Positions 1 to 64,000 of a stretch of DNA of 64,000 bases are shown here, piece by piece. The DNA is from Clytia hemisphaerica. Its lineage: Eukaryota > Cnidaria > Hydrozoa > Leptothecata > Clytiidae. The position numbers were made by a program, and so were the translations under genes. The notes under the pieces were generated by a model, which ran no database searches, was not told the DNA's origin, and was given only the letters and a program-made list of their open reading frames with translations. Each line of letters begins with the position of its first letter. Positions within the stretch are counted from its first letter, which is position 1. The stretch covers positions 81,086 through 145,085 of the forward strand of contig CACVBU010000918.1 in NCBI GenBank assembly GCA_902728285.1, written 5' to 3'.

Positions 1-2
1 TG

Positions 3-893
3 GGGCCCACGTCACTAGACAGTCTCAACATCGCTCCAGTCTTCTATTGCTCCCAAACCGACTTAGCTGGACCATTTTCATCCTACTCGAATCATCACAA
101 ACGAACAACAGTAAAAATCTGGTTAATCGTTTTCTGTTGCGCAACCACAACTGCCGTGAAGATCAAGCTGATGGAAGATTACACAACGACATCCTTTGTG
201 CAAGCATTCACACGTTTGGCATGTGAAGTTGGCTACCCAAAGAAATTACTTGTTGATGAAGGGAGTCAGCTTCTCAAGGGATGTAAGTCAATGCAACTCA
301 ACTTCCAAGACATCAAGGCTAAGATTGAGGCAAAATCATCTATCGAGTTCAGCACCTGCCCAGTTGGTGGACACAACTTCCACGGTCGAGTCGAAAGAAA
401 GATTAGAGAAATTCGAAAATCATTGGAGAAATCAGTCCACCTTGAAAGACTCTCCATGATGCAATGGGAAACCCTTGCAGCATCCATCTCCAACTCAATA
501 AACAATCTACCTTTGGCAATAAAAAACAAAGGTGATTTTGAATTCGCAGACCTCATCACTCCGAACAGACTCATTCTCGGGAGGAACAATGACCGCTGTC
601 CAACCGAACCTCTGTCAATATCAGATGATTCTGATAAAATCATCCGTTCCAATGGGAAAATCTTCAATGCGTGGTTTGAGTGTTGGTTAACCTCGCATGT
701 ACCATCATTGATGCACCAACCTAAATGTTTTCTCTGTGTTTCTCATTTTTCTCGGTTTTTCAGTTTTTCTCATGCTTTCTGCATTTTCAGTGTTTTCCTG
801 TTCTCAGTGTTCACCATTTTGGATTCTAATTTGTTTATTTATGTTAATTTATTCAAAATATGCATTTTTCCAATTTTTGGTTTTGGTCAGTAA
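3..893 (+). mobile_element. BEL/Pao retrotransposon integrase, 3' fragment of pol
   Basis: An open frame enters from the left edge and runs to a stop near 893. It encodes the DDE integrase core of a BEL/Pao LTR retrotransposon. The three acidic residues are visible: D in TDLAGPF (about nt 60), D in LLVDEGSQ (about nt 255), and E in GRVERKIREIRKSL (about nt 393). The D-E spacing of about 45 residues suits BEL/Pao. The C-terminal end has the family's WFECWLTSHVPSLMHQPK-type block (about nt 672-725). After that the frame turns Phe/Ser-rich and uninformative, so the true pol end is probably lost or frameshifted near 730. The upstream parts of pol lie outside the window. The integrase has no internal stop, so this copy may be young. 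The family call rests on motif recognition. Confidence 0.8.
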
Positions 894-1560
894 TTTATAC
901 ATTTTTATCATTTATCAACTTTGACCTATGACCTAGAATTTATCATTCTGTAAATTACACATTTTCTAGAATTTGCTATTTAAGCAAGGACTTTCATTTT
1001 CACATCAGTTCAACAAGAGATTTCATGGAGTGAACATCAAATTTTTCTAAGTCCAACTTCAACAAGACTTAGTCATAACTTATAACTTTTCTCTCATCAA
1101 TATGAGTTTAGTTTACTAACTTTTATCACACCACTGCCTGGATTATTCCAGCCTCACACTTCAGGCAAGCTGGTAAGTTTTTTCAGCCATTTTGTTTTGT
1201 CGGCCATTTTGTTTTGTCGGCCATTTTGTTTTGTCGGCCATTTTGTTTTTTTTCTTTCTTGATGCTTTGCATCATGAGGCATTAAGATTAGGCTAGGACT
1301 AGCTTACTTTATTTTCAAGTAATACTATTCAATCAATTTCATCAATCAATATTCAAATTTATACATTCAAACAGGCTTATACTTAAGTTTTACTTTAGAC
1401 TTAAGCTTTTTCCTTGTGATCAATATTTAGTATTTTTTCAATTTCAATTTTCAGTTTGAACATTATCATCACACATGTTACAAACACTTGTGACCGCTTC
1501 CAATTATTCATTCCCACTCCGTGAATCCCTACAGTCGCACTTTTAGACTGTAATCAGGTG
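894..1560. repeat. possible 3' LTR region of the BEL/Pao copy, with a 17-bp minisatellite
   Basis: There is no gene here. A TATA-like ctatttaag near 977, followed about 25 bases later by an initiator-like tcagtt near 1005, resembles an LTR promoter placed just after pol. At 1184-1250 about four copies of a 17-bp unit (cggccattttgttttgt) lie in tandem. LTR borders were not identified, and only one LTR could lie in the window, so the assignment is tentative. Confidence 0.25.
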
Positions 1561-2930
1561 ATTACATTGAAACACAACTAGTGAGGTTTTGTCACGGAGG
1601 GACAAGTGTTAAAATATAATGGACCTTCTTTTGAAAAATAAAATGATTAATCAAAAATGAAATGTTGTTTCAAAACAAGTACATACCCTAGTTAGTTTAA
1701 TAAGTTTATTCATTTTGAAATAAGTCAAACAACAAAAAAGTACTGCAAGCAGAAACTTTTTTCAAATATCGAATTCCTTCCGTGACAATTTCAAGACAAA
1801 AAGTTTTTTCACCAGTTTTGTGCAAGTACACTATTTTTGATATTATTGCAAGTTCTAACTATTGGTACCCCAAAATACAAAAAATGAAATTACATTCCAA
1901 AGCAACCTCCTTCATGTTCACTTACAAAGTCTGAAATTATTGTCCTTCAGTAACACTTTCACCTTGTCCTTCCGTGACGGATTAAAAATATCTTGTTATT
2001 TTTATGATCTTGGACTTGGAAATCTTGGACTTCAATGGGTCTAATCAATTGCAGGAGAGTGTCCTACGAGGTTTAGGACCATTGGGAACCAGCTCAGCCC
2101 TGTATGGAGCTCAGAATAAGCTTAAATAAGGCTCCAGTACAGCACTGCAGCGTAAGCCCAGGCGGCTCTGCAGCCCTAAAAGTTGGTTTTCTGGCAAAAC
2201 TACTGTTCCCAGCCGGTTCTAAACCCTCTAAATCGCTTCAGCATCATGAAAATATGCTAATTAGAGCCTTTGGAAGTAGCTCACTCGATTGCAAGGTCGC
2301 GTTTTCACATTTTTTGCTTTAAAAATATAATCTTTCCTGTAAAATTTCCTAATTATTATCACCATTATGGTTGAACAATAAAAATACAGTTCCAAGGTTT
2401 TGAAATGAAATGAATAGTAAAAATGGCTATGATTCATGATATGATGTGTCAGTCCACTAGTTTCAGTCAACATTTCTTAAGCTATTGCTGATTTTGAAAA
2501 ATAGGAATTTTTTCCTTCCGTGACGGTGTCCTTCCGTGACACTGACCTTTCTCAGTTGCAAAGGCCTGTAGCCATTGAAATTAATTTTTTTGACTCAGTT
2601 CTTTTTTCAATGACAAGCAAATAGACATAAGTTTCTTCTGGTGGTATTTTGGTTTTAAAATTCTCTTTAAATTCACAGGAATCTGAATCAGCATACTTTT
2701 CTCTTTTTTAATGTCTTTGCTGCGTTCCTTCCGTGACAGAACCTTCAAAGTTCAATTATTCAACGAGGAAAAACTTTTATGAAATTTATTTTGCTTTGGA
2801 AGTAGTAGTACTATGAAGGCTTTAATTCAGGACTAATACTCTTTTCATTCATTTTACCATTTTTCAAAAATAGACCAAAAAAGGCTCTGATTTCCACTTT
2901 CCTTCCGTGACAGAAACGGGACTTTTCAAT
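1561..2930. repeat. stretch with scattered CCTTCCGTGAC motif, no gene
   Basis: The 11-mer CCTTCCGTGAC occurs exactly at 1776, 1968, 2514, 2530, 2727 and 2901. One imperfect inverted copy (gtcacggagggac) lies at 1591, and a degenerate copy (ccttcagtaac) near 1943. The spacing is irregular, so this is not a simple tandem repeat. No credible reading frame spans it. It could be the untranslated part or the remains of a mobile element, or a cluster of protein-binding sites. Confidence 0.45.
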
Positions 2931-3005
2931 TTGGCCCTATATCAAGATCATCAAGATTACGTGATTTGGAGTGTAGGCTGATTTTGCTTTCGTTTTCAAG
3001 CCAAT

Positions 3006-3224
3006 ACTGTGAGAGTGGGTAACTTGCATCAGTGGAGGCTAACATACATAGCCCTCAAATAAATGACCTGGCTGGTCATTAAAATAAACTATATTCAGCT
3101 CCGCTCACAGCTCTACTCTACCATTCTTATTTTTATAACTTTGTATTTTAATGACCAGCCAGGTCATTCATTTTAGAGCTATGCATGTTAGCCTCCACTG
3201 ATGCAAGTTACCCGATCTCACAGT
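3006..3224. mobile_element. MITE, about 219 bp, long terminal inverted repeats
   Basis: Its two arms are near-perfect inverted repeats of about 75 bp. The left arm has gggtaacttgcatcagtgg and the right arm the reverse complement, ending about 3212. The similarity extends outward through ctgtgagag / ctcacag. It has no coding capacity, and no clear target duplication was found. Confidence 0.7.
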
Positions 3225-3371
3225 GCTTGCCCATAGTTACAAGGGTTTGTGCAAAAAAACAAATATAGAAATTTTCCAATTTTTTATTGAACCAATAAAA
3301 AATAAAATTTTTCCATGTTTCACTTTTTGGCACCAATTCTTGAAAATGAAAATATTTAAGATTTTAAAGTT

Positions 3372-3593
3372 CCGCCAACTGCTCTAACTTGGGACTATCT
3401 GACAAAACATGGGACGGCAATTCGGCCACCATTTCACCGAACCTCCAAAGTCATTCATTCATTCATTTGAGCTAAGGAACGGCGTATTAAGAAATATACG
3501 ATTTCTCTTTCAATTTTACATAGTGAAAATACAGACCAGATATGCAACAGTCCTATGTTTCGACCAATCGTCCCAAGTTAGAGCAGTTGACGG
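3372..3593. mobile_element. MITE family with CCGTCAACTGCTCTAAC ends, copy 1
   Basis: It begins ccgccaactgctctaac and ends with the inverted gttagagcagttgacgg. A second copy, in inverted orientation and with matching internal sequence, lies at 29903-30259. Confidence 0.75.
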
Positions 3594-3821
3594 TTCTTCT
3601 TTTATTCAATGATATTTCTTTTATTTATGGCACTTTGTTGACAATCTAACTCTCATCAAATGCCCGGCTTTCTTCAGTAAAAATTGAAGATGAGAAAAAA
3701 CCTAAGCCACAAATCATGGATTGAAACAAATATGAAGGGTGAGATTTTACAGCCGCCCGTCGTGCAAGACACTGAGAGGCCACGTGTGCCAAAAATAAGG
3801 GACGTGTGAAATGCGGTAATT

Positions 3822-4196
3822 TCATGTGTGGAAATTTGATAAGCTGTTCAGCTGCCAGCCAAGGAGCGCTGGGAAGCAATCAGTAGAGAAGAGACCAAAT
3901 TTTGTTTTTGTTGCAGATTTCTATAAAAACTTCTCTCAGGGATTACTTGTCAATGTTGATGTGTTGTAGGAGTTTATAAAGTTTAGACTGTCACACTCAC
4001 CACACTCCACTCACCTTCATCAAGTTCAAACCCCAAAAACCTCTGATGCCTAAAAGCTTTCTTGAGGTAATGAATATGACTGAAAGCTGCTAAAGTATCA
4101 TTTAAATAGGAAATCTGGAAAAAAATCAAAAGTGAAGATACACACCTTAAAATGCCTCAAATTTTCACAGGTGATTGGCGGCACTGCTTGAGCCAT
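3822..4196 (-). CDS. probable small spliced gene, product not recognised
   Basis: This was found by reading splice signals on the minus strand. Exon 1 (4196-4146) starts ATG GCT CAA and encodes 17 residues beginning MAQAVPPITC. It ends in phase 0 at a GTGTGT donor. Exon 2 (4114-4015) follows a strong gatttttttccag acceptor and encodes 33 residues beginning ISYLNDTLAAFSHIHYLKKA, then a consensus GTGAGT donor after GATGAAG. A third exon could begin at 3868 after a pyrimidine-rich acceptor (ttgcttcccag). In the required phase it gives 14 more residues to a TGA at 3822, for a 65-residue product. In another phase the same acceptor opens a 78-codon frame down to 3646, so the last exon or phase is uncertain. 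Two clean exons that join in frame argue for a real gene. The family was not recognised. The main alternative is chance. Confidence 0.45.
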
Positions 4197-5037
4197 GCTG
4201 CTTCTTTAAATTAACCGGCACGGCTGCTTTTTTGTTTACAATTACTACGGTATTCCTCGCAACTCTCAATGGACAATATTGTGGAGGTAAAGATGAAGAT
4301 TTTTAGAGGAGATAATTATCTCCATAATATTTTTAGCCTCTGCTCACCTTTTAGACAGCCTAGGTTAGGGGATTTCCCAAATGGACCTTCCCTGCATTAT
4401 AATTTTTTTTGAATTTTTCATGGGCCAAGCACCGGACAGATATAAACAGGTTTGTTTACTTCAGTATATTTCTGGCTTTGAGATTTTACATAGTATTCAT
4501 TACTACTTGGTCTATCAGCTATTTTTTACCAAACTCATTGTTGTACTAAACTCTTTCTTTATAAAACTGCAAGAGGATCCCTAAACTGTCGTCAAATTTT
4601 TCTGGAAGCTTGTGAAAAGGAGTTGCCCTGAGTGCCTGGCCATTAGCAATAAAATGAATGTTCATGGGTATTATGCTGTTATGAAGGACAACAACAAATA
4701 ATGATTACTTATAAATTATTTGTTGTTATGGACAAGGCAGGGTCAACGTGTGCGATCTCTTCCGAAAGCTGTCGAGATTTCTTTCAAGCTGTCGCGTTCC
4801 CAGAAACTGTCGCGTTCCCAAAAACTGTTGCGTTCCCATAAAATTGTCTCATTCTCAAAAACTGTTGCGTGATTTCAGATGTTACTCAGGGAATTCTCTT
4901 TTGTAGCCTTGTGGCACGAATTCAATGGGTGAATGAATTTAATATGTAAATTTACGTAACAATGGTACTAGATGTCAGGAATTACAATTCATTTGGCTTC
5001 CAAACTCCTGTGTTCAATGGTATAGTCCAGGCTTCCG
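4197..5037. other. no gene seen; short tandem repeats
   Basis: At about 4781-4872 an 18- to 19-bp unit (aaactgtcgcgttccca and variants) is repeated four to five times. On the minus strand ctgtctaaaag followed by gtgagc near 4346 could be the donor of a 5'-untranslated exon for the 3.8-4.2 kb gene. Nothing else was supported. Confidence 0.35.
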
Positions 5038-6255
5038 CGCTCGATAGGATCGATCATCGGAACGGCTCGATGACGGATCGATATGTGATCGATGGATTAC
5101 TTATCGATCCGGATAGGAGATCGATGGAAGATTCAGCCATTAAAAAGTCTTGAGTATCGATCCTTCGTTGATCCATTATCGAGCTAGTATTTCAATCGAG
5201 TATATCGATTCGTCATCGATCGTTAATCGATTCGTCATCGATCGTTAATCGATTCGTCATCGATCGTTAATCGATTTATAATCGATTCGTCATCGATCAT
5301 TAATCGATTCGTCATCGATCGTTAATCGATTCGTCATCGATCGTTAATCAGTTACATCAATATGCCTTCTTACCTGTCTTTAAAAATATAAATAAAAGTA
5401 ATCACGAAAAAGGACGCGAAAAAAAAATACATAAGTGTGAGAACAGAGTAATAAAACTCGTTAGAAAAAGTACCATTAGAAGTCATAAAAAATCAACCTG
5501 AATAAATGCAATTGAAATCCCAGAGAACTTCATAATTCCCCAAACAACATTACATCACTATGTCAAACTCCCATTACATAAATTTTACAATTACGTCAGA
5601 GTAGACTACGCTCGCCACCGAAGAGGTTTATTTGGAAAGGGTAATTACATTTTATTGTTCGCTTCTTTTTTAAAGATTGGCCGGGTTGGAAAAGTATGAA
5701 TTTCTTTGTACATATTTTACCTACCCCAAATATTTAGGAGGCTGAGTTTTAAACAAATGGTCAAGTTGAAACGAACGATAAATGTATTAAGGTCTGTTTT
5801 ATTTACCCCCTGGTGACTTAACAAAAGAGACTTACTCGATGTTACAATCCAATTATTGAAAGTTTGTCTCGGCCTTTTAATAATGAGCGAGACATACGTT
5901 TTCTGATTACGCAATTTTCATATTGACATTTTCGAGGCATTTTGATGTAACTGTTAATCGATTCGTCATCGATCGTTAATCGATTCGTCATCGATCGTTA
6001 ATCGATTCGTCATCGATCGTTAATCGATTCGTCATCGATCGTTAATCGATTTGTCATCGATAGGTGTCGATAGGTAACCAATAGGTAATCGATAGGTGTC
6101 GATAGGTAATCGATAGCGAGAAAGATCGATTAATATTAGAGCTCGATTTTTAGAAAGAGTTGATAGGGTCGATAAGATCGATAAAAGATCGATGATAGAT
6201 CGATAACTAATCATAAGCTTAAAAAAATCTTGAGTATCGATCCTCTATCGATTTT
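5038..6255. repeat. ATCGAT-rich satellite block, split by a MITE
   Basis: Two arrays (5205-5348 and 5954-6060) are built from a 22-bp unit containing cgattcgtcatcgatcgtta. Degenerate ATCGAT-rich sequence lies on either side (5038-5165 and 6061-6255). Both outer parts contain tcttgagtatcgatcc (about 5148 and 6229) in the same orientation. The arrays are one original array interrupted by the element at 5349-5953. Confidence 0.85.
5349..5953. mobile_element. non-autonomous DNA transposon (605 bp) with TTAAT target duplication
   Basis: The ends are inverted repeats: CAGTTACATCAATATGCC on the left and the complement of CAGTTACATCAAAATGCC on the right. It is bordered by TTAAT at 5344-5348 and at 5954-5958. 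The target was a satellite unit, so the empty site is known from neighbouring units. No transposase is encoded. Confidence 0.85.
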
Positions 6256-7078
6256 GATTTTGATATATCTTATGTTTACGGTCTGGTTTACCTAGATCGT
6301 CTGCATTCTGATCTGAGGATGATTATGCGGATATTCTGATTGGTTTGGTCCAAGCGAATCAGAGATCTGAATGGTGGCGCGCGTATAAGAAATTATGCGA
6401 GCCGACTTGAAGTCTCCGCCTAAGTAATTGGATGGATCGCGCGGGCGATCAGCAAGGCGTGTATGCTGCTTTGCAAATCTTCCTGATTTTTCTTCCTCGA
6501 AGCAAATAACAATATAATGCCTAATTATCTCCCTTGGGTGTTTGACCAAGCATCCAAATAAAAATAACAATAATGGTAGGGAAGAAGTGGGAAGATCAAA
6601 ACATGGGAATTTTTAGATGTTCTGGTTGTTTTCTTTTCATACTTGCTTAGATATCTTGTTTTAATTTTCTTAATGACATGGTTGCACGGTGTAATAGAAC
6701 TAAAGGTATATCTTTATTTTGCTTCAATTCTTCTTTTCTGTTTGCCAATTTTGTAGTGCTGTTTTGGGTTGGAAGTTTTGTTTTAATAATTTTGTTTCTC
6801 CAAAATTCACTTTGCACTTTCTGTCTAACAGACTTTCCACCACACAGTCTATATTTTATGGTCAAGGCTGCCATTCTAAATTGATTTATCACTGCTGGGG
6901 TACCATCTTGAAACTATGCATGTCATTATGTGCATATATTTATTTGCAGCCATAGGAGAATCTGTCAACAGGGGTTCACCTGATTTCTAGGTGAACCAAG
7001 CTCTAAAATTTTAGAATTTTGTCTGGCTGAGAGGTAAAACTTATTTTTTCTAAAATTTCGAGCTTGGATATCCAGGCT
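6256..7078. other. no gene seen
   Basis: Only short frames on both strands were found, with no splice-supported exon. A locally GC-richer stretch at 6340-6450 holds several gcgcg and gcgatc words but no recognisable product. Confidence 0.3.
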
Positions 7079-7231
7079 ACTAATTTCAACACCCTTCTTT
7101 AGAGATTGGAATAATATGAAGGTCGGAATCACTTATTGAAAAAAGTTTTCTTTGCAATCAGTTGAAGAGTCCATCAGTGATTCCAACCTTCCTATCATTT
7201 GCTATTTCTTAAGAAGGATGTCGAAATTAGA
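7079..7231. mobile_element. MITE or hairpin, about 150 bp
   Basis: The left arm ctaatttcaacacccttc pairs with gaaggatgtcgaaattag on the right. The inner arms (ggtcggaatcact / agtgattccaacc) also pair. Confidence 0.6.
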
Positions 7232-7469
7232 AGAGGGATGTTGACACATTAGACCAACTCACGGTATATGATGGGATTAGACAACAAAGTATGCCAACTA
7301 CACAAATTTACTGTAGATGCTAGAGCTGTTTCCCTCTTTTCTTGAAATAATAGAATAACTACAGCATTAATTTCTGTTTAAGATAGGTGAATTGATGGTT
7401 TTAAGGTGTATGTAGATAGATTTCACTGTGTCTTGACTGCGACCTAGACAGTGCCCATTGAACAAATCA

Positions 7470-7632
7470 ATTGCAGTTGAATAATTGCGATTTTATTGTC
7501 AACACAATCAAACACAATTGAATATTACCCACAATTTGACTGTTCAATTGAGATTCGATTGCTTTTGACAATGGAATCGCAATTATTCGATTGCATTCTA
7601 TAACATTCGATTGCATTCTATAACATTCGATT
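7470..7632. repeat. hairpin plus short tandem repeat
   Basis: An imperfect hairpin joins tgcagttgaataattgcgat (about 7471) to the complement near 7596. It is followed by a direct repeat of a unit containing attcgattgcattctataac. Confidence 0.5.
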
Positions 7633-8931
7633 GGTTCAATATGTCAACTTGTCAGCATTTTATTGTTGCAAAGGGAATAATAAAAGAGGTAAAACTAGCC
7701 TAGTTTCTAATCCTGGTACAGGAGTTTTAGCCTGAGAGCTGACAGAAAGCTAGGCTAAACTTACCTGTTTTCTCTTTCACATATCGACAATACAACAAAA
7801 GTTTGATGTGAGAGTTAGATTGTCAAAAATCCTTTCTGATTGGATGAAATGTTTATCTTTATTTGATTGGATGTTACTTATTAAACAATCACAGCACATT
7901 TGGCAAGTTTCTGTACGTGGCAGCAATCAAAAAAATCAAAACTGCACTCTTAAAAAAATTACGTTTGCGTCTTTTTTATCGTTTTTTGCCTAGGCGATAT
8001 AGCAAACATAGTAATTATAAGCAGACAGTGCCTTTAATTGGTTGTAAAAAATTTATGCCTCAGTAGAAATTTCTCCAACTTTCAACAATGATAGAACAAA
8101 CATATTTAGACAAAATTAACCAGCGCATTTTTCATCTTTCTCCTTCTTCATCTTCAATGAAGCACTCAAAGTTAAATAGAATTTTAAGTACATAAGATAT
8201 TCTTATAAACTGTGAAATATCATTTGCACTTTCACTACGTTGGAGTGCATGACGTAACTCGCGCTGCAACAAACTCGCCAACAAACTCTGTTGGCTGATC
8301 ATAGCATTTTGGTGTTACCACCCTCAAAGTAGCGGGCACCTTTATCATTCGGCAACTCCATCTACAATTTTAAATGAGTTAACAATAGATCCAAGAGGGT
8401 GCCCTCATCAAGAAAGATAATTTTCTTTGGTCTTCGGCTTTTTGGAAGTATATATTACTGTAATGTTTTTGGTTGTTTTCCATGGAAAATGGTAAGAAAC
8501 TTAAGTTTACAAGTGTCATTTAGTTTTTGCTGGCTGATAGAATGGCAGGATCATGGATGGCTTCCCTAACTGCACAAGTAGTATAAAACAGTATCATGGT
8601 GATTGGATAGCAAAATATTTGGTGCTTTGACTAAGTGTCTGTGATTGAACAAAAGAAAAACAATCTATATATTTTCCAGGGGGGGGTAAATTTTCAGTTT
8701 TTCTTCAATTTCTTGACTTTATTTTACTTGCATCCCGTACGAGATTCAGAAAAAGAAAGAAAGAAAATTCGAAATATAAGATTTAAATATTTCGGATGGG
8801 ATTTTTCATTTCAAGCGTTGTCAAACAAGCATCTTAACTCATAACATAATAGGAAACGTTGGAAATATTCGGCATATACTGGCATACACTGTGCTGAATA
8901 TTATCTCTATTATGTATTTCGCTTTATTTTC
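7633..8931. other. no gene seen
   Basis: AT-rich sequence with short unsupported frames. A weak inverted repeat (aaactagcctag / ctaggctaaac) lies at 7688-7770. Confidence 0.3.
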
Positions 8932-9075
8932 GTTCTTTAGAAACATGGAATTTTGAGTGTTTTTAAAGAATGTGGTATACACAGGTATACAGGGTTGAAT
9001 ACCATCTCTATGTATGTATTTTGTGTTCTTTAGAAACATGGAATTTTTAGTGTTTTCAAAGAACACGGTATACAC
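8932..9075. repeat. two-copy direct repeat, period 93 bp
   Basis: The unit starting gttctttagaaacatgg occurs at 8932 and again at 9025, followed each time by a gtgttt..aaagaa..ggtatacac segment. Confidence 0.6.
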
Positions 9076-9199
9076 TGGTTATGGTTACTATATACTTTTA
9101 CCTGCACCTTAAATCCAAACTTTTTTGTAATATGAGTTGGGGCTACCCTGAATCCAACCTTATTTCAAGCCAAATTGGGGTTACCCTGAAAAGTCTGTC

Positions 9200-11345
9200 T
9201 CAATATTGAATATAATTTGCAGCGGAGACAAAAAAGGCTGTAGGTTATAGAATTCGAATTAGATAGCGGTTTTGTGCTTGTTGAAAAGACGAACCGGAGT
9301 GGAATATTATCAAAAAGAAAAAAAAAGAAAAAAAGTAAAAAAATGATGATTGAAAATGAAGAAGAAGAAAATCAACTTCTTCAATAATTGTGCTATAATC
9401 ATCATTGTCACACAAGTGATTCTATGATCTTAGAACATCGTCAATGTGAAAAAATCTTTCAAAAAACTTTTTTCAATTGAAAGATATAGTCGAAAGCTTA
9501 TCACTAATTGGCTTCAAAAACCACCAAAAAACAACAAAAAAGAGGTTTGGTGTAATCTAAGATGCACGATCTAACGATTTACGATTCAGGATGCGCGATC
9601 TATGCATAAAGTATGCTGATTATTCCTAATAATTATCATAAAACTTAAATTATATAACATAATTCTAAAACAATGTCATAATATTTTCTTGCTTTTGTTT
9701 TACCACGGTAAATTCATGCAGCAAAAAAGAAATAAGTAAGCAATGTAACTACAAATAATTACAACCATAAAATCATGGAGGTAATAAGAAATAGATGGAG
9801 AATAAATGACTCGGTAATGGCCTAAGTTATCGTTAAATTCTTTTATATTTTCATTCAAATCGGTTTTCTTTGATTTACTATCATTGGAAGCAAAAAAATC
9901 CGAAATGTAAATTTATAAGAACAGAAGTGAGAATGTTATCCTCATTGAAATAAACATTTTATGCAAAAAGTTCTTGTTCAAACACGACACAAAAATAATT
10001 TTCTCGTAGTAAGGTTACAATAGTTCTATGATTTCATATCGATGTATTTTTGGGCAAACATATTGCTAATTTTGAGAGTTTCAGCACATTTTCCTTGAAT
10101 ATTTAACTTCATTAGAAATCTTTACGTCTAAAAGGGAGGGGGCTTTCAAATTCTGATGGATGATTAATTTAAAGGTTACCTAATCGTAATATAGATTTTT
10201 TTTTAAATCTATCGATGATTTTATGAGAGGGGGCTCTTAAAAATATAGGATTTTGTGCTTGTTCCGGCAAGCTTTTTCTCATTTTGATCAACAAAGCTAT
10301 TATCTCACAATAGAGCTGTTAAAAATCCAACACCTTTTTATTCAGTTTTTTTATGAACTTAAATATTCCCATGAGTGCACACAAAATTAATCACTTTTTC
10401 CCATTGCAACCAAGGAGCCGTTTGCTTCCGATGATTAGGTACAATGAAATAAAAGTCATTTATTCTCCATCTATTTCTTATTACCTCCATGATAAAATTA
10501 TGAGAAAAAAAACTAACTTACATAATGCTGATAATGGAAGCTACCTTGTGAACATAATCTTACAATAAACAAAGAGTGAACTAAAAGAATGCACAATCAG
10601 TTTTAACAATTATAATCGAATATTTTCTTTCTTAATAAAGCAAATAAAAGAATATATTGGTGAACAATATGTTTTGCAGACCGTAATGTAGGAAGCAAAA
10701 AACGCTCTATTACGAGAAATAATTTTCTTTCGGTAAACGATTCCCCTATATTGAGTACAGAAGGTGAATGCACGTGGCTTTCACTTTCTTTTAATCTATG
10801 ACTATGAAAACGCACTGAAAGCTTCTTTAAATATAATTTATATAATCTTACATAAATGATGTTTTTGAAAATAATTGAGTTTCAGCGAATGAAAGTTTGT
10901 AAATTGCCTAAATATTATGAATTAATATATTTTATGCACGGATCGTGAATCGTGCATCGTAAATCGTTAGATCGTGTATCTTAAATTACACCAACCCCAA
11001 AAAAGAGCCCATTTTTAAGTTAACCCGGGCAAAGTTTTAAGCTGTGTTTTTTGACTGAATAGACATTTTTTGAATTTTTCCCCCCTTTTATGACGTTCTA
11101 AGATTGAAGAATCTCTGATATAAAAATGAAGATCATAGCATTTCTATAAGAAGTTAATTTTTTTCTTCTTCTTCATTTTTTATCTTCATTTTTCCATTTT
11201 TTTAAAAACATTTTTCTTTTTTGATAATATTCCACTCTGGATTATCTTTTAAATAAGCACAAAATCGTTTTCTAATTCTGTCTAATTTCCAATAAGGTAG
11301 CCTTTGTTTTTGTCTCCGCTTCAAATTATATTGACAGCCTTTATA
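9200..11345. mobile_element. large foldback DNA element, copy 1
   Basis: Nested inverted repeats cover about 2.1 kb. The outer arms contain gcggagacaaa (9232) and tttgtctccgc (11319). Middle arms contain gatgcacgatctaacgattt (9561) and the complement near 10955-10975. Inner arms contain catggaggtaataag (about 9774) and cttattacctccatg (about 10490). No long frame lies inside. The inner part (9774-10497) matches a second copy at 58.4-61.9 kb, so at least the core is a mobile family. The nested arms suggest one element inserted inside another, or a multi-armed foldback transposon. Confidence 0.75.
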
Positions 11346-11394
11346 ACTAGTGGGACTTTTTGTATTATTTTACTCCAAATTTTAGTGATTTCAG

Positions 11395-11471
11395 GAGACA
11401 TTCAAAAGCATGAAAATGGCCTTATATACATTGAAAAGCTGCCTGCTGATGACGAGGAGATTAGATTTTAA
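11395..11471 (+). CDS. candidate orphan last coding exon
   Basis: After the acceptor gatttcag, a phase-1 start opens a 25-codon frame ending ...IYIEKLPADDEEIRF and a TAA at 11469. The acidic, codon-like tail looks like a protein C-terminus. No upstream exon was identified, and it ends about 320 bases before the TMX2 start. It could be the last exon of an upstream gene or chance. Confidence 0.3.
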
Positions 11472-11792
11472 ACTATGTTTCAGTTTAGCCTGTACCAAGA
11501 AGTTGGTACCGGGAGACACAGAAATCTTCTAATTGTAACAGTCCGACGCACTGCAAGATTTTTTTAAATACTTGAAAGGTGGTACAAGCTAATAATACCT
11601 TTTTTGACGTACAGACTATGTTACTTCTAACCTTTAATTTATTTATTGTTTTGAATAAGATTGATCACATATTTCTGGAAACAAATCAGACAAATGAAAA
11701 GATAACTTTTTGTGTTTTAGTTGGTTTTAACTGGTTTTGAATAAGTTGAAAATTGAATTGAAATTACTGAGATTCACTTTATTTTAGGTATC

Positions 11793-12593
11793 ATGTCACT
11801 CTCACCTGAAATGAAATACTGGTTCTCCTCACATTACATTTTAAACACAATAGCTTGTACCATTTATATGCTGACAAAAACTATTCATCCTGTGTGTATT
11901 TCTTTGTTTGAACTTGATGAAAATGGAAATTGCCAGTTAGATTATCGGGATACTGAGGTGCTCTTTTTCCTGGCTATGGTCATTGTATTGAAGAATCGCA
12001 AATGGAAACCTTTGACTGCTGTAGAATACGTATCTAACATTTATCTTTTTGCTAAGCTGGCCAATTTGTTATTATTCTTTCGACAAGATTTGAGATGGGG
12101 TGCTTTATATGCTATTGTATGTCTTCTGCTTTTCATTGCATTTCCTGAGCCAAGTTATACTGGTCCAGAGAAGATCACCTATTTTAGAGGTCAAGCTCTA
12201 GATGAGCAGCTACTGCATCATCCAGAGGAAACTTGGATTATAGAATTTTTTGCGCCCTGGTCACCACCCTGCAATCGATTTGCGTCAACCTTTGCTAACC
12301 TATCATTGAAATATGATCATCCTTTATTGAAATTTGGTAAACTAGATGTAAACAAGTATGAAAAAGTTGGTAAAAAACATCGTGTTGATGTATCAGTCTC
12401 ATCCAAGAATCTTCCCACTATCATTGTTTTTGAAAATGGGAAAGAAATTTCACGGCAACCAACTGTCAATCCTGGTGGTTCCATTAAAGTGCATCAATTC
12501 AAGGAGGAAAATCTTATCTGTGATCTGGATTTAAATGAATTGTATGCTCGTGCTAAACAAAGAGCTACTGATAGAAATAAAAAGAAGAATTAG
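11793..12593 (+). CDS. TMX2: thioredoxin-related transmembrane protein 2 (TMX2) homologue
   Basis: This is a complete 266-residue frame. TMX2 is a multi-pass ER membrane protein of the PDI family, linked to ER redox state and ER-mitochondria contacts. Hydrophobic segments lie at about residues 14-30, 55-68 and 101-118. A thioredoxin-like domain follows from about 140 to 245. The conserved blocks EFFAPWSPPC, LSLKY, FGK.DVNKYEKV, LPTIIVFENGKE and DLNELYARAK are visible. The active-site position reads S-P-P-C. Vertebrate TMX2 has SNDC, so the leading Ser is kept and the middle pair differs. The last residues KKKN fit a dilysine ER-retrieval signal. A consensus acceptor (ttattttag) lies 5 bases before the ATG, pointing to an intron in the 5' UTR. 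The coding region itself has no intron, whereas vertebrate TMX2 has several. The TMX2 call is firm. Confidence 0.93.
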   Translation: MSLSPEMKYWFSSHYILNTIACTIYMLTKTIHPVCISLFELDENGNCQLDYRDTEVLFFLAMVIVLKNRKWKPLTAVEYVSNIYLFAKLANLLLFFRQDLRWGALYAIVCLLLFIAFPEPSYTGPEKITYFRGQALDEQLLHHPEETWIIEFFAPWSPPCNRFASTFANLSLKYDHPLLKFGKLDVNKYEKVGKKHRVDVSVSSKNLPTIIVFENGKEISRQPTVNPGGSIKVHQFKEENLICDLDLNELYARAKQRATDRNKKKN

Positions 12594-14815
12594 AAGTTTT
12601 ATGGATAACATTTAACTTTAATGTGCGTGGAGACAACTACTGTAAACTTAAAAGTAGTTGTAGTATTTGACTAGTTTTCAAACTAAAGAAAAATAGATCA
12701 GTAAATTTTTCCCAATTACTCTAAGATGTTCCTTGAAGATTATCTTTCATTGACATCAGTGTCTTTTACATAAATGGATATTTATGTTCTTGTGAACTTT
12801 TTAGATAAACTGTGTATGTACCTGCAATTTACTACACCTTCAGTGCCCCTCTTCAAAATCACCCACAATTGATTATTTGAGTATTCCAGGAAAGATCTTG
12901 CTACACGTTTGTTATAGGAGCAAACTATACAAGAACATATTATAACTCCTAACTTCGATGTCAAAAAGATTAAGAACAAGTTAAGAACATTTTAAAACAC
13001 TCAATTTCTCAAAGAAATACACAGATATACTCAGAATTGAAAAAATTTTAAGATCATTTTTAGATGTAAAACGATGTAAAGATGTAAAGTTTCTTATAAA
13101 AAATGTGTACCTTTTGGTTAATTTAAGATTCTTTCAATTTAAGTAATTTGGAAACTGGATTCTCGAGAGCTGATACCTGGAGAGATTTTAAAGAGACCGT
13201 AATTCACTCCCTGTTCTGCAAAGTATTATTTCAGTGTTATTTTTATAGGTTGGCAAGTACTTTTTTATTTTCTGGTTTACGGACATTTAGAGATGATCTT
13301 TTGGACCGGAGGATGTAAAAAGAATAAAAATAAAATTTTCGTTTTCAAACTTTAATGTTGTGTTGGAAAGAATAAAATGTGTTTTGAGGAAACTTGCATA
13401 CACCAGAAAATCAAAGAAAGTTTTTCAGCTAGAAAATTGTGTTGAGCGCCATTGGATGAGGCATATTGGGGAAAAGAGATTGCTGTATCCTATTATCTTC
13501 CTTTCCTGCTCTTATAAAATGAAGTTTTCTAAAAAAAATCCATTTCATGGCAGATCAAACAGAGTCGGAAGTGCAAAAATAAATAAAATTTCTGTGAATT
13601 TCAATTTTATTTTTATTTTATTTTTGCAAAATAATCGTCGGCGATTCCGTAAACCAGAAAATAAAAAAGTAATTGCCTATCAAAAAAATGTCATTTAAAA
13701 AAAACCCTTAGATATTTTTTTTATGTATTTTCTAAGAAAAGCATTCATTTTATCATATTTAGGTGAATATATTATACCAGTTGTTTTTATTATCATGTGT
13801 GTTAGGTATGTTTTAGTGGAATAACCCACTTTATTATATTATATAGGATATTTTGTTAGTTATGTAAAAGTTTTTTATTTTGGATATATTTAGAGCTTTT
13901 ACAGAAAAAGAAATTTTTATCAAGTACCTTTATCTTTCTGTGCATTATGAATACATGATGAAGTTTCATGTCATCCTTGTTGGCGAAAAGATGTCAGAAA
14001 TTTTTGTTTTTGATTTAATGAAAAATTTATTTGTCTTGTAAGATAAATTTGAAACATAGAATAATCATTTTGTTTTAGTAAAACTTCAAATTTATCTTAC
14101 AAACTTACTTTATCTTACGAACCTTCTGCACGTGGGACCAACTTGTATGATTATCTATGTCTATTTTTTTTTTTTTACTCATTAGTTAAGAAAAAGATGA
14201 AATCTTTTAACATTACTATAATACATTGATGAAAATATGGAATGAGTAATGGATATGAGCCAATTCAAGATCATCATTGCTTAAACATTTTCCAGTAATC
14301 ACCTGTACGATAGAGAAATGTCGGGTATGTATTCTTGATAATAGTGTAAATTTTGAAATTATGAAGTCTTGCCCAAAACATTTCCTTTCTATCGCTTTCA
14401 AGAGTTTTGAGATATTCTGCATGTAAATTCCTCTGAATCAATTTCTACTTTTTTTTCCGAAATAAAGATCTTCAATCAAGTCAAGCTATTATCTTTTAGC
14501 AAGAAAAGAAGTTAATAGGCAAGAACCTATTGGACCCAGAGAAGGGGGTTGGACCCAGAGAAGGGGGTCAGTACTAAAATCTCAGACTTATATAATGAAG
14601 ACTAAAAGAGCAAGTTTCCCTTTTAAACCAACGTTTTGGTATTTTATTATCAAATGATACTAAAATACTTGCAAGACTAATTCACCACGTGACTAAACGT
14701 CATGATATCTGAGATTTTAGTACTGACTCTACTCCCCTGTTTAACATAATAAAATGAGAAATATCTACATGATTCTCTGGTAATATCTAATTCATATTTT
14801 TTTTACTGTTTAAAG
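12594..14815. other. TMX2 3' side and intergenic DNA
   Basis: A degraded copy of the AAGAAC-type MITE family lies at about 12912-13110 (...ttaagaacaagttaagaac...). The rest is AT-rich with no supported exon. At 13721 an ATG frame of 13 codons runs into a GTGAAT donor in phase 1. It could be a first exon for gene DD1, but the evidence is weak. Confidence 0.35.
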
Positions 14816-15103
14816 GCTGGTTGTTAAAACAATTAGTACCAACGGATGAAAATCCCATAAGCCGTGATGTTAAAGATGTTGTCGCGATGAATTTGAATGT
14901 TGACTGGAAGAAATTTGCATACGGAATTATGTCAGATCAAGATATAGAAAGAATTGACCTTGACAATAGAACTGTATATGAGAAATGCTTTGAAATGTTG
15001 AACAAATGGACTGAATCGAACCCTTATGAAATAACAAATGCCATATTGAAACTGAAATTAAATGAAATGCAGAGAAGAGACATTCTAATGGACATTGCTG
15101 ACA
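14816..15103 (+). CDS. DD1 exon: single death domain
   Basis: The exon follows the acceptor tactgtttaaag and ends at a GTAAGT donor. It enters and leaves in phase 1 (2 + 95 codons + 1). It encodes a canonical death domain: VDWKKFAYGIMSDQDIERID (helices 1-3, with the conserved Trp), then YEKCFEMLNKW and ITNAILKLKL..MQRRDIL, matching the usual C..ML..W...(T)...L..AL..I.R.DI pattern. The domain fills nearly the whole exon. It joins in frame to the linker exon at 17470 and then to 19139, so the DD1 product would carry three death-fold domains. No start exon was identified, so the N-terminus is unknown. Death domains form adaptor-receptor or adaptor-kinase assemblies in innate immunity and apoptosis. 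The specific pathway here is unknown. Confidence 0.75.
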
Positions 15104-15116
15104 GTAAGTGATATTA

Positions 15117-15222
15117 TTGAGTTTTAAGCCCTGAAAGGGGCTAGAGATGAATATTCAACCTTTTTCAAGCATGAAAAAGTGAAAACCTTAAGATTTGCTC
15201 CGCATTTCGAAATTTTGTTTGA
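15117..15222. repeat. dispersed repeat, copy 1
   Basis: The segment containing ggggctagagatgaat and ccttaagatttg recurs in inverted orientation at about 25315-25412. Confidence 0.6.
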
Positions 15223-15326
15223 AAAACACACGGGTCACGTGTTTAGGATAGGAAATAAGTATCTTCATCTCCAGAACTTACATATCACAATTAATCTGCA
15301 ATGGGGAAAACTCTCTAAAAAGAGAG

Positions 15327-15616
15327 TACGCGTTTTTTTAAGAAACTAGTTTACCAAGCAGCCTCAACGTTTCTTAAGAAATCGGCCTTTTGAGCCTTAA
15401 AAATGTTTCTTACATGTTTCTAAACTTTTTTACATAATCAGCCTGTTTTTCATGCAAAGAAAAAAAAAACATTTGTTTTGATTGGAAGGTTCTTAAAAAC
15501 AACCGAATTAAGAAATGTTATTTTCTCATTCTCAGCCTCAGCATGTTTCTTATTTTTTAGGCATTCTGAGCCTCGTGTTTCTTAAAAGTGTGTTTCTTAA
15601 AAATAAAAAAACGTGT
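15327..15616. mobile_element. MITE with tacgcgtttttttaagaaac ends
   Basis: The left end tacgcgtttttttaagaaac pairs with the right end gtttcttaaaaataaaaaaa followed by cgtgta. The interior holds repeated gtttctta words. It lies in the DD1 intron. Confidence 0.65.
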
Positions 15617-17469
15617 AACGCCTCAATACCAACATCACATTTATTATTACCCACTCTTGTGTTTCGGTTCTACAATCAGTGACAAAATACTTGGCACAAA
15701 AGGGAAATTCACCGGGGTGTTTTGAAACCACAATCGATTTGTAAGTGCTCTAAAGTAGGTTCGAAGGGTAGAGTTTTAACTCTGAGTTTTAACGCTAGAC
15801 TTAAGGCTTAGGACCTTAGGATCTGAGGATCCAAAAGTTCAAAAATGGTCTAGTAGGGCTTGAAATATAGCCTAGAAACCAATAAATCCCTCCCAGATCG
15901 AAATAATCGACGAAATTAAGTTGAAGGCCTGAAATTGACATTCTCGCTCGAACTTCAATTTTCGAAAAATGGTAAATTAGCCAAAAGTGCCAATATATTA
16001 TGGCACTGATTGTAGCTCCTTCAGGGCTTTGAAAACACTATTTACTCTACTGTTTTATTTTGAATTTAAAGTCTGTGGATACTGTACACGTAAAAATGTA
16101 TACACCGTTGGAAAGATTTTTTTGGAGGCAAAGATTTTTGAGAAATTGAAAATTGGAGATGAAATAAATGAAGATAGACAGGTTCAGTCAGACTTAAGAA
16201 ATACAATATGGCTCCCAATATTTGACAATAAGGTTCTGCCCGTGAGGGAGTAGGAGTGACATTATTGCCAACCATTACAATCTGTCTAACATTGACTTGC
16301 ATTGACAGTTCAACAACACTGTAGTAACCATTTTCTCAAAGGACTATTTCCAAATTTTTCTTACAAATAGAACTATTGCTACACTCCTGATATTGGTATT
16401 TATAATCTGATGTATACAGGATACAGGATACAGGACAAAGATACAGGATGTATACGGGTTTGATCCGCGAGTACAATTTTGGACTAAATTAAATAACCTG
16501 GAAATTTCGAATTTAGCGCTATCGTCACTTACTAAGTTAGAAAACAAATTTCAAATAACATAATTCCATTCATTTGTTTATGAGAAAAGAAATTATAACA
16601 TGGCTATGACCCTTCCTTCCCTGTGCACAGGCTAAAATTGCTCCTTGATTTATATCTATATTTTAGTATCTTTTATTATCCATTGGAAACCACGATAGTC
16701 TAGTTTGCACAATAGACAACACAATAGACAGCTACAGATTTTTAGGCCTTACTCTTGAGTAGGAGTTTTACGCTCGAAACGAAGGAAGATATGACGTAGC
16801 CTAAGATTGTCATATTATGTATGCTTCTTAGAATTTAATAGAGGAATGTTTACATACCGTTGGTTAAAAAAATGTGATTATAATATTAGTTTTGTACTTG
16901 TGTTATGTCAATGTATAATAAGTTTGAACATGCATACACGGATGCTCTAACTATTTTGTCAACTTTTTTAATTACTCATGACATTCGGCTTTTTCTGAGA
17001 AATAGGAAAGTCAAAAATGAAATTCAATAATTCAAAGGAATCTATATGATGAAAAAAATGGTCGAAATACTTATCAATCATGGAATGTAGGCCTTTATGT
17101 AGTGTTGTCTATTCCTTCATATTTTTTTTAAAGACCAAGTATAAGTTGTGGTTTGTTGCTGTTTGTGTAAAGTAGTGCATTTTGTTGTTGTTTTGTTGTT
17201 GGTGTTTACTTAGGATTTTGGTTTAATTAATGTTGTTTTTCGAAGGGTGCTATATGAAAAAGAAAAGTTTTAGTTATAGAAAACTGTTAACTTCGTGGCT
17301 TCACTTTTTTTCTGGCCATACATAAGGTATCATTCAGTAGCAAAAACACCATCAAATAAGAAATATACAAACACAACACAATAAACATAGACGGCCTAAG
17401 ATCTTTTTATATCGTCCAATATATATAAGGTATCATTCCATACAGCACGCTTTTTTCTCACCATTTTAG
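15617..17469. other. DD1 intron, no exon seen
   Basis: AT-rich intronic sequence. A stretch near 16085-16165 (acaccgttggaaagat...) resembles sequence at 28225-28300 and 34455-34490 in the DD3 and DD4 introns, so an old dispersed or duplicated segment is present. A short atacagg array lies at 16419-16450. Confidence 0.4.
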
Positions 17470-17619
17470 AGGTTCCATCTTTTGGGAGAGTGAAATTTCC
17501 AGACGAGCCTACCAGAAGTTATGAGGAGCCGAGACAACCGCAACAACCACAACAACCGCAACAACCGCAGCAGCCAGCAAGGCAAGAGAACCTTTATGAG
17601 AGAGATGGAGGTAATAAAG
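17470..17619 (+). CDS. DD1 exon: Pro/Gln-rich linker
   Basis: The exon follows caccattttag and is bounded by a gtaaaa donor (alternative gtaata donor 9 bases earlier, same phase). It is phase 1 on both sides. It encodes about 49 residues including four PQQ/PQ repeats, ending ENLYERDGGNK. The unstructured linker lies between the single death domain (14816-15103) and the double-domain exon (19139-19773), and both joins are in frame. Confidence 0.65.
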
Positions 17620-17682
17620 GTAAAATATAATGTGATATGGAAAATTGCATGTTAATTGCAAATATTAATTACATATTCTTAA

Positions 17683-17895
17683 GGAGCGATAGCCAAGTGG
17701 TCAAAGGCGTCAGCGTTTCAAACTAGGGATTTGTGTTTTGTCGCCCCTTCCAATGTTCCGTTCAGCTCATAGATAGCCGAGCCGGCTAGCCGTGGCCCCG
17801 TGAAAACAATTGAATAACTTCTGAAAGTTATAGATTACTGGGCTATCCACGTTAAATATCGACTCTGTCTATCTATCTATGTCTCTATTTGTTTT
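17683..17895 (+). mobile_element. tRNA-derived SINE
   Basis: The head ggagcgatagccaagtggtc matches the 5' half of a tRNA-Ser/Leu-like sequence with an A-box (tagccaagtggtc). A degenerate B-box (ttccgttc) follows about 75 bases later. A non-tRNA body ends in tetranucleotide tcta repeats at about 17877-17890. A functional tRNA is ruled out by the long, unpaired second half. Confidence 0.6.
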
Positions 17896-17954
17896 ATATA
17901 ATGTTCTTTTCATATTTATTTATACTGTCGACCCCTCATTTAATGCAGATAATA

Positions 17955-18304
17955 CCCGGGGGGTACTAGGTTTGCGAGGTGACGGGTATGTCCGAGCCGA
18001 AAATCGAAAATCGACCCTTTGAGAGACAAAATTTTGGTGATTTTGGGACCCTTTGAGAGACTTTTTCCTAAATTTTGGTCCATTTTTTCAAATTTTGGTT
18101 TGATTTTCACCAAATTTTAGTCAAAATTCTTGGAAATCGTGACCCTTTGAGAGAGAAATTTTTGATTTTTGTGATTTTGGGACCCTTTCAGAGACTAACT
18201 TTTGAATTTGTACCCCTTTGAGAGACTTTTGAGGAATGAGAAAAGGTACCCTTATGGCTCACACATACCCGGCACCCATTTTGCCTAAGTACCCCCCCCC
18301 CCCG
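17955..18304. mobile_element. MITE with G-run termini and internal ACCCTTTGAGAGA repeats
   Basis: The left end cccggggggtactagg pairs with the right end cctaagtacccccccccccc. The similarity continues through gacgggtatgt / acatacccg. Four copies of ccctttgagagac-like words lie inside. Confidence 0.65.
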
Positions 18305-19138
18305 TGAGATAATGTTAGTTAGAGGTGTCTTAAAAGTTCAGGGGTAATTCTCAATCAATCTGTTCTATATCCGTTACTTTTTTCTTATTTAGTTATACAG
18401 TGACCCCCCTCCCCTCTCTGAGCAGACAATTTTGAAATTGACTAAAAAGTTCTGGAGTTATTCAATCCATGATCAATCATTTTTAGAAATATATCTCAAT
18501 CTAGTTTTTTGTCAACATTTTTGTCAACATGATCCAATTTCTTTGCAAATTGTTGCATTTGTTTTTCTACTCGATTCTTTCCAGTATTAAAGTGTCATGG
18601 GCAACCCTGGAAAAAAATATCAGGAGTTAAAATCAAAAAGATATGTTGTAAATTATCATCTATAAGTTTCCCAAAGTTGACGTTGTTAACTACAGTACAA
18701 ATACATTGCCTTTGAACCATTGCCTTTTAATTAATGAACCCATTTCAATGTTGATTATTGTAAATAAGTTGTCTAGCCTAATAGACTAATGAGTGGTTAA
18801 GCGATTATTAACATAAAAGAATTTAAATTCAATGCTTTTAGAAGTGTTTTAACATAATGATAAAGCTTACCGAAAAAAATTATCATGCGTCGATTTTAAA
18901 GTACTGTACTACGTTGCTTTTTGCTTTCAATTTTATGTATGTTGAAAAACTTGAAATTTAGGAACATAATGTTGAAAATAGGCAGTAGAGACTTTGTCAA
19001 ACATTTCAGCTGAAAGAATTGGAATGTTTGTTGTGGAAGGGGGTTGAAGTTTGAATGTATGAAATTTTAGTTTTCTAACTTTATAAAATGACTGTTCCAT
19101 AAACTACTGTGTTGTTTTCTTTGTTTCTTTTTCATAAG
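18305..19138. other. DD1 intron, no exon seen
   Basis: AT-rich intron ending at the acceptor tttctttttcataag before 19139. Confidence 0.5.
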
Positions 19139-19773
19139 AGTTTTACGTGACTGATCTGTCCTTAAGAGACACCGATGAACTGGCAACCAAGCTAGATGTC
19201 ACTTACGGTGCTGGTATATCAAACTGGAAGAATGTTGCTCACGAACTAATCGGCCGAGATTCAGAGCTATTTTATCAAATCAAAGACTTAGACCTGCATT
19301 ATTATGGAGGGGGAAATCCAGCATTGGAATTTTTTAAACAGTTAGCTATGAAAGAACCTGATGTCACTATCCGGCAATTCCAAAGTATTTGTAAAGAATT
19401 TCAGAGAATGGATATGTCGCTTTACATCGATCAAAAATTAAGTAATAATCTGGACGGGTTTGTACGAGATTTGCAGAGTCAGCACAAAGAACGACTAGCG
19501 AGTTACATGAATTTAAATATACCAGGTGTTTATGACTGGGAAATGTTTGCTGACGAATACGGTTTCAATAGACAACAAATTAATTTGATGCGAGCAGCTC
19601 TTAAAGAAGGTGGCAGTTTTAGTCCGACCAAAAAATTGGTTGAATTGTTACAACAATCAAGACCCTTGACAACTCTTGATGAAATCAAAAGAGCATGCGC
19701 TAAACTGGGTCGGAATGATGTCGTCCTTGTATTGAATAAAGCGATTGAGAAAAAGAAACAAAGGATGACGTAA
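19139..19773 (+). CDS. DD1 last exon: two tandem death-fold domains
   Basis: This phase-1 exon encodes 210 residues to a TAA. Domain A (about residues 5-95) has SNWKNVAHELIG at helices 1-2. A glycine patch YYGGGNPALEFF follows, then EPDVTIRQFQSICKEFQRMD, which is the T...F...C..F.R.D ending seen in all the cluster's A domains. Domain B (about 112-205) has YDWEMFADEYGFNRQQI, FSPTKKLVELL and TTLDEIKRACAKLGRNDVV, a near-textbook death domain with Trp, SPT-like turn and the R-N-D helix 6. A basic tail (KKKQRM) ends the protein. It is the most conserved member of the cluster. The double-death-domain architecture is seen directly. Binding partners are unknown, and assignment to a specific adaptor family such as MyD88 or IRAK is not possible from sequence reading. 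Confidence 0.78.
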
Positions 19774-20150
19774 TGTTTGTCCGATTTGCTTTAGTTAGAG
19801 GAGATTACTACGGGGTAGCGAGCACTCGCCAACGGAAAAGGATTATCTTCCCATAGGTAAGACACTTGAACCTCCACTGTTAGAGACCACCTTATCAACG
19901 GTTACCTTTAACTGCGAAGAGTTTCAAAGCGTGCTAACTGCAAATGAGTATGAATAATTTTGATTTTTCATTGTCAAACCATGCGATACTTAACATTAGA
20001 TTTTGACCATTATAAACTTCTATATCTTTTCTGTTACACATTTATGCACAATCAGCCTTTTGGTAACCTATCGTACATTAAAAGACTGTTGTACTGCAAG
20101 AAATTGCTTAAGTTTTGCTTAGGTTTTACTTTCGAAGAGGGCCATTTAAA

Positions 20151-20511
20151 GGCCTGTTTCCATCGATCGCGCGAGGGTGCACGCTAGGATAAAATTTCCT
20201 AAAATAGCCTATTGACGTCACGAATTAAATTTTCTTGTACACAAAAAGTGTACGCTCTTGTACGCTTTTGTGCTCTTTTCTACGCTGAAAATTTTCAACT
20301 TTTTTGAGCGTACAGGAGCGCACATCTCAATTGACAATTTTTTAACCAATCAAGAAAGCGAAAAACTGCTGAGTAAACAAAAAAATGTAAACATACAGAT
20401 TGTGTATGTTTTTTATGGAAATCAAACATTGATCGCGCGGAGTGTGCGGCCAAATCTATTTTAAGAATTTTGGCCTAGCGTGCACGCTCGCGCGATCGAT
20501 GGAAACAGGCC
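20151..20511. mobile_element. MITE (361 bp) with TTAAA target duplication
   Basis: The ends GGCCTGTTTCCATCGATCGC and the exact complement are flanked by TTAAA at 20146-20150 and 20512-20516. The arms share gtgcacgctagg. A second internal inverted repeat (tgtacgct / agcgtaca) suggests a compound structure. Confidence 0.85.
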
Positions 20512-20599
20512 TTAAAGCGTGTCCGGAAAAAAAAAGAGGAACAGATTTATGTATTATAAGTATTTATCTTTATATATAAAGTAAAATCTTTATGTAATA

Positions 20600-20745
20600 G
20601 TTATCGGACAGTTGCGAGTACAATATGAGAAATATTTTACGAGTTCCCAGATTTTCCGTACAATATTTTCCGAGCCTTTAGGCGAGGAAAATATACGGAA
20701 AATCCGGAACGAATAAAATATTTCTCATATTGTACGAGCGTCAAT
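20600..20745. mobile_element. hairpin MITE (GTTATCGGACAGTTGC family), copy 1
   Basis: It begins gttatcggacagttgcgagt and folds back on itself (ccgtacaatattttcc / aaaatatacgg). A full-length copy flanked by TA lies at 32617-32770. The right end here is truncated. Confidence 0.7.
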
Positions 20746-20754
20746 TTATATTTA

Positions 20755-20965
20755 ATTTAATATTTAAAGGTTTTGTTTTTAAATAAGAGTTGTTTACTCA
20801 TCAAGCTTTTTCACATTGGATTGACAGGGATGTGGAGCAAGATTGGTCAGAAAAAGGAAAAGAAACTGCTTATACCAGCATAATATAACAATAGGCAGAC
20901 ACTTTCCTGATATGAAATATGTTTCTGATATGAAACGGGAACATTTATGTAAAAATAAAACCTTT
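20755..20965. repeat. dispersed repeat, copy A
   Basis: The segment with aaaggttttgtttttaaata and gatgtggagcaagattg recurs at 31480-31720 (inverted) and 54538-54665 (truncated), giving three copies in the window. Confidence 0.65.
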
Positions 20966-22084
20966 AATCAAATATCTACTGATTGAACGAAACAAAATTT
21001 CATTTTATTATGATAAATTCAAACTCCAATGATTTTGATAATTGTTTTTTTATTTTGTTCCACATTTTTCCGGACACAACTCATAGAAAAACATCAAAAA
21101 GCTTACATTCTTTTTATAAGCATTTCACTTATATGCATCGCACTTTTGTGTATATCTAGGCTCAGAAATTCAAGCTTATGTGAAGCATTTACCCGAGCCT
21201 AAATTTTTCGATTTTGGCTATTTTTTGCTGGAATTTTACGGATTTTTTCGAATTTTCCTAAGATTTTGCTTAATATTTAAACATCCTTCTAGTATTTTTT
21301 AGCCTTGTCCGGTTCTCGATCTAATGTATGCTTTAAAAGCTTTTTTAATTATATCGCATCTTCTTAATATTTTTGTTCCGTATAATTGTAAGCAATTATA
21401 AAGAAAAAAGTGTAAAATTTGAAAAAAGGGTTAATAATAAAAGTGGGGAAGGATTGTTTTTGTTTTCAGTTTCAAATTTGGTAAACGTTTCTAAAAAGTA
21501 CGTGAGCAAAAATTGTTTATTTCCTTTCAGCCAATGACCATCCGAAAAATTACCCCTGCTATGCAGGGCTTTGTAAAAAGAGAAGAAATAGGAAATTAAT
21601 GCTCATTAAGATCTTAAGATCTTCTCTTCCAGTTAGTTCGCTGAGTAGTTATTTGCTACACCATAACTAAGATCTTGGTATGACTGGGTTTTGGTTCAAA
21701 AAAATTCATCCACATTACTAACAAAATAACAATGTTTTTTGAAATCTACAGCTTCATGTTGAATTTAACTTTTCTTAATTTTTCAGCCAAGAGGTTGTTG
21801 ATGCTTTTCTATCTTAAAGGGGACATTTATCTTTTGTATTTTGAACACAAGATAACTTTGTCATCCCTGTCTAATTACTCTATTTATTTCTATCATTTTA
21901 GGTCATACTAAGAAAAATAAAAATATTAAAAAAATTGAAAAATATATAAATAATGTGCATTGAACAAACAATTGGATTGTCTTGACTGGATTAATAAAAA
22001 AAAAACAACCCTGATATGGTTTTGATTTTTTGGCGCCAATGGGTTGTTGTCGATTTTTCAGGTAATATTACAGTCAATCTTCAC
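20966..22084. other. no firm gene; one possible DD2 exon
   Basis: After the acceptor tttcctttcag, a 42-base phase-1 to phase-1 exon (21531-21572; NDHPKNYPCYAGL then a gtaaaa donor) would fit the cluster's exon style. Its downstream partner (23920) needs a different phase, so the link is not supported. The rest is AT-rich. Confidence 0.2.
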
Positions 22085-22087
22085 ATT

Positions 22088-22262
22088 TGCACTTTTTTTT
22101 ATAAGAACATAGAACAAATTTGAGACCTCAGATGTTCTTAACTCTTTTAGTTTGAAGCCTCGAAATGTTCTTAAAATGTTCTTACTTTTACAGTTTTGTG
22201 AGCACTTTTGTCCCTTTTCCTAAGAAATTGGTTCAGCAAAGCCTTGAAATATTCTTAACTTG
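22088..22262. mobile_element. AAGAAC-type MITE, truncated copy
   Basis: It starts ctttttttataagaacatag and contains the family's repeated ttcttaa words. Its right end is replaced by the next repeat. Other copies lie at 12.9, 54.9, 57.9, 62.5 and 63.1 kb. Confidence 0.6.
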
Positions 22263-23260
22263 TTGGACCTACCTCCGGGTGCCCCGGTGGAGGTCCTATG
22301 AATTAACCTCTGTCTGTTCGTCCGTCCGTCCGTCCGTTCGTCTGTTACCAGCTTTTCTCGAGATTGGCTCATTAGTTTTTTCTGATTTTTTGCACAAAGA
22401 TGCAAAATGGCAATGGCCAAAATGTGACGGAGCCCGATTTTCGAAAAAAAATCATTTCCGGCCTAAAATGCCGGAAATATGCCGGAAAAACCGGCCTTTT
22501 GGCATTTTTTCAAGATTTCATCATTAGTTTTTTCTGATTTTGTGCACAAAGATGTGTATTAGCATTGCCCAAAACTTGGCCGAGTCCGATTTTTGAGAAA
22601 AAATCTTTTCCGGTCGAAAATACCGGAAATATGCCGGAAATCGCCGTTTTTGCAGATTTTCATCGGACTTTTTCCTTATATTTCGTTGTTTTTTCACACA
22701 AAAACATTATTAATAGCAATGTCCACGATCAAGCATGATTCAATTGTCAATAAAACTGATTTTTGAAGCCGGAACTTTCTAAAGATCGCCGGAACAGCCG
22801 ATTTTCGCCGGAAAAACAGTATTTCTTGAATTTCTTGAGCTGTACTTTATATTTTTTCATGAAATTTTGCACACTGATGCAAAATGTCAATACCTAAATT
22901 GTGACGAAGCCCGATTTTCGAAAAAAAATCATTTCCGGCCGAAAATGCCGAAAATATGCCGGAAAAACTGTTTTTTTGGCATTTTCTCGAGATTTTATCA
23001 TTAGTTTTTTCTGATTTTTTGCTCAAAGATGCGTATTAATTATGTCCAAAACATGGCCGTGTCCGATTTTTGAGAAAAAAAATTTTCCGGCGGAAAATGC
23101 CTGAAATATGCCGGAAATCGCCGTTTTTCTAGATTTTCATTGGACTTTTTCCTTCTAATTGGTTGTTTTTTCATTCAAAAACATTATTGATAACAATGCT
23201 CACCATCAAGCATGATTCAATTGTCAATAAAACTGAATTTTGCGACCAGAACTTTCTATT
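22263..23260. repeat. CCGGAAA-rich direct duplication, period about 476 bp
   Basis: The block starting ttttttgcacaaagatgc (about 22388) recurs about 476 bp later as gaaattttgcacactgatgc (about 22861). Each unit carries cccgattttcgaaaaaaaat, several gccggaaatatgcc words and the tail aagcatgattcaattgtcaa. It is preceded by a tccg microsatellite (22316-22334). A short related copy lies at 40708-40790. No coding frame was found. Confidence 0.7.
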
Positions 23261-23711
23261 TAGTTTTTCCCTACAACCCTTCCCTCTCCCCCTACCATCA
23301 ATCAATGATGAATTTCTTGCGTTATGCATTTTCGCTAAACGCCATTTTTTTTTGACTGATATTTTTTCATTTTTCTCCTTGCATTACTATCTAACTTACT
23401 TTCATCATCAGGTAGGTCCATTCAGCATCTAGCTTGTTCTTAATATTTTGGCCATCGAAACCCTATATTCTTATATATTTTGTTTTTGTTCATGTATTCA
23501 ACTGTTTGCCTAGTGTTCTAGTTTTTTTTGGGGTCAAAAAAGAATCTTTGTGAATAAAAGTCATTATTTATAAGCACACAATTATTAGTACATTGTATAA
23601 GCACACAATTACTAATATTTTGAGAATTTGTCTGAAATTGCTTCATGAACTTTGATCATGCCAATTTATATCCATGCAGGGGGTTGGACGAACATTTTAC
23701 CCTCAAAAACG

Positions 23712-23877
23712 TGTACTGTAGTGTCTCCATAACTCGAACACGTACGGGGAGTGCAGATTTGGTCGAGTTATAGAGTAAGGTTTATAAGGTATTGTTAACT
23801 GAAAGGACCATAAAACTTTTTCGAGTTAAGATGACATTCGAGTTGTAGAGGTTCGAGTTAAAGAGATTCTGCTGTAT
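23712..23877. mobile_element. MITE with CTCGAAC inverted ends
   Basis: The left end tactgtagtgtctccataac pairs with the right end near 23852-23877 (gttcgagttaaagagattct). Related degraded copies lie at 25028-25142, 31432-31500 and 37082-37248. The TA-flanked ends suggest a Tc1/mariner or pogo origin. Confidence 0.6.
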
Positions 23878-23919
23878 TATCACAACACCTTAATCTCTTT
23901 TTTTCTCATTATCTTGTAG

Positions 23920-24056
23920 AAGAAGGAGAAGGAGAAGACCAAACTCATCCTCATCTGTCGAAGAAACGGAACTGAATGGCGTCACACAATCACACAACCC
24001 ACCAAGAACTGCCGAAAATGAAGATCCTAGACTTGTCGACTTTCAAAAAGAAACTG
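23920..24056 (+). CDS. DD2 exon: Arg/Ser-rich linker
   Basis: The exon follows ctcattatcttgtag. It encodes six consecutive arginines, then PNSSSSVEETELNGV and a tail ending DPRLVDFQKET, before a gtattt donor in phase 1. The join to the double-domain exon at 24350 is in frame. The incoming intron is phase 2, unlike the other cluster introns, and no upstream exon or ATG was found. A poly-Arg basic patch is unusual for the cluster and could act as a nuclear or acidic-partner binding signal (inference). Confidence 0.55.
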
Positions 24057-24349
24057 GTATTTTTCTCAGTTCTTTCTTAGTTTTTTTGTTATCTGGTAAT
24101 TTGTGCAGATACAAACAAGGCCGTTGATTTCCATTATTAATAGGTAGCTGTCGATTTTACCGGTTTTTAAGGGTCTCCTAAACGGGAATTATAGCCGAAC
24201 AAGTCTTCTTTTAAATCCTTGACCTTTGATTAGTTAGGAAACCGTAATTTTATAGAGTGAGAGTGGTCAAAATTTCAAAATATATGAATTTAAGAATCAG
24301 GCAATTACAAGAATTGATGTAGGAAATTAAAGAATTGTTTATATTTCAG

Positions 24350-25008
24350 AACCCTGGAAATTGAGTTTAAATCAAATTGACAGGATATGTGACCCACTCA
24401 ACAGAGAAAGCAGAATTCCGAATTGGAGGCGCTTAGCAGAAAAGCTTTGTAACGACGACCCTAAAAAATCTACAAGCCTGAAAGCTCATTTGGACCTTAA
24501 AGGTGGCCCGAATCGGGGTCTACTTCTATTAAAAAAACTCAATACTAAAGATCCCAGTATTAGAATAGATCAGATTAAACAAGTTGCCGACGAGCTTAAA
24601 CGAAATGATATCGTATTGCGGCTTTCTGAAGATCAATTTCAAGATAACCCTTTCTTAAGTAACTTAACAATCATATCAAACATCTACATCGCCGAACTAT
24701 TAAACAGTGGCCCTCAAAATGGAAGATGGGATCTTTTTGCTGAAAAATTCCATCTTCGTAAGACGGAAATAATGAAAATACAAAATGAGCCGCGTAACCC
24801 TGATTATAAAGGACCCGCACAACAATTATTCATGAATACAATGCGTGAAGCTGGACGGACACTTTATGAATTGAAACAAATCATGAGGGAAATAAAACGA
24901 AATGATCTCGTTATAGAAATTAATAACATCTCAAAAGAAGAACTCGATGGAACATTAAGAGAAAATTCAGCTGAAGAAACTAGTAATGTTGATACAGATT
25001 CGGTTTAA
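24350..25008 (+). CDS. DD2 last exon: two tandem death-fold domains
   Basis: This phase-1 exon, after the acceptor ttgtttatatttcag, encodes 218 residues to a TAA. Domain A (about 5-95) shows IPNWRRLAEKLC, KGGPNRGLLLLKKL and DPSIRIDQIKQVADELKRND. Domain B (about 110-195) shows GRWDLFAEKFHLRKTEI, KGPAQQLFMNTM and RTLYELKQIMREIKRNDLV. The tail (about 200-218) is acidic and Ser/Thr-rich. The opening EPWKLSLNQIDRIC closely resembles the DD5 opening at 51829, making DD2 and DD5 the closest pair outside DD3/DD4. The role is inferred as a death-fold adaptor. Confidence 0.75.
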
Positions 25009-25027
25009 AACGCGGACTGCCAATCAC

Positions 25028-25412
25028 AGTAGAGTAACAATAACTCGAGCCCGTATGATCAACACAAATTGTTCGAGCTATGAAGCAAGGTTATAAGGTA
25101 TTGTCGAGTTATAGAGGTTCCATTTATAGAGGGACTCTACGGTATCTACAAATACTATGCGTGGAACTATTGACCCGAAACTTCTGGACGGGAAATGAAG
25201 CTACTTATTTCCCATGTGTGACCCGCTTGTTTTTTACACAAACGCTTGATTGAAAGTAAAACCTATCGCCAGGATTTCGAAAAATATGCCGCTTTAAACG
25301 TCACAATGAAGATCCAATCCGTCATTCTAAATGCGCGGCGCAAATCTTAAGGCTTCACTTTTTCTTGCCGGTTGAAGATTCATCTCTAGCCCATTCGGGG
25401 CTTTAAACTCAA
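25028..25412. repeat. degraded CTCGAAC-type MITE and dispersed repeat copy 2
   Basis: 25028-25142 carries ataactcgagc / gtcgagttatagaggttc ends. 25315-25412 is the inverted counterpart of 15117-15222. Confidence 0.5.
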
Positions 25413-26196
25413 TATGCGTGGAACGCAACCTGGACCTTGAAGAAATGAAAAAAAGGTTGAGCTCTTCCGCGAAATTTTAAGATTTTGAAATTTCGCTGAT
25501 GACACTATCGGGAGACAATATTTTCATGATTCTGTGTCTTTTTATGCCAAATCACGCATGTTGGTTGTCGAAATACGTGTCTCTTTGATGCCAGTAAACA
25601 TTACAAAAGTAGTTACATTTTCGAGTTTATCTCAAATATTTCGCGGATAAGGCCTTTCGAAATTTCCATTGGGACCTAATTTCGCGGATGACACCCGAAT
25701 CCGCGAAATTTAATCCCTGGGAAAATTCATTCCATTAAAGTAGCTAGCTATACTAATAACATACTAATTTATAAGACCCAGCACACAACCTTTTGTAGTA
25801 AAATTTGTCCAAGTTTTGATACATTTCTATTTTATAGACATATACAAGTATTGTAAATATTTTTAATTTTTAATTTTAATTTTTTAATCAATAGAAAATG
25901 ACATTAGATGCGGGTAAGGGCCCTCCTTAATTAGTGGCAGGTAGTTTAGTGTGTCAGTTGGGCGGGGCATGTCGGTATTAGCTCTTTTCTTATGATATCT
26001 TACTGTTTGCAAACTCCTCCCCCAGCTTAGTTAGTGTGTGCACTGTAAATTGACTGTAGTTTTTCCCTTGTCTTCATTCGCTTGCTCTTATTGGTTTACT
26101 TGTTTACTTCTATCATCTCTAATCATGCTCTTTTTTTCATTTCTAGTGTTTAAATAATATAAAAAATTAGAACATAAATTTTTCAAAACAATAACC
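25413..26196. other. intergenic between DD2 and DD3; DD3 promoter side
   Basis: A ttcgcgga / tccgcgaa hairpin pair at about 25640-25710 is probably a degraded MITE. No exon was seen. The 150 bases before the DD3 ATG are very AT-rich. No clear TATA box stands out. Confidence 0.35.
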
Positions 26197-26212
26197 ATGA
26201 GCTCAAAACAGA
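26197..26212 (+). CDS. DD3 first coding exon
   Basis: ATG AGC TCA AAA CAG A is followed by a perfect GTAAGT donor in phase 1. It joins in frame to the Thr-rich exon at 27107 (MSSKQ-N-LPTQ...). The short first exon and strong donor make this a credible translation start. Confidence 0.55.
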
Positions 26213-26234
26213 GTAAGTATCCAAGTATCTATAG

Positions 26235-26530
26235 TTACTTTAAGGGCAGAAAGTTTCGCGAAGTCAAAAAGTCGCGAAATTTAGCGAATTTAAGTTTCGC
26301 GAATTATGGTTTTCGCGAATTCATATAAAATTTACCTTTTTTGGTAACAAAAACTCATAAAACACGCAAAAATTTAGCAAACAGTGAAAAACTGAGTAGT
26401 AAAGTTTATTTTTCGCAAAAAAAACTTTCGTGGTTTTCAGGTTTAATTTCTTACCTGGCAGAAACTTTCGCGAAAAAGGATCAAAATCGTGAAAGTTTCT
26501 GCCCGCGAAAGTTTCTGCCCTTAAAGTAAT
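26235..26530. mobile_element. MITE in DD3 intron 1, TTCGCG-rich
   Basis: The left arm ttactttaagggcagaaagt and the complementary right arm end at about 26529. The interior has many ttcgcgaa words. Confidence 0.75.
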
Positions 26531-27106
26531 TCGACTTTTAAAATACTTAATTTTCATTGATCATTCTAGACAGCAGTTTTAAGCACAAGGAAATTTGGAA
26601 TCTAGAATTTCGTAGCTCGCAATTCGCTCATGTGTGCATCGTTCTTTGGTATACAGACACAGATGTATAGTCTTTCCAATAAAGATCAATTTTCTATTCC
26701 CTATAATGAAAAATAATGATGATACATATAATTATGCTATACGTTGTTTTTGTTTTTTCGGATTTGCGGCCACCAATGCTAAAGCCCTAAAGTAATGGAC
26801 CAATTTCCCATCAAAAAGAAATGATAGTCGGCCTTTGATGTGCCGCATCCCCAGTCAACTACCCTTGCGCATAAACCTTAAAATATTCCGAAAGCGAGGG
26901 CTTCCCACAGCAAAAATCCTCTGGGTTATCTGCATCTGGGTGGAGAAAAATTTTCTAAGAATAATTAGGCTCATAGACTCCTTAAGAAGAATTTCAGAAC
27001 GAAGCTGACCCCGCATTGCCTCAACAAAAAAAGTTTGTCGGATCTTAGAAAAAAAGAGTGTAGTACAAATTTGAATTGTTTTTTTTTTATCATGATTTTT
27101 GAACAG

Positions 27107-27169
27107 ATCTTCCAACACAATGTTCAAGCTCAACAGTCACAATAACAACAACTACCAAAAATCTTTTTC
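27107..27169 (+). CDS. DD3 exon: Thr/Ser-rich linker
   Basis: The exon lies between the acceptor tttttgaacag and a GTATGT donor, phase 1 on both sides. It encodes LPTQCSSSTVTITTTTKNLF. It is paralogous to the DD4 exon at 33517, whose Thr/Ala tract is expanded. Conserved intron flanks support the exon borders. Confidence 0.6.
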
Positions 27170-27386
27170 GTATGTAAATTATTCCAGTGCCTTTCCCTGT
27201 ATAGTTTAAATAATTATCATTTGTCAAATGCTTTCCAAAAAATAAAGCGTACCTGTGATTAGGCTGCTGGCATCCACTAACGGATTGCTGCTCCTTATAT
27301 ACTACCTGCAGTTGAAAAATCGCTTATTTTCCTTCCAAACAAGAGTTGTAGCACGCCTTTTAACTGCATTTCTATTATTTTTTTAG

Positions 27387-27413
27387 CTGGAGTGGGTCAA
27401 ATTCTAAGCACAG
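27387..27413 (+). CDS. DD3 micro-exon (27 bases)
   Basis: The exon follows ctattatttttttag and ends at a gtataa donor, phase 1 on both sides. It encodes GVGQILST. The duplicated copy at 33801-33827 keeps length, phase and splice sites and differs by one coding base (GVGRILST). Confidence 0.6.
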
Positions 27414-27660
27414 GTATAAATTTTGACTATAATATTTAAAAGTGAAAAAATCAGGGGACATTTACTTTGACGATGATGCTATACACGATTTTTTTAGAAT
27501 TTCGACCGGGACTTAAGTGGGATAAGTGACTATCATTCCTCATCCTACAAAACCTTTGCTTCAATATTTAATCCCCGGCAGAATTTATGTGTTGATACAC
27601 TATATTGAGCAAAAGCCATACTGAAAACTAAAGACCATAATATTTTATTTATGAGTAATA

Positions 27661-27889
27661 CCGGGTGACTCACGAAAAAGTATAAGAGTTTGGAGGGTAA
27701 CTGTGTCCGAAAAAAATTGAATTTTAACTAAATTCTTTTTTCATGGTAAAGAGGAAAGGCAAACTTAAATTTTGATGTATCATTTTTTAATTTTGGAAAA
27801 GTAGTTATCGAGATATGGAGGTATAAAGTCAAAAGTCATTATAAAAACAGTATCTCGATAACTCTTATACTTTTTCGTGGGTCACCCGG
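27661..27889. mobile_element. MITE (229 bp) with TA target duplication, absent from the paralogous site
   Basis: The ends CCGGGTGACTCACGAAAAAG and the complement of CCGGGTGACCCACGAAAAAG are flanked by TA on both sides. The paralogous DD4 intron (about 34090-34115) runs through this point without the insert. Confidence 0.85.
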
Positions 27890-28020
27890 TAGATTTCAAA
27901 TGATTTTCTTGTCGACTTAGATGCTTTCAAATACTCTGTCGGCTTTGAATTGTTGGCTTCGAGGCATAGTGCTGACAGTTCCATTTTTTCACCATGCTTT
28001 TGCTCATTCATTTTTTTTAG

Positions 28021-28068
28021 GGTCAGAAAAAGAAGAATCAAGCCAAGAGAATGCAAAAAATAGTAAAG
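28021..28068 (+). CDS. DD3 exon: charged Ser/Glu linker
   Basis: The exon follows cattttttttag and ends at a gtatac donor, phase 1 on both sides. It encodes SEKEESSQENAKNSK. The DD4 counterpart at 34233 encodes nearly the same peptide. It can splice in frame to 30324, giving a 272-residue DD3 product. Confidence 0.6.
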
Positions 28069-28442
28069 GTATACTAGTATACCTATATTAACACATTCAA
28101 TTGTTAAAACTGGTTGAAAACAAAATCTTCTGAACTTCTTTTCTAAGAACCTACTTTCTCATAGTCTCCTCTAATATAACGAATAAAGTTTGGCTCAAAA
28201 ATATGCGAACACCGTTGTACACCGTTCGAAAGATATTTTCAAGGAGGACACTCTAAAGGATTAATTTTTTTGAAAACTTGAAAATTGAAAAAGAAAAATA
28301 AAGATGAAAAAAAGAAGATTCTTCCGTTTCAAATATCATGACATTAATTTTATAAGGATTATTGGAACTTTACAAACTTCGAAAATGTGTTCTAATTTTT
28401 CGTGTTAGATAAAAAGTTTGAAGTAGCTCATTTTAACTGTTT

Positions 28443-28691
28443 TTGGTCATTTTTGGCCGTCTTATGCCCACTTTAAAGACTTATTTTCCAGCTGAACAAT
28501 CAACTGACGAAACGCGCAATCTTGTCTGGTTTAAAAACTACAGTGCTTTTTCAAATCAATCACTATGTTTATTATCGATACAGACTTCGCCAATAAACTG
28601 TCAATCATTAAAAAGCGGTTTTGATTCTTTAAAAATTCATATTACTCGTGAAATAGAACTTCTTTTGTTAAATCGACTGATCTCTGAATAG
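28443..28691 (+). other. unassigned open frame in the DD3 intron
   Basis: After a possible acceptor (ttattttccag, 28491) a frame reads AEQSTDETRNLVWFKNYSAF and continues to a TAG at 28691. Entering from the 28021 exon it is in phase, so it could be an alternative last exon that removes the death domains. No matching donor in phase 1 is convincing, and the DD4 copy lacks this stretch. Low support. Confidence 0.25.
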
Positions 28692-28739
28692 TTGACTGGA
28701 TTGTGCTTTCCATATTAAAGGAAGCGTGTCTTGTTTTCA

Positions 28740-29290
28740 ATACACAAATTTCCTATTAGCAGATTCATGTAAAAACGTCACGAAAAAATCAAAGAGTAAA
28801 GTTATGATTGGCTGAGACATGATTACCGCATGCTTTCGACACTTAAAAGAAAAAATATCTTATCTGTTCAGAGCTTTACATGTTGTTTTTTTTAAATAAG
28901 AATATATTTGTAAGAATGTCCATGATGAAAATGGCCAAAAAAATAAGAATATGCTAAGAATATCACTATCATGGAATTTTGCTACTCAAGCTAAGAATGC
29001 TATTTTTAGAGCGTTTTCAATTATAAATTGTCATCAATTACCCCCCAAGTAAGGCTCACTTCTTTTACAAAAATGCCATTTTATGCTTGAGACTTATGTA
29101 CTAAATGTTTAATCTAGTCTGAATTAGGAACCTAACCTAGGAATGCTGTAAGAATATTTTAGGATGATTTTCCCAAAAAAGTTAAGAATATCCATGATGA
29201 AACACCATTCTTATAAAAAAAGCGTTTACTCGACGTTTTTTTGTGACTTTTCTCCCATGAATCTGCTACTGTAATAGGGAATTCGTGTAT
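28740..29290. mobile_element. MITE carrying a nested MITE
   Basis: The outer element has arms atttcctattagcagattca and the complement near 29255-29290. It matches the element at 34540-34690. The DD3 copy is interrupted at about 28880-29232 by a second MITE rich in aagaata words (ttttaaataagaatat ... attcttataaaaaa). Confidence 0.7.
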
Positions 29291-29902
29291 CCCGATCGCC
29301 AACAGCGCAACCAGTAGGTTTTGAAACTCGAACTTTCCAGAATCTAAGTATGTAAAGTCTCATGTAAAAGTGATTTCAGTTTTTCGATTGACTCTTTTGC
29401 AGGCCCTAACAAGGATCGCATTTATTTGAGACTATACATGAAAATCAAAAAAATTAAAAAAATCATTTTGTAAAAAGCTGTATAATATTTGAAAAAGCTC
29501 ACTTTGTTTTGTTTTTCTTTTCCTGTGTATAGGGTAAGTCAATTAATGATTTTGTTGCGATACCTACATACGTAAAGCTTTAGCAAGGGTTGCCACTAGC
29601 AATTCATTGGTTTATTTTGTATCCAAACGCTAAAAGGACTCTACTCTTGAGCTAAGGATTGCCGCCAAAATGTCAGTAATACTTACACAAGTGTCATCCA
29701 ATTTTGTTCTAAAACATCATCAAAATGACAGGGTGTTTAGAACTTTAAATTGTCGTATTTCCATACGTTTTTGAGTATGAGACTTGTTGTAGTACTTTTT
29801 TTGCTCGGAATTTCATACACTATCCGATGGTTATCCACCGTTTTAGTTGAATACGAAAGAATTTTGTGTGGTTGTGTTCTAGAAAAGATGTCACGGATAC
29901 TA

Positions 29903-30259
29903 CCGTCAACTGCTCTAACTTGGGACAATTGGTCGAAACATGGTACTGGTTGATATCTGGTCTGTATTTTTCACTTACTGTTAAATCTCTTTGACAACAA
30001 ATTTGTTTTGGTAACTCCACCAAGTTTATCAATCATACTTATTCGTTCCTCTTAGAATGCACAGACACTCGTGTGTGTTCCACAACGGATTTTTTTCATA
30101 TTTCGATTTAAAAGCCTACTCGGTGCGAAAGAAAAATCGTGTATTTTTTAATACGCCGTGCATTAACTCAAATCAAATGACTTTGGAGGTTCGGTGAAAT
30201 GCTGGCCGAATTGCCGTCCCATGTTTTGTCAGATAGTCCCAAGTTAGAGCAGTTGACGG
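29903..30259. mobile_element. MITE family with CCGTCAACTGCTCTAAC ends, copy 2
   Basis: The inverted arms ccgtcaactgctctaacttg and complement match copy 1 at 3372-3593. The element ends 64 bases before the DD3 last exon. Confidence 0.8.
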
Positions 30260-30323
30260 TGAGTGTTTTCCCTCTAGTATAAATACACAACACTTAATTT
30301 ATTTGATGAACTATTCTTTTCAG

Positions 30324-30988
30324 TTGAGGTAGCCACACAAGGAGAAGACAGGATATTGAATACATTGAAAAAGAGCGAAAAGGAGAAATTGCAAGCTTGT
30401 TTGGATAAAGAAGGAAGTCATCTAAAAAACTGGAGGCAAGTAGTGGATAAAATTTTCGAAAATGACGAAGATAATAGTAAAGCAATTGAAATAAAAGCTA
30501 CTATTGAAAACATACGGTTTGGTGGGGGTGCTGCTGGAGGGTTTTTGAAGAAGCTAGAACAGAAGTTGCCTGATCTTACGGTTGGTACTCTAAATGAAAT
30601 ATGTAAAGAGGAGGGCAGGAATGATATTGTTAAAGATTTGAAACGTTTTAAAGAACAGCAAAAATTGTTTGAAGTTTTGGATGCAGACGATATAAGTAAG
30701 TTGAATGTTAAAATGGATGATGATGAATTTTGTTTGATTGTAGCGGAATCCGAAATATTGGAGAAAGTGGCACACCACTTCGGCATCAAGGGTACTTTGT
30801 TCTCTCAACATGAAAAAGATAATATTAAAGCCATTGGTCCGGGAAAATTTCAAAGCTGCACCGTGAGTTTATTGGATATTTTGAATAGAGAAAGATCAGA
30901 TATGACTGTAAAAGAATTAGCTAAAATTTGTGAAGCGTTACGAATCAACGATGCAAAAGATGCTTTGCTTAAATTGCTTCATAAATAA
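30324..30988 (+). CDS. DD3 last exon: two tandem death-fold domains
   Basis: This phase-1 exon, after the acceptor ctattcttttcag, encodes 220 residues to a TAA. Domain A (about 15-105) shows SHLKNWRQVVDKIF, IRFGGGAAGGFLKKLEQKLP and DLTVGTLNEICKEEGRNDIV, very close to DD4. Domain B (about 125-215) is atypical. The helix-2 Trp found in DD1, DD2, DD4 and DD5 is replaced (DDEFCLIVAES), and there is an extra stretch of about 12 residues before the middle helices. The C-terminal SDMTVKELAKICEALRINDA is conserved with DD4. Assembled with 26197, 27107, 27387 and 28021 it gives 272 residues. Domain B may be structurally altered (inference). Confidence 0.75.
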
Positions 30989-31119
30989 CATACTGTTTAT
31001 GATTTTATGTGTTTATAGTACATTAGTATTTCTTACATGCACCCACACTGAGATAACAAAATTTGTATACCTCTGTTAGGGATAACGTAAAATAATTTTG
31101 AAATACACCAAACCGTATA

Positions 31120-31255
31120 CACGCTTTTTTTTATAAAGAATATCCTCTCTAAGAATATCAGGGTGAAAATTGGCCAAATCGTAAGAATACCCTAAGAATA
31201 TTATAGAGCGAGTTTCACAGAATTTGATAAGAATACAATCATTTTGTATTTGGTT
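31120..31255. repeat. fragment of the aagaata-rich MITE
   Basis: The sequence acgcttttttttataaagaa followed by repeated taagaata words resembles the nested MITE at 28880-29232. Confidence 0.45.
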
Positions 31256-31479
31256 AACAGAAAAAACTGCTTCTCTTGTTAGACTTAAGATTTAAACTTT
31301 GATGTAGAAGTGTAATTTTTGCTCCTAATGTGCACTCAAAAGTCCCAAACTGTCAAATTGATCGCAGTGATGCAGAAAAAGTTTTAGTGAAATTGCTTTA
31401 GCGAATAACTATTTATGATTTTTAGTGCTGTCCTCATAACTCGGACGAATGTCTCCTTAACTCGAACAAGTCGTCTTAT

Positions 31480-31720
31480 CCCTTAAAGTTTTTATTTTAC
31501 ATAAGTGTTCCCGTTTCATATCAGACACATATCATGACAGTGTCTGCCTATTGTTATATTATGCTGATATAAACAAGAAATGTTTTTCTCTTCCTCTTTC
31601 TGATCATCTTGTTCCACATGTCATCCGTGCCAATCCAATGTGAAAACGCTTGTAAATTAAAACTGATGATTAAGCAAGTGATATCACTCTTATCTAAAAA
31701 CAAAACCTTTAACATCCCTT
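31480..31720. repeat. dispersed repeat, copy B (inverted)
   Basis: This is the reverse-orientation counterpart of 20755-20965, sharing gttcccgtttcatatcagac and aaacaaaacctttaa. Confidence 0.65.
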
Positions 31721-31930
31721 ACCTGTCTTAATATTTGCGTCTCCCTCTTACGGGTCCGAGTTTTGAAGACTTCACTGTGATACACATAAATATTTTTTAC
31801 ATGCACCACTTTATATTTAGCTTTTACCAATTGTTATTTTATGAATTTTTATCATTTTGTCAGCCAAAGAAAAATGTTTGACATTTTTATGATTTCTTTT
31901 TTAGGGCGGGGGTGGGGGTTGGTAGGTGGG

Positions 31931-31936
<6 letters not shown>

Positions 31937-31994
<58 letters not shown>

Positions 31995-32009
31995 TTTTTT
32001 TTTTTTTTT
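31937..32009. repeat. poly-T tract of about 70 bases
   Basis: The T run has a single A interruption. It follows a G-rich strand (ggcgggggtgggggttgg). On the minus strand it is a long A tail, so it may mark the 3' end of an unrecognised retrotransposed sequence. Assembly or polymerase slippage could alter its length. Confidence 0.7.
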
Positions 32010-32373
32010 AACTGAAAAAGGAAACTTTTCGATTTGTACACCCCGCTCTGCGCCTGTTTCAGTATAAAGATTAGTTAGATTAGTAAATAACATTGAAATT
32101 ATTTCATTTAAATTTAAATTTGGATTGGCGTTTTCAGGGCCAAATTTCAAGCGTTTTTTGGTTGATTTACGATCACGCGGAATTTTTCAAAAAATTGAGA
32201 AAATATCGCAGTTTTTTGGGGGAAATTAAGTCTCGCGAAAAAAAATTTTATTAGACTGGATAGTTTTCAGAGACCACTATACTATTTTATATTTTTAGTG
32301 AGAAAAATTGAAGACAGCAAAAAAAATTTAAAAATCCAAAGAACAAGAGAAAAACTTTCACTACAATAAATTG

Positions 32374-32398
32374 ATGTCTCAAATAAAGTCACTCAAAG
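32374..32398 (+). CDS. candidate DD4 first coding exon
   Basis: ATG TCT CAA ATA AAG TCA CTC AAA G runs into gttggt in phase 1 and joins in frame to the Thr-rich exon at 33517 (MSQIKSLK-D-LPTT). The start resembles DD3 (MSSKQ). The donor is weak, so this is tentative. Confidence 0.35.
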
Positions 32399-32616
32399 GT
32401 TGGTTTGAATTTTTATTATTTTTTATCGGCGATCCAAAAAATATCTGCAATCTGATTGGTTAAAAAGAGTACAATATATCTTGTATTTTACATGTAAAAA
32501 TATAAATTGACGAAAAGATGTTGTTGCATTGTAGCGGTAGAAGCAATCTAACGTCACTTTGCTACAAAAGTGTCCTCCAACACAGAAAGTGCATTTTTTG
32601 GCTCACCGATAAACTA

Positions 32617-32770
32617 GTTATCAGACATTTGCTCGTACAATATGGAAATATTTCACTCGTTCCGGATTTTCCGTATATTTTCCTCGCCTAAAGGCTCGGA
32701 AAATATTGTACGGAAAAATCTCGGAACTCGTAAAATATTTCTCATATTGTACTCGCAACTGTCCGATAAC
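32617..32770. mobile_element. hairpin MITE (GTTATCGGACAGTTGC family), complete copy
   Basis: A 154-bp near-palindrome flanked by TA on each side. The right end gcaactgtccgataac is the complement of the family start. The second copy is at 20600-20745. Confidence 0.8.
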
Positions 32771-32797
32771 TATTACGTATGTACTTATGTACACATA

Positions 32798-32880
32798 CAG
32801 TTGACTCTTGCTAATTCGAACTCGATAAGGGGATCTTTATTTGTTCGACGAATCATAGAGAGATTCTATAATTATTAGGA
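32798..32880. mobile_element. pogo-like MITE end, truncated
   Basis: The sequence acagttgactcttgctaatt followed by cgaac resembles the terminal repeat of pogo/Tigger-type elements. A second copy starts at 35101. Confidence 0.5.
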
Positions 32881-33516
32881 ACAAAATATTGACTCAACGG
32901 CATAAAGCTAAGGCTACACTGATAGTTTTTTCAGGCGGCTGCTCAGAGAGTGGATCAATTTATAAGTTGCTTGATTTTGTCTTTCTTGATAGGTGAGTTT
33001 TTCAAGAAATCCATTTTAGTCTTCTTTATATTTATATTTATTAACATTTTTTTTAATTTGATAATTTCCACTCTTGGATATCTTTTCAACCAACAAGCAC
33101 GAAGCCACTATTTAATTTAGATATTCTTAAAAGATACACTATTTTTTGTCTCCACTACAGTTTATGTATTTTGAGCCCAAAGTATTTTTTTTTTTTTTGA
33201 CCTAACTGGAGGTCCTAAAAATTAACCTTCAAGTTAATTTTCCTGACCTTCAGAGCTTAAGCATGTCGGGTGAAAACTTCTTCATCTGGTTGCAAGATAA
33301 ATTTGTAAGAATAATTAGGCTCAAAGACTCAATAAGAAGTATTTCAAAATCATAGGTCAAAATAGTAAAAGATAAAAATGAGAGTAACATGAGAACAATT
33401 TAGGCTCAAAGTGCCAAAAAATTGCCTCAACAAAAAAGGTTTGTCGGATCTTAGAAAGAAAGAGTGTAGTACAAATTTAAATTGTTTTTTTTTTTGTCAT
33501 CTTGATTTTTTAACAG

Positions 33517-33591
33517 ATCTTCCAACGACAACAACAACAGCAACAACAACAGCAGCAACAACAACGACAACAGCAACACAAAAACCCTTTA
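33517..33591 (+). CDS. DD4 exon: Thr/Ala-repeat linker
   Basis: The exon follows ttgattttttaacag and ends at a GTATGT donor, phase 1 on both sides. It encodes LPT followed by an almost pure Thr/Ala run, then TQKPF. The run comes from an acaacagca microsatellite. The paralogous DD3 exon has a mixed Ser/Thr sequence of 20 residues instead of 24, so the repeat expanded after duplication. It could act as a flexible hinge. Confidence 0.6.
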
Positions 33592-33800
33592 GTATGTATA
33601 TTATTCCAGTATAGTTTAAATATTATCATTTTTGAAATATAATTTTCCAGCAAAATATAGCGTACTTGTAATAAGACTGCTGGCATCCACTAACGGGTTC
33701 CTTCTCCTTATAATAATACCTGCGGATGAGAAGTCGCTTACTTCCCTTCCAAACAAGAGTTGTAGCACGCCTTTTAACTGTATTTCTTTTATTATTTTAG

Positions 33801-33827
33801 CTGGAGTGGGTCGAATTCTAAGCACAG
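33801..33827 (+). CDS. DD4 micro-exon (27 bases)
   Basis: Same splice sites and phase as the DD3 micro-exon. It encodes GVGRILST. Confidence 0.6.
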
Positions 33828-34232
33828 GTATATATTTTGACACAGTTTATAATATTTAAAAGTGATAAAATCAGGGGGTGTTTACTTTCACCATGATGCT
33901 TTACACGAAATTTTTAGAATTTGGACTGGGACTTCTTATCGGGAAAAAAGGACGGGGGGATAAGTGGCTATCATTCATTATCCTACAAAACCTTTGCCCC
34001 AATATTTAATCCCCGGCAGAATTTATGTGTTGATACACTATATTGAGCAAAAGCCACACTGAAAACTAAAGACCATAATATTTTATTTATGAATTACTCA
34101 GATTTCAATAAGATATTTCTTGTCGACTTTTAGACGCTTTTCGTTCTCTGTCGGCTTTGATTTGTTGGCTTCGAGGCATAGTGCCGACAGTTCCAATTTT
34201 TTACCATGCTTTTGCTCATTCAATTTTTTTAG

Positions 34233-34280
34233 GAGAAAAAGAAGAATCAAGCCAAGAGAATGCAAAAACTAGTAAAGGAG
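34233..34280 (+). CDS. DD4 exon: charged Ser/Glu linker
   Basis: The exon follows caatttttttag and ends at a gtatat donor, phase 1 on both sides. It encodes EKEESSQENAKTSKG. It is paralogous to the DD3 exon at 28021. Confidence 0.6.
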
Positions 34281-34539
34281 GTATATCACACATTCGATTG
34301 TTAAAAACAAAGTCTTTCTAACTACCTTTCTATGAACCAATTTTCTCAAAGTTTGCTATTCTAAAATAACGACTAAAGTCTGGCTCAAAAATATGCGAAC
34401 ACTTTACTTTTTTGACAATTTTGCAGCATGTATTAACACTATGTTAAAAAGCTATACACTGTTGGAAAGATATTTTCAAGGAGGACACTAAAGGATTAAA
34501 TGTGTCCAGTTTAAGAGCTGACTAGTCCGCCATCTTGTT

Positions 34540-34690
34540 TTCAATACGCAAATTTCCTATTAGCAGATTTATGTAATAATGTCACGAAAAAACTAAATTG
34601 TAAAGCTATCATAAAAAATATGTTATATGTTCAGAGCTTTAATTTACGGTTTTTTCGTGACTTTTTTTACATGAATCTGCTAATATGATG
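34540..34690. mobile_element. MITE, uninterrupted copy of the 28.7-kb element
   Basis: The arms attagcagatttatgtaa / ttacatgaatctgctaat carry no nested insertion here. Confidence 0.7.
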
Positions 34691-34996
34691 TGTGGAGGTA
34701 CATGAGAATAATTTTGCAAGAATAATGCTGAATCTGGAATGGCTGTAAATTAAGCAAACTCCGATTAGTGAGAACTGGGTATTAAAGTTAAGATACCTCA
34801 GTTTTATCATAGAAATAAGAACAGAATAAGAACTATTGGCTCCTGGTTCTTATGAAAAAAGTTATAAACAATTATTCTTTTTTATGGACATCCCATACGA
34901 TGTATGGAACGGCGCTAAGTTGGTTAAAACTCTACTTTCGTGAATTCGTCCACGGACCTTTGTGAATTTTGATCCATTTTCTGTTTCTTTTGATAG

Positions 34997-35062
34997 ATAT
35001 GAGTACTGTGACCACCGAGGCAATACAAGCGTCCGAATGGACGGAAGAATCAAATATGAATG
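34997..35062 (+). CDS. DD4 exon: Ser/Thr/Glu linker
   Basis: The exon follows tttcttttgatag and ends at a gtatga donor, phase 1 on both sides. It encodes MSTVTTEAIQASEWTEESNM plus one further residue. It begins with an in-frame ATG two bases in, so it could also serve as an internal start. Confidence 0.55.
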
Positions 35063-35100
35063 GTATGAATTTTTATTGTTTTGTATGTATTTATGCACAT

Positions 35101-35250
35101 ACAATTGACTCTCGCTAATTCGAACTCGATAGGGAGATCCTATTTTGTTCGAATCACAGAAATTCGAATTATAGAAAGTAAATTAAGAGGATTTCCCCAT
35201 GACGGGGACAGGACAAGAAAGATTCGAATTATAGAAGTTCGAACAAGGAA
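35101..35250. mobile_element. pogo-like MITE, truncated
   Basis: It starts acaattgactctcgctaatt and carries repeated ttcgaattatagaa words. Related to 32798. Confidence 0.55.
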
Positions 35251-36628
35251 TTATTATATACACTGGAGAAACAACTGGCCGATTTTTGCCAATTTCTGAT
35301 GTACAAGCCTTGCCCGCAATGACGACATTGTTATCCAATTCCCAAATGAGACTTTAAGTATTCCTCCGAGAGTCAAACTCATTTAGTTAATTGCTAATGA
35401 GGGTAGTACCCCCCCCCGGGCGTCTAGTATATGACAATCTTAGCTTTTCTCGGAGAAACTTTGGAAAGATATTCTCAACTAAAAGATGTCGTGTCGTTAT
35501 AAGCTTTTCGTTTGATTTTACTTGTCTGTATTTCTCACACCAGATTTTATAAATGTACCCGCTTAGTATTCTAATATTTACTTTCAAACTTTTGAGCAGT
35601 AAAAATACAAAAAGACAGAGAGCTTTTTAAAAAAGAGAGTATTATTCATTTTGCAAAATCAGAGTCATTCGTGCCGCCATGACAGTTGTCCTTTGCGGAT
35701 ATTTGTCTGAAACAATGGAAAAACAATACTTCACTCTCCACCGTTTCATTCGATGTTAATCCAGAGTTTATATAATAATTCCATGTTAGAAACAAAATAT
35801 TGACTCAAGGGCAAAAATATCAGAGAGTGGATCAATTTATAAGTGCTTGATTTTTTTATCTTTTTTGATTTTGCTATAAAATTGTTTTTAGTATATGAAC
35901 CAAAGCTCTACCCATTCGAGAATTTCTTCTCAGAACCTTCTTGTCCGGGGTAGTGACGTTACAAAGATCATCATAAGTAGTGGAAAAGGAAAATTTTGAC
36001 TGTAACGTTTCTGCTAAAATATCCACTTGTTTATTTTTAGATAGAAAATTTGCGCTGTTCAATACAATAGGTATGCTATACCTTATCGGGAATATTTTGG
36101 CCTTATTGAATAATTCAGCTACCCTTCCCAAGCCAAACAGTTTTTTTTTAATTAGATTAAATAATGTTTTACCCCTGAAATTCATTTAACTCTTTTTTTT
36201 TAATTATTTAAGCTAATACCATTTATCCCTGACTGATTTTTAGAAGCAGTTTTTTCAAAATTTTCCCAGAAAAATGCTGAACAATTATATTTTAACACTC
36301 GGGTCATTTGGCAAAATTAAACCAAAAATGTAAAAAAACTTAGTCTGGAGGTCTTTCATTTGACCAAACTTTTAAAAATCTGATCAACTGAGCTTTTTTC
36401 GGACCTTTTCAAGAATTCACTCAATTGGTTTAGAAAGTTTTTTTTTAATTTTTGTTAATTTCAAACTCTGTAAAATATGCCATCCAGTAAATTTTATTTA
36501 CTTTTTTGCCGGTTTTAACGGAAACAATGTAAAAATCTCATTAAGGCCTACCCCCGCCGAGAAAAATGTTTTAAGTATATCTTATGGAATAAAATGTCAC
36601 TCTAATCCATATCTTCTTTCCATTTTAG
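35251..36628. other. DD4 intron, no exon seen
   Basis: AT-rich sequence with a C-run at 35410. A minus-strand frame at 36597-36806 overlaps the candidate exon at 36629 and lacks splice or start support. Confidence 0.35.
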
Positions 36629-36679
36629 CTAGTCCATGTTCCACTGCGACTTGTGGCGAAGAAGTCCCTTCCACTAGAG
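36629..36679 (+). CDS. candidate DD4 exon: Ser/Thr/Cys linker
   Basis: The exon follows ttctttccattttag and ends at a gtttga donor, phase 1 on both sides. It encodes SPCSTATCGEEVPSTR. Length, phase and composition fit the other linker exons. The donor resembles that of the next exon (gtttgg). Confidence 0.4.
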
Positions 36680-36963
36680 GTTTGATATAGCTGGTTTCGT
36701 AAATTGTTTTAATCAGAAGCTCTTTACCAAATAGTTGAGAAAACGCTCTTCTGGGAGAAGAAGTTCTCGAAACGTAGCCAAATGTAAATTTCGCTATCCA
36801 AGCCACTATAAACTTCCAATGTGCAATTATTATGAATAATTATAGAGGAGAGGAGAGCAGTTTAGCCCGAGTTATTTTGTACAGATCAACTTCAAATATA
36901 ATATATATAGTGTTAGATAAAAAGATTTATAAAAAATACTTCTTGAAACAATTCATATTTTAG

Positions 36964-37056
36964 GTCCAAGCGAGCAGAACGAGGAAGAAGATGGCTCATC
37001 AAGTTCAACTCCTTTAAATACAAACGCAAATACAACAACTCAATCTTCGTTGCAAG
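36964..37056 (+). CDS. DD4 exon: acidic Ser/Thr/Asn linker
   Basis: The exon follows ttcatattttag, phase 1 on both sides, with a gtttgg donor. It encodes PSEQNEEEDGSSSSTPLN and then an Asn/Thr/Gln-rich stretch ending SSLQ. It joins in frame to the last exon at 37653. Confidence 0.6.
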
Positions 37057-37081
37057 GTTTGGAAAAATCTTTCTTTTTTTC

Positions 37082-37248
37082 CATACAGTCTCCATAATTC
37101 GCACCCGCATAGAGAAATTGTCTGAGTAAAGCAAATTTCGAGTTATAGAGTAAAGTTTATTAGGCATCGTTAACTAAAAGGACGAGAAAAACTGTTCGAC
37201 ATACGAGTTTTAAAGGTTCGAGTTATGGAGACCCTATTTTACTTTAGA
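37082..37248. mobile_element. MITE of the CTCGAAC-type family
   Basis: The ends atacagtctccataattcgc and ggttcgagttatggagaccc match the copy at 23712-23877, including the internal gagttatagagtaaagttta. Confidence 0.6.
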
Positions 37249-37652
37249 TTTCTCGAACGCCCTCGGAAACACATATCTTATCGGGAAAAACTTCGTCGGG
37301 GAAAATATTCGTCACTTGGCCAAAATTTCGTCACTTTTCCCCGACGAAGTTTTCCCCGATAAGGTAGCGCTTCTTCCATGTCAAGAAACCTTTAAATGTG
37401 GTTTATGAGTCTTTTTTGAAATTTTGTCAAAATTATTTTGCGGTTGATGCCTTTTCAGATTTCCATTGAGACTTTATTTGGTGGACTACTTTGCAAGAGA
37501 GCAAAAGTTTTTCCTTAAATCAGCGATTTCGGCCATCATATCTTTTTCTATCTTTCTTATCTCTAAAGAAGAATAGCGGGACTGGAAGGTGTGACCGACA
37601 TTTGACTAACCTAAATAAGCACTTTGATCACAAAGTTAATTTTTGTATATAG

Positions 37653-38269
37653 TTGTAACTGAAGAACGAAAGCTAACAAGCTTAAAAAAGAGAGAGAAAG
37701 AAGAGCTGGCGGCGTACTTGGATAAATCTGGAAGCTATCTAAGGAATTGGAAACATTTAGTTGACGTTCTTTATGATGAATTACCACAGAGTGAACGTAA
37801 TAAGATTAAGGACAGTATAGAACCGCAACGTTTTGGAGGAGGCGTGGCAGGATCATTCTTGCTTAACCTCAGTAATAGAAGACCGGATCTCACAATAGGG
37901 GAATTCAGGGCCGAGTGTAAAAAATTCCACCGGAACGATATAGCTGATGTTATCTTAAAGGGTTACAGAACAGATCAACTGTTGGCTAAGGAATTAGACC
38001 AAGTTCATATGGAAGAGCTTAAAATTAAGCTAGATGTTGATGAGTTTTGGATAGAGTTAGCTGAAGAAACATTTGATTTTGATCCCAAAACAATCAATAA
38101 TATTAAAACCAAACCATCTGCAGGAAACGTCAAACCCAAAACGTGTACTGAGTGCTTATTGGATAGATTGGCAGGAGATAAAACGGATATGACCGTTCAA
38201 CAATTAGCTGATTTTTGTGGTAGAGCTGGTATTAATGATGCTAAAAAGTACTTGGAGAGTTTATTATGA
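37653..38269 (+). CDS. DD4 last exon: two tandem death-fold domains
   Basis: This phase-1 exon encodes 205 residues to a TGA. Domain A (about 12-100) shows SYLRNWKHLVDVLY, QRFGGGVAGSFLLNLSNRRP and DLTIGEFRAECKKFHRNDI. Domain B (about 112-203) shows VDEFWIELAEETFDFDPKTI, CTECLLDRL and DMTVQQLADFCGRAGINDA. It aligns along its length with the DD3 exon and keeps the Trp that DD3 lost. With the exons at 32374, 33517, 33801, 34233, 34997, 36629 and 36964 the reading frame stays open for 333 residues. The role as a scaffold or adaptor is inferred from the fold. Confidence 0.77.
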
Positions 38270-38448
38270 TGGAAGACATTTTTATTTTTTAAGTTAATTA
38301 TTGGATTATGATCGTCTGTTTAATGTTAAAAGCTTAGTTTGACATTTGAAGAACTTTTTTCTAACAGGATCTAAAACCATCTTAAGTATAGTTCATAATT
38401 CTTGTCATACAAAAGAAACTGTCTGAATGGCCTAAGCGATACCTAGAA

Positions 38449-38788
38449 GGGGGTGGCGTACGAGGTTTGTGATTTCCGAAATACCGAATAATTTTGCCAA
38501 AATTTCCGAAATTCCGTAAAAAGATACTTCCGATACCGATTTTTTGGGTATCTTTCCTCGTTTAGACTAATTTTTAATCAATTTTGATTTTTCATGTATG
38601 AATTCCGAAAAAATCCCCTTAAGGGGATAAAAACTTTATAATACAGAAATTTCGAGTCAAAAATTCATGGATTTCCGATAACGAAACAGTTTCAGAATTC
38701 CGAAATACCGAAGGAATTTTGCCTGAATTCCGAAATTCCGAAGAAAAAGGGGTCGATATCCGCAATTCCGAAAAACCGTACGCCCCCC
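38449..38788. mobile_element. hAT-like MITE (340 bp) with 8-bp target duplication
   Basis: ACCTAGAA flanks both ends (38441-38448 and 38789-38796). The inverted ends share GGGGG..GGCGTACG. The interior repeats attccgaaataccgaa. The 8-bp duplication points to hAT-family mobilisation. Confidence 0.8.
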
Positions 38789-38879
38789 ACCTAGAATGCC
38801 AGATGTTATTTTCGACTATTCATTAAAAAAAACGAAGAAAATAGTGATGTAATCAATCTGTTTTTTTTTTTAAATAAGA

Positions 38880-39212
38880 GTGTGTCCTGTAAAACAAACC
38901 ATTGATCTGAGATATTCAAAACCGAGCGTGGTGGCTCGTCTGAAATTCGGAGAAACTCGAGAGGCAATTGTCCGAACTTTTACGAATTTTTACCTCCCTC
39001 TATTAAAGAAAATATGGGCACGAAAATTTTGGAAATTTACCCTCTTTTTGTCAAAAATTGCTGATTTTAGGGTGGGAAGAGAGAAAGGGGCGCTGAAACT
39101 AACAATCAGAGGCGCCTTTTGGTGCCCCTTGTTTTTCGGTGACCCCAAAACATTTTGGATGCTAGGGTGGGGCAGTTGCCCTCCCCTGCCAATTTTCTAT
39201 CTCAAATTATAA
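38880..39212 (+). other. unassigned 110-codon frame
   Basis: An open frame lies between the DD4 stop and DD5 start. It has no recognisable domain, no convincing ATG context and no splice support. It is probably part of a mobile element or chance. Confidence 0.2.
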
Positions 39213-39647
39213 ATGCACACTCACATTTTAGAGAGTATTATTTTATACTCCAATAGATGAATGTTATGTTAGATAAAAATTTGTTATATTGCCTTTTGGA
39301 ACTTTCTGATAAACTTTTGTAAATAGGTTGTCATTTTTTAGGACCATACATCATATGAACGATTTTTATCTTAATTTTAAAGTCAATAAAAAAAACAAAG
39401 CACGCCTTGATTTTGACGAGTCAAAGTATCATTGAAGAAACATAACAAAATTTTACAATTTGTTTATTCTGTAATATTTATCGAAAGTTACCTCAATACT
39501 CGAAGCGTTTATTTAATTCTAATCTAAATATTTTATATTTTTCACTATTTTTCAGTAGAAAAACATTAAAAATCAACATAAACAAATATTAAAAAAATCA
39601 CTTAATGTTCAACCAAACTTGTTGAGAAGGACAGGACCTCACATAAA

Positions 39648-39677
39648 ATGGCCACCATCAAGGAAAAGCCAACAAAG
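39648..39677 (+). CDS. DD5 first coding exon
   Basis: ATG GCC ACC ATC AAG GAA AAG CCA ACA AAG in a good start context (ataaaATGG) ends at a gtatat donor in phase 0. It joins in frame to the exon at 40170 (MATIKEKPTK-PILEASSS). Confidence 0.6.
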
Positions 39678-39770
39678 GTATATGATACATTGATAATATC
39701 TCATGTGTTAAAATATTCAAATAGTCAAAATATTTAGCAAAAATACCCTTCAGTGTGTTGGAAAGTCATC

Positions 39771-39924
39771 CAGATGAGATGGAGTTTTTATAAGATACTT
39801 AGATAATTGGTCATTTAAAGTAATAAAAATGACGCGTTCTTTAGAAAAAGAAACAAAACTGTTTTATCACTGGTTAACGGCCAATCAAATCAAATAAGAG
39901 CTTGTAAAAACTCCATCTCGTCCC
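39771..39924. mobile_element. hAT-like MITE (GAGATGGAGTTTTTA family), copy 1
   Basis: The arms gagatggagtttttataag and cttgtaaaaactccatctc enclose about 150 bp in DD5 intron 1. Copy 2 lies at 55171-55325. Confidence 0.75.
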
Positions 39925-40169
39925 GAATCATCATCATGTTCGAATTTAAAACTGACTTTTGTTTTAATTATCTCTCATTCTTTCACTGCATATTACCAAG
40001 ATCTTGTCACCTGTAGATTATATTGAAATCTGTATTTGTAAGAGCGTCAATCAAAATAAATCAATATTTGGGAAGTTATACATTATGCGACACAGCTCTT
40101 TGGTATTGAGAGATACTATTTGGCAGATAATTTGATTTCTTTTATTTCCTTTTAAAAAAATTTTTTCAG

Positions 40170-40206
40170 CCTATTCTAGAAGCAAGTTCCAGTGTAACTT
40201 TAAAAG
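40170..40206 (+). CDS. DD5 exon 2
   Basis: The exon follows aaattttttcag and ends at a gtatgg donor. It enters in phase 0 and leaves in phase 1, exactly what the exons on either side require. It encodes PILEASSSVTLK. Confidence 0.6.
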
Positions 40207-40887
40207 GTATGGATCAAACTCTCATTTTTCGGCTGCTTCAAGAAACTCTTCACTTTATTTACATTGTGTAAATTTCACCTCAGGAGTAATTGATTTTTCG
40301 TGATTTCTTAACTCGACGAAAAAACTATCAGATATGCATTACAAGAGAAAAAAATCATTCCCGGCTCGTTTAATTTTTCTAATTTTGCGAAAGCTTGAAA
40401 GTTTCAAAAAATGTATACCTACTTTTGTCGAAAAACGACGCTTTTTTTCGATTTTTCGATTGGAGCATATTTTACTCTCCAAACTTATTATTTTCGTCTA
40501 TTTCTTTTTTCCTTTCGTTCTAGGCTTATGTTTAAGTCCACAAATCGTTATACCAAAAGAGACTAGTGATTGTCATGACAACAGCCAAGAACCATGTTAC
40601 TACTCAGACTTTTTTTTTCTTACCTTTAACTTTTAAGTCACAACTCAAAGTATTCTCATTGAAGAAAGTAGATATATTAAGAGGGGGTTTGGAAGATTTT
40701 TTGTAGCGTCCGTCCGTCCGTCCGTTCGTCTGTTATCAGCTTTTCTCGGATTGGCTCATCAGTTTTTTCTGAGTTTTTGCACAATGATCCAAGCCCTTTC
40801 CCCGCTAGAACTACTATATATATTTTTATCCACATCGTTTATGAAGTAGTTTGACCCTTGTAAAATGAATTTCAAATTTAATTATAG

Positions 40888-41076
40888 TCATCAATCAAGA
40901 TATATCCGAAGCAGTACCAGATCTATTGAGTGGAGCATCAAATGTTGATATTCTTGATATTAAACAACCTCCAACAATTCCATCTTCACCAGTTTCTCCA
41001 GTTTGCCAAACACCTCCTGGTCAACAATTTCTAACCAATCAACAACCAGCTGCTTCACAAAATGTCCAACAAAGTA
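40888..41076 (+). CDS. DD5 exon 3: Pro/Gln/Ser-rich linker
   Basis: The exon follows atttaattatag. It encodes about 62 residues starting INQDISEAVPDLLSGASNVD, then a Pro-rich part (TIPSSPVSPVCQTPPGQQ) and a Gln/Asn part ending NVQQS. Two donors (gtagta at 41074, gtatcg at 41077) give the same phase 1. The open frame runs on to 41246 without looking coding. It can splice directly to the last exon at 51829, giving a 289-residue product. The intervening intron is 10.7 kb and holds the Helentron. Confidence 0.6.
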
Positions 41077-41559
41077 GTATCGTTTTATTTGAATCTATCT
41101 CCCATTTAAATTCATGTCTGTCTTTTTGTTGTATACACTTAGAATCCCTAAATTCGGTTCTACTTTGGAAAGAACGGGATAGATTTCACATACTGTTGAA
41201 TTTACTTTCCCGTTCCCGACCCCGTCTTGAAAAAATAATTCAATAGGACACAGAACACATCAACATCATTTGCTAGTTGGTCGCCCCACGGCTAAGTGGA
41301 GGAGACCTTTAATCTCGGTGTTTTCTCCATAAGACTTTTTTTGTGAAAGTTTGGTCGCCCGATTCGGAATTAAATGTTCGGAAAATCGGAAAAATATTTC
41401 CCGCGTAGTAAATTATTGCATCAGCCGTTTTATCTCCCTTATATTACGCCACTAACACACATCAAATATTTGCTTGCCCAACAATCTTTTCCTCCATAAT
41501 AATAAGCGCACTTGGAATTTTCTAACTAATGGAGATAATTGGAAGCCTTGTGGAATGGT
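41077..41559. other. DD5 intron, no exon seen
   Basis: No further exon was supported. The frame continuing from exon 3 to the TAG at 41246 would be an alternative, retained-intron C-terminus. Confidence 0.35.
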
Positions 41560-42161
41560 CAGTCGGGTGTTTAAGAAAAAAACTGCAATTATTGCTCCTT
41601 TCGGAAATTATTGCCGAAAACGGCAATTTTTTTAACGATGAAATGCTGAATCAGCAGAAAAATAAAAAAGTAAATAAATGAAAATTGCCGTTTTCGGCAA
41701 TTATTGCCGTTTTTGCAAATAAAAGTTGATTTTATTATTGAACACGTGGTATTTGACACCCTCGCGATAAGTAGGCACTGTGCCTCGTTTAGTTTTGTTT
41801 TCAACTGGTTTTTGTTGGAAATGCAGATAGCAAAATCGAGTCATATGTAAACAAATTTACAACGGGGGTTTTGTTATCTCTTTCTGGCTGTGTTTCGGCA
41901 TCGATGCAGGATCTTTTAACTTATTATTTTAGAACTTTTCATGTTATTGAGCCACGAAAAATTGAAATAATCACTTTTAAAAATCCGAAAAACCTTTTTC
42001 TCGATGCAAATTTACTATTTTCAAACACCTCTGACATCTTTGCCCTTAAAAGGACAACACATTTTGCTGATTCATCATTTCATCGTTAACAAAATTGCCG
42101 TTTTCGGCAATAATTTCCGAAAAGAGCAATAATTGCAGTTTTTATCTTAAACACCCGACTG
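41560..42161. mobile_element. DNA transposon remnant (602 bp) with ATGGT target duplication
   Basis: The ends CAGTCGGGTGTTTAAG and complement are flanked by ATGGT (41555-41559 and 42162-42166). The arms are about 100 bp long and include gccgaaaacggcaat. No transposase is encoded. The TIR opens CAG and the duplication is 5 bp, like the 5349-5953 element. Confidence 0.85.
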
Positions 42162-42171
42162 ATGGTTGGAA

Positions 42172-45100
42172 ATGTCAGTGCAGTTTCAGTTTGCAATTTG
42201 TACCTGCTACTTTTGCTTTATAGGTGAGAGTCTCTGATCCCTACGTTACAGTATTTTATTGTCTTTTTTTTGTTATATATAGACAGCAGCAAGTGTAATT
42301 ACTGGTACTCCTACCTCACTTGCTAGTTGTCTAAAAAAGATAGCATAAGCTTGTTTGTGTTATATATCAAACAAGTAGCTACACACCAGAGGGTTGCATG
42401 CGAGCTCCTTGCACCCTCTTGCTTAACCTACTTAACCTGCTTAACCTACTTAACCTACTTAACCTACAGAACTTAATCAACCTATCCAACCAATCTAACC
42501 GATATAACCAATCTTGCGTATCACACTTAATATCTACTGAACGTAGACTACGTCGTAGTCATTTGATTGTACACGAGACTGAATTATTTTCCCAGAGAAT
42601 GTCAAGCATGCCAAATTATCAAATTTCAAAAGCCATTTTGGGTTCGTTTAATCAAGCAAATGAAGAGCTGTTCGGCCTAACTGCAGGAACTCAGTGTAGC
42701 GTCAATTGCCTCTATGCGATATTCTGGTCAAATTTTCGACGTGTTTCTATTTGGAAAACCACTGACTTAGACAATATCCTGATTGAGGGAGATAAGTTAT
42801 ACAAACAGCTTGGTGTAAACTGCTATCTATCTGTTGATGAGATGCCACGCTTTATTGAAACAAATGGTTTTATAACTAATATCAATTTTCTGAATTTTAC
42901 AAATGGTAATGCTACTTTAGTCGATGACGACCTGATTCTACAAACTCCTCTGAGTGAATCCACAAATCAAGAAAGTTTTGATGCCTTAATGATTATCAAC
43001 AATTTCACGATAGCAATTATGAAACGTCCTCAAGGTTATTATTTATTTGATTCGCATAGTCGAAACGAGCTTGGACTTTGTGATCCTAATGGAAAATCTT
43101 GTCTGCTGAAATTTGACCACATTTTTGACTTCGAAAAATATGTCCAATATTTTTACTTACAAAAAATGAATAAAGAAACTGCTAATTTTGAGATTCAATT
43201 TATTCAGATATATGATCTAAACATAGAGCTTATAAGCATACTCCGAAAGAATTTCTCTGCATTTTCACGTAATGTTTCCAAAAAGCGAAAAAATGGTTCC
43301 AATGATGGAAATAATATTGCAAAGCGTCAAAAAACACGTCAAGAAATAAATAAAACATATCATGATAAGAATAAAGACACACAACTGAAAAACATGAAAG
43401 TATATCACAATGACAACAAAGAAACAATACTCAAAAACAAGAAAGTCTATTATTCTCGAAACCAAGAAAGAATAGCTAAAAAAAGGAAAGCTTGTCCCAA
43501 AAAGGAAACAGGTGTTTCAAAGTTTTTAAAGCTTATACATGAAGGTCCGTTTTACAAATGTGTTTGTTGTCACAGATGTCTCTACAAGCAAACTGTCATC
43601 AAATATTCACCTGACAAGTATAACATGCCAGAAGTAGAATATCTCTCTGAAATAATTTCATTTGATGGGCAATTGTATATTTGCAAAACATGCCACAATA
43701 AACTTAAAAAAGACAATTTACCATGTCAATCTGTGAAAAACAAACTCACTTTAGATGAACTACCAGCTGAATTTAGTTCTCTTCGCAGGCTAGAAAAAAT
43801 TTTGATTTCTCGCAGGATTTTATTTAAGAAAATTGCAATAATGCCTAAAGGTCAATTTCCCAAATTGAAGGGTTCAATTTGTAATGTACCAATCGATGTT
43901 GAAAATATTGCTAATGTTTTACCTCGAAAAACTAGTGACAATGGTTTACTTATAGTTAAACTTAAAAGGAAATTAGAATACAAAGGACATGTTGTTTTTG
44001 AACCCATTAGACCTGATTTCATACAACGCATTTTAAGTTATTTGAAAGAAAATAATCCCCTTTATCGAGACATAGCAATTGATGTTACTAATATTTCTAA
44101 TGATGAGACCATGACACAAAACGCGTCAGAGATAAATGCTGAAAATAATGAAGAAGAAGCTCTTTCACACCATGAGGTTAGTGATGAACTTCAGACAGAA
44201 GATTCCCATTCAGACGATCTTGAAACCACAGCCAACCCACTTGATGCTCATCGTTCAAGTGCAAACGAAACAACCTTAATGTCTCACACTCCCACAGATG
44301 TAGAAGTTGACAATGAAATTCTAACCTTAGCACCTGGTCAAGGTGAAACACCTATTTCAATCCTACGTGATGAAAACTGTGAATTGCTTGCGCATCCTTA
44401 CTTATTTCCTAAAGGTAGATTTGGCTACAAAACCGAACGCGATGTTAAGCTAAGTCCATCTAAATATTTTAACCAGCGCCTTTTGAATGAAAAGCAAAGC
44501 TTTGCCTCAGATGCAGACTATATATTTTATGCTTGCTCTGTTCTGCAGCAACTCTCTTTAACAAATCAAATAAATATTGCTATGAAAAAAGTAGCTGGCT
44601 CTAATTTAAGTGCTGGTATGCTCAGTCAGAATTTCAAAGAAACAGTTAAACAATTCATTGCAAATGACAAGGCTTTTGCCTTTATGAGTACTGTCAAAGG
44701 GTCTCCCTCGTATTGGAAAAAATTTCAACAAGAAGTCTTGGCAATGGTGAAACAACTAGGTCCACCAACTTTCTTTTTCACTTTGAGTTGTGCTGATCTT
44801 AGGTGGAATGAATTGATCTCAATAATCTACAAAATGAAAGGTCAAAATGTAACTGATGAATTCATTGATAATCTTTCTTATCATGAGAGGTGTGATTTAC
44901 TAAATAGTAATCCTGTACTTGTAGCGAGACATTTTCAATATAGAGTTGAGGTATTTTTTAAAACAATTGTTTTGGATGGCCCGCTCGGTAAAACAACTTA
45001 TTATGCTATCCGTGTTGAATTTCAAGTTCGTGGTAGCCCCCACATTCACTCATTTCTTTGGATTTTAAATGCACCAATATTAACCGCAGCAACTAAGATT

Positions 45101-48100
45101 GAATACACAGAATTCATTGATAGAATAATTAAAGTTAGCTTGCCATCACAAGATGAAGATCCAGATTTATTTCACCTTGTGAAAACTTACCAATTGCATC
45201 GCCATTCAAAAACTTGTCGGAAATATAAGAATACTCCTTGTAGATTTTATTTTGGTAAATTTTTTTCTGGGAAAACAATTGTTTCCGAACCTTTGCCTCA
45301 AGAACTTCCACGCGAGCAAAAAGAAACCATACTTGCATTACGAAAAGAAGTTTTGACTAAAGTTAGGAATTACATTAACGACAACCTTAATCCAAGCAAA
45401 AGGAACTTTTTTGATCCAGATGCAGAAAATTATAATCCAGTTCCAACCATAGATGGAGTACTTGCTGAATTAGATATTCCAAAAAATGATTATGAATATG
45501 CTCTTTCTGTATCTGAAGACGAAGATTTCCATATATATTTAAAACGTGACACAAATGCATGCTTTGTGAACAATTATTTCACTGAAGGTCTCAAAGCCTG
45601 GCAGGGTAACTTGGATATTCAGCCAGTTTTTAATTATTATAAGGCTGCAACTTACATGTGTGCATATCTTTCTAAAACTGAGGATGAAGTGTCTCATGCT
45701 ATGACCCAAGCTGTCCAAGATGCCTTTGAAAACGGTGGCGATAAGTATCAGCAAATGAAATCTGTTGCACACGCATATGTTTCAAAGCGTGAAGTATCCG
45801 TGCAAGAAGCTGTGTATCTCACTATGCCAGAATTGTGGCTTCGAAAGCTTTACCCAGGTGTAACCTTTGCAAATACAAATGTACCAGAGAAAAGATTTAG
45901 AATGTGTCTTAGTGAGGATGAAATCAGTCAGTTGCCTGAAGACAGCACTTCAATTTTCAAAAAGAATATGCTTGATAGATATTGTGATAGGCCAAAGGAT
46001 AGAAGCGGGGCTTATAAATCTGTCGTTGAAATGTGTTATGCAGAATTCTTAAGGTTTTACACTGTTGTCTATGAGGAATGCAATGAAAATGATTGTCAAC
46101 CTAATCAGCTTGAAGATGATTTAATAGAAACAAATCATCCATCAAATAATTATCCAAAGATTGTTAAACTAAAAACATTGAAAGGTAAACTTAAATGTCG
46201 CAAAGTCCCACTAGTTCTTCGTCTTTATGAACCTAATCCAAACAAACATCCAGAAGATTATGCACACCATCTGTTAATGTTGTATTTGCCATTCCATGAC
46301 GAAAATGAATTACTGTCAGAGGTAGAAAAGACCTACACTGCCAAGTTACACGAGCCAGGTGTTATTGAAATGATTGACAGGAACAGAGCTTTGATCCAAC
46401 CATATGCAGGTTTAGTAGATGATGCATTAGAACGATACAGAACGGACTTGATACTCAACATGAATGATTTTGAACAACAAGAAAATGATGAAATAAATGA
46501 AGAACTTCAAAATAGAAATCCAAACAATGAGGATGAGTCAGATAATGAAAATAACAATGAAGCCCCAAATCTCAGGGCAGCAATTCCAATGGAATCAATT
46601 TTGCTTCCAGATAATGATATAAATACACGTATTAGGTCTTTAAATCATCAACAGAGAGAAATCTTTGATGTTATTCATAAATGGGGAAGAGATTTTATAA
46701 AGAACCTTTGTTCAAAAGTACCTAGAAATATTGAACCATTTTATATTTTCTTAACTGGTGGCGGAGGTGTAGGAAAAAGCCACTTGCTTACAACTATATA
46801 TCATTCTTTGTCAAAACTTTTAATGTACAGAGGAGGAGAACCTACCAAAGAAAGAATCCTAGTGCTTGCTCCGACTGGTGTAGCAGCTATAAATGTGAAT
46901 GGAACTACCATACATTCAGGTTTAATCATTCCTACAACAGAGTTTTATTCATTGAATGCTTCATCAAAACAAAACTTACAACAAAAACTTGCTTGCATTG
47001 AAATAGTAATGATTGATGAAATTTCCATGGTTTCGAATAATCTGTTTAGAAAAATTGATAAAAGATTGCGCCAGATATTTAATGTTGAGAAGCCATTTGC
47101 TGGGAAATCTGTTTTAGTATGTGGAGATTTATATCAACTACCACCTGTTTTTAAAGGTCCCATTTTCAAAGGTCCCATTGTCAAAAAAGATCCCATTGAT
47201 GGTAAAAATAACCATGTAAAACCAAATTGCTCTTTGATGGATGAAATAAATGGATTTGAACTGTGGCGAAGTTTCCAATTAGCCGAATTAACCCAAGTTA
47301 TGCGTCAAAGGAATGACATAGAATTTGTTGATCTTTTGAATCAAGTTCGACTAGGTGATCTAGATGAGGAAAAAGAAGCACTTTTAAAGTCAAGATTTAT
47401 TTCTAAAGACAGTCCAGATTACCCAGCAGACATCACTCACATTTTTGCAGAAAATAAACCAGTGGATTCTTATAATTTGCAAAAATTGAATGAGCTATCG
47501 ACTGAGAGCCAAATGATTACTGCACAAGATGAGATTCCAAAACATTTGACAACCAAAGATATGAAGTTTATTGAAAATGCTCAAGCAAGAGAAACAGGTG
47601 GTCTAGCTCGTGTACTTGAGTTGAAAGTTGGTGCTCGTATTTTGATTTCCAAAAATATTGACATTACAGACAGGCTTGTTAATGGCCAAGTAGGAAAAGT
47701 TATGGGTTTTAAATTTAATTCCAATAATAAAATTTCAGGTATTTATGTTAAACTTGATGATATTACAGCTGGTAAAAAAGCATCTAATTTAGATAATATA
47801 TGTAGAGAAAACAATTGGACTTTAATTGAAAGAGCAGAATGTACATTTAATACAAGAAAGCAAAAGAAAAAAGGAAATAAAGAAAAACCTTTAAATGTTC
47901 GAAGAACTCAATTTCCTCTAGTTTTGTCTTATGCCTGTACAAGTCACAAAGTCCAAGGGTTAACACTACAGTCTGCAGTTGTCAGTTTTGAATTATTTGC
48001 ACAAAAAATCTTCAACGAAGGTCAAATGTATGTAAATTTATCTAGAGTGACTGACATAAATGGATTATTCTTGGTTGGTGAATACAATAAAAAAGCTATC

Positions 48101-48832
48101 CGTGCTAACAAGGAAGCAGGTATTGAGTATGAACGGTTACGTAAAGCTAATCCTTTACCAAAAGTTGAAGAATTTTCACCTACTTCCATTTCTGAAGAGC
48201 AGTTGTATATATCACTTTTAAATGTCCGATCTCTGAAGAAACATGCAGTTGATATAATTCATACAGAAACTCTTATGAGTAGTGACTTATTATGTTTTAC
48301 TGAAACCCAAATTTCACCTTCAAGTGAAACGAATGATATCGATGAAACACTACAAGCTTTCAAAATTGAATACAATAATAATTCTATCAACCGGTTTCAA
48401 AACACTGCATATTGTTCAAATTCTTCAATTCAGATTCTAGAATGCCTCAAAGCAGCTGGTTACACATGTGTAAAGTTTGTTAAAGAATCATTTAGTAACA
48501 AACCCATTACACTTTTACTTTTGTACAAACCACCTGATTATTCAAAATATACTTTTTTTGAAGAACTGCGAGAACTTTTATATGATGGAATAGACATTAT
48601 CTTGGGAGATTTCAATATTGATGCTTTGGATCCTACAATGGTAGATCTTGCTAATGTACTCTCCGCATACACATTGATAGTAAATGAACCAACTCATCTG
48701 GCAGGTGGCCTTCTTGATCATGTGTATTTGAAAAAAACTTTCATAGATCAGAAAGAAGTAGAATGCTTTGTTAAGAATATTTATTTTTCAGACCACGATG
48801 GAGTTTGTTTTTCACTATTGAACAAATCTTGA
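42172..48832 (+). mobile_element. Helentron (Helitron-like rolling-circle transposon), apparently intact coding region
   Basis: The element lies in the DD5 intron, immediately right of the DNA transposon at 41560-42161. Its exact borders were not determined. Palindromic sequence precedes the frame (agcaagtg...cacttgct near 42285-42335 and gagggttgca...tgcaccctc near 42389-42419). A gaggggaggggtgggggag / gcctccccccctgggtagg complementary pair follows it at 48905-49090, and could be the 3' subterminal hairpin. Helentrons move by rolling-circle replication using the encoded Rep-helicase. Confidence 0.75.
42599..48832 (+). CDS. Helentron Rep-helicase with N-terminal cysteine protease and C-terminal endonuclease
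   Basis: The frame has no stop for 2,144 codons from 42398. The likely start is the ATG at 42599 (MSSMPNYQ), because the upstream part is a leucine run made by a 9-bp ttaacctac repeat. Domains (numbered from 42599): residues about 25-200, papain-like protease with GTQCSVN (Cys) and LFDSHSR (Asp-His), resembling OTU/C76 deubiquitinases; about 230-295, basic repeats; about 300-500, Cys-rich region resembling Helitron DUF6570; about 700-1060, Helitron-like Rep with the HUH motif GSPHIHSFLW (about 815) and a YYKAATYMCAYL tyrosine motif; about 1350-1860, PIF1/RecD helicase with GGGGVGKS (about 1387), VMIDEISMV, GDLYQLPPV, TQVMRQR and SHKVQGLT; about 1870-2077, EEP/APE-type endonuclease with LLNVRSL, FTETQ, ILGDFNIDA (about 2002) and SDHDGVCF. 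This domain order is typical of Helentrons. Confidence 0.92.
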   Translation: MSSMPNYQISKAILGSFNQANEELFGLTAGTQCSVNCLYAIFWSNFRRVSIWKTTDLDNILIEGDKLYKQLGVNCYLSVDEMPRFIETNGFITNINFLNFTNGNATLVDDDLILQTPLSESTNQESFDALMIINNFTIAIMKRPQGYYLFDSHSRNELGLCDPNGKSCLLKFDHIFDFEKYVQYFYLQKMNKETANFEIQFIQIYDLNIELISILRKNFSAFSRNVSKKRKNGSNDGNNIAKRQKTRQEINKTYHDKNKDTQLKNMKVYHNDNKETILKNKKVYYSRNQERIAKKRKACPKKETGVSKFLKLIHEGPFYKCVCCHRCLYKQTVIKYSPDKYNMPEVEYLSEIISFDGQLYICKTCHNKLKKDNLPCQSVKNKLTLDELPAEFSSLRRLEKILISRRILFKKIAIMPKGQFPKLKGSICNVPIDVENIANVLPRKTSDNGLLIVKLKRKLEYKGHVVFEPIRPDFIQRILSYLKENNPLYRDIAIDVTNISNDETMTQNASEINAENNEEEALSHHEVSDELQTEDSHSDDLETTANPLDAHRSSANETTLMSHTPTDVEVDNEILTLAPGQGETPISILRDENCELLAHPYLFPKGRFGYKTERDVKLSPSKYFNQRLLNEKQSFASDADYIFYACSVLQQLSLTNQINIAMKKVAGSNLSAGMLSQNFKETVKQFIANDKAFAFMSTVKGSPSYWKKFQQEVLAMVKQLGPPTFFFTLSCADLRWNELISIIYKMKGQNVTDEFIDNLSYHERCDLLNSNPVLVARHFQYRVEVFFKTIVLDGPLGKTTYYAIRVEFQVRGSPHIHSFLWILNAPILTAATKIEYTEFIDRIIKVSLPSQDEDPDLFHLVKTYQLHRHSKTCRKYKNTPCRFYFGKFFSGKTIVSEPLPQELPREQKETILALRKEVLTKVRNYINDNLNPSKRNFFDPDAENYNPVPTIDGVLAELDIPKNDYEYALSVSEDEDFHIYLKRDTNACFVNNYFTEGLKAWQGNLDIQPVFNYYKAATYMCAYLSKTEDEVSHAMTQAVQDAFENGGDKYQQMKSVAHAYVSKREVSVQEAVYLTMPELWLRKLYPGVTFANTNVPEKRFRMCLSEDEISQLPEDSTSIFKKNMLDRYCDRPKDRSGAYKSVVEMCYAEFLRFYTVVYEECNENDCQPNQLEDDLIETNHPSNNYPKIVKLKTLKGKLKCRKVPLVLRLYEPNPNKHPEDYAHHLLMLYLPFHDENELLSEVEKTYTAKLHEPGVIEMIDRNRALIQPYAGLVDDALERYRTDLILNMNDFEQQENDEINEELQNRNPNNEDESDNENNNEAPNLRAAIPMESILLPDNDINTRIRSLNHQQREIFDVIHKWGRDFIKNLCSKVPRNIEPFYIFLTGGGGVGKSHLLTTIYHSLSKLLMYRGGEPTKERILVLAPTGVAAINVNGTTIHSGLIIPTTEFYSLNASSKQNLQQKLACIEIVMIDEISMVSNNLFRKIDKRLRQIFNVEKPFAGKSVLVCGDLYQLPPVFKGPIFKGPIVKKDPIDGKNNHVKPNCSLMDEINGFELWRSFQLAELTQVMRQRNDIEFVDLLNQVRLGDLDEEKEALLKSRFISKDSPDYPADITHIFAENKPVDSYNLQKLNELSTESQMITAQDEIPKHLTTKDMKFIENAQARETGGLARVLELKVGARILISKNIDITDRLVNGQVGKVMGFKFNSNNKISGIYVKLDDITAGKKASNLDNICRENNWTLIERAECTFNTRKQKKKGNKEKPLNVRRTQFPLVLSYACTSHKVQGLTLQSAVVSFELFAQKIFNEGQMYVNLSRVTDINGLFLVGEYNKKAIRANKEAGIEYERLRKANPLPKVEEFSPTSISEEQLYISLLNVRSLKKHAVDIIHTETLMSSDLLCFTETQISPSSETNDIDETLQAFKIEYNNNSINRFQNTAYCSNSSIQILECLKAAGYTCVKFVKESFSNKPITLLLLYKPPDYSKYTFFEELRELLYDGIDIILGDFNIDALDPTMVDLANVLSAYTLIVNEPTHLAGGLLDHVYLKKTFIDQKEVECFVKNIYFSDHDGVCFSLLNKS

Positions 48833-51232
48833 ATTATTGATAAATTCATTATTACTTTTTGTCAGCTTACTTAGTCTACTTAGCCTGCTTTGCATAATCA
48901 GTTTGAGAGAGGGGAGGGGTGGGGGAGTGCATTCAAGGTAAATAACCTAGGTTTCATTTGAAAAAATTTAGTCTTCTTGGATTTAAAGAAATTTCTGAAA
49001 GATTCCATTGTGATGTAAGAATTTTAGAGTCAACCTTTGGTGTAAACAAACAGTAATTTTTATTTTGAGTGCCTCCCCCCCTGGGTAGGAAAGGGGGTAT
49101 CCGTTTGATTGCATTGCCTTTGTTATATTGTTTAGTTAGGGTAATACAAGAATTTGAAATTATGAAAATCACAAATAATTTCTCTTTGGTAAATCATTCA
49201 ATAATTTTGTAATTTTATGCCAAAAACTGTTTTGATGTATAAAACACTCTTAGGTTAGGAATTAATGATACCTTTGCTCTTTAGATTTAAAATAATTATT
49301 GTCGCTATCAGGTATTTCTATGGCAATATTCATTTCTCTGCGATCTCTGAAGATTAAAATTTACAATTTTTACCTATTAGTATACTTTTCATAACTTTTT
49401 TTATGTATTTGTACATTTTTTGTAAATAAATTTCAACTACATATTTGTAAAAACTTGAATTAGTACAAAAATTTTAAATTTATAATTACACAATTTTGTA
49501 ATATAGTTAAGCATTTTTTAATTTATTGAAACAATTGTTTTTAGTTTTCAAAGGGAATTTCAGAATTTTTAGGAAATTTTTAATTTATTCATTTATCTCA
49601 TTTCAAAGTTCACTGTTTATAAAACAAATTCATTAAAATTTAATTCTAGAAACAAATTTAAATAAGGACAATACTAATGAAAATATGAATGAAAATAATA
49701 TTGGATACTATTGGACTAAAATAATATGTAGATGTTAACTGCCAATGGAAGTGTACGAAATTTTGTTAATGTGGTAATCAGAAATGTTGATAATCAATGC
49801 ATTATGTCGTGTTGTGGTTGAATTCTTTGTTCGTAATCTTGGGTGACATTATATACTATACCATAATCGATAGCCTACAAAAACATCAAATTGTCCATTT
49901 CATGATTTGTATATCAAACAATTCACACAAGGAACATGGAAAGGAGCAAGGTGAGATATCTTTTAAAATATTAATTTATTTCAAGTCAAATTTTAATTTC
50001 TTTAAAATCAGCGCAACTCCATTCTTTATCAGGTTAATTTTGGCCCTCCCCATTCCAATTTTAAGAGTTATAGAGATCCGCCTAACATCGCTTCATGAAA
50101 GACCTTCTGAATGACTCTGTTTTGATTGCTAAACTTATTTTTTTAAACCAGGAGATTGATCGTACAGAAAAGTATCAAACACACCAACACCAAGACGATC
50201 TTCTACTTTGATGCTCTAAATTTACAAAAATCAGGTAAAATCTTTTTTAATATGTATCAATCAACTAAGTTCAGGGTATCCGAAACAAAAAGAGACAGAA
50301 GATCAAAACCTATCATTAAAGTAGATTTATTTTGTGCACTTTGTTTTATTGCTGCTTGATATATACAAGAAAGTGGATTTTTTCATGTCTTTATGCTGTC
50401 CAATTGATCTAGATTTAAGAATTTTATTTATAAACTCACACATTCTGAACAATATTTTGTTTCTCCTTTTGTTGCTAGATTTTGAACAAGAAGTCCAAAT
50501 TCATTTCATCTTTGGCTACTTACAACATCATTGTGTCAGTCAAAATATCGAAGCGCTCTTTATTCGTTAATCGTATAGCAATAAAGCGCATTCATAGATG
50601 GACATTTCTTGTGGTGAAGATTGAATATGGTTTTTTAAGATTTCAGTCAACGCATTTTGGTGATTCAAAAAACGCTCGTAACCTTGCTCTTTATGTTTTA
50701 AAAGTTGCTCAAATGGCATCACACAAATATTTTGGTTTTCAAAATTATTCCTCGTTGTCGTTGCTTTTTTACTTGGTGAAAGTCTATTATCAAATCAATT
50801 TAAAAAATTATTTTGGCCATTTAATATGCATCAACCTGGTTGGATTGCTGGTTAAAATTGTTGTGTTGCCTGTTGTTCGTCCTTGCAAATAATCGTGTTC
50901 TCGAAAAATATTGTCATTTTGATGGAAGAAATTATAAAGACATACTATTGATTCACTTGCATATGAATAAAAAGACAGTATTATTTAATGAAACTTAATT
51001 GATATTCGAGTTGTATAATAATTATTCTCTTTTACTCCATTTTATCCTTTGGTATGATATCTTTTTATTCTTAAGAAAAATTTATGAAATTGACAAAAAT
51101 TATTACTTCCGATTTCGTCAGTTTTCTCATAATAAGTCTTCTCAGCTTTTAGCCTTCTCAGCTCTTTAATATTTAAGGGCGACCTTCCAGCGCAGCTGGT
51201 TTATTCGATTTCAATCCTGTCTCAGTTTCATA
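48833..51232. other. rest of the DD5 intron, unassigned frames
   Basis: AT-rich. An acceptor at 49649 (taattctag) opens an Asn-rich frame (TNLNKDNTNENMNENN), but its donor would create a stop codon on joining to 51829. A gtgaga donor at 49951 and a 136-codon frame at 50482-50892 (SKRSLFVNRIAIKRIHRW...) look locally coding but could not be tied to a gene. Confidence 0.3.
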
Positions 51233-51765
51233 GGACGTCCTTAAGTTATCTCTTCGGACCTTTATTCGTCCAAAATGAACCATGTTCCCATTTGATCTTC
51301 CCAGTCTAAAGAATAAGCTGTTTCACTTCAAATTTATATCCCCCCTAAAGTTATCCCTTCGGATTTTTTCTTCGTCCAAATGAACCATGTTCCATTTGAT
51401 CTTCCCAGTCTAAAGAAAAGATGTTTACTTCAAATTTATATCCCCCTAAAGTTATCCCTTCGGATCTTTCTTCGTCCAAAATGAACCATGTTCCCATTTG
51501 ATCTTCCCAGTCTAAAGAATAAGCTGTTTCACTTCAAATTTATATCCCCCCTAAAGTTATCCCTTCGGACCTTTCTTCGTCCAAAATGAACCATGTTCCC
51601 ATTTGATCTTCCCAGTCTAAAGAATAAGCTGTTTCACTTCAAATTTATATCCCCCCTAAAGTTATCCCTTCGGATCTTTCTTCGTCCAAAATGAACCATG
51701 TTCCCATTTGATCTTCCCAGTCTAAAGAATAAGCTGTTTTATACTTCAAATTTGTATCCCCCCCC
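51233..51765. repeat. 105-bp minisatellite, five copies
   Basis: Units containing gttatcccttcgga (51350, 51451, 51556, 51661; first unit near 51243) repeat with periods 107, 101, 105 and 105. Each also carries aaatgaaccatgttcccatt and cccagtctaaag. The array ends about 65 bases before the DD5 last-exon acceptor. Confidence 0.9.
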
Positions 51766-51828
51766 CAAATCAACGAAAAATATAGTATCGTGACATTAAG
51801 GTCTTTTACACCGTATTCCTTATTTCAG

Positions 51829-52442
51829 AACCTATTACATTGCGAAGTCTAAAAAAGAAACAATTAGATCGAATCTGTCATGAGCTTGACGGTTGTACAA
51901 CTGGAAACGTACCACGCTGGCAAATCCTGGTTGAAGAGGAATACAAAGGGCAGGAAAATATTCCAAAACGCAAGAGAATCGTTGGTGATTTGGAGCAATG
52001 CTCTTTAGGTGGTGGGAATCCGGGGCGTTCATTTCTTGAAAAACTCGAGACCAACAAACCTGATTTAACTTGTAAAGACTTCCGAAAAGTCGCTGTTTCA
52101 TTAGAACGAGGCGATATAAACAAGGCTCATTATTTACAGCACAATGGTAAATTAAGTGATTTGGAATTTGACGATATATTAGCTTTGAGTGTGCTTTTGA
52201 ATAACAAAAACGCATCAAACTGGGAGTATTTTGCTGAAGAATATGAATTTACAAGCCCTAGTATTGAGCAAATTCGAAACAGTAAGGCTGAAGATGGAAC
52301 TAAAAGTGCTGGTTTAAAACTTTTAAAAGATACATTTGGTGATATGAGTACAACTCGTTTTAAAGAACTCTGTAAAAGCAAAGATCTTAATTTTATTGCG
52401 AAGACCGTTACAGAAATTGAAAATGAAAGTCGAAAGGAATAG
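51829..52442 (+). CDS. DD5 last exon: two tandem death-fold domains
   Basis: This phase-1 exon, after the acceptor ccttatttcag, encodes 203 residues to a TAG. Domain A (about 5-100) shows LDRICHELDG, VPRWQILVEEEYK, LGGGNPGRSFLEKLETNKP and DLTCKDFRKVAVSLERGDI. Domain B (about 112-195) shows SNWEYFAEEYEFTSPSIEQI, SAGLKLLKDTF and STTRFKELCKSKDLNFI, where the usual R-N-D of helix 6 is replaced by L-N-F. It resembles DD2 most. It completes the DD5 product with exons at 39648, 40170 and 40888. Confidence 0.75.
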
Positions 52443-52532
52443 GTGTTTTACTTAAATATTATTATTTCCTAAGTTACTAAATTTAAAAGTTTTCTTACAC
52501 AATTTTGAAATAGACTTTTTTGGAATACTTTA

Positions 52533-52801
52533 ATACACCCCTGTCTCACAGACCCGGTGGAACTTTTCCCTCTATTAAAACCTCAATGGAGATTGGTTCC
52601 AAGGTTAAAAAATCCAGTTGGGATGGTTTTGGAGTGCAATTTTTAAGCATTGGATCTCGAATGGGGATGAAATCAAAGTCAAGTTCCCAGTGGGGCTGAA
52701 ATTTCAGGGTATTTTCCCACCGGGGAAGAAATTTTCGCCAAATTTTCGCCAAATTTTCCTGTGGGGCTGGGGTCCCAGCGGGTCTATAATACGGGTGTTT
52801 T
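52533..52801. mobile_element. MITE family (ACACCCCTGTCTCACAG ends), copy 1
   Basis: The left end acacccctgtctcacagacc pairs with the right end gggtctataatacgggtgtt. Internal aatttcagcc / ttcccagtgggg words are shared with copy 2 at 55446-55724. Confidence 0.75.
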
Positions 52802-53152
52802 AATAGTAGTAGTTTTTATCCCTGGATATTTACTGATTGCGGGTGCTTTTTAATTATTTTATCTTTGAACCTACGCATGACAAAAATTATCCTTTCTTCC
52901 GATTTGTTAAAGAAGTTACCTAAAATTTATAGAATTTTGTTTGTTCTTTTTGGTCATTCTTGAAACCAGACGGTGATGTTAAAAGTTTCTGTTGAAGGCA
53001 ACGGACAAGAATTTCCTGTTATTTTCATTATTTTTTATTCTGCTTCTGAAGAAGAAATCTATTCTCACCATTCAATATCTTGCACGTCAACTGACTTGAA
53101 TGGATTCGGCATCCTATATTAAGTTTCATTTGCTTGCTTTAAATGATTCAGG

Positions 53153-53242
53153 CCCGGCGGAAGCGGGGAGACTGGGCAGCCTCCCCACTTTTCAGCAAAT
53201 GAGATTTGATTCAGCCTGCCCACTTTTACGGTTGTTCCGCCA
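53153..53242. repeat. GC-rich hairpin
   Basis: ggcggaa...gactgggcagcc pairs with ggctg...ttccgcc-like sequence. A small folded repeat. Confidence 0.4.
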
Positions 53243-53577
53243 GGTTTTTCTCACTATATCAAAAACCGACCACTGTATATCGTAATTTTTAAATAATTTC
53301 AATGCGTAAATTTTGATAACGTTTATAGTTAGTATTAGTTTTGTAGCCGTAGAATTGTCTAATTTTACACTGCACACCTTTAAAATAATTTTGATAATGC
53401 AGTTTTATTCTCAATTATATCCTGTAATGATTGTCATAGGCACATAATTTGAGTCTTCTGGGAATATTGACTTTTTTTGAACCCATAGGAAATGATAGCC
53501 TTCAATTGTATCCTTTCAATTTGTCAAATTTCGATTTAGATCTGTTGTTTTCTATTTACACCTACTCAACTCTTTTT

Positions 53578-53797
53578 GGCTGGACTTCTTGGTTTGCCGT
53601 CACCCACCCTATATTTTGGAGGAGGGTCGGTCGGTCGGAAATTTTTTTTATTTTGGTTATTCGTGAAATTTTTGTTTACTTTTTATAATTTTTGAAGAAA
53701 AAATATTCTCTTCGTCGAAATAGCAATAAAAGTTTTTAGGTCGGCAAGTTTAGAGAAGAGTCGGTCGGCTGACGGCAATTTTTTTTTTAGTCCAGCC
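53578..53797. mobile_element. MITE, about 220 bp
   Basis: The left end ggctggacttcttggtttgc (followed by cgtca) pairs with the right end tgacggcaat...agtccagcc. The interior has ggtcggtcgg repeats. Confidence 0.7.
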
Positions 53798-54148
53798 TTA
53801 TTTGTTATCTTTTATTTTTCCACCAACGAAATTGATATGTGAATGTCTTGATTTTAGGATCAATACTAAAAATTCCCAATAGAAAACATCAGCTCAACAT
53901 CCGACATGACAGCTTTAGTTTAATTCAAAAATATTTATGATCGGATTCTCAGGGGTATTGATTTGCCATGGGAAATCAGAAAGGGATTTCACTGGGTGTT
54001 TGGTCAGAGCTAAGCGGGATTTTGTTCACCAGGAAATAACCAATTGACCCTCAGGGCTTTTCATTTTGTTTTATAGATAAGCCTTTTTGCGGATCCTTAT
54101 AATTAAATACTCTAGATTTTAGCTATATTATTCTTTATGTTTGTCCAG

Positions 54149-54209
54149 GGTAGATGAATTGTTGGGGCTTGGTGCAGAAGAGAAGAAAATACAACAAATG
54201 GCAAAGTAA
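54149..54209 (+). CDS. candidate orphan last coding exon
   Basis: After the acceptor tatgtttgtccag, a phase-2 entry gives VDELLGLGAEEKKIQQMAK and a TAA. The peptide is charged, helical in character and strongly codon-like. Its upstream partner was not found. It does not match the cluster's phase-1 pattern, so it may belong to a different gene. Confidence 0.35.
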
Positions 54210-54537
54210 TTATTAATTACAATATTGTTAGTTTTACTTTAAGACTATCACATCACATTATACTCATTCTAATATAAATACTGTCCCATTATAAAACCAT
54301 AGAGGGGGTGAACGAACCTTTTTAATGCAAAAAAAAATTATTAAAAATATGTGGATACCCCGGAAAATGGTAAAAATTCCAAAAAAACCCTTAAAATTAT
54401 TTTCATACCTAAAAGGGGGGGGGGGGGTGGACGAATTAAAATCAGTCTTTTACCCTATTGGAAAAAATGAAGAAAAAAAACCCTGGAAATGTTCGTCCAA
54501 CCCCCCCTCCATGTATGGATATAAAATGGAATGGCCC

Positions 54538-54665
54538 AATTTAAAGGTTTTGTTTTTAAATAAGAGTGATATCGTTTGCTTACTCATCAATTTAGATTTA
54601 CAAAAGCTTTTTGATATTGGATTGACACGGATGTGGAGCAAGATTGATCAGAAAGAGGAAAAGAG
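54538..54665. repeat. dispersed repeat, copy C (truncated)
   Basis: The sequence aaaggttttgtttttaaata ... gatgtggagcaagattgatc matches copy A at 20755. Confidence 0.65.
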
Positions 54666-54777
54666 TCCAGTTGTTTTATAAAGCACAAAAACGTTAAACT
54701 TCCATCTATCTATTGATTTACCGAACCTTTAGTTTGTCATTTTTGCGATAGATTAAAATGAATGATTTTATTTACAG

Positions 54778-54816
54778 GTGATGTTGATGGCTTGAAAGTG
54801 AAACTTTACAAAGCAG
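54778..54816 (+). CDS. candidate small exon
   Basis: The exon follows gattttatttacag and ends at a gttact donor, phase 1 on both sides. It encodes DVDGLKVKLYKA. The style matches the cluster's linker exons, so it could belong to a further death-domain gene to the right, but no death-domain exon was found before 64 kb. Confidence 0.3.
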
Positions 54817-54929
54817 GTTACTTTTATTTGTTTCGATCCAAACTTCTTACTTATATTTCTGTACATGCCTATAAAGTGGGATAATTTTTTATCTAGGACT
54901 GCTACTCTCTTTGTAGAACCAAAACCAGT

Positions 54930-55345
54930 ACGCGTTTTCTATAAGAACAAACTATATTAGAACATAAAGCTTCGATGGCCAAAATATTAAGAACAACTTA
55001 AGAACATCTTAAGGGTTTGCAGACTCTAAAACACCCAATTTCTTAGGAAAATGGACAAAAAAACTCCCAAAATGGTGAAAATATCAACATGTTAGGAACA
55101 TTTTTAGGCTTAAAACTAAAAAAAATTGAACATTCTTAGGCTTAAAAATTTTAGATGCGCTTATCAAGAAATGGACAAGCTGGAGTTTTTACAAGCTCTT
55201 ATTTGATTTGGTTGGTCGTTAAGATGTAATAAAAGAATCTCATTACTCTTTCTAAAGAACGCATCATCTCTATCACTTTAAATGACCAATTAGTGAAGTA
55301 TCTTGTAAAAACTCCAGCTCATCTCATCAAGAAAACGTACGAATG
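54930..55345. mobile_element. AAGAAC-type MITE interrupted by a hAT-like MITE
   Basis: It starts acgcgttttctataagaaca and ends cttatcaagaaaacgt. The insertion at 55171-55325 is flanked by ATCAAGAA on each side. Confidence 0.75.
55171..55325. mobile_element. hAT-like MITE (GAGATGGAGTTTTTA family), copy 2
   Basis: The arms agctggagtttttacaag and complement are flanked by an exact 8-bp duplication, ATCAAGAA (55163-55170 and 55326-55333). It is nested in the AAGAAC-type MITE. Confidence 0.85.
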
Positions 55346-55445
55346 TTGTTTTTGTTGCTCGGCCGTTATTATTTTGTACTTATCCTATTCTTATCTCTAA
55401 GGGAGAAGTAAGTTTTAATACATAGCTTTTCTACTCTACACTTCA

Positions 55446-55724
55446 TACACCCCTGTCTCACAGCCCCGGTGGAGCTTTTTCTCACAGTCCAGATAAAAAC
55501 TTCCCAATGGGGATAGACACTCTATGGTTTCAAGCTCAAAAAATCAAGCTGGGATGGTTTTTGATTGCAATTTTCTACATAGAGTTTCGAATTGGGATGA
55601 AATCAAAGTCAATTTCCCAGTGGGGCTGAAATTGTTGGGTGTTTTCGAACCGGGACGAAATTTTAGCTAGATTTTCCAGTGGGTTGGGGGCTCCAGCGGG
55701 TCTGTGGCATAGGGTTGTTTTATT
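55446..55724. mobile_element. MITE family (ACACCCCTGTCTCACAG ends), copy 2
   Basis: It starts acacccctgtctcacagccc. The right end ggtctgtggcatagggttgt is more diverged than in copy 1. Confidence 0.7.
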
Positions 55725-57034
55725 TCTTTGACCCGACCCTTAAATTGTCCCCCATTAATATGCTTAAATCTTGCCCGTTTCAGGATCTGAAATTGTCTTT
55801 TTGAGAAACGCGTGAATTAAACAAGCTAAAACATCTATCTTGCTACTGTTTCTGGAAGTGTGCAGTTTTCATTTTGGAGGGAATATTCCTTAAAAACCGT
55901 GGTCTTCTTTAAAAAAGCCCAAATCCTGGGTAAAAATAGGAAAAATTTAACGGTTTTAATTGGGCTTTTTAAAACTGTCTCTGTGTGATATTTTACATTT
56001 TAGCCCCTTTCATCATTACTTATTGATTAGGTTTTGATTTTTAATTACAAATTATATAAGCATCTTTTTCATTGATATGTTTATAAAAAATGACTGACCG
56101 ATCGATAAGCATGGAAAATTTCAATAATAATCTTTAAAAATGATAAAAATGTTCTTGAGTATAATCCAACAACTGTAATAACCTCCTTAAGTCTTGGTTT
56201 CTTTGACTTCAGTATTTTCGATTGTCCCTTTTCTTTCTTGTAGTGACATCGTAGACAAAAATGATACAAGGGAAATGTTATAATTTCTATAAGAAGTTAT
56301 GATCAAACTATATTCCTATACAGTAGATAAAAAAGATAGCATACAAAACTCTTTGAAAAAAGGTGTTAAAATATTTATAAGTATTCCTATCCATGAATAC
56401 TTTTTTTCCCTTTTTATCCACAAAAAGTCTTTCCATCATCTTTCTTCATTCTAATCATTTTTTTTGTTGCTTATCTTGAATTATTGAAAGTAATATTTTT
56501 TCTTTTTGATTTTCTTCTTTCCATTCTTCCTTCTTCACTCTAGCAGGTTTCTGATTTCTCTTTTGCGGTATAGTGTTTTTGAAATGACTGTCGAGAGAAG
56601 ATTTTGGAATCACGAGATTCTCGCTTCAACCTTTAATGTTGATTTTTCAACTGTTTGATTTGTTTTAAATTACAACTGAACATTTTGTTTTACTCCTGAT
56701 GCGGTGAGAATTTTTTAACCTGTGGGCATTAATACCAGGGATACTAAGGTTGATGAATGATGGAGTAGTGCGGAAGGCCTGCAAACCGTCGACAAAAACC
56801 GTCCCTTAGAGAACCTTTTTTTGAAAAGTTTTGTTCGGTTTTTGATAAGTATAGAAGAGAGGCTTTTATACAATTGAAACCATAAAAATTGCCTTAAAAT
56901 CGTGAATTTTCCATTAGAGGGACTACTTTGAAATATTCTGATTTTTGTAAACCTTACAGAGAATTTAAAAGGTGAGAAAACCTAACCTTTTTTCCTAAGT
57001 AAGGGAAATGATGTACTTAAAATATGTATAGGTT
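55725..57034. other. no gene seen
   Basis: AT-rich sequence with short unsupported frames on both strands. Confidence 0.3.
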
Positions 57035-57530
57035 ATTGCGTCGTTTAAATGACTAAAGGTTCAATCTCAAAATAAGTGTCTTGGGAAATTGGAAATCTTC
57101 CGTTCTGCCTTTGAGATTAGGCCTTTTTGTCATATTAAAACATTGACTATGTATTCCTCTACAGGGTGTCCCTAATTAAAGTATCGAGTCGAAACACAAC
57201 TATGAGTAGAAAGTTTTATGTGCGTGTTCACAAAATTGTATTTTAAGCTCTCCCTCTTTTTTCTTTGTCATTACGATTAATTTATACGTTGTAACTACCT
57301 TTTGTAATAGGCCCGTGTGATGGAGAACGTTCTTATATTTTAGCGATAACACACACAAACTTTTCTACTCAATTGTTCAAACTCGATACTTTAATAAGGG
57401 ACACCCTGTACATGAAAAAAGGGCAATGTCAATCTCAAAGATGACCTACCCACAGTAAAGCTTTAAATTTTGTAAGGTACTAATTTTGAGATTGAACCTT
57501 TAGTTATGTAAACGACGATTGGTAAAATTT
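57035..57530. mobile_element. foldback repeat containing a nested mariner-type MITE
   Basis: The outer arms cgtttaaatgactaaaggtt (57043) and the near-complement aacctttagttatgtaaacg (57496) surround the element at 57162-57408. Confidence 0.7.
57162..57408. mobile_element. Tc1/mariner-type MITE (247 bp) with TA duplication
   Basis: The ends CAGGGTGTCCCTAATTAAAG and the complement of CAGGGTGTCCCTTATTAAAG are flanked by TA. The CAGGGTGTCCC terminus is typical of mariner-like elements. Confidence 0.85.
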
Positions 57531-57574
57531 AACTTTAACTTAACGTCATCATAAATCTGCCAATTAAAGAAAAT

Positions 57575-57745
57575 CGGTGTCAAGTATTCATGATAATCAT
57601 GACGTAATGTTTTCTACGGGAATACCCCGGTTTTTGCCAATAGTGGTAAATTTAAATTAGACAAAAGTTGTATAAAATTTGCCACTGCTACTGGCAAAAA
57701 CCGGAGTCTTTTCGTAGAAAACATTACGTCATGAATATCATGAAT
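57575..57745. mobile_element. hairpin MITE
   Basis: The arms catgacgtaatgttttctac and gtagaaaacattacgtcatg, with ccggtttttgcca / ggcaaaaaccgg inside, form a long perfect-stem hairpin. Confidence 0.75.
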
Positions 57746-57857
57746 TCTTTATCCTCCTCTTGCTGTTCAGCCATGACATAACAATTATTTTAATTACCTC
57801 TTATGACAACTAACCTCATTATGATATCAATAATGATCATATCCCATATTAGAATCT

Positions 57858-58075
57858 CTTCACACGTTTTTTATAGAACATCCAAAATTTTTGCAGTCTA
57901 CGGATGTTCTTAGCTGTTTGAATTTCAAGCCTCCTAAAAATGTTCTTAACATTCCTATTTTCACCATTTTGTGAGTATTTTTGTCCAATTTTTCTAAGAA
58001 ATCGGGTGCTTTACAGTCCTCAATGCCTTAACTTGTTCTTATAATAGTTAGTTTTCTTTTAAAAAACGTGTATCC
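57858..58075. mobile_element. AAGAAC-type MITE copy
   Basis: The ends acacgttttttatagaacat and cttttaaaaaacgtgt carry the family's gttcttaa words inside. Confidence 0.65.
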
Positions 58076-59579
58076 CATATTTAGACATCTCTTTATTTTA
58101 ATGCTAAGTCAACTCGCCTACCTCTGTGAAAAATGTATATGATGGCTACAGTATTATTATATAATATAAATGAGGAGCTAGAGTATGAATATGTTGTATG
58201 GAAAAAAGCATGTTGTCTGGAGATACATGGAATTGAACTTTGGCGTAGTTTATCTTTCGGTTTTGAAAACTGGAATACTGTTTTTTTTTAATAGGAACCT
58301 TAAATTGGCTCCGAGCTTGAAAATTCCTTATCGAGTTCCTTAGTTACTTAGCTGTTACGATTGGATTTAATGAGCAAGTTATGTCTAAGTATAACCATAG
58401 AGGTAATAAAAAATAGATGGAGTAACAACTTTTCTGTAATAGCCAGAGAAGTCATAAAACTCTTTAGAAATTTCTTTCAAATCGGCCTCTTTTGATTACC
58501 AAATCCTTGATAGCAAAAATCAGTCAAGATATAGATTATAAGAACTAAAGTAAAGTTTCCAACGAAACCTCGTATTTTTAGGTAAAATGCGATTTTTTTT
58601 CGAGTAATAATTTCTTTATAATTTTAAGGGCTCTGACCATAGTCCAAAAATTTATTTTAGTATTTGAACATAAAAGTTATATTTCAGGTTCCTTAAACCT
58701 TTTAACAAAGAATTGCCTTTATAAATAGCTTTTTAATCGAATCCCTTTAGAGTAATTAAGAATTTAATTGCAAAAATGACGTTATGAACTTTAAAAAGAT
58801 GTTAATAATATGTTGCATCACCCTCTTTTACAAAAGTGCTTAGTTTTAATGGGTAATTAACTTTTTTGTTTCAAAATTTCTTTACACTGTCCGCAAAGAA
58901 TTGAACTATTTTAAATTTTGCGGAAAATTTTTCTAGAAAGATGTGTTAAAAGTTATGACTGTTTTTTTAAGCAAAATCCAGATGAAAAATTGATGAAAAA
59001 CCACTATTTTTAAGATTTCGAGACAAAGAAGCATTTACAAAAATTTTCCGCAAAAATCTTTATTGTTCGGTAAAAGATACACCATCTACTGCGAAAATTT
59101 TTTCAAAATGTTTTTTCTTTGCCGAAACTAAGCTCTTCAAAGTTGAAATACTCTTCCTCGCAAAAGTCTTTATTTTCTTCTTCATCAAATTTTTTCAATG
59201 CAATTTTTGAATTTTCAGATTCAGGAATAGTTTGTCTAACAGAAAATGTATAACATGCCATAGTTTTGTTGGTTACATCAGTCAGAAAACACATTTTAAA
59301 CACGGCAATTATGAAAAATTCACTATGGCCAGAGCCCTTAAAAGAAGTTTTTATTTTATCGGGAAACTTTCGAGAGGTAAACTTCTTCAAATTTTGCGAA
59401 TTCTTTGTTGTTTGTGGAAGGTTCTTTGCTATAAATATCTTTAGATCTAAAATAGCAGCTGCCTCAAAATTTTGATAGAATATAGTTGAAAGATTGGCAT
59501 TAGTAAATATGTAAAAATTGACAAAAATTGCCGAGGATTCCCTGAGCAGCGAACATTTTAAATTCGGTGTTCTGTGCTT

Positions 59580-61663
59580 TTTTTTTTCTTTTTTTTTTCT
59601 TTATTGAAACATAAACACAGGGTACATTACGAACATATAATACAAAATACTACTAAACATTAATATAGTCCCTCCCTCCGCTAGAAACTTAAGTTATATC
59701 GCCAGAGGTAAGGCTATGAAGAAAGGAAAAAGTAAAACAAGGTGTGACGTGGAGAGAGCTATGGTTGTAGTAGACTAAAATAACGCACCACTGAACCTTC
59801 CAGATTCGTGGATATATTCAACGACAGAAAGAATTATAGTTTGATTTAAAATTAAAGTCAAGCTTTCATCACCGTATAATAAAAATCGACAAAAATAAGA
59901 AGGGTTTAGTGGGAGGAAAATAATACCTAAGTCTTGTAGTTTGTCGAATAGAGATTGCATTGCATGGGAATATATAGAGCAGTGCAGAAAAAAGTGCTGA
60001 GTATTTTCAACTGAGTTAGTTCGACAACCACAAAAAGGGTCTAAAGTATCACGAAAACCATGCCTAAATTTGTGCTCGTTCAGATGAGTGAACCCTACCC
60101 GCAGTCGATTTAGAAAGACTACACCTTGATTGTCAGAAACATCAAAAACACGAGATTGTTTGGGTCTCAAAAATTTTAAAATTGCATTCTTAAAGGTCTT
60201 AACAGAAGGTAGATCTCTTATATTCGCGCCCAGGACATTCCACTGTGATATGCAGTAAGGAAAAAATGTATTACGAAAACGCTCAGTTCGTATATTAAGA
60301 GGATAAATAGGATTTCTTGTTCTTATGTTAACTGGCTCTGTAAGCCTTGCTGGCAGATAGTTACGTAAGTAAGACGGAGCTTGGTTATTTATGATTTTAT
60401 AGAAAAATATCATTCTTCTGGCAAAACGTCTGTCAGCAAGGCTTTCAAGGCCAAGTTCAGAGTATATTCTCTCCTGAGACGTTCCACGAAAGCAACCTGT
60501 GATAGCTAAGCAGGCATTATATTGAATGGATTCAAGCTTCTGCACAAAAGAGGCATTTCCTTGGCGGTCATATATGATATCACCGTAGTCTAGATGAGGT
60601 CTAATGTAAGATTTATAGATGGTAAGAAGAGATCTTCTAGGCACATGTTTGCGAATTCTGTTAAGAAGGCCAATACCTTTATTGGCCTTTTTTATCTTCT
60701 CCTCAAGATGGTAATCGAAAGAAAGTTTTGAATCTAAGATAAGACCTAGATGTTTCTGGTGCTCACTGACAGCGATGTTAGTGTTATTGAAGGAGATTAC
60801 TGGAGCATTAGCAGGAGTGATTCTGCAGGTAAAATAGACTTCCACAGCTTGTTTAGAAGGGTCTGGGTTGAAAGACATCTTCCATTGACGAGCCCACTCA
60901 CTTATCCTGGCAAGATCTCTGTTTAGTACCCCAAGGCTCAAGAGCTGGTCCATCACAAGGGAAAATAAGGAGGTGTCGTCAGCAAAGATTTTGGGTTTTG
61001 ACTCAAGGTTTAATGGGAGATCATTGATGTAAATTAAGAAGAATAAAGGACCAAGAATCGAGCCCTGAGGTACCCCAGCATTGATCCTCTTCCACTCAGA
61101 CGTTTTCCCATTCAACACAACTCTCTGATGCCTATCATCAAGAAAGTTACGTATTAAGGAAAGCAGAGTTCCAGTTACCCCATATGATTTGAGTTTGAAA
61201 ATCAAGCCATCATGCCAAACCCGGTCGAATGCCTTTGAAATATCTAAAAACACACCCCTGGTATCTAAAGAAGGGTTCACGTCAAACCCTGTAAAAATAT
61301 CATGCGTTATGGACAACAACTGAGAAATGCAAGAGTCACCCTCCCGAAATCCAGACTGACATGGAGAAAATAGATTATTTGTTTCAAAATATCTGTAAAG
61401 TGCATCATAGATACACTTTTCAAATATTCTTCCAAACACTGGAAGAAGAGAAACTGGTCTGTAATTTTTAGCTATGCTCCTGTCTCCCTTTTTATAGACA
61501 GGAACCACATTGCCTTTCTTCCACTGTGATGGGAAAATGCCAGAATTGATGGAAAGATTGAATATACTAAACAAAGGTTTTACTAGAGAATCACCACAGA
61601 TCCTGATCATACGAGTAGAAACATTATCCCACCCATGGGCCTTGTTTACGTTTAAAGAATACT
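59580..61663 (-). mobile_element. 5'-truncated LINE insertion with 12-bp target duplication
   Basis: The exact duplication TGTTCTGTGCTT flanks the insert (59568-59579 and 61664-61675). On the minus strand the 3' end has an aataaag signal and an A-rich tail (59580-59606). The 5' end is cut inside the reverse-transcriptase frame. This is the standard target-primed outcome. Confidence 0.9.
59775..61610 (-). CDS. LINE reverse transcriptase, 5'-truncated (CR1/jockey-like)
   Basis: The annotated 611-codon frame is open and actually continues back to the insertion edge at 61663 (YSLNVNKAHGWDNVSTR before the first Met). Visible motifs: NYRPVSLLPVFGRIFEK (RT motif 1), QSGFREGDSC, FLDISKAFDRVWHDGL (motif A), GVPQGSILGPLFFLIYIND (motif B), and FADDTSLFS (catalytic motif C, about residue 212). 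The thumb and connection region (HLGLILDSKLSF) and a C-terminal Cys/His part (HKFRHGF...FCGC...ENTQHFFLHC) follow. The N-terminal APE endonuclease is missing through truncation, so it cannot be autonomous. The lack of stops suggests a recent insertion. Confidence 0.9.
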   Translation of the reverse strand: MIRICGDSLVKPLFSIFNLSINSGIFPSQWKKGNVVPVYKKGDRSIAKNYRPVSLLPVFGRIFEKCIYDALYRYFETNNLFSPCQSGFREGDSCISQLLSITHDIFTGFDVNPSLDTRGVFLDISKAFDRVWHDGLIFKLKSYGVTGTLLSLIRNFLDDRHQRVVLNGKTSEWKRINAGVPQGSILGPLFFLIYINDLPLNLESKPKIFADDTSLFSLVMDQLLSLGVLNRDLARISEWARQWKMSFNPDPSKQAVEVYFTCRITPANAPVISFNNTNIAVSEHQKHLGLILDSKLSFDYHLEEKIKKANKGIGLLNRIRKHVPRRSLLTIYKSYIRPHLDYGDIIYDRQGNASFVQKLESIQYNACLAITGCFRGTSQERIYSELGLESLADRRFARRMIFFYKIINNQAPSYLRNYLPARLTEPVNIRTRNPIYPLNIRTERFRNTFFPYCISQWNVLGANIRDLPSVKTFKNAILKFLRPKQSRVFDVSDNQGVVFLNRLRVGFTHLNEHKFRHGFRDTLDPFCGCRTNSVENTQHFFLHCSIYSHAMQSLFDKLQDLGIIFLPLNPSYFCRFLLYGDESLTLILNQTIILSVVEYIHESGRFSGALF

Positions 61664-61914
61664 TGTTCTGTGCTTATTCTTGCAAGGTTTTCTTATGTTT
61701 TATAAACAAAACTGTCATCGCACAATGAACAAATTAAAAATGTAGCGTGATTTTATTCAAATTCTCTTCGACTCAAGTATTCCCATGAGCGAAAGCAAAA
61801 TTAATGGCTTTTTCCCAAAGCAACAAAGCAACAGTTTGCTATCAACGATACAATACAATAGAATAGTAGGAATGGTATCTCCATCTATATTTTTATTACC
61901 TCCATGGTATAACA

Positions 61915-62465
61915 ATGGACAAAAGTACAGAAAAAGATGTTTTTTTTGAATGTCGTTTCGTCAATATTTTGTCAACTTTTTGTTTAGGCTTTCGTAAATG
62001 TGTGCAGCTTCAAGTTGAACTCTCTTTTCTTTACTGTAACTTGATTTCTTATTCTGTTTATTTTTCTTAACAATTTCTTGTTTTTCGGACCATTTCCAGC
62101 CTCAAGTTCCTTATAAACGACGTGGGAAAAATCGGGCGGCAAATGTAGTACCCCCCCCCCAGCCCTCATGGGAAACTGTATAATGTCTCAAGAAAATCGC
62201 TTTTAATTAGTGTATACGTTCTTTTATTCGAAAATAGTGATGGGTTGACCAAGACCGGGAAAAAATGCCGATTTTGACGCCCCCTTCCCCGTAGACTCTC
62301 GCTTATTCAAACTTATTTCATGCGAATCTTTCTACACTATTCATATTTTAGTTATATAAGTCCTACCATTTTTACAATAGGCTTTGGAAATTTTTCACAA
62401 CTTTACATCATACGAGGTTTTCTTAATGCTTCTCATTTGAAGATCAGTGCTATAGAATCTATAGT
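61915..62465. other. no gene seen
   Basis: AT-rich, with a C-run at 62149 (accccccccccagccc). Nothing was supported. Confidence 0.3.
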
Positions 62466-62701
62466 TTTTTTTATAAGAACAAACTATATAAGAACATAAG
62501 GCTTCGATGACCAAAATGTTAAGAACAAGTTAAGAACATTTTAAGGCTTCCCGGGCTTTAAAACACCCAATTTCTCAGGAAAATGGACAAAAACACTCAT
62601 AAATGGCGAAAATAAGAACATGTTAAGAACATTTTTAGGCTTAAAATTTAAAAAGTTAAGAAAAGGTTCAAATTTTGGATGCTCTTATAAAAAAAACGTG
62701 T
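62466..62701. mobile_element. AAGAAC-type MITE, best-preserved copy
   Basis: The ends gtttttttataagaacaaac and cttataaaaaaaacgtgt are inverted. The interior repeats ttaagaac words. Confidence 0.75.
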
Positions 62702-63146
62702 AGAGTATATAGATTTTTTAATTTTTGCAGTCTACTTAAAAAAAAAGGGAATGGCACATATCAACTAAACTCTTCTAGTACTTTCCTACAGAAATTCCTG
62801 ACGACATGCTTTCGTGTGATTAAATCTTTGAAAAAGATTATCAAAAATGCTTTCTAAAAGAGAGACAGATTGTTGTAGCAATTTTTATAATCTTTGAACT
62901 GATTAAAGTTTGTCTTTTTTATGGTTATAAGAACAATTATAGGTAAAAAGTTTGTCGAAAGATTTTAGAAGAATGCAATCTTTTAGCTCTTAGGTTTTAA
63001 AATTTTGCAAAGAATTAGCTAAATTTGGTCCAAAACCAGATTTACTAGCGCTAAATTTTAAAAGGTATACTTGAGTTGTTATGGATTTTGGAATTATTTC
63101 ATTTTGATTTTAAGATAAACTTTCAGGTATTTTATTCCACGCTGCA
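62702..63146. other. no gene seen
   Basis: AT-rich sequence between two MITE copies. Confidence 0.3.
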
Positions 63147-63380
63147 CGGTTTTTTTAAAAAGAACATCAAAAATTTTTAAAGCCTTCAGATATTCTTAAC
63201 GTTATGAGTTTTAAGCCTTAAAAATGTTTTTAACGTGTTCTTATTTTCACCAATTTGTGAGTATTTTTGTCCATTTTTATAAGAAATCAGGTGTTTCAGA
63301 GTCTACAAAATCTTGTTCTTAAAATTTTGGCCATCAAAGACTTATGTTCTTACATTGTTTGTTCTTATAAAAAACGTGTA
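63147..63380. mobile_element. AAGAAC-type MITE copy
   Basis: It runs from cacggtttttttaaaaagaa to gttcttataaaaaacgtgt, in the opposite orientation to the 62466 copy. Confidence 0.7.
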
Positions 63381-64000
63381 AATTGTTCACATATTCTTCC
63401 ATGAAAAAATATTTGTGGCCCAGTTTATAGGAACATTGAAGCTGAAATTTGTCGAAAAATTAAGAACATCGTAAGAACATGGCCTCAGTTTGGAAAAAAA
63501 ATGACAAGAAACTACAATTTTTTCCTCTTTTCAAACAGTTTTAACCGAACTTAGGCAAATTTTAGATGTTCTAATAAAAAGAAAACCTGTACATGTTTTT
63601 ATGTTACATAAAAATCTGGACATGCAATATTTCTGATTCGTGCGTAGGCTATATAATATGAGAAATCTCTTCAAAAATATCACTTGAAATGGTTCTTCGT
63701 AGGATATTGATAAATAATTTAAAAATATTTTCTAACAACTTATTAAACTTAATAATAAATCATATTTTTATGAATATATTGGTTATTTTTGAAATAATCT
63801 TTTGGTTGGCTTGTTTGTTTCTACTTACTACTTGTCCAATCTCTGTTTTAAATTGCTTTAATTCTTTTTGCAGGTGATATTTTTTTTTGATAATTTTGGA
63901 GCTTGTTTCTTTTGATATTTTCTTATGTTTCAATCTATTCTTTTGGCAATTAATTTTTTCAAATGTTACCCCCTCTTTTCAGGTTAAGTGTTTTTTCATT
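63381..64000. other. no gene seen; right edge
   Basis: A weak further AAGAAC-like segment lies at 63455-63590. Possible acceptors occur near 63874 and 63982 (tttttgcag, cttttcag) without a supported frame before the edge. Confidence 0.3.

Follow-up and report, generated by a model that had tools for sequence, protein, structure and literature searches.

Death domains are docking modules for immune and cell-death signalling complexes in animal cells, and death-fold adaptors determine the pairing of receptors with effectors in innate immunity and cell death. The locus examined here contains five or more paralogous genes, arranged head to tail on the + strand of the 64-kb window (the whole stretch of DNA analysed) and referred to below as the array. 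It raises the question of what kind of proteins such a cluster might encode, and whether it is a set of separate genes.

Last exons of the array

The five last exons (DD1–DD5), each a single open frame of 203–220 aa comprising domains A and B, were found on the + strand in the places given by the initial annotation: DD1 of gene 1 at 19139–19773 (based on its ORF, Pfam, BLASTP and AlphaFold), DD2 of gene 2 at 24350–25008 (Pfam Death on domain B), DD3 of gene 3 at 30324–30988 (Pfam Death on domain A), DD4 of gene 4 at 37653–38269 (41% identical to DD3) and DD5 of gene 5 at 51829–52442 (DD1 paralogue, with 6+6 helices predicted by AlphaFold). As had also been described, each of the five is entered in phase 1, here behind an AG and two further bases, and ends in a stop codon. 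In 100 simulated 64-kb sequences (first-order Markov), the chance model for ORFs, no ORF of at least 200 aa occurred (largest 197).

BLASTP comparisons indicate that the five last exons are paralogues. Nine of the ten pairs gave E-values of 8e-6 or lower in one or both directions (DD1/DD5 3e-14), computed for a database of six sequences only; the DD2/DD4 pair gave no significant match (best 0.70). Amino-acid identity amounts to 41–44% for DD3/DD4 and 19–26% for the other nine pairs, in agreement with the earlier observation that it is low except for DD3/DD4.

The description of the family as rapidly diverging did not hold. Between DD3 and DD4, 78% of the synonymous sites are different, against 37% of the non-synonymous ones (dS saturated, dN 0.5); 17 of the 21 comparable four-fold sites also differ, and identity by codon position is 0.625/0.66/0.37. 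Because saturation at synonymous sites goes together with constrained replacements in this pair, the last exons appear to be old duplicates under purifying selection; at the level of these codon comparisons, the docking modules are shown to be old and constrained. Rapid divergence by positive selection, which was also considered, was rejected in view of the saturated synonymous sites of DD3/DD4. The exons might instead be non-functional remains of an old family, an explanation to which the transposons within the array (one Helitron-type ORF lies inside a putative intron) would lend some weight. It is nevertheless exceedingly unlikely, as all five frames are intact over their full length despite saturated synonymous sites, and codon positions 1–2 are conserved.

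Profiles of the two domains, derived from the five exons themselves, were compared with the 1,545 six-frame ORFs of at least 25 aa in the window. Only the five exons were significant (next best E 0.16), so no sixth member was found among these ORFs. The exon E0 (see below) was missed by the same profiles (best 5.9). A further gene 3′ of the array was rejected: candidate 5′ exons were seen by eye near 54134 and 54779, and no last exon was found before position 64000. An Rfam scan gave nothing at the gathering score, and comparisons of DD4 with viral contigs and of DD1 with prokaryote genomes yielded no confirmed relative.

Domains A and B and the additional exon E0

The presence of death domains was examined with the Pfam Death model (PF00531; curated cut-off 22.6 bits), a check suggested in the initial annotation. 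It succeeded for DD2 (32.7 bits), DD3 (23.5 bits) and E0; DD1 fell just short of the cut-off (22.5 bits), DD4 lay under it (17.7 bits, E 0.0039) and DD5 gave no match as a whole exon. Four of the five whole last exons, plus E0, thus match at E 0.0039 or better. DD1, DD4 and DD5 are grouped with the other exons because of their paralogy in BLASTP, their own Pfam scores being under the cut-off.

When the domains were isolated, Pfam Death was listed for four of the five B domains (2.9e-6, 3.6e-4, 0.048 and 0.083; none for DD3B) and for one of the five A domains (DD3A, 0.024), in accordance with the view that domain B is nearer to textbook death domains. In no exon were both halves recognised by Pfam, and no DED appeared among the ten isolated domains at E up to 10, in a search whose HMMER filters discard most weak matches. 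Comparison of the B profile with the PDB gave the MyD88 death domain (E 2.5e-4), followed by the death domains of ankyrin-3 (0.026) and RIPK1 (0.06); a ten-domain profile also matched MyD88 best (8.7e-4), and the A profile found no death domain in the PDB. The A and B profiles, aligned over 92 columns, matched each other with a probability of 97.6% (E 4.7e-12), which bears out the claim of two death-fold domains per exon. By these profile comparisons, domain B is a death domain, closest to MyD88 among solved structures, and domain A is homologous to domain B, though seldom recognised directly.

The glycine patch (GGG or KGG) ascribed to domain A is present in the alignment of all five exons (GGG in four, KGGP in DD2). 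Its proposed T...F...C..R.D ending proved less general: R.D occurs in 5/5, and the letters T, F and C are all present in DD1 and DD4, reduced to T and C in DD3 and to T and F in DD5, and absent from DD2. A tree of the ten domains separates A from B (ultrafast bootstrap 73%), which would fit descent from an ancestral A–B pair.

Both modules modelled with AlphaFold, DD1 and DD5, were predicted as two six-helix bundles (6+6 helices; pLDDT 82.7 and 85.6, respectively; pTM 0.53–0.56), with a pLDDT below 50 in the Gly loop of DD1 and a five-row alignment as input. In the structural check of the earlier proposal, the helix content agreed with two death folds, but neither model had a Foldseek match at E 0.001 or better (best 0.2 and 1.3). 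In the weak ranking for DD1, caspase-8/cFLIP tandem-DED chains lead, and death-fold chains account for 18 among the best 50 of 115. Since the Foldseek matches are not significant, the pTM and the Gly-loop pLDDT are low and the alignment had five rows, the fold is treated as a prediction only: the A–B module is predicted to consist of two death folds. The net charges of A/B in DD1–DD5 are −5/+5, +6/−1, 0/−3, +4/−6 and +4/−5; the signs are opposite in four of the five, a lead only, as chance often yields the same.

Analysis of the region upstream of DD1 revealed a single death-domain exon, E0 (14816–15103, +, phase 1-1). Read one codon beyond its donor, it matches Pfam Death with 31.7 bits (E 1.7e-7; 2.1e-7 as an ORF), above the cut-off, and its nearest solved structure is the TNFR1 death domain (E 0.0077). 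E0 was assigned to gene 1 because its phase and position fit, and gene 1 thus probably carries a third death domain, N-terminal to the A–B pair. Neither E0 nor the 5′ block copied between genes 3 and 4 (see below) had been part of the initial annotation.

Pfam scans of + strand frames (12601–22202, 22201–42002 and 48801–58702) found Death for E0/DD1 and DD2 and missed DD3, DD4 and DD5. As whole-frame scans are insensitive, all 32 other + strand ORFs of at least 68 aa between 12600 and 51829 (a set without the transposon and last exons) were scanned individually, and E0 (Death) alone passed the cut-off. No NB-ARC, TIR, WD40, kinase, caspase or receptor domain was detected in these frames and ORFs. 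The adaptor-like character of the tandem family put forward earlier is therefore supported, no enzyme, receptor or NTPase domain having been found nearby.

Comparison with known systems and proposed function

The statement that the family matches no obvious named one was upheld in part. The domain combinations of MyD88, FADD, caspase-8/cFLIP and Apaf-1 were not found in the array, but proteins with two death domains have been published, in a sponge and among Apaf-1 homologues. DD2 of the sponge Geodia cydonium, a potential pro-apoptotic protein with two death domains, is described as resembling FADDs and Fas ligand (PMC9798719, PMC5793068). Compared by description, it shares two death domains per protein with the array (where A and B are homologous and B is recognised in 4/5), but its reported likeness to FADD and Fas ligand differs from that of domain B, which is nearest to MyD88; moreover, the descriptions cited mention no tandem array, whereas the genes studied here are tandem.

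MyD88 itself, the best solved-structure match of domain B (the similarity being weak), combines a death domain with TIR, whereas the array encodes two death domains, with no TIR by Pfam. According to a study of Apaf-1 homologues, expanded in sea urchin, amphioxus and Nematostella, some of these proteins carry C-terminal ‘double death domain repeats’ (PMC2246300), i.e. two consecutive C-terminal death domains, as in the array. This layout would suit an explanation of the last exons as the C-terminal ends of larger Apaf-1/NLR-like receptors with a double death domain tail. We regard this as very unlikely, since the Pfam scans described above gave neither an NB-ARC or repeat sensor nor any of the other domains sought, although whole-frame scans are insensitive and small exons could escape them.

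Lineage-specific expansions of Death-like/TRADD-N proteins have been described in sessile marine invertebrates, with units of 1–3 Death-like domains in Amphimedon (PMC8195603). The array likewise represents expanded death-fold proteins, but is without TRADD-N by Pfam, whose models may not cover the TRADD-N families of that study. The paired death-domain family is thus notable, not unprecedented: neither its type of domain nor the pairing is new. Among the literature matches listed, in a search outside which most subscription journals lay, neither the array nor the Gly-patch domain was found described.

Two tandem death folds also occur in caspase-8/cFLIP (tandem DED) and FADD (DED-DD), the former with the weak top Foldseek ranks. 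However, the array domains correspond to Pfam Death, not DED, no caspase domain was found and the Foldseek matches are not significant; FADD has a DED followed by a death domain, whereas no DED was listed for the ten isolated domains at E up to 10. Tandem-DED cFLIP can block caspase-8 assemblies, and the array proteins might similarly be decoys or brakes, which would use their tandem domains to cap or poison the assemblies formed by death domains, with no relay of signal. Two death folds with no effector domain found, and the leading position of caspase-8/cFLIP chains in the DD1 ranking (best 50 of 115), would fit such inhibitors; yet that ranking reaches E 0.2 at best and sequence cannot separate an inhibitor from an adaptor. 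We consider inhibition rather unlikely.

The reading that we favour, and hold to be fairly probable, is that the at least five tandem genes encode small soluble two-death-domain scaffold adaptors of the Myddosome/FADD type; we infer the adaptor role from domain content. Each protein would have an N-terminal tail that is short, variable and of low complexity, and after it the death domains A and B from one last exon. The MyD88-like domain B would bind the death domain of a receptor or adaptor acting upstream, and domain A would prolong or nucleate a second helix of death domains, recruiting kinases or caspases. The Gly-Gly loop of domain A lies between helices 3 and 4, which we take to be in or next to the type-III interface in death-fold complexes. 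Paralogues with differing tails and surfaces could provide several input–output pairings, and gene 1, with its third death domain, could act as a three-way bridge. The array offers a defined set of A–B modules for studying partner choice by two linked death domains.

Upstream exons and the block shared by genes 3 and 4

The first exons of the five genes were picked by eye. Since suitable ATG exons are frequent (about 1.4–2.1 per kb per phase), these exons are weakly defined, and that of gene 5 alone is a sole candidate. In gene 1, a hand-read, low-confidence candidate (MS, phase-1 donor) at 14318–14324 (+) is one among 5 comparable candidates in 12600–14816; a Pro/Gln-rich linker exon (17470–17619, +, phase 1-1) was recognised by its splice signals and open frame. 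Gene 2 has a candidate first exon MGCCRFF (22039–22061, +, phase-2 donor), hand-read and of low confidence, whose donor is outside the strict candidate set (that set has four other candidates), and a linker exon with an Arg tract followed by a Ser/Glu-rich part (23920–24056, +, phase 2-1). Dual acylation of the MGCC start was considered and rejected, as the N-myristoylation pattern disfavours Phe at residue 6.

The low-confidence first exons of gene 3 (MSSKQ, 26197–26212, +) and gene 4 (MSQIKSLK, 32374–32398, +) are one among 7 and one among 3 comparable candidates, respectively. They are followed by corresponding + strand linker exons of phase 1-1: homologous Thr-rich exons (27107–27169 and 33517–33591, both outside the strict list), micro-exons GVGQILST (27387–27413) and GVGRILST (33801–33827), and the exons SEKEESSQENAKNSK (28021–28068) and EKEESSQENAKTSKG (34233–34280), the last four being in the strict list. 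Gene 4 has further candidate linker exons (+, phase 1-1) at 34997–35062, 36041–36070 and 36629–36679 (strict list) and at 36964–37056 (outside it). For gene 5, the candidate first exon MATIKEKPTK (39648–39677, +, phase 0) is the sole one of its phase in 38270–40170, and is followed by linker exons at 40170–40206 (+, phase 0-1) and 40888–41073 (+, phase 1-1; Pro/Gln-rich, outside the strict list).

The strict list of internal 1-1 exon candidates contains 35 rows on the + and 17 on the − strand, several + rows sharing one acceptor or being pieces of last exons. Counted once, without the last exons and the Helitron ORF, there are 21 (+) vs 12 (−), and within 14316–51829 17 (+) vs 11 (−), a mild excess only. 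The spliced models matched Pfam Death in gene 1 (E 7.7e-13, two stretches), gene 2 (31.6 bits) and gene 3 (22.4 bits, slightly under the cut-off); for those of genes 4 and 5, Death was not listed at E 0.1.

The phases of these exons bear on whether the array might be one locus, with five mutually exclusive alternative last exons on shared or neighbouring 5′ exons, as in protocadherins. Every last exon can be entered in phase 1, and among the 15 modelled upstream internal exons 13 are of phase 1-1, so that most could be joined to any last exon, a count that is partly circular since the exons were chosen by eye to fit; the first AATAAA is found 0.9–1.7 kb past each last-exon stop. However, plausible own 5′ exons lie directly upstream of each last exon, and genes 3 and 4 appear to be separate units because each has its own copy of the same linker exons. 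We therefore judge a single locus to be quite improbable.

We give a similarly low probability to a combinatorial adaptor locus, in which alternative splicing would join tails to any last exon and DNA copying would swap tails too. The tails would be joinable to any double-death-domain exon because the last exons accept phase 1 and nearly all linkers are of phase 1-1, and exchange by DNA copying is seen between genes 3 and 4. Were this so, the animal would combine docking modules that are old and stable with various input tails. Old constrained modules with copied 5′ tails would provide one possible way to rewire pathways with docking surfaces untouched.

The copied block, of 1.1–1.3 kb, extends over 26985–28264 in gene 3 (+), matches 33392–34499 in gene 4, and contains the three linker exons with their introns. 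BLASTN identity, counting gaps, is 80.8% in one alignment of 715 columns and 80.5% in another of 329. Because the intron columns are ~86% identical without gaps (758/878), the 5′ exons were copied between these neighbours much later than the last exons. The linker exons (111/135 columns, 82%) are not better conserved than the introns, and in them only the gap lengths (12 and 3) preserve the frame.

Tandem last exons and their paralogy

The window has a low GC content (31-36% per 4 kb) and holds split genes as well as transposons; its genes appear to be of animal type. Analysis of stop-to-stop ORFs and their splice context placed the last exons of tandem genes 1-5, all on the + strand, at 19139-19773 (DD1), 24350-25008 (DD2), 30324-30988 (DD3), 37653-38269 (DD4) and 51829-52442 (DD5), each coding for a domain A followed by a domain B. 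The positions proposed in the initial annotation were exact in 5/5 cases, and all five exons are, as it described, entered in phase 1 (AG acceptor followed by two bases of a split codon) and closed by a stop codon. Of 100 windows simulated to match the nearest-neighbour composition of this one, none contained an ORF of at least 200 aa.

BLASTP comparison of the exons (E-values computed for a six-sequence database) linked DD3 with DD4 at 1.7e-41 (41% identity). Other linked pairs were DD1/DD5 (3e-14), DD1/DD4 (4e-13), DD1/DD2 (1e-12) and DD2/DD5 (1e-12), and four further pairs gave values of 8e-9 to 3e-8, except DD2/DD3 at 8e-6; unlike the remaining pairs, DD2/DD4 showed no link (E 0.70). Profiles of domain A and domain B each retrieved all five exons among the ORFs of the window, no other ORF being significant with either, and the two profiles are themselves related (hhalign 97.6%, E 4.7e-12). 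In a tree of the ten domains, A and B were split at 73% ultrafast bootstrap and DD3 paired with DD4 in both halves (87 and 97); other nodes were weak (41-59). This split, with the pairing repeated in each half, is expected if the A-B pair is ancestral. At the level of sequence, the exons, their paralogy and the homology of A and B are established.

Death-domain assignment of the two halves

Pfam Death matched the whole exons DD2 (8.5e-8), DD3 (6e-5), DD1 (1.2e-4) and DD4 (0.0039), and was absent from DD5; two of these matches pass the curated cut-off, with DD1 0.1 bit short. Among isolated domains, B was matched in four of the five (one above cut-off) and A in DD3 only (DD3A, below cut-off); in no exon were both halves recognised. 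Spliced models of genes 1 and 2 gave 7.7e-13 and 1.8e-7, that of gene 3 lay slightly below cut-off (1.4e-4, 22.4 bits), and those of genes 4 and 5 had no match at 0.1.

Against solved structures, the domain B profile best matched the MyD88 death domain (2.5e-4), followed by ankyrin-3 (0.026) and RIPK1 (0.06), and MyD88 was again found with the ten-domain profile (8.7e-4); the domain A profile did not find a death domain. AlphaFold models, built from a five-row alignment, contained 6+6 predicted helices for both DD1 (pLDDT 82.7, pTM 0.53) and DD5 (pLDDT 85.6, pTM 0.56). Foldseek searches of PDB with these models returned nothing at 0.001 or better: the top matches, both above that level, were a caspase-8/cFLIP chain for DD1 (0.2) and FADD for DD5 (1.3). 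Death-fold chains made up 18 among the best 50 of 115 matches for DD1 and 12/38 rows for DD5, the latter count leaving out two ASC-PYD entries of fusion-like length. Domain B is identified by these comparisons as a death domain. The case for domain A depends on the A-B homology, the Pfam match of DD3A and the helices predicted by AlphaFold.

The glycine patch noted earlier in domain A is present in 5/5 cases as Gly-Gly (KGGP in DD2, GGG in the other members). GGG starts at residue 56 of the DD1 model, between helices 3 (42-53) and 4 (60-71), in a stretch of pLDDT <50 (residues 52-57). This loop may contribute to the surface through which death-fold assemblies make type-III contacts. Only DD1 and DD4 show the proposed T...F...C ending of domain A in full; its R.D part held in all five.

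Constraint and a copied block in genes 3 and 4

Over 200 aligned codons, DD3 and DD4 share 43.5% identity, with values of 0.625, 0.66 and 0.37 at the three codon positions; they differ at 78% of the synonymous sites and at 37% of the non-synonymous ones. This pattern indicates old copies under purifying selection, and by this measure the death-domain exons are constrained. A 5' block containing three linker exons is shared by gene 3 (26985-28264) and gene 4 (33392-34499) at approximately 81% identity with gaps counted; in ungapped columns, introns are 86.3% and exons 82.2% identical. The linkers are not conserved above the introns, but the lengths of their gaps (12 and 3) preserve the frame. 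Since the exons are old and the block is far closer, a single event cannot account for both ages: judged from these identities, copying or conversion transferred the block from one neighbour to the other long after their death-domain exons split. An imperfect palindrome (27659-27891), perhaps a small transposon, lies in the gene 3 copy and is missing from that of gene 4.

Gene models, relatives and neighbouring elements

Short low-complexity exons lie upstream of each last exon; 13/15 internal exons of the gene models are of phase 1-1, having been chosen by eye to fit, and the first exons are guesses, gene 5's perhaps excepted. The gene 2 model (22039-24056, +; first exon guessed) begins with MGCCRFF and an Arg tract, resembling a lipid-anchored N-terminus, although this start does not fit the myristoylation pattern. 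A death-domain exon, E0 (14816-15103, +; Pfam Death 1.7e-7), appears to belong to gene 1, where the model places it before a Pro/Gln linker. Its nearest solved structure is TNFR1 (0.0077), and it showed no measurable closeness to the A and B profiles (hhalign probability 0.6 and 7.4%, respectively). Provided that the modelled splicing is right, gene 1 would encode a protein with three death domains. Whole-frame Pfam scans of the + strand (12601-22202, 22201-42002 and 48801-58702), insensitive enough to miss 3/5 known last exons, and separate scans of 32 other + strand ORFs of at least 68 aa in 12600-51829, E0 included, detected no domain other than Death above cut-off. A possible 5' exon pair of a further gene was seen by eye at 54134-54820 (+); its last exon would fall outside the window.

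Proteins with two death domains are already known. They include a sponge (Geodia cydonium) protein also named DD2 (PMC9798719, PMC5793068) and some Apaf-1 homologues with double death domain tails (PMC2246300), and Death-like families are reported to be expanded in sessile marine invertebrates (PMC8195603). Membership of MyD88, FADD, tandem-DED and Apaf-1 groups each fails on a tested feature, and we place the array among the known death-domain adaptors. Its more interesting points are the 5' block copied between neighbours and a gene that may encode three death domains. The products would act as cytosolic scaffold adaptors linking two death-domain assemblies; we infer such binding and assembly, and any immune or cell-death role. 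The best functional rival, a decoy or brake on death-domain assemblies, is also compatible with the sequence.

An unbroken 2,162-codon Helitron-type ORF (42344-48832, +) lies within what is modelled as a long intron of gene 5; it has Helitron_like_N (5.5e-34), PIF1 (2e-30) and DUF6570 (2.2e-19) domains and a weak C-terminal endonuclease match (0.037). A 105-bp unit repeated five times in tandem (51239-51763) ends approximately 65 bp upstream of the DD5 exon. An apparent retroelement integrase fragment was seen by eye at 1-720 (+), and a single-frame Pfam scan of 12-722 gave nothing above cut-off for it. A thioredoxin-domain ORF (11757-12593, +; 6.6e-12; ATG at approximately 11793, by eye) resembles TMX2 in sequence. 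A 632-codon ORF at 59775-61673 (-) carries a reverse transcriptase domain (RVT_1, 2e-30), and a dispersed repeat family, by eye rich in AAGAACAT, occurs in both orientations at 12.9, 22.1, 54.9, 57.9, 62.5 and 63.2 kb.
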